A stretch of 36,840 nt of DNA from an uncultured Opitutales bacterium (GTDB taxonomy: Bacteria > Verrucomicrobiota > Verrucomicrobiia > Opitutales > UBA953). Both the position numbers and the translations under genes were made by a program. The notes below the pieces were generated by a model. The model was not told the origin of the DNA. It searched no databases and was given only the letters and a program-made list of their open reading frames with translations. The DNA lies in assembly GCA_934675585.1 (NCBI GenBank), contig CAKUQY010000019.1:1-36840 (forward strand). The letters run 5' to 3'. This document shows, one piece after another, positions 1 through 36,840 of the stretch; within the stretch, counting starts at the first letter, position 1, and each line of letters starts with the position of its first letter.

Positions 1-79
1 TCTTAAATGAAGAATAACTCCCAGAATCTTTCCTCTCAAAAAAATCTTCGGTGTCCTTTTTATTTGACGAAATACGACT
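1..79. repeat. Edge of a ~57-bp degenerate tandem repeat
   Basis: Read on the minus strand, this segment has TTCGTCAAATAAA (RC of about 59-71), then GACACCGAAG, then, 57 bp after the first element, a diverged copy beginning TTCTTCATTTAAG (RC of about 2-14). The right end of the window (36769-36840) carries the same elements in the same order on the plus strand. No reading frame is clearly conserved between copies. I see no gene here. It is a repeat of unknown function, possibly where an assembly broke. Confidence 0.55.
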
Positions 80-95
80 CGCAAATCTCAACAAT

Positions 96-125
96 TTGCG
101 AACATCGTAAGAATTATGGCATAAT
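96..125 (+). promoter_or_regulatory. Possible promoter of the phosphatase-ruvX pair
   Basis: A -35-like TTGCGA (96-101) and a -10-like CATAAT (120-125) are separated by 18 bp. The -10 ends 6 bp before the ATG at 132, so a transcript from here would be almost leaderless. No Shine-Dalgarno sequence is visible. This is inference from consensus matching only. Confidence 0.35.
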
Positions 126-131
126 TTTATT

Positions 132-608
132 ATGAAAAAAGTCTTATTCGTCTGCCTCGGAAACATTTGTCGCTCACCCGCCGCAAACGGCATTTTTGAT
201 GAGTTAATCGCAAAAAATAAACTCCAAGATAAAATCGCTTGCGATTCTTGCGGAACCGGCGATTGGCACATCGGCAGTTTGCCCGATGGACGAATGCGCG
301 CCGCGGGAACGCGCCACGGCTACAACTTTACACACCGCGCAAGACAATTCGATCCCGCCAATGATTTCAAAAAATTTGACCTAATCTTAACGATGGACAC
401 CGAAAATCTGCGCAATGTCCAAGCCCTCACCAGTGTTCCCGCCGATAAAGAAAAAATCAAACTTTTCACGACTTTTTGCACGGGAGATTACGCCAACACG
501 CTCATCGTCGAAGACCCATATTTTTCTGATTCGCCCAAAGCGTTCGACGACGTCATCGCCCAACTCGAAAACGGATGCCAAGAACTTTTAAAACAATTGA
601 CTAAATAA
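132..608 (+). CDS. Low-molecular-weight protein-tyrosine-phosphatase
   Basis: The 158-residue protein is the usual length for the LMW-PTP family, cytoplasmic enzymes that hydrolyse phosphotyrosine. The phosphate-binding loop CLGNICRS lies at residues 8-15, with nucleophile Cys8 and Arg14. The general-acid loop is VEDPYFSD, with Asp128. The family shares its fold with arsenate reductases, but the full C-x5-R-S loop plus the D-P acid loop favours a phosphatase. Bacterial members often regulate exopolysaccharide tyrosine kinases, but no kinase is in view, so the substrate is unknown. Both orientations of the window-wide motif occur inside the gene, read as SVPAD and AAGTR. ruvX follows after 2 bp, suggesting co-transcription. 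Confidence 0.92.
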   Translation: MKKVLFVCLGNICRSPAANGIFDELIAKNKLQDKIACDSCGTGDWHIGSLPDGRMRAAGTRHGYNFTHRARQFDPANDFKKFDLILTMDTENLRNVQALTSVPADKEKIKLFTTFCTGDYANTLIVEDPYFSDSPKAFDDVIAQLENGCQELLKQLTK

Positions 609-610
609 AA

Positions 611-1042
611 ATGAATTTTTTAGCCATTGATTACGGACAAAAACGCATCGGGCTCGCCCACGGCGACAGCGAACTCGCCATGCCGTTCCCGCTACCTTGC
701 GCCAACCAAGCCTCCGAAGACGAACGCATCGCCGCCATCGCCACAATTATTACGCGTTACCGCATCGGGCACCTCATCGTCGGCTATCCCGTCAATATGG
801 ACGGCACGCACGGCTACAAAACAAAAGAAGTGGACGCATTTATCACAAAACTCGAAGCGCAATTTCATTTGCCAATCACGCGCGTTGACGAAACCCTCAC
901 CAGTTACGCCGCCGAATCGCAACTTTCTGCAAAACGCAAAGGCGGCCGTAACGCAAAAGCCCACCAAGCTCACCGCAAAACCGGCGAAATCGATTCCCTC
1001 GCCGCCACCATCATTCTGCAAGATTTTTTCAACGCGCAATAA
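611..1042 (+). CDS. ruvX: RuvX/YqgF-family RNase H-fold nuclease
   Basis: The 143-residue protein is normal length for the RuvX (YqgF) family, which processes pre-16S rRNA 5' ends and was first annotated as a putative Holliday-junction resolvase. The N-terminal strand AIDYGQKRIG carries the first catalytic Asp (residue 7). The VGYPVNMDGT region and the VDETLTSYAAE strand with further acidic residues follow, and the C-terminal EIDSLAATIILQ helix holds the last catalytic Asp. The ATG lies 2 bp after the phosphatase stop with an A-rich, SD-less leader. A CGTTCCCG motif near 683 is read here as PFPLP, one of the few exceptions to the Val-Pro frame. Confidence 0.93.
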   Translation: MNFLAIDYGQKRIGLAHGDSELAMPFPLPCANQASEDERIAAIATIITRYRIGHLIVGYPVNMDGTHGYKTKEVDAFITKLEAQFHLPITRVDETLTSYAAESQLSAKRKGGRNAKAHQAHRKTGEIDSLAATIILQDFFNAQ

Positions 1043-1623
1043 ACCCACGGGAACGGAAAACGACTTTTTTCAACTGCGAATTAAACTAATTAAACTAATT
1101 TTTCAAACACAGACGAGCTGGATTTTAACACAGATTTCACAGATGGTTTTGTGTGATAACTCTCGCTCTCAACTTTCAACTATAAACTAAAAAAACAATT
1201 CGTTTTAATCAGCGACAATTCGTAGTCAAAAAAAAACATTCCCCGTTCCCGCGTTCCCGACATTCCCGCGAAGTTTTTTTAGTTCACTCCCTTCGGGACT
1301 GATGTTATTTTTATTTTACCCCCACACGCTCGCGTTCCCGCTCGCTTTTGTGGGGGTTAGCCATCGCGGGAACGCGTTCCCGCGATTTCAGTGCCTTCGG
1401 CACAGCAAAGTTTGCGGAGTAAAAATAAAATTGGATCCGCGAGACGCGCATCCTCCCATAAAATTTGCGCAATCGGCGAGATCTGCGTGAGAAATTTTCC
1501 CGCGTTCCCACGTTTCCACACCCCAAAAATAATTCGCGTAAATTAGCGTTTATTCGTAGTTGAAAAAAACTTTCCCGTTCCCGTGAACGTTAGTGAGCGA
1601 GCGTAAGCTACTCGCAATCGGTG
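1043..1623. repeat. Gene-free repeat region with a modular hairpin cassette
   Basis: No gene is supported here. From about 1281 there is a full copy of a modular repeat. Its parts are TCCCTTCGGGA (1288-1298), a CCCCCAC/GTGGGGG hairpin (1319-1356) with motif copies in its loop, and a perfect 20-nt palindrome of two opposed motifs (1365-1384). GTGCCTTCGGCAC (1391-1403) and an imperfect hairpin GGAT...ATCC (1433-1453) follow, then TCCTCCCATAAAATTTGCGC. A separate short element shared with 16050-16095, 19525-19560 and 33160-33200, containing ATTCGTAGTTGAAAAAA, lies near 1530-1570. At 1584-1623 begins the 3' flank shared with the other PEP-CTERM genes. Confidence 0.75.
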
Positions 1624-1661
1624 TTAAAAAACGTTCCCGCAAAGTTGCCTTCACGGGAACG
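1624..1661 (-). terminator. Terminator of PEP-CTERM gene 1, built from two opposed motifs
   Basis: On the minus strand, CGTTCCCG and CGGGAACG form an 8-bp stem around a 14-nt loop, followed by a U-run (A-tract 1624-1631 on the plus strand). It lies 30 bp past the stop of the PEP-CTERM gene. Near-identical terminators follow PEP-CTERM genes 2 and 3. This is a classic intrinsic-terminator layout made of the window-wide motif. Confidence 0.8.
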
Positions 1662-1691
1662 ACAAAACAATATGAAAAAATTCTTTTCAAA

Positions 1692-2474
1692 TTAGCGACG
1701 GCGGCGACGGCGTGCACCGACCAACGCCAACGCACCCAAGCCCGCCAACAAGCCGAACGCCGAAGGCTCGGGAACGACGAGAATCGACTGCGAAGCGCTC
1801 TTGATCTGATCCGTCGTCGGAGACCCGGAGAACACGCTCGCGCCGCTCAGCTTCGACACGTCGCCGAGCGTGATGACGGAGTATGCCGCCGTGCTCGTCA
1901 AGTCCAAGAATTTGTAATCGTTGCCATTGCTCGCCTTGAAAACGGCGCCGTCTTTGTCGTAGAGTGCGGCTCCGTTGCCGGCGGAAGGGCCTCTTGCCTG
2001 TTTCGCCGCAACGAGCGTCATCGTAACATAGCTGTTCTCGCCGACTTCGTATTTCTTATCAAACAAATTAGACCACGGAACGTAGAGTGTCGAGGAATAC
2101 GCGCCGCCGTTCCACGTGAACTGAACGCCGGTTGAGATCGCGGCGAGACCGATTTCAAAGAAGGTGGAGCTTTCCGAAGTTTTATAATCGACCAGCTGCA
2201 ACGAAGTGCCGGAACTCGGAGAGAAGGTCGAGGAAGAGTTCGTAATTCCGAGCGCCGTCAGGTTCAGATTGAACGTGAACCCTGCCGTGTAGCGATCGGA
2301 AAGTTTCGTGAACAGCCCGGTGCCGGAAAACGTTCCGGTGGTGGAGCTAACCGAATATGAGATGCTTCCTTCGGATGAGTTGGTCGACAAATCCTTGACC
2401 GTGATGACCGTGCTCGCGTTCGCGAGAGCCGTTCCCGCGGCGAGGAGTGTGGCTATTGTAATAATATTTTTCAT
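1692..2474 (-). CDS. PEP-CTERM sorting-domain protein 1
   Basis: The 260-residue protein has a Sec signal peptide (MKNIITIATLLAAGTALA), a Ser/Thr/Gly-rich, beta-rich middle of about 200 residues, and a C-terminal PEP-CTERM tripartite signal. That signal is VVPEPSAFGLLAGLG, a hydrophobic helix and six arginines. By family knowledge, such proteins are handled by an exosortase and placed on the cell surface or in a matrix; no exosortase gene is in this window. The middle resembles no family I recognise. Leader, terminator and both ends of the protein are shared with the genes at 14574 and 16228, while the middle is unrelated. The start is the only ATG joined to a complete signal peptide, and there is no SD. 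Confidence 0.9.
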   Translation of the reverse strand: MKNIITIATLLAAGTALANASTVITVKDLSTNSSEGSISYSVSSTTGTFSGTGLFTKLSDRYTAGFTFNLNLTALGITNSSSTFSPSSGTSLQLVDYKTSESSTFFEIGLAAISTGVQFTWNGGAYSSTLYVPWSNLFDKKYEVGENSYVTMTLVAAKQARGPSAGNGAALYDKDGAVFKASNGNDYKFLDLTSTAAYSVITLGDVSKLSGASVFSGSPTTDQIKSASQSILVVPEPSAFGLLAGLGALALVGARRRRRR

Positions 2475-2575
2475 ATTTTGTGTATATTTATTTAGGTTGT
2501 TGTTGAATGTTATTTTTTAGAACTACAAAAATTCTAAAATCGAAAAAAAAAACGCAAGCACAAAATTAAATTTTT
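2475..2575 (-). promoter_or_regulatory. PEP-CTERM leader and promoter with a poly-T tract
   Basis: On the minus strand the order is TTGTGCTTGCG, a run of T (10 on this copy), CGATTT, TAGAAT (plus-strand 2531-2536), then a roughly 55-nt A/T-rich leader to the ATG. If TTGCGT (2552-2557) is the -35 and TAGAAT the -10, the spacer is 15 bp. The same block, nearly base for base, precedes the gene at 15443 but with 13 T, giving an 18-bp spacer. The exact hexamers are inferred. The T-run falls between them in either reading. Confidence 0.6.
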
Positions 2576-3359
2576 ACTTTTTCGCAGCAACGCAAATTTT
2601 TCAAGGAGGCAGCGCCGATCAACGCGAGGTGAAACCAATTTTATCTTCGCTTCCTTTTGTGGGGGTTAGCCATCGCAGGAACGCGTTCCCGCAATTTTAG
2701 TGCCTTCGGCACAATTAAAAAAACTATTTTCCCCTATTCTGCCTACGGTTTCTCAATTTCTGTTCCCGCACTCCCGAGCAACAAACAACAATTCTTAGTT
2801 TCCCTTAAATTTTCCCCGTAGTTTCCTTAGATGAAAAATTCCCGTTCCCGCCGCAAACTCTCAGCTTTTTTAGTTCACTCCCTTCGGGACTGGTGTTATT
2901 TTTGTTTTACCCCCACACGCTCGCGTTTCCGCGAGCTTTTGTGGGGGTTAGCCATCGCAAGCGATTTTAGTGCCTTCGGCACAACTCAATTTTACCCCCA
3001 CACGCTCGCGTTCCCGCTCGCTTTTGTGGGGGTTAGCCATCGCGGGAACGCCTTCCCGCAATTTTAGTGCCTTCGGCACAGCAAAGTTTGCGGAGTAAAA
3101 ATAAAATTGGATCCGCGAGACGCGCATCCTCCCATAAAATTTGCGCAATCTGCGGAATCTACGTGAGAAAATTCCCGTTCCCGCCGTTCCCGCGTTCCCG
3201 CGAAGTTTCCCGTATTCTGTCGCGCTTTCAGCGCTTGGAGTTTGCGGAAAAAATAATAAAAATGGAGCGGCAAGATGCCGCTCCTCCCATAAAATCTGCG
3301 CAATCTGCGGAATCTGCGTGAGAAAATTCCCGTTCCCGCCGTTCCCGCGTTCCCGAGAA
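2576..3359. repeat. Gene-free region with four hairpin-cassette copies
   Basis: No gene is supported. Partial or full cassette copies lie at about 2652-2711, 2870-2985, 2986-3175 and 3215-3359. The last carries GCGCTTTCAGCGC (3222-3234) and the perfect hairpin GGAGCGGC-AAGAT-GCCGCTCC (3264-3284) in the place where other copies have a different stem. Each of the last two copies ends in three head-to-tail CGTTCCCG motifs (about 3177-3207 and 3330-3357). The tandem layout suggests duplication of whole cassettes. Short open frames here are by-products of the repeats. Confidence 0.75.
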
Positions 3360-4238
3360 TTACAATTTTTCAACGGCGGCGCAAACGTCGTCAATGAGAA
3401 ATCCTGGTGTTGATGCGCCAGCGGTAACTCCGACAACTTCAAAACGGCGCAACGCGTTCAAGTCGAGTTCTGCGAGTGTTTCAATGTGAAAACACGGAAT
3501 CGCTTGAGCTTCAACGAGTTTAGCGAGTTTGACAGTGTTCGCCGAATGGCGTCCGCCAATCACGATAATTGCTTGTGCGCCTTGTTCGACGAGTGCGGGA
3601 ACGTCACCTTGGCGATCGCGCGTGGCGCCGCAAATTGTATTAAAAATTTCGGCTTGCGGGAACCTTTTTTTGAGGGCTTCGGCGAGTTTTTCAAATTCGT
3701 CAACAAACATTGTTGATTGTGAAACCATGCAAATTTTTTCTCCAAGATTTGGCAACGCGGCAATATCTTCGAGCGTGCGCACCGCGTTCCCGCGTCCTTG
3801 CGCGTAGCCCAAAATGCCCATAACTTCTGGATGTTTTGGGTCTCCAAAAATAACGGTTGCGTAGCCCTTGTTTGCGCACATTTTAACGCGACCGGCGATT
3901 TTTGCGACATCGGGACAAGTCGCATCGTGAAAATCCATTCCCAAATTTTTCAAATAATTGCGTCGCTCGGGCGTAATGCCGTGCGCGCGCACAACGATAA
4001 CGCTGCGCGCTTTTTCATCAGCTGGCAAATCAATGTTTAACGTTCCCGAAGATTGATAATCGCCAAGCTCGCAAATGCCTTGCGCAGCGAGTTCGGACAT
4101 CATTTGATTATTGTGAATCAACGGTCCGTCGGTAAAAATATGTGCATATTTTTTTGAACGCGCGTCATTGAGCGCGATATTAATTGCGCGCTCAACGCCC
4201 TTGCAAAATCCTGCACTTTTTGCACGTAAAACTTTCAT
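3360..4238 (-). CDS. ispH: 4-hydroxy-3-methylbut-2-enyl diphosphate reductase
   Basis: IspH (LytB) catalyses the last step of the MEP isoprenoid pathway, reducing HMBPP to IPP and DMAPP with a [4Fe-4S] cluster. The three cluster cysteines are in place: GFCKG (Cys12), DATCPD (Cys108) and NTICGATRDRQ (Cys203). So are the substrate residues IHNNQ (His41), RAHG and GGRHSANT. At 292 residues it is a normal short-form IspH. Its ATG overlaps the stop of the Lys-rich gene upstream as TAATG, which suggests translational coupling. Motif copies are read as PALVE and GTLN in surface positions. The stop lies right beside the hairpin-repeat region. Confidence 0.96.
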   Translation of the reverse strand: MKVLRAKSAGFCKGVERAINIALNDARSKKYAHIFTDGPLIHNNQMMSELAAQGICELGDYQSSGTLNIDLPADEKARSVIVVRAHGITPERRNYLKNLGMDFHDATCPDVAKIAGRVKMCANKGYATVIFGDPKHPEVMGILGYAQGRGNAVRTLEDIAALPNLGEKICMVSQSTMFVDEFEKLAEALKKRFPQAEIFNTICGATRDRQGDVPALVEQGAQAIIVIGGRHSANTVKLAKLVEAQAIPCFHIETLAELDLNALRRFEVVGVTAGASTPGFLIDDVCAAVEKL

Positions 4239-4699
4239 TAGCGCTTTTTCTTCGCGGGAACGCTTTTCTTCGCTTTTGCGGGAACGGTTTTTTTTATCAC
4301 CGAATTACGCGAATTCTTTTTGTTTTTTTTAGAAACCGCGGGAACGCTTTTTTTCGCTTTTGCGGGAACGCTCTTTTGCGGTTTTTCTGCGAGATTTTTC
4401 AAAGCTTTTTCGCTGAGCAATTTATCTGCTTGGCTAATCAAAATGCGAAAGAGTTGTGAAAAATTATTGCCGCTGTTGTGAGCAATTTTTTTCACGGCAG
4501 TAAAAGTTTTTTGTTCTACGCGGAACGTGATTTGTTTGGCGCGCGCGACAGGTTTTTTAACTTTGGCTTTGGCTGCGCTTTCGGCGATCAAGCGCAAAAG
4601 TTTTGAGACTTTCTCAATTTTGTATTTTTTTTGAATAGCGCGAATCACAGCGAGCTGATCGGCATCAAAAACAAGTGATAAAAAGTTTTCCTGTTTCAT
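4238..4699 (-). CDS. Lysine-rich basic protein with SVPAK repeats
   Basis: This 153-residue protein of unknown function has a structured-looking N-terminal half with two similar helical segments: DADQLAVIRAIQKKYKIEKVS...LRLI (about 12-43) and RVEQKTFTAVKKIAHNSG...LFRIL (about 60-88). The second half is almost only Lys, Ala, Ser and KSVPAK/KTVPAK units, like a histone-H1 tail, suggesting nucleic-acid binding (inference). Four of the Val-Pro-Ala units are encoded by copies of the window-wide motif (4255-4371), so motif spread probably lengthened the tail. The gene sits between ftsY (2-bp gap) and ispH (1-bp overlap) in one operon. Not to be assigned a name. Confidence 0.75.
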   Translation of the reverse strand: MKQENFLSLVFDADQLAVIRAIQKKYKIEKVSKLLRLIAESAAKAKVKKPVARAKQITFRVEQKTFTAVKKIAHNSGNNFSQLFRILISQADKLLSEKALKNLAEKPQKSVPAKAKKSVPAVSKKNKKNSRNSVIKKTVPAKAKKSVPAKKKR

Positions 4700-4701
4700 A
4701 A

Positions 4702-5604
4702 TTAATTAAAAATTGCGTTAACGTAGTTTTCGATTGAAAATGCTTGCAAGTCTTCGGGCTTTTCGCCGAGACCGATAAAATAAATTGGCAAACGCAGTTC
4801 CCGCCAAATGCCAACGAGTGCCCCGCCGCGAGAAGTGCCATCAAGCTTGGTAATAATTACGCCCGTCAAATTAAAAACTTCATTAAAAACGCGCGCTTGT
4901 TCGATTGAATTTGAACCGAGCGTGCCATCGATAACGAGCCAGCGGTGTTGCGGCGCAGACGCGTCTTGCTTGGCAACAACGCGACTGATTTTTTTGAGCT
5001 CTTCCATCAAATGTGATTTGGTGTGAAGACGGCCGGCGGTGTCGAGAATTGCAAAATCGGCATTGCGGGAACGCGCAGCATTAACCGTGTCAAACGCAAC
5101 CGCGGCAGCGTCCCCACCGTGCTGGCTGGAAACGAGCGTCAATTTTAATTTTTCTGCCCAAGCCGCAATTTGTTCGTTGGCGGCAGCGCGAAAAGTATCG
5201 CACGCGCCGAGAATTGTTGGCTTGCCTTCTTGTTCAAGCAAATACGCGAGCTTGGCAGCCGTCGTCGTTTTTCCAGCGCCGTTCACGCCAACAAGCGCGA
5301 TAACTTCGGGCTTTGTCGCGGGAACGAGATTAAATTTGCCTTCGGCGCCTTCAAGAATTTTTGTCAGCATTTGTTTGCCAATCGCAGCCGCATCTGCGCC
5401 TTGCAAATCTTTGTTTTTAGAATACGCTTTTTTGATTTCGTCGATGATTTCGGACGCGGTCGCGACGCCAAAATCTGCGCCGTAAAGCGCTTCTTCCAAT
5501 TCATCGAGCGTCGCGGGATCGATTTTTTTGGCAAACAATCCACTCAGGCCGCCAAATGCTTTTTTGAAGCCCGATTTAAATTTGCTAAATAACGATGAAA
5601 ACAT
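4702..5604 (-). CDS. ftsY: Signal recognition particle receptor FtsY
   Basis: FtsY is the membrane-associated SRP GTPase that docks ribosome-nascent-chain complexes at SecYEG. At 300 residues it is a short form lacking the long acidic A domain: a basic amphipathic start (FSKFKSGFKKAFGGLSGLF), the N domain (about 28-95), then the G domain. GTPase motifs are GVNGAGKT (106-112), DTFRAAA (136-142), DTAGR (188-192), TKLDGTSRGG and a C-terminal GLGEKPEDLQAF. It lies 12 bp downstream of nusB and 2 bp upstream of the Lys-rich gene, so it is read in the same operon. Confidence 0.96.
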   Translation of the reverse strand: MFSSLFSKFKSGFKKAFGGLSGLFAKKIDPATLDELEEALYGADFGVATASEIIDEIKKAYSKNKDLQGADAAAIGKQMLTKILEGAEGKFNLVPATKPEVIALVGVNGAGKTTTAAKLAYLLEQEGKPTILGACDTFRAAANEQIAAWAEKLKLTLVSSQHGGDAAAVAFDTVNAARSRNADFAILDTAGRLHTKSHLMEELKKISRVVAKQDASAPQHRWLVIDGTLGSNSIEQARVFNEVFNLTGVIITKLDGTSRGGALVGIWRELRLPIYFIGLGEKPEDLQAFSIENYVNAIFN

Positions 5605-5616
5605 TTCTAAAAAATT

Positions 5617-6225
5617 TTAGCGCAATGGACGGCTCAAAGTTTTGCAAATTTGGTCAAGAATGCCATTTACAAAACGTTTTGTATCAACGTCTGACAATTC
5701 TTTAACCAAATTTAACGCTTCGTTAATGGTAACAATCGGCGGAATGTCATGACGCATCGTCAATTCATAAACCGCAACGCGCAAAATCGTCAAAGCCACT
5801 TTATCGACGCGATCAAATGTCCAATTTTTTAAATACGCGCTGATTTTTTCATCAATCATCTCATGGTTTTCGAGCACGCCAACAGATAATTGTTCCGCAA
5901 ACGCGTAAAAATTACGTCCGCGCCCTTCGACGGGAACTTCACAATTACACTCGCACGCAATCGATGCCGCAGGCGAATAAAATGCGCGCGCGGGAACGCC
6001 CTGCGCTTGCTCGTCCAAACTTACATTTGTCGGAGAAAAAAAGCGATTTAATTCGTCGCCCAACTCATCTTGATTAACGGGTGCCGCCCAATCGTGATTC
6101 ATTTGCCATGCAAACAAAAATTGCACTGCTGCCAAGCGATTTTGGTGACGCGTTGAAATTTTCCAACAGCCATTATCGCTATTTGTTTCGGCGGGAACGC
6201 CGTTTTTATCAGAAAAATCTTTCAT
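5617..6225 (-). CDS. nusB: Transcription antitermination factor NusB, enlarged
   Basis: NusB pairs with NusE (S10) on boxA RNA in rRNA antitermination. The C-terminal half is typical: YLKNWTFDRVDKVALTILRVAVYEL, then PPIVTINEALNLVKEL and KRFVNGILDQI. At 202 residues the protein is about 50 longer than usual. The extra length is an N-terminal tail of about 25 residues and an insert at about 65-100 containing GVPAR and EVPVEG. GVPAR is encoded by a copy of the window-wide motif; EVPVEG comes from a degenerate motif-like sequence near 5940. The start at 6225 gives the longest form, and a later start at the RHQNRLAA helix lacks an ATG. It lies 11 bp after ribH, a common gene pair. Confidence 0.93.
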   Translation of the reverse strand: MKDFSDKNGVPAETNSDNGCWKISTRHQNRLAAVQFLFAWQMNHDWAAPVNQDELGDELNRFFSPTNVSLDEQAQGVPARAFYSPAASIACECNCEVPVEGRGRNFYAFAEQLSVGVLENHEMIDEKISAYLKNWTFDRVDKVALTILRVAVYELTMRHDIPPIVTINEALNLVKELSDVDTKRFVNGILDQICKTLSRPLR

Positions 6226-6236
6226 TGTACAAAAAA

Positions 6237-6719
6237 TTATGAATTAAAAAGTGTAATCATTTCGAGTGCCGCATTTGCAAATTCGGTGCCGCGATCTTGC
6301 TCGCCAAAAATGCGCGCGTCCGCTTGCGCTTCGTTGTTAGTTACAATAATGCCATTGATGACGGGAACGCGCCAATCGAGCGCGATACGCTGAAGTGCTC
6401 CCGCCGTTGCATGCGCAATAATTTCGTGGTGAGGCGTTTCGCCAGCAATCACCGTTCCCAACGCAATCGCCGCCTTGCAATGATGATTTTTGTTTAAAAC
6501 AAAATCAATCGCCGCAGGAATTTCGTTCGCGCCGGGAACGCGCTTAATGACAATTTGATGTTCTTTCAAACCCGCTTGCGTTAATTTTTCCACACAACGC
6601 GCGAGCAAATGATCAACGTGCTTTTCGTTAAAACGCGAAGCGACAATCAAAACTTTTAAATTCGCGAGCACATTCTCGGGAACCGCTTTTCCAAAATCAC
6701 TGGGTTTATTTTTACTCAT
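6237..6719 (-). CDS. ribH: 6,7-dimethyl-8-ribityllumazine synthase
   Basis: RibH condenses 5-amino-6-ribitylaminouracil with 3,4-dihydroxy-2-butanone 4-phosphate, the penultimate step of riboflavin synthesis, usually as a 60-mer shell. Conserved segments are IVASRFNEKHV (substrate loop), VPGANEIPAA, ALGTVIAGETPHHEI (with the catalytic-loop histidine) and VINGIIVTNNEAQA...GTEFANAALEM. The 160-residue length is normal. It is the first recognisable gene of the ribH-nusB-ftsY-ispH block; the small gene at 6765 lies 45 bp upstream. No FMN riboswitch is visible upstream. Confidence 0.96.
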   Translation of the reverse strand: MSKNKPSDFGKAVPENVLANLKVLIVASRFNEKHVDHLLARCVEKLTQAGLKEHQIVIKRVPGANEIPAAIDFVLNKNHHCKAAIALGTVIAGETPHHEIIAHATAGALQRIALDWRVPVINGIIVTNNEAQADARIFGEQDRGTEFANAALEMITLFNS

Positions 6720-6764
6720 AATAAAAAAACAATAAAAAGAAAGAACAGCTAAATTTTTTGCAAA

Positions 6765-7040
6765 TTATTTGCAACCTTTTTTAGAAGCGTTTTTTTCTCG
6801 CCAAGCTTTACGCCATTCTGAGCGGTGATTGGCAACCCAATCTGCCATCGTTTCATAAATACCAACATCGCGCCCCGCTTTTTCTGACAAAATCCATTTA
6901 TGTCGCAAAATTTCCTCGCGTTCTTCAATAATTTCACGAAAAAGCAACGAGCTGTCTTTCATCTCTGTTGCAAGCTGTGGCAACAATTTTGAAGCGCTGC
7001 TCGTGCTCTTATTTGAAATTAATTTTGCACGCTTTGTCAT
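6765..7040 (-). CDS. Small hypothetical protein with a C-terminal WVANH segment
   Basis: The 91-residue, charged, soluble protein is probably mostly alpha-helical. Its core EILRHKWILSEKAGRDVG followed by ADWVANHRSEWRKAWR resembles small uncharacterised bacterial proteins with a 'HKW...S...GRD(V/I)G...A...W...H' pattern (from memory; no search possible). No catalytic motif is visible. A start at 7040 keeps the whole charged N-terminus, and no SD precedes it. The shorter overlapping frame at 6749-6937 is not convincing. Confidence 0.6.
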   Translation of the reverse strand: MTKRAKLISNKSTSSASKLLPQLATEMKDSSLLFREIIEEREEILRHKWILSEKAGRDVGIYETMADWVANHRSEWRKAWREKNASKKGCK

Positions 7041-7269
7041 CGAAATTTTTCTCTTAATAAATTATCTACTTTCTCGCCGCAATTCGCAAGGTTTAAAACA
7101 AACTACAAGTGCAGAGAAAAACTCACATTTTTAACAAAAAACAAAAATCGCGTGGGAACGCAAAAATGATTTTTTATCACCGAATTTACCAAATTAAACC
7201 GAATTATTTTTTTGGGGTTTAACTTTTTTCTTTTTTAGCTTTAGCCCGCGAACTCGGTCATCGTCATCG
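7041..7269. other. Intergenic DNA downstream of ligA
   Basis: There is no gene in this A/T-rich spacer. It contains one GGGAACG (about 7153), and the end next to ligA carries GACGATGACGATGACCGAGTT on the minus strand, a near match to a stretch at about 15806-15833 inside a repeat loop. I see no clear terminator hairpin. Confidence 0.6.
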
Positions 7270-9543
<2,274 letters not shown>

Positions 9544-9561
9544 GAACGAATTTTGACTTTT

Positions 9562-12153
9562 TTAAAACGCTTTGTCCATGTCGATGCCGTCCCAGTGGTC
9601 TTTGAGAATTTCGCGCGCGGCTTTGGGACCGACGGCGGGGCCGATGTAGCCGTTGGCTTCGAGCGCGGTGATAATGCGCGTAGCGACGCCGTAGCCGACA
9701 CGCAAACGCATTTGCAAATACGATGTCGAAGCGCGTTTAGTGGTCCAAATAATATCCCACGCTTTGCACGCCAGCAATTCGTCGCCGCTGAGCCCGCTTT
9801 CGTCAGCGTTCCCGTCGCTATTTCCTTCGGCTTCTTCGGTGTAGCCGTCGATGATTGCGGTAACGTCGTCGGAGAATTTTGGCGGGCCGTTTTTATCTTT
9901 CAAGAAATTAACGACTTTTTCGACTTCGGTTTCTGAAACCCAAACGCCTTGCGCGCGTTCGAGTTCGGGCGAATTCGGATTCAGCACGAGCATATCGCCA
10001 AGACCGATGAGCGTTTCCGCGCCAGATTCGCCAAGAATAATATTAGAATTGAGCGCCGAAGTAACGCGCAACGCAATGCGTGTGCCGATGTTTGATTTAA
10101 TCGTTCCCGTGATCGTTTTTGCGTCGGGTCGTTGCGTTGCGATCAAAACGTGAATTCCCGCCGCGCGCGATTTTGCAGCCAAACGGTTCACGCCATTTTC
10201 AACTTCGGCGCGTTCTTGCGAACTATTCATAATATCCCCAAACTCGTCGAGAATGCAAAGAATGTACGGCAATTTTTTGCGCGCGGTAAATTCGTCTTCA
10301 ACGCCTTCGTCGCGAGGAACGCCAAATGTTTGCGATTCTGCGGGAACGCTTTTTTGCAACTCTTCAATTTTTTCGTTAAAGCCCTGAATATTTTTCGTCC
10401 TCGAAATTGCGAGCAAACGATAGCGGCGTTCCATTTCATCGACTAAATATTTGAGCGCGCCGGGAACGCGTTTAATGTCGGTGATGACAGGAATCATCAT
10501 ATGCGGCACGTTGTTGTAAACTTGCAATTCGACGACTTTGGGGTCAACCATAATCATACGCAATTCATCGGGACGCAAACGATAAAGCAACGAAACAATA
10601 ATGCCGTTCAAGCAAACCGATTTACCCGAACCTGACGTTCCCGCGATGAGCCCGTGAGGCATCTTTGCGATGTCAAGCAAAACCGATTGTCCCGTAACAT
10701 TTTTACCAAGCACGGTGGGAACGGACATTTTCTTGTTTTCAACCCAAGATTTTGATTCGAGAATTTCGCGAATGTAAACCATTTGGCGCTTAACATTTGG
10801 GACTTCGATGCCGACGGTGCCGTTTTGCGGGATCGGCTTAACACGCGCCGACAACGCGCAAATGCCCATCGCAATATTGTCGCCAAGATTGACAACTTTA
10901 TTGACATTCAAACCCGGCGCCAAACGAATTTCATAACGCGCAACCGTCGGGCCAACTTGAATATTGGCAAGCGTGGCGTGGCAATCAAATGTTTCTAAAA
11001 TTTCAATAATTTTTTGTCCGCGTTCCAAATGTTCCGTTTCTGAAACATCGTCGTATTTTGCTGGTTTTTGCAACAAATCGAGCGGCGGGAACTTGTATTC
11101 GCCGCGCGGATTTTTTAATTCGCTCGCGCTGGCGCGTTCGAGCGTTCCCGCGTCGTTAATCGTTGCGGGAGCGACATTTTCGCCATTGTCAATCACAAGC
11201 GTTCCCGCAATTGCGGCTGGCGCGGGAATGTTTTTAGGTTCGGCGGGAACGGCTTCGTTTTCAACCTCATCGTTCGCGGGAACGCCAGAAATTGTAATCG
11301 TTGGCGCGGGAACGGCAGATTCGGCGGGAACGTCATTCTCGGGCGTTTCGGTCGTTTCGAGAACGTTATTCCAAACGACATCGTCTGCCGTAGGCGCGTT
11401 TTCTTCGCTGCCGTAAAAATTTTGTTCTTCGCGGCGACGTTGAGCTTCATCGAGCGCTTTTTGACGCTCAACTTCGCGTTCTAATTCGAGTTTGGCAACT
11501 TTTTCGGCATGGCGCTTGCTCCAATAATCAAATTCGCCATAAAACCAATGAAAAAGTTTTCCCAAAATGCGCGTCAACGAAGTCAAACACAGCGAGCAAA
11601 ACAACGGAATATAAATGACGGCGGCGACGATCGCGATCGTTCCCGCGCCAAAACAAGGTGCTGCCAATTCAAACAAACAGCCGCCGAGCAAACCGCCCGG
11701 ACCTTTGGGCATACAAGCCAAGCGCGCGCTTTTGTCGTAGCCGATGCAATCTTCGGGAATCGCGCAAAGAAAAATCGTAACCAAAATCAAGACGAGCACC
11801 ATTTCAAAACTTTTCCAATACAACGAAAAGTTTTCGCGCAAACGCAACATATACATCGCCATCAAACCAAAGAAAACCGGCAACAGCCACGCCGCCACGC
11901 CAAACAAATGAAACGACCAAACTGAAAATGTCGCGCCCACAATGCCCGTCAAATTTTGGCTACCGCCGCGCGTATCGTTAAGCCAATCATCTGGCGCCCA
12001 CGCGTATTGCGATTTATCGTAAGAAATCAACGCCGCCAAAATGCCCAACATTAACAAAACAAACGCAAGCGCCCAAATCGGATGACGGCCGTGTTTGGGC
12101 GTTCCCGCAGCAGGTTTTTGTGGCGTTTTTGTTTTAATATTTTTTTTCGCCAT
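9562..12153 (-). CDS. ftsK: DNA translocase FtsK
   Basis: FtsK/SpoIIIE pumps chromosomal DNA at the septum and helps resolve dimers. The 863 residues hold an N-terminal membrane domain with about four helices (27-45, 75-104, 116-133, 165-193) and a linker (about 210-350) dense in VPAE/VPAP/AGT units encoded by motif copies. The motor follows, with Walker A GTSGSGKS (505-512) and Walker B ILCILDEFGD (631-640), then a C-terminal gamma winged helix (about 795-860). The gamma domain reads polar sequences (KOPS) in E. coli, so a motif present this often is worth testing as a cue, though it occurs in both orientations. It is 2 bp from the HAD gene upstream. Confidence 0.96.
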   Translation of the reverse strand: MAKKNIKTKTPQKPAAGTPKHGRHPIWALAFVLLMLGILAALISYDKSQYAWAPDDWLNDTRGGSQNLTGIVGATFSVWSFHLFGVAAWLLPVFFGLMAMYMLRLRENFSLYWKSFEMVLVLILVTIFLCAIPEDCIGYDKSARLACMPKGPGGLLGGCLFELAAPCFGAGTIAIVAAVIYIPLFCSLCLTSLTRILGKLFHWFYGEFDYWSKRHAEKVAKLELEREVERQKALDEAQRRREEQNFYGSEENAPTADDVVWNNVLETTETPENDVPAESAVPAPTITISGVPANDEVENEAVPAEPKNIPAPAAIAGTLVIDNGENVAPATINDAGTLERASASELKNPRGEYKFPPLDLLQKPAKYDDVSETEHLERGQKIIEILETFDCHATLANIQVGPTVARYEIRLAPGLNVNKVVNLGDNIAMGICALSARVKPIPQNGTVGIEVPNVKRQMVYIREILESKSWVENKKMSVPTVLGKNVTGQSVLLDIAKMPHGLIAGTSGSGKSVCLNGIIVSLLYRLRPDELRMIMVDPKVVELQVYNNVPHMMIPVITDIKRVPGALKYLVDEMERRYRLLAISRTKNIQGFNEKIEELQKSVPAESQTFGVPRDEGVEDEFTARKKLPYILCILDEFGDIMNSSQERAEVENGVNRLAAKSRAAGIHVLIATQRPDAKTITGTIKSNIGTRIALRVTSALNSNIILGESGAETLIGLGDMLVLNPNSPELERAQGVWVSETEVEKVVNFLKDKNGPPKFSDDVTAIIDGYTEEAEGNSDGNADESGLSGDELLACKAWDIIWTTKRASTSYLQMRLRVGYGVATRIITALEANGYIGPAVGPKAAREILKDHWDGIDMDKAF

Positions 12154-12155
12154 AA

Positions 12156-13205
12156 CTAAAACAAATCAGGTTGCGTTGGATTTTTTGGCGTTCCCGCGAC
12201 AGGATTTGGAGTTGGCAAAGGCGCAATCGTTGCTTCGATCGCTGCTGGATGCAAATGTTTTGGTGGTTGGGCAACTTGCGATAAAATTGCAAACTGGCGC
12301 GCCTTGTCGATGCGGTTAACAATATCTTCAATGCGCATGCTCAGCCAGTCAAACGAAAATTCCGTATCACGATAATCGTTAGGGCCATAGCCGTTCACGC
12401 GTTGCGATTGTTGCAACATATCATTTTGGCGACGCTCGTCACGATTTTTTGAAGAATAAACCGCGTAAGCAAAACCTCCGCCCTTGCCGACGACCGAAAA
12501 CACGGGAACATCGCTCGGCCCGTCCGCAATATAAATCATATTTGAAAACGGCACGCGACGATCTTCTGCGCGCACAACAGCGTTCACGTCGATTTCAGGA
12601 TTTTTATTAGACCCCTTGTTAATTTCAAAAATAAATCGCGTTTTGATCGTGTTGTCCACCATCACGCCCACTTGCGAAATTTCAGTTGATTCGCCCAACA
12701 ATTCGAGCGCTTCTTGCGAAGTATAACCAGGCGGCAACGGCTGTTCAATAAATTCACAACCAAAAATTCCATCCACATACGGCGCAAGCTCGCTCCCGCG
12801 AATCATTTCCGCCAAGCCCGTGCTGATAATGTAATGTTCCAAATCAATGTCCAAATTTTTCTCTTTACCGTATTTTTTTGCATAATCGCGCAATTTATCA
12901 AAAACCGCGGGAACGCCTGGGCACAGCGGAATCCGCGCGCCGAGTTCCCGCAATTTCGCGTTCGACAGCCCACGCAACGGACCATTTTTGACATAACTCA
13001 ACAAATGATTCAAATAAATCGTGTCTTTAGAAACGTGAACGCCCTTCGATTCATAAATGCCTGGCAAAGAATTAACTTCCTTCCAAAAACGCTTTTCATC
13101 AATGCCATATTCTTGAAAAAGTGGAGTCTGCATGTAGCCAGGAGTCAGGGTTTTATCAAAGTCCCAAATACATGCCAAAGTGTGATGTGTGCCGATATTT
13201 TCCAT
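12156..13205 (-). CDS. HAD-superfamily phosphatase
   Basis: The 349-residue cytoplasmic protein shows haloacid-dehalogenase motifs: motif I CIWDFDKTLT (Asp15 nucleophile, Asp17), motif II around IISTGLAEMI, and motif IV IYIADGPSDVPVFS. The fold type (DxDxT plus GxSD) is closest to phosphoserine-phosphatase-like HADs, and similar proteins are annotated only as haloacid-dehalogenase-like hydrolases. The substrate is unknown. A C-terminal tail of about 50 residues is Pro/Ala-rich. It is immediately upstream of ftsK (2-bp gap), so they are probably co-transcribed. The start at 13205 lies 10 residues before motif I. Confidence 0.88.
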   Translation of the reverse strand: MENIGTHHTLACIWDFDKTLTPGYMQTPLFQEYGIDEKRFWKEVNSLPGIYESKGVHVSKDTIYLNHLLSYVKNGPLRGLSNAKLRELGARIPLCPGVPAVFDKLRDYAKKYGKEKNLDIDLEHYIISTGLAEMIRGSELAPYVDGIFGCEFIEQPLPPGYTSQEALELLGESTEISQVGVMVDNTIKTRFIFEINKGSNKNPEIDVNAVVRAEDRRVPFSNMIYIADGPSDVPVFSVVGKGGGFAYAVYSSKNRDERRQNDMLQQSQRVNGYGPNDYRDTEFSFDWLSMRIEDIVNRIDKARQFAILSQVAQPPKHLHPAAIEATIAPLPTPNPVAGTPKNPTQPDLF

Positions 13206-13301
13206 AATTTTAATCCCTTTAATTATACGATTTTTGCGGGAACGTTTAAAGTTTTTAAAATTCCATTGCTCACTTCTAAAAAGTCGTATAACTTAATTAC
13301 C
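13206..13301. promoter_or_regulatory. Divergent intergenic region
   Basis: This 96-bp A/T-rich gap separates the minus-strand HAD gene from the plus-strand DUF3298 gene, so it should hold promoters for both. On the plus strand, TATAAC (about 13286) is a plausible -10 with no good -35. One GCGGGAACG lies at about 13236. The assignment is inference from layout. Confidence 0.4.
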
Positions 13302-14144
13302 ATGATGAACAAAATTTTATTTATCTCAACAATTATTGCGAGCATTTTTGCGGGAACGCAAATTTTTGCCGCCGAAACCATTAAAATCAACAATTTTACA
13401 ATCGTCGAAACTCAAAAACACGCCGAAGCGCTTCACAAAATCGTAAAAAACAAAGACAACGAATATCTGCCCGAAAATCTTTACACGCGCATCAGCATTG
13501 ACTGGCCCGAAAAAATCGGCAATTACGACTTAACAAAATTTCACAAAACGCTCATCAACGGGAACGATGCCGACCAAGTTATTCGCGAATTTTGCGTTAA
13601 TCCCGAATCCGTTTGCTACATCGGCGAAAGACCAACAAAATACGAACTCGTTCCCGCAACGCAAACCCTCGCGCAAATCAAAGAAAATAATTACAACGAT
13701 GCACTTTTTTACAGCGTCGAAATCGAAAAAATCTATCTTAGCAACAATTTCGCCAGCTATAAAAAAACATATTCAACTCCCGGCGGCGCGCACAACAACC
13801 TCTTTTCAAGCACCGTTAATTACGATTTTGCCAACGACCGCGTAATCAAATTCAACGACCTTTTCCAAGCCGACAAAAAACCGCAAATCTTAAAAACTCT
13901 CAAAGACGCGCTCTGCGAAAAACACAATTGCGAAAAATTTGAAGATGCCGCCGAACGAGAAGGAATTTGGGCAAACGAATTCGAAGTCTCAAAATCATTC
14001 GTTTTTGAAAAAGACCAAATCACATTTATCTACGACCCTTATTACATCGGTCCCTGGGCGCGCGGCACCGTCAAAATCTCCGTTCCCTACTACCAAATTT
14101 ACGATTTTCTCAAACCCGAATATCAAAAAATAATCAACAATTAG
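13302..14144 (+). CDS. Secreted protein with DUF3298 (RsiV C-terminal) domain
   Basis: The protein is 280 residues from ATG 13302 or 279 from 13305. This start is chosen because a clean Sec signal peptide follows (NKILFISTIIASIFAGTQIFAAE), while the longer open frame upstream overlaps the divergent HAD gene. The C-terminal half matches the DUF3298/RsiV pattern: a paired tyrosine/strand region, PGGAHNN, NYDFANDRVIKFNDLF, ITFIYDPYYIGPWARG and a last helix at PYYQIYDFL. In RsiV this domain binds lysozyme; here there is no sigma factor or anti-sigma segment, so it is a periplasmic or outer-membrane protein of unknown ligand. It is the only intact plus-strand gene after ruvX. Motifs are read as AGTQ, NGNDA and LVPAT. 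Confidence 0.82.
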   Translation: MMNKILFISTIIASIFAGTQIFAAETIKINNFTIVETQKHAEALHKIVKNKDNEYLPENLYTRISIDWPEKIGNYDLTKFHKTLINGNDADQVIREFCVNPESVCYIGERPTKYELVPATQTLAQIKENNYNDALFYSVEIEKIYLSNNFASYKKTYSTPGGAHNNLFSSTVNYDFANDRVIKFNDLFQADKKPQILKTLKDALCEKHNCEKFEDAAEREGIWANEFEVSKSFVFEKDQITFIYDPYYIGPWARGTVKISVPYYQIYDFLKPEYQKIINN

Positions 14145-14495
14145 CGGGAATGGAGAAATTATTTCTCACGCAAATCTCGCTGATTTTACAGATTTTTTAA
14201 TGCCGCGCGGGAACAGAAAATTTTCTCGCCCGAAGAACAAAGGATCCTAACTTTCGGCGGTTTAAGCCGCCGAGTTCTTCTGCGGGAACGTCTTTTTTGA
14301 AGTTCGCGCAGATTCCGCAGAACGCGCAGATTTTTTATCCACGAATTGCCCGAATTACACGGATTATTTTTTTTAACCGCAAAGGAAACAAATTTTGATT
14401 TTAAGGCAGATTTAGAACAAATTTCACGGATTTTTATTGAGATTTTGTTTGGCAGGAACGTTAGTGAGCAAGCGTGAGTTACTCGCAATCGGTGT
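14145..14495. repeat. Repeat region including a block shared with 28982-29095
   Basis: There is no gene here. The block at about 14159-14282 recurs at 28985-29095. It contains TCTCACGCA, AATGCCGCGCGGGAAC, TTTTCTCGCCCGAAG and the hairpin GGCGGTTTAAGCCGCC (14258-14273), degraded in the second copy. Beyond it come short stretches in the same style as the hairpin repeats. From about 14457 begins the 3' flank GGAACGTTAGTGAGC shared by the PEP-CTERM genes. Confidence 0.7.
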
Positions 14496-14533
14496 TAAAA
14501 AAACGTTCCCGCAAAGTTGCCTTCACGGGAACG
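14496..14533 (-). terminator. Terminator of PEP-CTERM gene 2, two opposed motifs
   Basis: The 8-bp CGTTCCCG/CGGGAACG stem and following U-run on the minus strand are the same as in the 1624-1661 copy, including the loop. It lies 40 bp after the stop of the gene at 14574. Confidence 0.8.
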
Positions 14534-14573
14534 CCAAAACAATATGAAAAATCTTTAAAGTCCGTTTTGAAAT

Positions 14574-15443
14574 TTATTTTGTCTTGCGACGACGGCGCGC
14601 ACCAACCAACGCCAGCGCACCCAATCCCGCCAACAAACCAAACATCGACGGCTCAGGAACGACATAAGAAACGAATATACCGTCGGCTGTTTTTGAAACA
14701 AAATAGTCGCCAGCTGCTTTTAACTCTTCTTCGCTGTTAACACGTTTCAATTCGCTTACGCCGTCAATCGAACTCGAAAAACTAAACGCTGTCTCCGTTG
14801 TGTCAAAAGTTACATGTTCTCCCAACGAAACCAAAGTTCGCTTGACAATTGCGTTCCCAGATTCAGCCGTGCCCGTGACGGTTCCCGAATTGCCAAGTTT
14901 CGCGTTGACAGAAGCAACCTTTGATGTGCGATCCGTAGTGTTATTTGCGGTAAAATTCACAATGCCAGTTTCGCCAAGAATCATATCAAATCCCTCGCCG
15001 CCTTGACTTTTGGCGTATTGGAAATTAAATGTTCCGTAATTTTCCAGAGTTGTTTTGCCTCCGTCGTTTCCCCAAGAAGCCCCAAAACTATTAATTGTCA
15101 GCGTCGAATCTTTATTAATGGTAACGGAACATCCACCTTGAAATTTTTTCAATCCACTAATGGTCAAATCCGTGTTTATTAAATCGATTTTAAAACACCA
15201 GCCTTCAAGACTACCAATTATGCCAGAGGCATTTTCAATCCTGATTTTATCCCAAGCATCAGAATCAGGAGAACCTGGACCTGTTCCGCTTGTCGGGAAC
15301 GTTGTTTCGCCCGTCAAAGTCCAGGAACTTGACGTTTGCCATAATTCCTGACTAATGGTCGATCCGCCCTTCCAAACGAAATCCGCGTTCACGGCAAGCG
15401 TTCCCATCGCGAGGAGGGATGTAATTGTAATAATATTTTTCAT
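14574..15443 (-). CDS. PEP-CTERM sorting-domain protein 2
   Basis: The 289-residue protein has signal peptide MKNIITITSLLAMGTLAVNA, a Gly/Thr/Asn-rich beta-solenoid-like middle (FVWKGGSTISQELWQTSSSW...; short strands such as TTLENYGTFNFQYA), and a PEP-CTERM tail VVPEPSMFGLLAGLG followed by ARRRRKTK. The WKGG...W start and repeated short strands resemble the passenger style of autotransporter-associated repeat proteins in this phylum. By family it is exported and surface-sorted by an exosortase not seen here. The motif is rarer inside than in most genes. Leader and terminator are near-identical to those of PEP-CTERM gene 1, the middle is not. Confidence 0.9.
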   Translation of the reverse strand: MKNIITITSLLAMGTLAVNADFVWKGGSTISQELWQTSSSWTLTGETTFPTSGTGPGSPDSDAWDKIRIENASGIIGSLEGWCFKIDLINTDLTISGLKKFQGGCSVTINKDSTLTINSFGASWGNDGGKTTLENYGTFNFQYAKSQGGEGFDMILGETGIVNFTANNTTDRTSKVASVNAKLGNSGTVTGTAESGNAIVKRTLVSLGEHVTFDTTETAFSFSSSIDGVSELKRVNSEEELKAAGDYFVSKTADGIFVSYVVPEPSMFGLLAGLGALALVGARRRRKTK

Positions 15444-15545
15444 ATTTTGTGTATATTTATTTAGGTTATTGTTGAATGTTATTTTTTAGAACTACAAAAA
15501 TTCTAAAATCGAAAAAAAAAAAAACGCAAGCACAAAATTAAATTC
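15444..15545 (-). promoter_or_regulatory. PEP-CTERM leader and promoter, 13-T version
   Basis: This is nearly the same sequence as 2475-2575. TTGCGT (15524-15529) and TAGAAT (15500-15505) flank an 18-bp spacer holding a 13-T run, compared with 10 T and 15 bp in the other copy. The 5' untranslated part ends CCTAAATAAATATACAC before the ATG region and has no SD. Confidence 0.6.
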
Positions 15546-16151
15546 GCCTTCCCGCAAGATTAAAAAATCAAAAAATTTCTTCGTTTTCTTTAGCGAGCGA
15601 ACGCGAGTAGGTGCTCTTAAATTCTTTTTTTTTCTTGTTCCCGCGCCTGCCAACAAAAAATCTTAGTTTCCCTTAAATTTTCCCGTAGTTACCTTAGTTG
15701 AAAAATTCTCCTTCCCGCAAACTCTCAGCTTTTTTAGTTCACTCCCTTCGGGACTGATGTTATTTTTATTTTACCCCCACACGCGAGACGCGCATTCGCG
15801 CGACTATGACGATGACAATGACGATGACCGAGTTTGAAAATAACTGAAATAAAATTCACTCGCTTTTGTGGGGGTTAGCCATCGCGGGAACGCGTTCCCG
15901 CAATTTTAGTGCCTTCGGCACAGCAAAGTTTGCGGAGTAAAAATAAAATTGGATCCGCGAGACGCGCATCCTCCCATAAAATTTGCGCAATCGGCGAGAT
16001 CTGCGTGAGAAATTTTCCCGCGTTCCCGCATTCCCGCGTTCCCGCTCCCTTAAAAATAATTCGCGTAAATTAGCGCTTATTCGTAGTTGAAAAAACGTCC
16101 CCTAAACCCGCGAACGTTAGTGAGCGCGCGTGAGTTACTCGCAATCGGTGT
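15546..16151. repeat. Hairpin-cassette repeat with an expanded loop
   Basis: There is no gene here. A full cassette copy runs from about 15731 to 16030: TCCCTTCGGGA, CCCCCAC...GTGGGGG, opposed motifs (about 15885-15902), GTGCCTTCGGCAC and the GGAT...ATCC hairpin (15951-15971). Compared with the 1281 copy, the CCCCCAC loop carries about 75 extra bases including GACGATGACAATGACGATGA, a short-repeat stretch also seen at the end of ligA. The TCGTAGTTGAAAAAA element is at about 16080-16093 and the shared PEP-CTERM 3' flank starts at about 16110. Confidence 0.75.
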
Positions 16152-16187
16152 TAAAAACGTTCCCGCAAACCGAAGTTCACGGGAACG
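16152..16187 (-). terminator. Terminator of PEP-CTERM gene 3, two opposed motifs
   Basis: The CGTTCCCG/CGGGAACG stem and U-run on the minus strand match those of genes 1 and 2, but the loop differs (CAAACCGAAGTTCA instead of CAAAGTTGCCTTCA). Stem conserved and loop changed supports a working hairpin. Confidence 0.8.
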
Positions 16188-16227
16188 CCAAAACAATATG
16201 AAAAATCTTTAAAGTATGTTTTGAAAT

Positions 16228-19200
16228 TTATTTTGTCTTGCGGCGACGACGCGCACCAACTAATGCCAACGCACCCAAACCCGCAAGCAAACCAAACATC
16301 GACGGCTCAGGAACGCTGAGAGTAATTACGCCGTTAGCATAACTCGTAATACTCCAGCCATCCCAGTCCGTGCCAAGCATAAAATTGTCTTTTGTAAACG
16401 AACTTGAGATTGAAGTGTCTGCAATCTTAAAAGTCATTTCCGTTGCAATTGTCAATGAATCAAGTTCACCCTTTGCCAAATTAATCTTGTTGCCATTAAG
16501 CGTAATCGAACCTGATCCCGTAATTGCGGCAACGCTACCGTCCATGCCCGACTTGTATTTGTCGCTCAAAACGATTTCAAGCGCAGAAACATTCAAAGAA
16601 ACATTCGCCACGCTCAACTGACCGCCAGCGATTTTAACTGCCCCCGTGCCGAGTGCCGACGCGTTTCCTGCCTGAACCGTTCCCGCGTTAATTGTAACGC
16701 CGCCCGAGAAAGTATTCGCCGCATTCAAAACAAGCGTTCCCGCGCCGAGTTTGGTGATTTTGCCAACTTCTCCCTCAATATTCGAAAGCCCACCGTTAAG
16801 CGTGATTGTGTATTGTTCTGTATCAAATTTTGCACCCGCGCCGAGCTGGAATTTCTCCTTTTCAATAGCCTCGGCAGAAGCCCAATTCGTTGACGCACCA
16901 ATTGTTGCATCTTTAATTTGCAATTTATAGTCATAATTAGTGCCTTCGCAAATACCTTTCGCGCCAATATTCATCCTAATACCGCCGTCAAGAACATATG
17001 TGCCGACATTGCCAACACCGAACTTGTCTGTATTAATCGTTCCCGTTCCCGTAATCGTGTTGGTCATGCCCCCAGAAGAATACAAAAGCCCTTCTCCCGT
17101 AAGATTCAAAACTCCGTCAACGGTCAAGGTTTTCACACCCCAAGAGTTTCTCAAAGCGGAGGCGGTAACGGTCGCATTTTTATGAATGGTAAACGTGCGG
17201 TTTGTTCCGTTATTATCCGCCTGCTGAATTTCTCCAGTAATCGTATAATTCGCGGGTGCAGCGCCCTCTGCGATTGAACCGAAAACTACAGCCGTGCTTC
17301 CGCCAGTAACTTTCAGGGTGCCGAGCGTCGTTGAAGCACTGGAAAAATTCGTCGTGCCGCCAGAAATATTCAGGGTGCCGAGCGTCGTTGAAGCACTGGA
17401 AAAATTCGTCGTGCCACCAGAAATATTCAATGTGTCGATCGTTGTCTCACCAGAAAAATTCGTCGTGCTACCTGAAGCCCCGAGATAAAGCGTCGAACCC
17501 GCTTCGCCAGTAAACGACCCTGCAAAAGTCGTTGTTCCCTGTTCAAAACCGAACGAAGAACCCTCCGTTAAAGTAACTGCACCCGTGTATGTGATATTTC
17601 CATTGCCACGCTGTTTAGCATCACCCACATTTCCTGGATTTGTACATTGACCCGAAAATACAAATTCTTGAGAATATTCTTTCGTTTCACTTGTCCACAA
17701 ATACGCATTGTTAATAACGACTTTTGTCGCGCCGCCAAGTTCCGTATCTCGTGGCAAATTCGCATTCCCAGAAATTTCCACCGTTCCCGTGAAATCCGAC
17801 CCAAGTTTAACTCCGGAAGAGTGATCGGTATTCGCGCCGTTAAATTTAAACGTTCCCGTGCCCGCCAAATTGGAGAAATCAACCTTAGACGCAGTAACAT
17901 CGCCGACATTCAAAACAACGTTTTGATTGATCGTCGTTTTCGCGCTCATTGTCAAATTCGCCGCAGTGGCAAGATTAATCGTTCCCGAGCCCTCGAATGT
18001 TGTCGCTTGTGAAACCGTCATTTTATTCGGATCAACAGTGCCCGAAACTGTAACTTTCGCGTTAGCAGTGCTGAACGTTACCGAATCGCCGTTTGCGAAA
18101 TCGTATTTTGTTTCGGAAGTACCACTTGTTCTATTCCAAACATTATTCTCGGCAGTCGTGTTCCAAACAGCATTTTCGACTCCTGCCCAAACCAAGTCTG
18201 AATAAACCGTGCCAAGAGTTACAGACAACGTCCCGTTGCTGTTTGTAATTTTCGAACGTCTATTAACTACAACTCCATCGCTCGAAAAGTTTTCCAAAGT
18301 CAGCAAATTCCCGTTCGTAATCGTTCCGTTTCCAGAAATAAGCGTGTAAACATTGTTGCTCGCGGTCAAACCGTCCAAATTAAAAATAGTATTCGTGCTA
18401 ACCGTTACCGTTCCCGAATTTGTAATCGCAGAAGCAAACGAAACGTTCGCGCCAGAAAGATCAAGATTTGCATTCTCCGCAACAGAAGCCGTTCCCGCGA
18501 CAGTCAAATTTGATGAAAATTTCAATGTTCCCGCGGAAACCGTAAGATTGTTCAAATACGATGTTCCCGTGAATGTTTGCGTTCCCGTTCCGCTCATTGT
18601 CAAACTAAGCGAACTTGCATTCGTTGAAGATCCAAGCGTTCCCGCAAAGCTATAATTCCCCGCTCCCGTAATTTCGAGCGTGCGCGCCGTTTCATCGTTC
18701 GTATTGTATGCGGTTTGTTTATTGTAAACATTATTACTGTTCGAATCATACACATATGTACTTGGCACACCGTAAGAAATAATTGCAGTATTCGCATCTG
18801 TCGAATTTACGCCCGCAACTTTTACATTGGTCGTTGAAACGGCGAGAGAAGCATATTGACCAAGCGCAATTGTAGCGCCTGACGCGACCGATTCGTTACG
18901 AATCATTAAAACTTGAGAATAATGGTTTCCTTCCGTTGCTGACGAACCGTTCCAAACGTTAATTGTCCCAGAAAAACCCATAGAAGTTGCACTCTCCGTC
19001 CCAAGAACAAGCGCTCCGCCCCATGTTTCTATTTTTGTTTTTGCAAAAGTTAAAGTGCCAGAACCCGCGATATTGTCAATCAAAACCAAATCGCAGACTG
19101 CTTCCTTAATTGTTAAAGAAGAATTTGCAGCAGACAAATCAAGAGTCCCGATTGACAAATTTTTATTATTTGCCGAAAACGTAATTTGCCCCGCAATACC

Positions 19201-19344
19201 TGATTCAACGGTTACTTTTCCGTACTGAGTATTGTCTGCAATCGACGTTGCCGTCGTGTCTGAAATCGTCAAATCAGCGGCAAACGCGGTTGAAGTCATT
19301 GCGGCTGCGGCGACGAGTGAAGTAATTGTAATGAGATTTTTCAC
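16228..19344 (-). CDS. Large PEP-CTERM protein with autotransporter-associated strand repeats
   Basis: The 1038-residue surface protein has signal peptide MKNLITITSLVAAAAMTSTAFAA, a very long Ser/Thr/Gly/Asn beta-helix region, and tail VPEPSMFGLLAGLG + ARRRRKTK. An autotransporter-associated beta-strand repeat is clear near residues 870-925 (KLGAGTLVLNAANTFSGGV...GTVQAGNASALGTGAV), and weaker strands of the type GSGTLTFAKTKI or GTGTFKFNGA occur throughout. Two nearly perfect 57-bp units (17321-17434) give two SGGTTNFSSASTTLGTL-type repeats. The start codon is GTG (19342-19344), unlike its ATG-starting relatives; no SD is seen. Its role is likely surface or matrix structure or adhesion. The 5' leader is related to, but more diverged than, those of genes 1 and 2. 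Confidence 0.9.
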   Translation of the reverse strand: MKNLITITSLVAAAAMTSTAFAADLTISDTTATSIADNTQYGKVTVESGIAGQITFSANNKNLSIGTLDLSAANSSLTIKEAVCDLVLIDNIAGSGTLTFAKTKIETWGGALVLGTESATSMGFSGTINVWNGSSATEGNHYSQVLMIRNESVASGATIALGQYASLAVSTTNVKVAGVNSTDANTAIISYGVPSTYVYDSNSNNVYNKQTAYNTNDETARTLEITGAGNYSFAGTLGSSTNASSLSLTMSGTGTQTFTGTSYLNNLTVSAGTLKFSSNLTVAGTASVAENANLDLSGANVSFASAITNSGTVTVSTNTIFNLDGLTASNNVYTLISGNGTITNGNLLTLENFSSDGVVVNRRSKITNSNGTLSVTLGTVYSDLVWAGVENAVWNTTAENNVWNRTSGTSETKYDFANGDSVTFSTANAKVTVSGTVDPNKMTVSQATTFEGSGTINLATAANLTMSAKTTINQNVVLNVGDVTASKVDFSNLAGTGTFKFNGANTDHSSGVKLGSDFTGTVEISGNANLPRDTELGGATKVVINNAYLWTSETKEYSQEFVFSGQCTNPGNVGDAKQRGNGNITYTGAVTLTEGSSFGFEQGTTTFAGSFTGEAGSTLYLGASGSTTNFSGETTIDTLNISGGTTNFSSASTTLGTLNISGGTTNFSSASTTLGTLKVTGGSTAVVFGSIAEGAAPANYTITGEIQQADNNGTNRTFTIHKNATVTASALRNSWGVKTLTVDGVLNLTGEGLLYSSGGMTNTITGTGTINTDKFGVGNVGTYVLDGGIRMNIGAKGICEGTNYDYKLQIKDATIGASTNWASAEAIEKEKFQLGAGAKFDTEQYTITLNGGLSNIEGEVGKITKLGAGTLVLNAANTFSGGVTINAGTVQAGNASALGTGAVKIAGGQLSVANVSLNVSALEIVLSDKYKSGMDGSVAAITGSGSITLNGNKINLAKGELDSLTIATEMTFKIADTSISSSFTKDNFMLGTDWDGWSITSYANGVITLSVPEPSMFGLLAGLGALALVGARRRRKTK
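17321..17434 (-). repeat. Two tandem 57-bp units inside the large PEP-CTERM gene
   Basis: Units 17321-17377 and 17378-17434 differ by only a few bases and each codes 19 residues. A third, diverged unit with the same SGGTTNFS start lies just beyond, towards the N-terminus. The in-frame period allows length change without frameshift. Confidence 0.85.
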
Positions 19345-19440
19345 GATGTTTTTATTTGTTAGTTAAAATTGAGTTAATTTTTTTTTAAGAAATACTCTAC
19401 AATTTTAATATTCAAAAAAAAAAGCAAGCACAAAATTAAA
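19345..19440 (-). promoter_or_regulatory. Leader and promoter of the large PEP-CTERM gene
   Basis: On the minus strand GTGCTTGC is followed by 10 T, then GAATATTAAAAT, the same layout as the other PEP-CTERM promoters (10 T here). Spacing is ambiguous: TTGTGC to TATTAA gives 17 bp, TTGCTT to TAAAAT 14 bp. The segment next to the start (TTAACTAACAAATAAAAACATC) is shared with the remnant gene at 33020 and not with genes 1 and 2. Confidence 0.5.
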
Positions 19441-19581
19441 TTCCCGTTCCCGCGAGAACGCGAATTTAGTGTTTCGCGCGGGGACGCGGGAACGCGCTTT
19501 TCACAAAGCGCTCTTGAAATTTTTCTTCGCGTAAATTAGCGTTTATTCGTAGTTGAAAAAAACGTCCCCCGTTCCCGCGAC
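19441..19581. repeat. Motif-rich spacer with GCGCTTTTCACAAAGCGC hairpin
   Basis: There is no gene. Several motif copies surround a perfect hairpin GCGCTTTtcacAAAGCGC (19495-19512) followed by TCTTGAAATTTTTC. The same module occurs at 33846-33882 and inverted at about 33195-33230. The GCGTAAATTAGCG + TCGTAGTTGAAAAAA element follows at about 19525-19560. Confidence 0.65.
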
Positions 19582-19628
19582 AAAAAAAGCGTTCCCGCGA
19601 AGTGTTTTCACGGGAACGCGCTTTTTTT
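19582..19628 (-). terminator. Terminator of the aminotransferase gene, two opposed motifs
   Basis: GCGTTCCCG (19590-19598) pairs with CGGGAACGC (19611-19619), flanked by A7 on one side and T7 on the other. It can therefore work in both directions. On the minus strand it lies 11 bp after the ilvE-type stop and ends in a clean U-run. It is another terminator assembled from the window-wide motif. Confidence 0.88.
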
Positions 19629-19638
19629 GTTTTTTTAA

Positions 19639-20508
19639 TTACACGATCATCGTGCCATCTTTGCGCACTTTTTCGCGGAATTTTGCGAGGATTTGTGCGG
19701 TGATTGGGCCAACAGAACCTGCGCCGATTTTGCGTGCATCGACTTCGGCTACAGGAATCACTTCCGCCGCCGATCCCGTCAAAAATGCTTCATCTGCGAT
19801 GTAAACATCGTAGCGCGTCATTTGCACTTCTTTGCAAGGAATACCGAGTTCTTCGCAAACTTCCATCACGCCTTTGCGCGTAATGCCGCCGAGTGCCGAT
19901 GATGAAATTGTTGGCGTGTAAACAATGCCTTTGCTAATAACAAAAATATTATCGCCCGAGCATTCTGCGACATAACCTTGATCGTTGAGAAACAAGCATT
20001 CGTCAAAGCCCGCATTGAGCGTTTCGATTTTTGCCAAAATACTATTCAAATAATTGAGCGATTTTACCATCGGCGGGAGCGCGGCAACGCTCGTGCGGCG
20101 CGTCGAAGCCGTGATCAATTTGATGCCTTTGGTGTAAACTTCTTCTGGATAAAGCTTGATGCCGTCTGCAATCACGATAAGTGATGGATTTTTGCATGAG
20201 CGAGGATTTAAGCCCAAATCACCTACGCCACGCGTAACCACCGTGCGAATGTAGCCATTTGCGACGCCGTTGCGTTTGCAAGCTTCGATGTGAATTTTGG
20301 CGAGCTCTTCGCGGGACCAAGGCAATTCAAGTGCAATTGCTTTCGCGGAATATTCGAGGCGTTCGAGGTGTTCGTCCAACTTAAAAATGCAGTTGTCATA
20401 AACGCGAATGCCTTCGAAAATGCCATCGCCGTAAAGTAATCCGTGGTCAAACACAGACACTTTGGCGTCCATTTTCGGGTAAAATTTACCGTCTAAATAA
20501 ACTTCCAT
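19639..20508 (-). CDS. ilvE: Branched-chain amino-acid aminotransferase (class IV)
   Basis: The PLP-dependent enzyme of fold type IV transfers the amino group between glutamate and the keto acids of Leu, Ile and Val. At 289 residues it fits the short IlvE form. Seen are FDHGLLYGDGIFEGIRVY near the N-terminus, the Schiff-base lysine VKSLNYLNS (Lys149), GYVAECSGDNIFVI (phosphate and cofactor contacts) and EAFLTGSAAEVIPV. The Y-G-D-G-I-F-E-G segment favours IlvE over D-amino-acid aminotransferase, but substrate choice in this fold cannot be fixed by eye. It is one of very few genes with no GGGAACG copy. No SD; trxA lies 25 bp upstream. Confidence 0.9.
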   Translation of the reverse strand: MEVYLDGKFYPKMDAKVSVFDHGLLYGDGIFEGIRVYDNCIFKLDEHLERLEYSAKAIALELPWSREELAKIHIEACKRNGVANGYIRTVVTRGVGDLGLNPRSCKNPSLIVIADGIKLYPEEVYTKGIKLITASTRRTSVAALPPMVKSLNYLNSILAKIETLNAGFDECLFLNDQGYVAECSGDNIFVISKGIVYTPTISSSALGGITRKGVMEVCEELGIPCKEVQMTRYDVYIADEAFLTGSAAEVIPVAEVDARKIGAGSVGPITAQILAKFREKVRKDGTMIV

Positions 20509-20533
20509 AACTTTTTAATTGAATTAAAAAATC

Positions 20534-20842
20534 TTATTGTAGCGCGGCAACAATTTCTGTTTTTGGGCGCACGCCGACCATGCGTTTTACCACTTCGCCA
20601 TTTTTGAAAACGAGCAAAGTTGGGATATTTTGCACTTCAAAACGCGCCGCAAGTGGCATCGCTTCGTCGATGTTTACTTTGCAAACTTTTGCAGCATCGC
20701 CAAGCTCGGTCGCAATTTGATCAATTACCGGCGAAAGCATTTTGCAAGGTCCGCACCAAGACGCCCAAAAATCTACGAGCACGGGAACGCTCGTTCCCGC
20801 AATCGCAGCGTCAAAATTTTCAGCATTTAAATGTTCTACCAT
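20534..20842 (-). CDS. trxA: Thioredoxin
   Basis: The 102-residue cytoplasmic disulfide reductant has the classic active site FWASWCGPCK (Cys30, Cys33), the cis-proline loop NIPTLL and the C-terminal GEVVKRMVG strand and helix. Two opposed motif copies side by side (about 20781-20799) are translated as AGTSVPV at residues 15-21, just before the first core strand VLVDFW, so even this compact fold has accepted the motif. No SD precedes the ATG. Confidence 0.96.
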   Translation of the reverse strand: MVEHLNAENFDAAIAGTSVPVLVDFWASWCGPCKMLSPVIDQIATELGDAAKVCKVNIDEAMPLAARFEVQNIPTLLVFKNGEVVKRMVGVRPKTEIVAALQ

Positions 20843-20896
20843 AACTTTAATTTGTTTGTTTAATTGTTAATTATCAAGCGTCGTTCGACACAAAAA

Positions 20897-21385
20897 TTAT
20901 TTATAAGAAAGCGCAAAATATTCGAGCGCCACAAGCACAAGACCTGCGATTGACGCAACGAGCGCGAGCGCATCCACAACTGCCGCTACTTTGCCTACAT
21001 TGCCCTCTTCTTCACCACCTGTCGGAACAAGCGCCGATGAAACAGGAGCCGCGGGAACGCCCGCAACACCAGGACGACGAGGAGCCGTTGGACGATGTGG
21101 ACCCGCAGGGCGATGAGGAGCCGCTGGCTTTGGACGCAACGGCATTTTAGGCGCCGCCGCTGCTGGCTCGGGAGCCGCCGCTGCTGGCTCGGGAGCCGCC
21201 GCTTCTGGTTGAGCAGGAGCTGGCGTTGGCTCTGGGGCTGGTGTTGGCTCAGCTGCGGGAACTGGCTCGGGAGCCACCGCAGGTTCAGCAACTGCTGCCT
21301 TAGGTTTTAACTCCACGCGTTTTGGCGCTTGTGGGAGTTTTACTGAAAGTTTTGGGCTTGGGGTTGGGGTTGTTTCGTCTGCCAT
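20897..21385 (-). CDS. Pro/Ala-rich protein with a C-terminal membrane helix
   Basis: The 162-residue protein is of unknown function. Residues 1-100 are Pro/Ala/Glu/Lys-rich, with PEPTPAPEPTPAPAQPE and two EPAAAAP units. A basic PHRPAGPHRPTAPRRPG stretch follows, then a spacer, then one hydrophobic helix near the end (VAAVVDALALVASIAGLVLVAL, given here in outline) and a short tail ALSYK. This is a tail-anchored or single-pass layout without a signal peptide, with the Pro-rich part probably in the cytoplasm. The repeated GGGAGCCGCCGCTGCTGGCTC units at 21152-21200 make length change easy. No enzymatic motif is seen. Confidence 0.72.
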   Translation of the reverse strand: MADETTPTPSPKLSVKLPQAPKRVELKPKAAVAEPAVAPEPVPAAEPTPAPEPTPAPAQPEAAAPEPAAAAPEPAAAAPKMPLRPKPAAPHRPAGPHRPTAPRRPGVAGVPAAPVSSALVPTGGEEEGNVGKVAAVVDALALVASIAGLVLVALEYFALSYK

Positions 21386-21424
21386 AATAACAAGAGATTA
21401 AATGTTAAACTTTTAATATTTTAT

Positions 21425-21440
21425 GCCGTTTGCGAACGGC
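21425..21440 (-). terminator. Weak hairpin after the GH89 gene
   Basis: GCCGTT-TGCG-AACGGC forms a perfect 6-bp stem 12 bp past the stop at 21452. It is followed on the minus strand by ATAAAATATT rather than a true U-run, so termination is uncertain. Confidence 0.4.
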
Positions 21441-21451
21441 TTTCAAGCGTT

Positions 21452-24070
21452 TTATTCTTTTTTGAAATCCAACGTTCCCGAACAATTGATTGCCTTGTCG
21501 GTTTTTCGTTCGAGTTTCAGCGTGTATGAACCGAGCCCGCTGCGCAGTTTCGCGACTTTCAGCGAATACGTTCCCGCCGAACCCGCCGCGCTGTCAACGA
21601 GCGTTTCGTCTTCGTAAAGTTTTGCGCTGATAAAATCAAAATTCTCCGTTCCTGCCGTTTTTTGCAGCGTTGCGACAAACGTTCCCGCGGAAGTGATTTT
21701 GTCGGTTACGTCAAACTCGACGGTTTTCCCGCCGTCATTCAGCGAAAACGGCAATTCTCCGCTTGCGGGAACGCCAAAAAGTTCGTTCCCGAGCGGTGCA
21801 AATTTAGCGTAAATCGCTTTCGCGACCGCGAGCGTGTTTCCTTCGGGCTTGGAACTGTAATTCATTTTTGGATTATCCCGCCATTCGTCGGTAATGCGGT
21901 TTGCCTCGGCGGCAACGTTCCCGCGCGCGTCGTTCCCTGCAAGCGCCGCCTTATGCGCGTCCACAAACGCTTTCCAGCGCGGCAGATAACAATCTTTCAT
22001 CATTCCTGCAAGCTGGCGGTTGGAATAATTTTCGAGCGCGCTGTGCTGTTCGCTCCAAGTCGTCACGAGCATTTTCGCGTTGCGCAACATTTGTTCCTGC
22101 TCTTTTTTATTAAAACCTTTGGCTTTTGCTTGTTCGCAAATGCGACCAAAACGCCAGAGACGGTGCGTCGCGAGCAATTTATCGGTGTATTCAATCGTCG
22201 CCAAAAAGTCCGCCGAAGATTTATCGAACGCGGCGGCATTTTTAGCATCAAAATCTTCCATCATTTTTTTGAGCAATGGTCTCGCGAGATCGGCGAGAAA
22301 TTGTCTGCCGACGTCGCAAAGATCCCAGCGGAAAGTTTCCGTTCCCGCGAGCTCGGCATCAAGCGTTCCCGCGGCGATCAATTTCGCAAACGCCGCCTGT
22401 GTGTCCGCTCCGCTCCAATAAACGTTCGCGCTCGACCAGGTCGAAGCTTTGACCGCGTTGCGATGCGGATTCGCGCACAAAATCGATTCCGTGCAGCCCT
22501 CCTGTTCGCGGTCTGGACGGTAAACCGAACGTTCCAAAATATGCCAAGCGTTTTTGGCGTTTTGCGATTTTCTGCCGTAGCGGCGCATCACAAAATCATC
22601 AACCCACTCCGAAATTTCGCCTTCGCTCATAATTTTGTCTTTTGCCATCCAAACGCGGTCAAAAAACAAATCGTAGAAAAACGGATTCACTTCGGTTCCC
22701 TCGGGAATGATGCCGATTCCCTTCATTTCTGCGTTCCCGCCGATTTTTCCCAAATCGCCGAGCACCCGCAGCGAGCCATACATGCCGTGGTTCCCGCCAA
22801 AATTAGACAATTCGCACCAAATCCAAGGCGCGCCCCAGAACGAGCGCGGATGTTCCGTTCCCGTCGCCAAATCCTTGCAAAGCGCGAGCACCATCGTTTT
22901 GTCTTTGTCGATACCGTCAATAATTTCTTTGCGTGGCGAATTATGCCAAGATTGCAAAACCCAAGTCGCTCCCAGAGCCGCTTTTTGCTGGGCTTTTTGA
23001 ACAGCTTTTGCCGCCGCGCCCACATCGATGCCCTCGGCGTTCCCGCCTTCATGGAAAAGATCGCCGCCCAGCGCCTCGGGAACGCGTTCGCCCGTGTAGC
23101 CGTAAACTTTTTTTAGATTTTTATACCAAATTTCGGCGACGATCGGGAACGCTTCGTTGGTCGGATCAAGCAAAACGGGACGCTTGAATCCCGCGACCCA
23201 GTTCCCCTGATCGATCAGGCGCGCGTTGTATTTTTGAATTCCTTTCGCCTTGTCAAAATCGTGTGGAACAAGCCCTGTAAAACCTTGCAAAATCGGCTTC
23301 ATTCCGTAATTTTCCATGCGCTGAACGATAAATTTTCCGAGCTCGGCTTCGGCTTCGATTTGTTTTTTAGAAAGCGGACCGCCGTGCCCTTCGAGATTTC
23401 CCATGTTCCACCACGCCGCGAACGCGGGAGCGGGAATAAATTTTTCAATATTTTCTTTGGGATAACCGAGTTCCTGAAGCGTGAGCTGCCATACTTTTTC
23501 CAATCCCGCCTGCACAAGCAAACGATTCATGCCCAAAAGCGCCATGCGGTCGATTTCCTCCGCCCATTCTTTTTTGCCCCAAAACGCGGACGTGTACGAA
23601 AGCGTGCAATAATTGTAAGCGTAGCGCCAAGCCCATGGCGAATCGAGTTTTACGCCCTTAAAATTCTTCGCGGGAACGGCGGGTTCGAGTCGGTTGCCGC
23701 TCCACGAAATTTCCATTTTCAAAACATTGCGCAGATAATGACCGTAGCCGCCGATCAAATCGTTGTCGTTCCCGCCACGAACAATCACTTTTTCGCCCGA
23801 TGTTTTCACTTCAAAGCCGCGCATTCCTTTCACCAAAACGAACGACACATCTTCGGGAGCGTTCACGCCGAGACGCGCCACAAGCGCCTTGCGCTGAAGT
23901 TCGGGCGTTTTTGCGTTTTCGTCAAGTTTGACAGCCACGTGACGCTTGATTTTTTTTGCGGGAACGCTCCGCGCGGGAACGTCTTTCGCCGCGTTCTGTG
24001 CCAAAATTTCAACGGGAACGGCGGTCAAAAACACCGCCAAAGCAATAGAGGTGAAAAACAACTTTTTCAT
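21452..24070 (-). CDS. Exported alpha-N-acetylglucosaminidase (GH89, NAGLU-like)
   Basis: The 872-residue protein is homologous to GH89 enzymes, which remove terminal alpha-GlcNAc from heparan sulfate or mucin-type glycans. It has signal peptide MKKLFFTSIALAVFLTAVPVEILA, a small N-terminal domain (to about 135; GGNDNDLIGGYGHYLRN) and a catalytic barrel with YNYCTLSYTSAFWGKKEW, EEIDRMALLGMN, AAWWNMGNLEGHGGPLS, LQGFTGLVPHDF and WCELSNFGGNHGMYG. An all-helical region follows, and an extra beta-rich C-terminal domain (about 780-872) not found in plain NAGLU. The human catalytic glutamates should fall near the TNEAFP and CELSNFGG regions. It is probably periplasmic or secreted, and it has no glycan-utilisation neighbours. 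Motifs cluster after the signal peptide (DVPARSVPAKK). Confidence 0.9.
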   Translation of the reverse strand: MKKLFFTSIALAVFLTAVPVEILAQNAAKDVPARSVPAKKIKRHVAVKLDENAKTPELQRKALVARLGVNAPEDVSFVLVKGMRGFEVKTSGEKVIVRGGNDNDLIGGYGHYLRNVLKMEISWSGNRLEPAVPAKNFKGVKLDSPWAWRYAYNYCTLSYTSAFWGKKEWAEEIDRMALLGMNRLLVQAGLEKVWQLTLQELGYPKENIEKFIPAPAFAAWWNMGNLEGHGGPLSKKQIEAEAELGKFIVQRMENYGMKPILQGFTGLVPHDFDKAKGIQKYNARLIDQGNWVAGFKRPVLLDPTNEAFPIVAEIWYKNLKKVYGYTGERVPEALGGDLFHEGGNAEGIDVGAAAKAVQKAQQKAALGATWVLQSWHNSPRKEIIDGIDKDKTMVLALCKDLATGTEHPRSFWGAPWIWCELSNFGGNHGMYGSLRVLGDLGKIGGNAEMKGIGIIPEGTEVNPFFYDLFFDRVWMAKDKIMSEGEISEWVDDFVMRRYGRKSQNAKNAWHILERSVYRPDREQEGCTESILCANPHRNAVKASTWSSANVYWSGADTQAAFAKLIAAGTLDAELAGTETFRWDLCDVGRQFLADLARPLLKKMMEDFDAKNAAAFDKSSADFLATIEYTDKLLATHRLWRFGRICEQAKAKGFNKKEQEQMLRNAKMLVTTWSEQHSALENYSNRQLAGMMKDCYLPRWKAFVDAHKAALAGNDARGNVAAEANRITDEWRDNPKMNYSSKPEGNTLAVAKAIYAKFAPLGNELFGVPASGELPFSLNDGGKTVEFDVTDKITSAGTFVATLQKTAGTENFDFISAKLYEDETLVDSAAGSAGTYSLKVAKLRSGLGSYTLKLERKTDKAINCSGTLDFKKE

Positions 24071-24090
24071 TTCTATTTTTTAATTTTAAG

Positions 24091-24762
24091 TTATTTTTGC
24101 AGAGGTAAAGTTTTTGCCGCCGAAACGGTCGAATAAGGATAATGGAGAATATATTTTTCCGCGAAATATTCATCGCCGCCGAGAATTTTTTGGACGTCAA
24201 CAACTTTTGCGGGAACGATGCCGAGCGCGCGCGTTTCATCATCGAGCGAACCGCCCTTCCAATACAAAATGCCGTTCGCAACCGAATGTTTTTTTCCGGG
24301 CGCGATTAGTTTTTTCACCAGTCCAAAAAACGCAGGCAAATTAGTTACCGCACGGCCCGTTACAAAATCAAATTTTTGCTTAAAATTTTCCACGCGCCCC
24401 ACTTGCGGCGTAACGTTTTTTAAACCCAAACGCTCAGCAATGTCGCTCACAACTAAAATTTTTTTCGCAATTGAATCAGCGAGCGTGAAATGCGCTTGCG
24501 GGTAAAGCACCGCAAGAATCAGCCCAGGGAAACCGCCACCCGTGCCAACGTCAATCACGCGCGCTCCCGCCATCAATTTCAAAAACGTTCCCGCGACCAA
24601 ACAATGCGCGTAATGATGCCATTCGAGATTGTCGATATCTTTGCGGGAAATCAAATTAATTTTAGCATTCCATTCGCGATGCAACGCCGCCATCGCCTCG
24701 AGCTGTTGCCATTGCTCATCGCTAATCGGCGTTCCCGCAAAAATTTTCTTTAAACGCTGCAT
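24091..24762 (-). CDS. rsmG: 16S rRNA (guanine-N7) methyltransferase RsmG
   Basis: RsmG (GidB) methylates G527 of 16S rRNA using SAM. The 223-residue length is normal. The SAM-binding motif I VIDVGTGGGFPGL lies at 69-81, the acidic tip of strand 2 in TLADSIAKK, and the family pattern FVTGRAV in the middle. The N-terminal WNAKINLISRKD...WHHYAHCL is diagnostic of RsmG. It lies 4 bp downstream of the restriction gene and 20 bp upstream of the GH89 gene, so it may be read from the restriction-modification transcript. The usual gidA/parAB neighbours are absent. Confidence 0.94.
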   Translation of the reverse strand: MQRLKKIFAGTPISDEQWQQLEAMAALHREWNAKINLISRKDIDNLEWHHYAHCLVAGTFLKLMAGARVIDVGTGGGFPGLILAVLYPQAHFTLADSIAKKILVVSDIAERLGLKNVTPQVGRVENFKQKFDFVTGRAVTNLPAFFGLVKKLIAPGKKHSVANGILYWKGGSLDDETRALGIVPAKVVDVQKILGGDEYFAEKYILHYPYSTVSAAKTLPLQK

Positions 24763-24766
24763 AATA

Positions 24767-25558
24767 TCAATTATTTTCTGGGAATAAGAGATTTAAAATT
24801 TCAAGGATGTCGTGTCTATGCGCGAATGATAACAAACCAAATAATTTCGCAACTTCAAGTAAGAAAATTGCTTCTTCTTTTCCAATTATCCAAATAGCAG
24901 ATTCCCCTTTTTCTGCAACACGCCCATCGATAAAATTGCCGTTAATTGAAGAACAAACATATTTTACGGGAACGCAAATATAAAGCATTGGTTGAATACC
25001 GACTGCTCGTTGTTTTTCTGTAACAAGAATTTCCGTTACCGTCTCGTAATCTTTATATTTATGAACAAGCAACGGATATTTTACATCCATTCGCTGGAAC
25101 TCAATTCCGTTAATTACTTCGAGTTTTGGATTTGAGCGCCAAACATTTAAACAATTTTCAAGCAATTCTTCATCACTAAAATTTTTAATCGTCGATTTAA
25201 CAACTTTGATTTCATCATTGGAAATTAGCCCCAATTGTTTTGAATAAAACAAAATTTCAGCTAATTCATACGGCATTTTTAAAACACCTTTATAATTCTC
25301 AAAACTACAGTTTTTTAAACTCGTTTTTTCTAAATTTTCAGTTTTTTTCTCTAAATCATAGCCAATTTGCCATTCAATATATGCTGTCGTGGGAACAATT
25401 TCGCTACGGGTCGACACAGGTTTTCCGTATTCGTGAAAAACATTTCGATCTTTAACTCTAACTTTACCTGTAGGCGAGGTAATCGGCAAAAACACTTGAA
25501 GTTTTTGTCCATTCAAAAATTCAATTTTTACTTGTGGTTTGTTCGTGCTATTCGACAT
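24767..25558 (-). CDS. R.PabI-family restriction enzyme (predicted GTAC-specific DNA glycosylase)
   Basis: The 263-residue protein is encoded with a DNA methyltransferase. Its N-terminal part KIEFLNGQKLQVFLPITSPT, then KVRVK, then YIEWQIGYD, resembles R.PabI and Helicobacter HpyAXII. Those enzymes excise adenine from 5'-GTAC-3' and so restrict by base removal instead of hydrolysing a phosphodiester. From memory, R.PabI uses K30, R32, E63, Y68, H211 and D214; here the same spacing is found as K32-x-R34, E62-x4-Y67 and H247-x2-D250. It is about 35 residues longer than R.PabI. It overlaps the methyltransferase stop by 11 bp. No PD-(D/E)xK or HNH motif is visible, which agrees with this assignment. 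The DNA is A/T-richer and almost motif-free. Confidence 0.68.
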   Translation of the reverse strand: MSNSTNKPQVKIEFLNGQKLQVFLPITSPTGKVRVKDRNVFHEYGKPVSTRSEIVPTTAYIEWQIGYDLEKKTENLEKTSLKNCSFENYKGVLKMPYELAEILFYSKQLGLISNDEIKVVKSTIKNFSDEELLENCLNVWRSNPKLEVINGIEFQRMDVKYPLLVHKYKDYETVTEILVTEKQRAVGIQPMLYICVPVKYVCSSINGNFIDGRVAEKGESAIWIIGKEEAIFLLEVAKLFGLLSFAHRHDILEILNLLFPENN

Positions 25559-26783
25559 AGTGTTCTCCCAATAATTTTTTAAAATAATTTTTTATTTTCT
25601 CTTCAAACTTATCGGGGGCTACTTTTTCGCGTTCCCACAAATTTAAATCTGGATTTTTCAATGATGACGCATAAACAAAACAATCTTCGATTTTTAAAAA
25701 TTCGTCGTTGTCAATCATTGGTTCACAATTGCCTAAATAAAAAGGAATATGATTAATATTGTCCTTAAAAACATCAAGGTAACAATAATATTTCAAGTGT
25801 TTTTTTACGACGAAAACTGTATTGCCTGCTGTTTTTTTTATAAATGTTCGTGAACGACGTAGTGCATTTATATCTCGCAAAGTGTAAAATTTAGCAACAG
25901 TTTCACATTCTTTTACTTTTTTTTGATTAGGATATTTTTGAACGAATGCGCCGATTCCACACCAACGATCTAACGAAAAACACTTGCCGTCAACCAATCT
26001 AAATTGAAATTTTAAAATATCGTCATAAACCATTCCTTGACCATCTCGCTTGTAAAGAGCAACAATTATTGGGAATTGTGTTATTTTTGACACATCTGAA
26101 AATTCATTGCTCGAAACAATTCTCGCATCAATTAATTTATAATTTTCTGTAAACTGGCGAATCGATTTAAAATTGGTTTTTTTTATCAAATAAGAAAGCG
26201 GATGCAAAACACAGATATAATCAGCGGAAAGTTTGTTAAACGATAACAAAAACGACATCCCCATATCTCGATGCCTTAAATCTTTATCACATGGGAATGA
26301 TTTTTCTTTTATCGATGAACGAATGATCGAAGTAGTATCGTTGTAAGGCGGATTTCCAACAACAATCAACTTGTCGCTACCTGTTAAATTATATTTTTTT
26401 CGATCTACATCAACAAGAGCGTTCGCCTCATAAAAAACAGCTGCGGGAACGTTTTTTTGCGCTTTTTCAACCGCAAGAGGATCAATATCCCCGCCAATTC
26501 GATACGGGAACATATCATTTTCAAGGAACGAACCATAACCACAAGATGTGTCAATCAAAACATAATCTTGAAAATTTTCAATGTGATTTTTTATCAAATC
26601 ATAAGCAATTTCAACAAGCTTTTGTGGAGTATAAAATGCACCTTGATTAACTTGGTCTATTTTAGATAAATGTATTTGACGTTCCGCCCATGCTTCACTA
26701 CCGCAAAAACCAATATTACACGTTGTCAACGTCATTGCCGACGACAATGCTATCTTTGCAATTAATGAATCTGTTGGCTCCAT
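25548..26783 (-). CDS. Adenine-specific DNA methyltransferase (NPPY type)
   Basis: This is the modification partner of the downstream restriction gene. Start 26783 (MEPTDSLIAK, 411 residues) is preferred because the longer frame to 26846 would overlap lpxA by 55 bp; from 26783 the gap after the lpxA stop is 8 bp. Motif order is X (QGAFYTPQKLVEIAYDLI), I (VLIDTSCGYGSFL), II (GGDIDPLAVEKA), then IV (VVGNPPYNDTTS), as in gamma-class N6-adenine methyltransferases. The C-terminal half should hold the target-recognition domain. It is A/T-rich with one GGGAACG in 1.2 kb. Methylation specificity is predicted as GTAC only through its partner. Confidence 0.88.
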   Translation of the reverse strand: MEPTDSLIAKIALSSAMTLTTCNIGFCGSEAWAERQIHLSKIDQVNQGAFYTPQKLVEIAYDLIKNHIENFQDYVLIDTSCGYGSFLENDMFPYRIGGDIDPLAVEKAQKNVPAAVFYEANALVDVDRKKYNLTGSDKLIVVGNPPYNDTTSIIRSSIKEKSFPCDKDLRHRDMGMSFLLSFNKLSADYICVLHPLSYLIKKTNFKSIRQFTENYKLIDARIVSSNEFSDVSKITQFPIIVALYKRDGQGMVYDDILKFQFRLVDGKCFSLDRWCGIGAFVQKYPNQKKVKECETVAKFYTLRDINALRRSRTFIKKTAGNTVFVVKKHLKYYCYLDVFKDNINHIPFYLGNCEPMIDNDEFLKIEDCFVYASSLKNPDLNLWEREKVAPDKFEEKIKNYFKKLLGEHYVE

Positions 26784-26791
26784 CAAAACTT

Positions 26792-27568
26792 TTAAAAACT
26801 GCCGCGTTCGCTGGCTTTTTGGAAAGCGATTAATTTTTGCACGCAAGCATTTTGACCTTCGGGCATCGTTGCCAAAAGTTCGTGCGCTTGGCTTTGGTTG
26901 AGATCTTTAAAATAAAGCACGCGCCACGCTTGGCGAACAGCTTTAATATCTTCTTCTGAAAAACCATTGCGCTTTAACGCGACAAGATTAAATGCTTTCA
27001 CGCCACAATTTTCCACACCTTCAACAATCATGTAGGGAGGAACGTCTTTGACGATGCGCGACATCGCCGCAAGCATCGAATAATCACCAATACGACAAAA
27101 TTGATGAATACCCGCGCCCCAGCCAAAATTAACGTGATCACCGCAAACAACGTGTCCCGCAAACGCCGCTTGCGAGCTCATTACCAAAAAATTGCCAATT
27201 TGGCAATCGTGCGCCACGTGCGAATAGGCGAGAATATTATTGTCGTTCCCGAGCGTTGTAAATTGCCCGTCTTGCGTGCCGCCGTGAATTGTTACGTATT
27301 CGCGAAAGCAGTTGCGATCGCCAATTTTTAAGCCCACGCGACCACCGCAATATTTGAGATCTTGCGTCTTGCCACCAATCACCGCAAACGGATAAACCTG
27401 ATTGTCTTTGCCCAAAAAAGTGTAGCCCTCGACGCAAGCGTGGTGATGAATAACCGTTCCCGCGCTAATTGTCACTTCTGGACCAATGTAGGCGTACGCG
27501 CCGACGGTAACATTTTCGTCAAGCTGCGCGCCCGGTTCAATGATTGCGGTTGGATGAATATTTGACAT
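26792..27568 (-). CDS. lpxA: UDP-N-acetylglucosamine acyltransferase
   Basis: LpxA starts lipid A synthesis by transferring 3-hydroxyacyl from ACP to UDP-GlcNAc. The 258 residues form a left-handed beta helix of hexapeptide repeats: IHPTAIIEPGAQL, VTVGAYAYIGPEV, TIHGGTQDG. The catalytic His is in SHVAHDCQIG (His120, the counterpart of E. coli His125), and the C-terminal helical part has LVALKRNGFS. It lies 9 bp after lpxC-fabZ, giving an operon of three successive lipid A and fatty-acid functions. The restriction-modification pair follows directly after its stop. Confidence 0.97.
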   Translation of the reverse strand: MSNIHPTAIIEPGAQLDENVTVGAYAYIGPEVTISAGTVIHHHACVEGYTFLGKDNQVYPFAVIGGKTQDLKYCGGRVGLKIGDRNCFREYVTIHGGTQDGQFTTLGNDNNILAYSHVAHDCQIGNFLVMSSQAAFAGHVVCGDHVNFGWGAGIHQFCRIGDYSMLAAMSRIVKDVPPYMIVEGVENCGVKAFNLVALKRNGFSEEDIKAVRQAWRVLYFKDLNQSQAHELLATMPEGQNACVQKLIAFQKASERGSF

Positions 27569-27577
27569 AATTTGTTA

Positions 27578-28897
27578 TTAGAGGTTTGCGGCTTTTGCCA
27601 GTGAAACGGTAAACATAACGTCGGCGGAAGAAACGACTTCGCCATCAACTTTGCAGCACGCTTCCGCAGTAAAGATTTTGTTCCCGCGATTTTTAATGAT
27701 TTTCGATTCGATGACCAATTGATCGCCAGGCGTTACCATTTTGCGGAATTTCACCTTGTCGGCACTCATAAACAGCGTGATGTGCTCGCCTGGCTCGTTC
27801 GCGATCGCCAACAACATCAAGCCCGAAACCTGCGCCATCGCCTCTAATTGCAAAACGCCTGGCATCACAGGATTGCCCGGAAAATGTCCCGTGAAAAATG
27901 GTTCGTCGTTCGTCACATTTTTCAATGCCACAATCGACTTTACGCCGTGGTCGATGCTCAACACACGATCAACCATCACAAACGGATAACGGTGTGGCAT
28001 CAAATTCAAAATTTGCTTAATATTCAGCGCGGTCGCGTCGGCGGGAACGGCTTCTTTTTTCTTTGGCGGTGTCAACATTTGCGTGCGAATCGCTTGCGAC
28101 AATTTGCCGTTGAGCGCGTGACCCGTGCGCACCGCGATAATATGAGCCTTGACAGGAACACCCACCAAAACAATGTCGCCCACCAAATCCATAATTTTAT
28201 GACGCACAAATTCATCTTGATAACGCAAACCGCCGTTCGCAATAACGTCATCGCCCTTAATCACAATCGCACAATCAAGCGAACCGCCTTGAATCAAACC
28301 CGCCTTGCGCAACTTTTCAATATCATCAAAATCCGCAAACGTGCGCGCACCACAAAGCAATTTTTCATAATTCTCTGGCGTAATCTCAATCGTCAAATTT
28401 TGCGTGTGTTTACCACGATCATCTGTCGAAGTTAAAGTAATTTTTAAACCATCATACGGCACCGCAACAATCGAACGATCACCATCAATCACCGAAACAG
28501 GTTCCCGCAAAACATAATAAACGCGCTCCTTCTCTTGCTCGACAATGCCTGCTTCCTTGATCATCTCAACAAACGGCAACGCAGAACCATCTAAAATCGG
28601 CGGCTCAGACGAATCCATCTCAATCACACAATTATCAATCCCCATACCATTGAGCGCCGAATTCACATGCTCAATCGTATGCAACTGAAAATGCCCTTTC
28701 GAAATCGTCGTGTTGCGAACACTCTTGCCCAACATATCCGCCACAGGACGCAACTCTGGCGTTCCCGCAACATCAATACGACGATAAACAATCCCCGTAT
28801 CCTCCGCCGCAGGTTTTAAAGTCAAAGTCACATCAACTCCCGAATGCAAACCTTTACCGCTAATTGAAACTTCTTTAGAAAGTGTGCGTTGCTTCAT
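27578..28897 (-). CDS. lpxC-fabZ: Fused LpxC deacetylase and FabZ dehydratase
   Basis: The 439-residue two-domain protein has start 28897 (MKQRTLSKEV), chosen because GGAG lies 6 bp upstream, one of the few clear SDs here, and LpxC begins there; the frame to 28990 adds only repeat-derived residues. The LpxC domain (1-270) has zinc ligands HTIEH (His77) and RHKIMD (His233, Asp237), with general acid His260. It deacetylates UDP-3-O-acyl-GlcNAc, the committed step of lipid A. The linker (about 275-290) contains a motif-encoded AVPAD. The FabZ domain (290-439) has PHRYPF, GHFPGNPVMPG (His338) and LEAMAQ (Glu352), and dehydrates 3-hydroxyacyl-ACP. Such fusions are known in Bacteroidota and relatives. 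Confidence 0.96.
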   Translation of the reverse strand: MKQRTLSKEVSISGKGLHSGVDVTLTLKPAAEDTGIVYRRIDVAGTPELRPVADMLGKSVRNTTISKGHFQLHTIEHVNSALNGMGIDNCVIEMDSSEPPILDGSALPFVEMIKEAGIVEQEKERVYYVLREPVSVIDGDRSIVAVPYDGLKITLTSTDDRGKHTQNLTIEITPENYEKLLCGARTFADFDDIEKLRKAGLIQGGSLDCAIVIKGDDVIANGGLRYQDEFVRHKIMDLVGDIVLVGVPVKAHIIAVRTGHALNGKLSQAIRTQMLTPPKKKEAVPADATALNIKQILNLMPHRYPFVMVDRVLSIDHGVKSIVALKNVTNDEPFFTGHFPGNPVMPGVLQLEAMAQVSGLMLLAIANEPGEHITLFMSADKVKFRKMVTPGDQLVIESKIIKNRGNKIFTAEACCKVDGEVVSSADVMFTVSLAKAANL

Positions 28898-29082
28898 AAT
28901 ATCTCCATTATAAAACGAAATCAACGTTCCCGCGAGATATTTTAACCAAAACCCAACCGCGCCACAGGAACAATAAAAACTAATTCTCACGCAGCTCTCG
29001 CGGATTTTACAAATTCTTTAATGCCGCGCGGGAACGGAAAATTTTCTCGCCCGAAGGACAAAGCTGCCCAAGTTTCGTCGGT
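28898..29082. repeat. Intergenic copy of the 14157 repeat block
   Basis: There is no gene. From about 28985 the sequence repeats the 14159-14282 block: TCTCACGCAGCTCTCGCGGA, AATGCCGCGCGGGAACGG and TTTTCTCGCCCGAAGGAC. The block ends inside the 3' end of the broken lipoprotein gene, where its GGTTTAAGCTGCCGAA stem is decayed. The lpxC SD (GGAG) lies at about 28903-28906. Confidence 0.65.
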
Positions 29083-30182
29083 TTAAGCTGCCGAATAAAA
29101 TCGAAAAAAATCTTTTCGCCGCAGGCGCTTTCGCGCGGGAACGCCCTCGACGCTCAGCGCGGGAACGGATTCCGGCGCGGCGTCGCCGACGGCATAAGCG
29201 CCGCTCACCACGGGAAAAATCCCCAGTATCTGCGTTCGGAAGAAAGCACGAGTTTCGGGAGCGCGATGCTCACGGGAACGGGCGCAAAGTAGCCGCGTCC
29301 CGACGGAATCGGCAGCATCGTATCCATGCGGGTTTCGCCGATCGTCGGCGCAATTCCGCTTTCGAAAACAACGTAAGTCAGCGGCGTTCCCGCGCGGGCG
29401 GTGCATTCCGCGAGTTTCAAATCTTCGCGAATGTCCGAATTTTTCGGATACATTTTCGCAACGCGGGAAAGCGAAAACGCGCGCGCGCTCGGAGTCCGAC
29501 GCATCCGTTCCCGCGTGCAGAAAAAACACGCCGTGCAGCCACGTCGTGAACGGATTGACGTAATCGGAGAGCGCGCGAACGTCTTTCAAATCTTTTTCCT
29601 GCGCGGCAAGCGCAGAATCCAATCCGCTCTCGCGAATCAGTTTTTCCGAATTCGCTCCGCCGGTTTTCGCCTCTTTGCGTGCGCGTTCAATTGCCGCCGC
29701 ATTTTTTCCACCGCCTCGCGTTGGGCTTCGTAAGCGGCGTTCAGCGCCGTTCGCGCGGCATTCGCGTTCCCGTTTTCAAGAAAACTCAACGCGCGATAAG
29801 TGTGCAGCATGATGATGTCGCTCCTGCGACCGCGATACGGAAGCGATGCGGGATTGGTCAGCGCGGAGAGCGCTTCGCGGGAAAGCAGCGTCTCCGGCTT
29901 TTCATCCCACTCGGCGACAAGCTCTGCCGCGCGTTCGAACGCCGCCGTCGCGGCAGCGGAATCGCCCGCCGCGCGCAACGCGGATGCGCGGTCGAGACTC
30001 CACACCAACGCATCGCCTTCGCCCGCATCGGAAAGCGCCTTGCCGGAAATTTCCGACGCCGTGCGAAAATCGCCCGCGCTCCAGCTTTCGCGCAATTTCC
30101 GCGCATCCGACGAATAGCTCGAGCACCCGACGAAACACGAGGATGCGACGATTGCGACGATGATTTGCGGAAATTTTTTCAC
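29083..30182 (-). pseudogene. Frameshifted TPR-type lipoprotein (COG3014-like)
   Basis: This reads as one gene spread over frames. Part 1 (30182 to ~29705) has lipoprotein signal IIVAIVASSCFVGC (Cys20) and TPR-like helices ending YRALSFLENGNANAARTALN. After an A6 run (29702-29707) the frame shifts to KNAAAIERARKEAKTGG...SDYVNPFTTWLHGVFFL. After a CG repeat (~29478-29489) it shifts to AFSLSRVAKMYPKN...LTYVVFESGIAPTIGETRMD...IALPKL. Near 29211-29224 it shifts back to VVSGAYAVGDAAPESVPAL and then runs into a repeat. The order 'YxNPFTTxLxGxFFL' then 'TYVxFExGxAP' is that of COG3014 outer-membrane lipoproteins. It is either a decayed gene or several homopolymer/dinucleotide sequencing errors. All three shifts fall in simple runs. 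Confidence 0.75.
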
Positions 30183-30213
30183 GGGAACGCTCTCGTTTTT
30201 GTTTCAAAAAAAA

Positions 30214-30858
30214 TCAGGGCGCCAAGCGCTCGATTGTCCATTCCGAAGCGCGTTCGTCGGCGCGCGTGTAGCAGAAACGGTCGTGCAGGCGATTCGAGCG
30301 CCCCTGCCAAAATTCGATGCGGACGGGAACGACGCGGAATCCGCCCCAAAAATCGGGCAACGGCACTTTTCCCTCGGTGAACTTGCGCTTCATCTCATCG
30401 AGTTTTTTCAGCAAAATCGAACGCGAGGAAATCACCGTGCTCTGATACGAGACCCACGCGCCGAGCTGACTTCCGAACGGTCGGCTCAAAAAATATTTCA
30501 GCGATTCCGCGGCGGAAATTTTTTCGACGCGTCCTTCGACTTCAACTTGCCGCTCCAACGCGACCCACGGGAACAGCAACGACGCGTAGGGATTTTCTCC
30601 GATCTGCCGCGCCTTGCGCCCCGTATAATTCGTAAAAAAAACGAAGCCGCGCTCGTCATACGCTTTGAGCAAAACCGTGCGCGAAGACGGTCGCCCGTCC
30701 GTTCCCGCCGTGGAAACGCACATCGCATTCGGCTCCTGCAGCTTCGCCGCGCACGCCTGCTCGAACCAGCACCGGAACTGCGCAAACGGACTCGCGTCCA
30801 AATCCTCGCGCTCCAGCCCGCCGTGCGTATATTCCTCCCGAAACGAAAACAGCTCCAT
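30214..30858 (-). CDS. pdxH: Pyridoxamine/pyridoxine 5'-phosphate oxidase
   Basis: PdxH uses FMN and oxygen to make pyridoxal 5'-phosphate, the cofactor that the IlvE-type enzyme in this window needs. From start 30858 ([20 protein letters not shown]) it has 214 residues, the family norm; an upstream ATG at 30909 in the same frame would add 17 residues. Seen are [33 protein letters not shown] (substrate and FMN), [19 protein letters not shown] (FMN binding), and the C-terminal signature [26 protein letters not shown]. The ORF is higher in G+C than the genes before 29000. Confidence 0.95.
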
Positions 30859-30972
30859 GATGCTTTCGATTATCGCGCGTTCCCGCACCGAGAAGCAATT
30901 TGAAATCATTCGCTTCCCGAACCTTTTTCTTCCGCAATTTTGTCTGCGGGAAGAAAAAAATCGAACCGCGCC

Positions 30973-32682
30973 TCAGTTTTTTTTCGCGCGGCGAGCCTCG
31001 CGTTCCCGCAAACGTTTTTCGCTGACAGCCTTGTCGGTCGACATGCCTTGCCAACGAATCGACGCTCTTTCAAAACGGAGCGGACCGAATTCCTCGCCGT
31101 CGGGCAATTCCTGAGGGAACGGCTCGGCTTCGGGCGAAAGCAAATCATGACGCGCATCGTAATACGGTGTGCGGATTCCGTAAAAACTCAAAACCGTAGG
31201 GTAAATAAAATCGTGGGAAACAATCCCGAGCCACTTCGAATTTTCGACCAACACACGATATTTTTCCGGATTCGTCTGCTTGAATTTTTCCGAACACCAA
31301 ATGAAAAACAAAACGTGGCGCATTTCCTTGCGACGATAGCAAGGCGCGCAACGCGACCAATAATCGTCCTCGCCGAGCATGTCGCCGTGATCGGCAACGT
31401 AAATGTAAACGGCATTTTTATCGCGCAACGCGTCGATTGCGTTCCCGCAAAAATCATCGGTCGCCACGAGGCAATTATCGTAGCTGTTCACGCGCATTTC
31501 GTTTTCCGCATAATTTTTCGCCGCCGGCTTGAAAATCTCGTATCGGTCGCGATTGTAAACCGTTGCGGGAACGTGCGCACCCTCGCCGTAATACAAATAA
31601 AAATTTTGTCCGGTTGCCTCCGCGAGTTTTTCGCGCACGGGAACGAAGAGCGAATCCGAGGTTCCCGACGAGAACGTTTTTTCGCTCAAATTTTGCGTGA
31701 TTTGCATTAACGCCGAGTCGTAATAACCGCCGCCTGCGCCCATCTTCGAGAAAAATCCAGACGTCGCGATTCCGTTCTGATTGAGCGCGGGAATGAAGCT
31801 TCCGTGGCGCATCACGGGATCGAGCACGGTTGCCGGAGTCAGAATGCCCAACACGGAAAGTCGCGTCGAAGTCGAAAACGAAACACATTTCGGGAACGAA
31901 ATCAGATTTCCGTTTTCAAATTCCTTTTGCATGCGCGGCATCGTGTTGCGCACATAACCGTTGAACGGCGCATGGTCGGCGCGCACCGATTCGCCGATGT
32001 GCAGAAAAACAATCGGCGCGGTTTTTTCGGAGTCGGAAACGCGCGTCGTTTCGGTTTCCTGCTTTTCGATTTTTCCCAACTCCTGAAAAATTTCGACGTC
32101 GTTTTCGACAAACAATTTGAAATCGCGAATCGGCACTAAAATCCGATAGCTCGGAAAAACACCGAATGAAATTATCGGAAGAAAAACTAAGCCGACCAAA
32201 ATCACGGGAGCGACCCGGAGAATGATTTTTCGCGGCGGGAACGACGGTCGAATTTTTCGAAGCAAAAACGCGAGCGCAAACATCGCCGCAACGAAGCCGA
32301 CCACCGAAAGCACGGCGGGAACGTCGATGAATCCGACCGCTTCCTGCCAGTGCGTTTGCACGATGTCCGCCATCAGCCCGTAAGAATAAGCAAGTTTGAA
32401 TTTGAAGCCGATAAACGCGAAAAACGCCGACGTGAAGAAAATCAGGCAAAGTAAAATTCCGCTGATCCACGTGCGCAAATGCGCGAGCCACGCAAAAAGA
32501 AGCGTCGTCCAACCCAAGCAAACCGCGAGCTTCAGCCAATGTGAAAATTTGTTCAGCACAAATTCCGGACGCGTTTCCTCAGGCGGCGAAAAATAGAAAA
32601 GCCAAATGACGGTGATCGCAATTCCCGCGAGCAAAATCCACGGAATCAGTTTCTGCGTGAGCCGGAAAATAAACTTTTTCAT
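30973..32682 (-). CDS. Phosphoethanolamine-transferase-like membrane sulfatase-fold protein
   Basis: The 569-residue inner-membrane protein has five N-terminal helices (about 13-31, 53-69, 73-93, 122-142, 157-175) followed by a periplasmic alkaline-phosphatase/sulfatase-fold domain, the EptA/CptA/OpgE layout. Metal and active-site segments are VFLHIGESVRADH (Glu231), FSTSTRLSV (nucleophile Thr271 or Thr273), YYGEGAHVP and YIYVADHGDMLGE. By family it transfers phosphoethanolamine to lipid A, core or glucans, which would fit the lipid A genes upstream and can lower binding of cationic peptides. The exact acceptor cannot be told. It has a charged C-terminal tail REREARRAKKN, motif-linked. Confidence 0.85.
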   Translation of the reverse strand: MKKFIFRLTQKLIPWILLAGIAITVIWLFYFSPPEETRPEFVLNKFSHWLKLAVCLGWTTLLFAWLAHLRTWISGILLCLIFFTSAFFAFIGFKFKLAYSYGLMADIVQTHWQEAVGFIDVPAVLSVVGFVAAMFALAFLLRKIRPSFPPRKIILRVAPVILVGLVFLPIISFGVFPSYRILVPIRDFKLFVENDVEIFQELGKIEKQETETTRVSDSEKTAPIVFLHIGESVRADHAPFNGYVRNTMPRMQKEFENGNLISFPKCVSFSTSTRLSVLGILTPATVLDPVMRHGSFIPALNQNGIATSGFFSKMGAGGGYYDSALMQITQNLSEKTFSSGTSDSLFVPVREKLAEATGQNFYLYYGEGAHVPATVYNRDRYEIFKPAAKNYAENEMRVNSYDNCLVATDDFCGNAIDALRDKNAVYIYVADHGDMLGEDDYWSRCAPCYRRKEMRHVLFFIWCSEKFKQTNPEKYRVLVENSKWLGIVSHDFIYPTVLSFYGIRTPYYDARHDLLSPEAEPFPQELPDGEEFGPLRFERASIRWQGMSTDKAVSEKRLREREARRAKKN

Positions 32683-32743
32683 CAGAATTCAGGGAATAAC
32701 TATGATAACATCTCTATTTTTATTAAGATAAATAGTCGACAAA

Positions 32744-32758
32744 GTTATTTTTGATAAC
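32744..32758. promoter_or_regulatory. Possible operator GTTAT-n5-ATAAC
   Basis: A perfect 5-5-5 inverted repeat sits 25 bp before the RHH-like remnant, with a second TGATAACA half-site at about 32703. Ribbon-helix-helix repressors often bind such short inverted half-sites in their own promoter. This is inference only. Confidence 0.3.
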
Positions 32759-32768
32759 GGCGGGAACG

Positions 32769-33020
32769 CTAATCTATGCGGAGTGAAAAAGAAAAAGATC
32801 TGCCTGTTGGGAATTCGCCTTGATGAAGATTTTGCCGAACGCCTGAAATCGTTTGAAGCGACGACGGGACGCAGGCGGTATAGGTATTTCCTTGCCCAGC
32901 AGTTGTCGTTTTTTCGAGCTCTGTTGCCGTTGTAGAAAGATTTATATCTTCCGCTTGTGCGCTAAAAGTCATCGCGGCTGCGGCGACGAGGGAGGTGGTG
33001 AATAATTTTGAATTTTTCAT
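32769..33020 (-). pseudogene. Truncated surface-protein gene (signal peptide only)
   Basis: The frame starts MKNSKLFTTSLVAAAAMTFSAQAEDINLSTTATEL, closely like the start of the 1038-residue PEP-CTERM protein (TSLVAAAAMTSTAFAADLTIS). It has the same leader type with GTGCTTGCG + 12 T + CGAGTTTTAAAAT. After about residue 48 (GQGNTYTA) the sequence becomes the antisense of an RHH gene and stops at residue 83, with no beta repeats and no PEP-CTERM tail. It is a promoter and signal peptide left after deletion of the rest. Confidence 0.65.
32783..32935 (+). pseudogene. Ribbon-helix-helix (CopG/RelB-like) antitoxin remnant
   Basis: A 50-codon plus-strand frame starts at GTG 32783, with GGAG overlapping the start. 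It reads KKKKICLLGIRLDEDFAE then RLKSFEATTGRRRYRYFL. The pattern beta strand + LDEDFAERL + ATTGRRR...YFL is that of RHH antitoxins. After about residue 36 the frame enters sequence that, read on the other strand, belongs to the PEP-CTERM-type remnant, and it soon stops. It looks like two gene ends joined tail to tail at about 32880-32890. No toxin gene is next to it. Confidence 0.5.
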
Positions 33021-33120
33021 GATGTTTTTTATTTGTTAGTTAAAATAGGGTTAAAAATTTTTCAAGAATGAGTTTATATTTTTAAAAATTTTAAAACTCG
33101 AAAAAAAAAAAACGCAAGCA
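33021..33120 (-). promoter_or_regulatory. Leader and promoter of the truncated surface-protein gene
   Basis: This is the same layout as for the large PEP-CTERM gene: GTGCTTGCG, a T12 run, CGAGTTTTAAAATT and an A/T-rich leader with TTAACTAACAAATAAAA next to the ATG. The T-run is 12 here, compared with 10, 13 and 10 in the other three copies. Confidence 0.5.
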
Positions 33121-33912
33121 CTTTTTTTATCCGCGGGAACGCGGGAACGGGAAAGGTTTTTTTCAACTACGAATAAGCGCCAATTTACGCGAAGAAAAAT
33201 TTCAAAAGCGCTTCACGAAAAGCGCGTTCCCGTGAGATTGGCGTTTGTGGTGAGAGTCGCGCTTTCAGCGCTGGTTTTTATTTATTTGCTTACCCAGGGC
33301 TTAAAATAAGTCGCGCCATTGGCGCTTTGAGTTTGCGAGAAAAAATAACAAAAATGGAGCGGCAAGATGCCGCTCCTCCCATAAAATTTGCGCAATCTGC
33401 GAGATCTGCGTGAGAAATAAAACCCGCGTTCCCACGTTCCCGCGAAGTTTTTTAGTTCACTCCCTTCGGGACTGATTTTACTTTTGTTTTACCCCCACAC
33501 GCTCGCGTTCGCTCGCGTTCGCTCGCTTTTGTGGGGGTTAGCCATCGCGGGAACGCGCTCCCGCAATTTTAGTGCCTTCGGCACAAGCCAAGTTCCTATT
33601 TATTTCTACTAAACCTACGGATTTTCCATTCCCGTTCCCGCTCACTCAAAAAAATCTGTGAAATCTGTCAAAAATCTGTTTCATCTGTATTCAAAAAATC
33701 CCGCGCCCCATTCCCGCGTTCCCGCGAAGTTTCCCGTATTCTGTCGCGCTGTTAGCGCTTGGAGTTTGCGGGAAAAAATAACAAAAATGGAGCGGCAAGA
33801 TGCCGCTCCTCCCAAAAAAACCTTTTCACCGCAGGCGCTTTTTTCGCGGGAACGCGCTTTTCGCAAAGCGCTCTTGAAATTATCCCGTTCCAGCCGTTCC
33901 CGTTCCCGCGCG
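33121..33912. repeat. Gene-free region of hairpin-cassette repeats
   Basis: No gene is supported. The modules are: a TCAACTACGAATAAGCGCCA element (about 33163); an inverted GCGCTT...AAGCGC module (about 33200); GCGCTTTCAGCGC (33259-33271), GCGCCATTGGCGC (33313-33325) and GGAGCGGC...GCCGCTCC (33356-33376). Next come TCCCTTCGGGA and CCCCCAC...GTGGGGG with a loop of repeated GCTCGCGTTC (33490-33540), and GTGCCTTCGGCAC (about 33571). Finally there are GCGCTGTTAGCGC (33746-33758), GGAGCGGC...GCCGCTCC (33789-33809), GCGCTTTTCGCAAAGCGC, and motif runs up to the uracil-DNA glycosylase stop. Confidence 0.75.
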
Positions 33913-34641
33913 CTACCAGATTTTTGCGTTGATGAGTTGTTTTGTTGCTTGTTCTGCCCAGCCGCGATTGGCTGCGGGCGAGGCTGGCGATGGATGCAAA
34001 ATGGTTGTAATTTTTACGGGCAAATCGCCACACGCGCGCGTTGCGGCTTTTTGCGCAAATACACCAACGCCAACAATAAATTCGGGCTCTAAAATTTCAG
34101 TAATGCGGCGCAAATATTTGTCGCATGGCGCGAGCACAGCGTTGCGTTCGGCGGGAACGAGATCTTCGGGCGTGAGATTTTTTCCCGTTTTGTTTCCCGC
34201 GACAAAAAGTAGCGGACAAAAATTGCTGACGAAATGTTCTTTAAAAAAGTTTTCAGCGCTGCCAAAGCGTTCCCGCGCCAAGTCCCAAAGCCGTTTTCCG
34301 CTGACTTCCGAACGATGACAAGCAAAGCCATCGACGGGTTTTGCGGGATGTTCCCGCGGCGGTTTCCCGACGAGCCCAAAAATGCCGAGCCAATTTTGCA
34401 CCGCATCGATTTCACCGAAGGGAACGCCTGTTTGCGCCATGCCAAAAGGTCCGGGATTCATTCCCAAAAAAATCACGCGTTTTTTCGTTCCCGCAAAGCG
34501 CGTCAAATATTCTTCGTGCGTTCCCGCGGCGTATTCGAGCGGATTGTAAACATAGGCGACGGGCTCGCTAAATTTGAGCGCGTTCATCGCTTGCGAAAAC
34601 TCGCGCGTCGCGGCGATAATTTGTTGTGCGATTGGGCTCAT
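33913..34641 (-). CDS. SMUG1-type uracil-DNA glycosylase
   Basis: The 242-residue protein removes uracil (and by family 5-hydroxymethyluracil) from DNA, starting base-excision repair. The family-3 motifs are clear: GMNPGPFGMAQTGVPFGE (60-77, with the Asn of motif I at 62), PVDGFACHRSEVSGKRLW, and HPSPASPAANRGW (His216). SMUG1 is common in animals and scattered in bacteria. It is close to sppA (1 bp between stop and ATG); GAGG inside the sppA end may serve as its SD. Several motif copies are read as AGT or VPA. Confidence 0.92.
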   Translation of the reverse strand: MSPIAQQIIAATREFSQAMNALKFSEPVAYVYNPLEYAAGTHEEYLTRFAGTKKRVIFLGMNPGPFGMAQTGVPFGEIDAVQNWLGIFGLVGKPPREHPAKPVDGFACHRSEVSGKRLWDLARERFGSAENFFKEHFVSNFCPLLFVAGNKTGKNLTPEDLVPAERNAVLAPCDKYLRRITEILEPEFIVGVGVFAQKAATRACGDLPVKITTILHPSPASPAANRGWAEQATKQLINAKIW

Positions 34642-34642
34642 T

Positions 34643-36547
34643 TTATTTTACCTCGACCCACGGCAAACGCGCGTAAATATTATTCGGGTCGTCGAAAGAT
34701 TTGAGCGTGGTTTTGCTAGTTTCGTAAACAGTTTCGAGTTGTTGCGGGAACGCGTTTTTGATGGATTTTTCGGCTGCCAAGCGCGCCATTTTTGCGAATG
34801 GTTTTTCAGGAATTTGTTCTTCGCTCATCAAAATATCAAACAATTCTTGCAATGCGTTTTGGTTTTGCGGGAACACTTTGACAAGCTCTAAATTATTCAT
34901 TCCTTTGAGATTTATCAGTGTCGAACTGAGTGTTTCAAAATCATCAATCAAGCCGTTTTTGAGCGCGTCCGCGCCTGTCCAAACGCGTCCTTGTGCGATT
35001 TCGAGAACGCGTTCCCGTGGCAATTTTCGGCTGTTGGCGACGAGTGTAATAAATTGTTCGTAAATTTCATCGACGCTTTTTTGAATGATTGCCAATTCGG
35101 CGTCGGTTTTTGGGCGCAACGCGCTATTGATGTCGGCATAAGGCGCGGTTTTGAGCGTGAGCGTGTTCACGCCGATTTTTTGTGTGAGCGTTTGAAAGTT
35201 TGGCAAAATGCCGAAAACGCCGATTGAGCCCGTGAGCGTGTGCGGGCTGGCGTAAATTTTTTGCGCCGGTGTCGAAATCCAATAACCGCCGCTCGCGGCG
35301 ACATCGCCAAAACTGACATAAAGCGGTTTTTCTTTTGCCAACAACGCCAATTCGTGACGCATTTTTTCGGCTGCATAAACCGAGCCACCTGGGCTATTCA
35401 CACGCATGACAACGACTTTGATCGAATCGTCATTGCGCATTTGTCGAATAAGCGCGGAATATTTTTCGCCGCTCACATCACGCGGATCATCGCTGTCGTT
35501 AACGATTTCGCCTTCGACAATGAGCAAGCCCAGCGCGGGAACGTCTTCGCCAGCGGGAATGTTGTTTGCGGAAACGAAAGGATTAAAATTAAACACCGAA
35601 GTGTCTAATTCGGGCTCGACTGCGATCCCGCAAATTTTCATATAATTTACTAACGAAATTTGGCGGAACGAATGCAGGGTTTCATCTTGCGTTCCCGTCA
35701 GCTCTTTCAACGCCTCGATGACATCATTTTCTTGGGCGACTTCATCGATGAGAGCGAGTGCGTCGGCGCGTTTGGCGGAAATAATCGGCTCGTTTGCGGC
35801 GAGTTGCAAAAGTTGTTCCCGCGGCAAATTTGCGCGCGTTCCCGCCGCGTTAAGAAAATAATTCCAGCGGTCGTTTAAGATAATTTCCGTTTGCGCGCGA
35901 TCGGTGTCGCTGATGGTTTCGGCGATAAATGGCTCGACGGCAGATTTGTATTTGCCGACTTTTGTAACCTGAATACCGATGCCGAGTTTTTCGAGGGCGT
36001 TTTTGAGATAAATGCGCGTGGTTGCCGTTCCCGCAAAAGGCAAATCTGCCGCGCTATTCATAAAAATTTTTGTTGCGTTTGCCACCAACAAATAATCGTT
36101 TTGCGTGGGCGCGCTCAAATACGCGTAAATTGGTTTTTGGTTTTTGCCATGAGCAATTGCGCCAATAGTTGCCGACAACTCATCAATCGTTGCGAGCGAT
36201 GCGCCACAATTGCTTCCTGTCAATAAAATGGCAGAAATATTTTCATCAACCGCCGCCGCGCGCAATGCGTCAATAACTTCGCGCGTGCAATAAGCGCCAG
36301 CCCCTTCATTAAAAAGCGTTCCCGCATTCGCCGCCGAATACAACGACGCATCAGAAAATCCGCGCGAAATATCGACCACCAAAACCGTTCCCGGCTCAAG
36401 CGTCGCGGGCATTGTTTGAGCGACAAGCTCTTGCTCGAACGATTCAATTAACGATGAAAGCAAAACAAACGGCAAAATGAGCATCAACAAAATACCTGCC
36501 ACCATTCCCGCGCAGCCAATCGCGCAACCTTTAAAAAACTTTTTCAT
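34643..36547 (-). CDS. sppA: Signal peptide peptidase SppA, 67K type
   Basis: The 634-residue inner-membrane protease has the doubled-domain layout of E. coli SppA. One N-terminal membrane helix (about 12-32) is followed by an N-terminal domain carrying the general-base lysine in GKYKSAVEPF (Lys201) and a C-terminal domain carrying the nucleophile serine in GDVAASGGYWIS (Ser419). SPGGSVYAAEKM and GSIGVFGILPN are also seen. It degrades cleaved signal peptides in the membrane as a tetramer. It is the first gene of the sppA-glycosylase pair, and the tRNA terminator lies upstream, so it needs its own promoter. Motifs are read as VPA or GT. Confidence 0.96.
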   Translation of the reverse strand: MKKFFKGCAIGCAGMVAGILLMLILPFVLLSSLIESFEQELVAQTMPATLEPGTVLVVDISRGFSDASLYSAANAGTLFNEGAGAYCTREVIDALRAAAVDENISAILLTGSNCGASLATIDELSATIGAIAHGKNQKPIYAYLSAPTQNDYLLVANATKIFMNSAADLPFAGTATTRIYLKNALEKLGIGIQVTKVGKYKSAVEPFIAETISDTDRAQTEIILNDRWNYFLNAAGTRANLPREQLLQLAANEPIISAKRADALALIDEVAQENDVIEALKELTGTQDETLHSFRQISLVNYMKICGIAVEPELDTSVFNFNPFVSANNIPAGEDVPALGLLIVEGEIVNDSDDPRDVSGEKYSALIRQMRNDDSIKVVVMRVNSPGGSVYAAEKMRHELALLAKEKPLYVSFGDVAASGGYWISTPAQKIYASPHTLTGSIGVFGILPNFQTLTQKIGVNTLTLKTAPYADINSALRPKTDAELAIIQKSVDEIYEQFITLVANSRKLPRERVLEIAQGRVWTGADALKNGLIDDFETLSSTLINLKGMNNLELVKVFPQNQNALQELFDILMSEEQIPEKPFAKMARLAAEKSIKNAFPQQLETVYETSKTTLKSFDDPNNIYARLPWVEVK

Positions 36548-36583
36548 AGATTTATTTTAAACCAAGCGTTCCCGCGCATAAAA

Positions 36584-36614
36584 CAAAAAAACGAAGCCCG
36601 AAAGCTTCGTTTTT
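36584..36614. terminator. Bidirectional terminator after tRNA-Asn
   Basis: AACGAAGC and GCTTCGTT pair around CCGAAA, with A-runs before and T-runs after. On the minus strand it follows the tRNA 3' end by 5-10 bp with a U-run. It separates the tRNA transcript from sppA. Confidence 0.85.
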
Positions 36615-36618
36615 AAAG

Positions 36619-36693
36619 TGGCTGCCCAGGTAGGGATCGAACCTACGACCAATTGATTAACAGTCAACTGCTCTTCCGCTGAGCTACTGGGCA
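36619..36693 (-). tRNA. tRNA-Asn (anticodon GTT)
   Basis: On the minus strand TGCCCAG and CTGGGCA form the acceptor stem, followed by G and an encoded CCA (36619-36621). The D-arm AGCTCAGC...GAGC, the anticodon arm GTTGA-CTGTTAA-TCAAT with GTT in the centre, and the T-arm GTAGGTTCGATCCCTAC are all intact. The GTT anticodon reads AAC and AAU (Asn). Confidence 0.97.
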
Positions 36694-36699
36694 ATCAAA

Positions 36700-36737
36700 A
36701 TGTAAATACTATTAAACCATATTCCAATTTTTATGTC
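36700..36737 (-). promoter_or_regulatory. Promoter of tRNA-Asn
   Basis: On the minus strand TTGACA (about 36732-36737) is a perfect -35 and TTTAAT a good -10, with 17 bp between them, ending about 16 bp before the tRNA 5' end. It is the best consensus promoter in the window. Confidence 0.75.
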
Positions 36738-36764
36738 AAGTGTTTTTTTTCAGTGGGGAGTGTA

Positions 36765-36840
36765 GCGCATTTCGTCATAATAAATGACACCGAAGGTTTA
36801 GTTTTTGTGAAGGAGTGAAAGTTTTATTCGTCAAATAAAA
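36765..36840. repeat. ~57-bp degenerate tandem repeat at the right edge
   Basis: ATTTCGTCATAATAAATGAC with ACCGAAG (36769 on) is followed 56 bp later by ATTCGTCAAATAAAA (36826-36840), cut off by the window end. The same elements with a 57-bp period occur inverted at 1-79. I see no gene. Confidence 0.6.

What the first reader, a model, noticed from the sequence alone, without database searches (positions are those of the whole stretch)
1..36840. A heptamer GGGAACG/CGTTCCC repeated about 180 times, like an undescribed uptake sequence or HIP1-type element
By hand count the window has about 180 copies of GGGAACG or its complement, most extended to GCGGGAACGC. Random DNA of this length should have about 4-5 on both strands together, so the excess is roughly 40-fold. 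It occurs in almost every gene, in all gene-free regions, and in both orientations. Known parallels are Neisseria DUS, Haemophilus USS (natural transformation) and the cyanobacterial HIP1. The density here, about one per 200 bp, is higher than for DUS or USS. I know of no described element with this sequence, but I cannot search.
Basis: partly seen in the sequence, partly recalled or inferred. Interest (0 to 1): 0.88.

Follow-up and report, generated by a model that had tools for sequence, protein, structure and literature searches.

The report
Uptake-like DNA word in Opitutales bacteria
One small group of uncultured Opitutales bacteria carries thousands of copies of the eight-letter DNA word CGGGAACG, kept in place by evolution even inside genes; it looks like a self-recognition tag for taking up DNA, of a kind I know only from two other bacterial families.

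Summary
Confirmed and extended. The window holds 182 GGGAACG (80 +, 102 -); the unit is the 8-mer CGGGAACG (170 copies; 2.8 expected from motif-masked background). It is genome-wide in one Opitutia clade: 5,274-6,550 copies in four genomes of 1.6-2.1 Mb, against at most 991 in 379 other genomes of the class. Between relatives exactly eight columns are constrained; 72-94% of sites persist, against 13-70% of control words. The word alters proteins: tripeptides it encodes in six frames (AGT, VPA, GNA, RER, RSR, AFP) are enriched 2.3-5.1-fold, against 0.5-1.4-fold in relatives lacking it. Intergenic inverted pairs form terminator-like hairpins, as described for uptake sequences. Strand bias is close to that of anagrams, arguing against Chi or KOPS. 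No palindromic core, and no methylase shared in the two families tested, argue against HIP1. ComEC, DprA and pilus ATPases are present, but also in relatives without the word; no clear ComEA and no basic pilin was found. Best reading: an uptake sequence (DUS/USS-like) that my literature searches found undescribed; uptake itself is untested.

The parts
1..36840. 170 copies of CGGGAACG. + strand starts include 304, 1048, 1367, 1654, 1769, 3043, 4255, 4279, 4339, 4363, 9413, 9432, 9510, 9541, 33134, 33142, 35536; - strand starts include 684, 1244, 1252, 1333, 1375, 1576, 1632, 3176, 3185, 3193, 3331, 3340, 3348, 36567. The full list is in the output.
   Evidence: Counts; density, spacing and frames; positions; masked expectation 2.8
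1632..1661 (.). Inverted pair CGTTCCCG-N14-CGGGAACG after an A-run, intergenic: terminator-like hairpin
14504..14533 (.). Inverted pair with an A-run on its left, intergenic
16158..16187 (.). Inverted pair with an A-run on its left, intergenic
19590..19618 (.). Inverted pair followed by a T-run, intergenic: terminator-like hairpin
1333..1374 (.). Inverted pair (spacing 34) inside a repeated intergenic segment; a further copy follows at 1375
7270..9459 (-). ligA, 14 copies (6.4/kb): the word inside a conserved gene
21452..24070 (-). NAGLU-type glycosidase gene, 18 copies (6.9/kb)
24767..26846 (-). Low-GC (0.33) restriction-modification pair: R.Pab1-type endonuclease (24767-25558) and N6 DNA methylase (25548-26846); only 2 copies in 2.08 kb. 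Low, but not unique: the aminotransferase gene 19639-20508 has none and the gene 14574-15443 has 1.15/kb.
27578..28990 (-). lpxC-fabZ, used to place the window: nearest held genome G007 (88% aa, 79% nt); nearest protein in the database 99% (P0001)

Best explanation
CGGGAACG is most likely a self-DNA uptake sequence: a word bound by a surface receptor of the type IV pilus / ComEC transformation machinery, so that DNA of the same clade is taken up and recombined in preference to foreign DNA. Preferential uptake and recombination would then hold the word at thousands of sites on both strands, in coding and intergenic DNA, at a density limited by what the encoded proteins tolerate. Shown here: clade-wide abundance, constraint of exactly 8 bp, protein remodelling, use in terminator-like hairpins, presence of core transformation genes. 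Weakly shown: scarcity in acquired restriction genes. Inferred: receptor, uptake and drive. A pilin family of 127 mature residues, confined to the clade among 57 genomes searched, is a candidate receptor or pilus subunit; that is a guess.
For: GCGGGAACG in 57 relatives: G005-G010 3,060-4,396 (backwards control 44-60), G004 743 (62), G001 336 (37), the other 49 at most about 1.6 times control. CGGGAACG in 384 genomes of the class: G006 6,550, G007 5,322, G008 5,274, G009 5,434 (controls 85-105), G001 546 (95); the other 379 at most 991. Window, G001, G004, G006-G010 form one clade, 100/99 support, in a tree of one protein (G005 not in it). Retention in aligned DNA: G008/G009 104 of 127 against 103 of 264 control words; window/G007 18 of 25 against 5 of 32. 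Mismatch 0.02-0.06 inside against 0.07-0.21 outside, with edges exactly at 8 bp. Tripeptide enrichment in six frames. Inverted pairs <> 64 against 18 of the opposite kind (32.8 expected each); 36 of the 64 are intergenic and 26 of these have an A or T run, against 12 of 132 single intergenic copies. ComEC, T2SSE ATPases and DprA each in 18 of 18 genomes; pilus ATPases, a PilC-like gene and dprA lie within about 15 kb in G010. Clade pilin: near full length in 8 of 8 word-bearing genomes, in 0 of 49 others.
Against: Competence genes are equally present in relatives without the word, so they do not discriminate. No clear ComEA: strong HHH_3 hits lie in frames of 773-1198 aa, with only weak matches in shorter ones. 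All 33 pilins examined from five of the six high-copy genomes are acidic (pI 4.2-5.5), whereas ComP and FimT have an electropositive stripe (PMC12616744, passage). The pilin's co-occurrence follows phylogeny. G001 and G004 have low counts although ComEC and DprA are present. Of five motif-free gaps over 3 kb in 1.44 Mb, only two hold restriction genes. One-off sites turned into the word only 2 times in 240, about what random change would give by my estimate (1 in 24 of some 58 changed sites), so active gain is not shown. Uptake was not tested.
Confidence: 0.6

Rival explanations
1. HIP1-like element: the word is driven or protected by a DNA methylase and methyl-directed repair rather than by uptake.
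For: HIP1 (GCGATCGC) is also a very dense 8-mer, tied to methylases (PMC4390886, passages). One-mismatch variants are unevenly enriched (CGGGATCG 4.8x, CGGGAACA 4.0x, variants of the 5' C 0.8-1.25x), as a recognition-linked process would give.
Against: CGGGAACG is not a palindrome and holds none of 4 or more bases. No PF00145 match in G005 or G009; PF01555 is one 277-aa frame in G008 and one 401-aa frame in G010, by length different types, not aligned. One-off sites did not turn into the word more than chance (2 of 240), against a mutational ratchet. PF02384, PF07669 and PF02086 were not searched genome-wide, so this is not closed.
Confidence: 0.14
2. Chi-like or KOPS/AIMS-like signal read by recombination or segregation machinery.
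For: Asymmetric 8-mer, over-represented and conserved; mild strand bias in some contigs (58% in G006:C3, 59% in G010:C1). In + strand genes of G010:C1 the share on the + strand is 0.72 against 0.62 for anagrams.
Against: Over whole stretches the bias is close to that of anagrams of the word: share on + 0.42/0.41, 0.59/0.55, 0.45/0.40, 0.50/0.53. Density of 3-5/kb is far above Chi (recalled). Such signals need no terminator pairs.
Confidence: 0.08
3. Binding site of an unknown nucleoid, repair or defence (self-marking) protein unrelated to uptake.
For: Conservation and dispersal would look the same; no receptor is known.
Against: No candidate was found, though none was searched for systematically; terminator-like pairs are more specific to uptake sequences.
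Confidence: 0.14
4. Passive mutational bias or a dispersed repeat family.
For: Some copies lie in repeated intergenic segments of the window.
Against: Retention of 72-94% against 13-70% for CpG-matched control words and a dip of exactly 8 columns; copies in genes in all frames; same word at GC 0.47 and 0.64.
Confidence: 0.03

Closest known systems
Neisseriaceae DNA uptake sequence (DUS dialects, receptor ComP)
   Same: Thousands of short non-palindromic copies on both strands, in genes and between them, inverted pairs, clade-specific; the densest DUS reported in the passages seen (kingDUS 5,918 in 2.4 Mb, PMC3630211) is near the density here
   Different: Unrelated sequence, 8 bp instead of 10-12, different phylum, no basic ComP-like pilin identified, uptake not shown
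Pasteurellaceae uptake signal sequence (USS)
   Same: Genome-wide short word, inverted intergenic pairs, unequal orientation in genes (PMC2346458)
   Different: The H. influenzae core is 9 bp inside a 29-bp consensus with two less conserved regions (PMC1939737); here constraint ends at 8 bp
Cyanobacterial HIP1 (GCGATCGC)
   Same: 8-mer at very high density, group-restricted
   Different: HIP1 is palindromic with methylase sites inside (PMC4390886); CGGGAACG is not, and no shared methylase was found in the two families tested
Chi sites
   Same: Asymmetric over-represented 8-mer (Chi recalled)
   Different: Strand bias close to that of anagrams; density far higher (Chi density recalled)

Membership tests
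DNA uptake sequences (DUS/USS) | Strong genome-wide over-representation of a short word on both strands | tested here: met
DNA uptake sequences (DUS/USS) | Clade-restricted, absent from close outgroups | tested here: met
   Other 379 genomes of the class at most 991 copies; 49 of 57 relatives near control; one-protein tree
DNA uptake sequences (DUS/USS) | Inverted intergenic pairs able to form terminator hairpins | tested here: met
   26 of 36 intergenic inverted pairs with an A or T run against 12 of 132 single intergenic copies; termination itself not tested
DNA uptake sequences (DUS/USS) | Scarce in recently acquired DNA | tested here: inconclusive
   Restriction genes in the window, L115 and L192 poor in or free of the word; three of the five gaps over 3 kb hold other genes (ankyrin, very long ORF, pilus ATPase region)
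DNA uptake sequences (DUS/USS) | Transformation machinery (ComEC, DprA, type IV pilus) | tested here: met
   18 of 18 genomes each for ComEC, DprA and T2SSE ATPases, but not specific to the clade; PilQ not searched
DNA uptake sequences (DUS/USS) | ComEA periplasmic DNA receptor | tested here: inconclusive
   Only long-frame or weak HHH_3 matches
DNA uptake sequences (DUS/USS) | Sequence-specific surface receptor (ComP-like DNA-binding minor pilin) | tested here: inconclusive
   Clade-specific pilin found, but all 33 pilins examined are acidic
DNA uptake sequences (DUS/USS) | The word increases DNA uptake or transformation | not testable with these tools
   Needs living cells
HIP1-type element | Palindrome with internal methylase site | tested here: not met
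   The sequence itself; no inner palindrome of 4 or more
HIP1-type element | Cognate methylase shared by carriers | tested here: inconclusive
   PF00145 missing in two of six; PF01555 single and of different length in G008 and G010; other methylase families not searched
Chi / KOPS | Replication-strand orientation bias | tested here: not met
   Whole-stretch bias close to anagrams in four stretches; no closed chromosome available

The most novel reading that the evidence does not exclude
A third, independent origin of DNA uptake sequences, in Verrucomicrobiota: an 8-bp self-tag with a new kind of receptor (not ComP-like), denser than the densest DUS reported in the passages I saw, and strong enough to rewrite protein sequences across the proteome.
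Probability: 0.48. Interest if true: 0.88.

Novelty: new variant of a known kind. Interest (0 to 1): 0.8.

Why it matters
As far as I know (recalled), uptake sequences with experimental support come from two proteobacterial families only. An independent case in another phylum would show that self-DNA recognition evolves convergently, give a comparative set for finding receptors, and provide a clean case of a DNA word reshaping protein sequences. Two genomes inside the clade (G001, G004) with low counts offer a natural experiment on gain or decay.

Tried and rejected
Unit GCGGGAACGC as proposed: rejected, flanking positions evolve at background rate. Motif confined to this contig: rejected. KOPS/Chi orientation: whole-stretch bias close to anagrams, although in + strand genes of G010:C1 it is higher (0.72 against 0.62). 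Shared methylase: not found in PF00145/PF01555. Basic ComP-like pilin: not found among 33 pilins of five high-copy genomes (G009 none and G005 five of seven examined). Motif in viruses: two exact patterns in IMG/VR gave 10 and 28 stretches; a 1.4-kb stretch at GC 0.72 has 12 copies (L266, not followed up), the rest at most 1.2/kb; weak, since a dense contig need not hold either pattern. Second dialect in G001: CACCACCAACCC is mainly intergenic and clustered, unlike the word. Low-copy genomes as decayed carriers: one-mismatch words are enriched 1.72x in G001, 1.73x in G004, 1.91x in high-copy genomes, 1.23x in G011+G012: suggestive, not decisive. Gains and losses: 26 gains and 37 losses by parsimony in two sister pairs read from G006 and G008 (reading from the sisters gives slightly different counts); of 240 one-off sites held by sister and outgroup (58, 57, 56, 69) 2 became the word, so gains above chance are not shown. 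Plasmid collection: only short ligA matches.

Literature: searched the held open-access library; I found no paper describing this word or an uptake sequence in Verrucomicrobiota. One search listed one paper holding 'uptake sequence' and 'verrucomicrobi' (PMC6777429, a review on transfer in metagenomes by its title; not opened). One search found GGGAACG with 'DNA uptake sequence' in four papers which by their titles concern Neisseria or Kingella; not opened. Read: PMC2346458, part 1 of 3 of the text; passages only of PMC1939737, PMC4390886, PMC3630211 and PMC12616744; other papers as listings.

Full report
Observation. The window holds 182 GGGAACG, 80 on + and 102 on -. Extending outward, CGGGAACG has 170 copies, GCGGGAACG 123 and GCGGGAACGC 63, so the word is an 8-mer and the longest form is a minority. 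With motif copies masked, an order-3 Markov background expects 2.8 copies of the 8-mer in the window. Genes identified by Pfam (LigA, FtsK, IspH, FtsY, NusB, LpxC-FabZ, NAGLU and others) show an ordinary bacterial chromosome; LpxC-FabZ puts it among Opitutia, Verrucomicrobiota, and a relative of the clade's pilin is named 'Opitutales bacterium' by NCBI. No whole genome is held for the window, so genome-wide tests were made in relatives.

Distribution. Among 57 relatives, GCGGGAACG is found 3,060-4,396 times in G005-G010, 743 in G004, 336 in G001, and at most about 1.6 times a backwards control in the other 49. Among 384 genomes drawn from the class, CGGGAACG is found 5,274-6,550 times in G006-G009 (1.6-2.1 Mb; control 85-105), 546 in G001 (control 95), and at most 991 in the other 379, where by my reading of the table the ratio to control stays under 4 (G004, G005 and G010 were not in that draw). 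In the 80 LpxC loci the density is at most 0.32/kb. The LpxC tree groups the window, G007 and G001, and G004 with G006, G008, G009 and G010, as one clade with 100/99 support; it rests on one protein and lacks G005, for which only short DNA matches were found. The two low-count genomes lie in different halves of the clade, so either the word rose twice or it decayed twice. CGGGAACG is the most over-represented 8-mer of the G004 stretches (79 against 16.2).

Anatomy. In stretches of 231, 157 and 60 kb and in the window the density is 2.9, 3.2, 2.9 and 4.6 per kb; of ORFs of 200 aa or more, 13 of 134, 3 of 90, 3 of 38 and 1 of 20 lack a copy. Variance/mean of counts is 0.6-1.4 in bins up to 2 kb; in 5-kb bins it ranges from 0.23 to 2.23, so the density drifts along the 231-kb stretch. 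Density outside ORFs is 1.2-1.7 times that inside. The word is kept at GC 0.47 (window) and 0.64 (G005). Pooled over seven genomes the word is 27-fold enriched and its 24 one-mismatch variants 0.7-4.8-fold, with little enrichment for changes of the 5' C and more toward the 3' end. That asymmetry suggests graded recognition, though decay products contribute.

Constraint. In aligned DNA the word is kept far more often than control words CGNNNNCG with two G/C inside: G006/G010 72 of 85 and 72 of 77 against 82 of 137 and 82 of 117; G008/G009 104 of 127 and 104 of 120 against 103 of 264 and 103 of 258; window/G007 18 of 25 and 18 of 21 against 5 of 32 and 5 of 38; four further pairs 78-90% against 28-43%. 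Pooled over four pairs (663 anchored copies; pairs share genomes and each is read both ways, so counts are not independent), mismatch is 0.02-0.06 at the eight positions, while the neighbours on either side are at 0.134 and 0.118, within the outer range of 0.07-0.21; in window/G007 (47 copies) it is 0.04-0.17 inside and 0.17-0.49 in the eight columns on either side. In two sister pairs polarised by an outgroup I count 26 gains and 37 losses (single cases). One-off sites turned into the word 2 times in 240, so the excess is explained by retention rather than by shown biased gain.

Protein remodelling. In 729 ORFs from 35 pieces of the window and G005-G010, AGT occurs 641 times against 127 expected from amino-acid frequencies, VPA 475/93, GNA 289/104, RER 344/95, RSR 324/93, TGT 238/63, AFP 164/72; in 411 ORFs from 29 pieces without the word (19 of the 80 loci, 10 stretches of G011 and G012) the figures are 49/74, 50/63, 20/44, 73/53, 63/51, 46/35 and 25/33. 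These are translations of the word in its six frames; 535 copies of the word encode AGT. Some possible translations are hardly enriched (PGT 67/52, SFP 50/43, VPG 84/69). ORFs were called by a simple longest-frame rule in both sets. The pressure for the word therefore changes amino acids.

Terminators. In the window and three long stretches, inverted pairs CGTTCCCG...CGGGAACG with starts 8-35 bases apart number 64, against 32.8 expected for uniform placement; the opposite arrangement numbers 18. Thirty-six pairs are intergenic and 26 of these have an A-run before or a T-run after, against 12 of 132 single intergenic copies and 7 of 28 pairs within ORFs. Inverted uptake sequences between genes, able to form hairpins, are described, though their role as terminators is called contentious there (PMC2346458).

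Foreign genes. In the window the R.Pab1-type endonuclease and its methylase (GC 0.33) hold 2 copies in 2.08 kb; one ordinary gene has none and another 1.15/kb. In 82 fetched pieces (1.44 Mb) of the six high-copy genomes there are five gaps over 3 kb: one with a MjaI-type endonuclease and a D12 methylase (GC 0.32), one with a GmrSD-type enzyme, one with an ankyrin-repeat gene, one in a very long ORF, and one in the pilus-ATPase contig of G005 that I did not annotate further. The trend fits acquired DNA lacking the word, but the cases are few.

Machinery. ComEC, DprA and type II/IV secretion ATPases are present in 18 of 18 genomes, with or without the word. In G010 three ATPase genes, a PilC-like gene and dprA lie within about 15 kb. 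The six high-copy genomes each have seven pilin-like proteins; the 33 examined, from five of the six, are acidic. One family of 127 mature residues has near-full-length relatives in all eight word-bearing genomes and in none of the other 49 (18 of which show only weak, mostly N-terminal matches). It is at most a candidate, since it follows phylogeny.

Alternatives. HIP1-type methylation is disfavoured because the word has no palindrome and two methylase families do not seem shared, but other methylase families remain unsearched. Chi and KOPS are disfavoured because whole-stretch strand bias is close to that of anagrams. The excess of sense copies in genes (769 against 535) resembles the orientation bias reported for uptake sequences (PMC2346458); composition explains part of it. 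Mutational bias alone does not give a dip of exactly eight columns.

Verdict. On genomic features it works like a DUS/USS; membership cannot be claimed without an uptake test and a receptor. I rate it a new variant of a known kind: unrelated sequence, shorter unit, new phylum, and a density (2.7-3.3/kb in four whole genomes, 4.6/kb in the window) at or above the densest DUS in the passages seen (kingDUS 5,918 in 2.4 Mb, about 2.5/kb, PMC3630211), with the reservation that a shorter word has more chance copies.

Noticed in passing
window 24767-26846: R.Pab1-type endonuclease with an N6 DNA methylase, GC 0.33; GTAC is depleted in the window (8 against 37.9), fitting a GTAC specificity (specificity of PabI recalled).
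   Followed up: partly
G001 stretches L081-L100: A different repeat, CACCACCAACCC (229 CACCAACCC in 317 kb, 134 intergenic), clustered at short spacing; absent from the G004 and G006 stretches checked and from the window.
   Followed up: partly
window 1252-1528, 2646-3359, 15707-16046, 33338-33819: Mostly intergenic segments of 32-188 nt in 3-7 copies (families D1-D6), some holding inverted pairs of the word.
   Followed up: no
window: TGTGGGGGT occurs 11 times against about 0 expected, nine of them outside ORFs.
   Followed up: no
pooled clade stretches: CTAG (0.09), GGCC (0.12) and GTAC (0.19) strongly depleted, suggesting long exposure to restriction enzymes; a MjaI-type enzyme is in L115.
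   Followed up: partly
window 1692-2474, 14574-15443, 16228-19344: Three PEP-CTERM proteins whose C-terminal coding regions are 80-83% alike (family D9).
   Followed up: no
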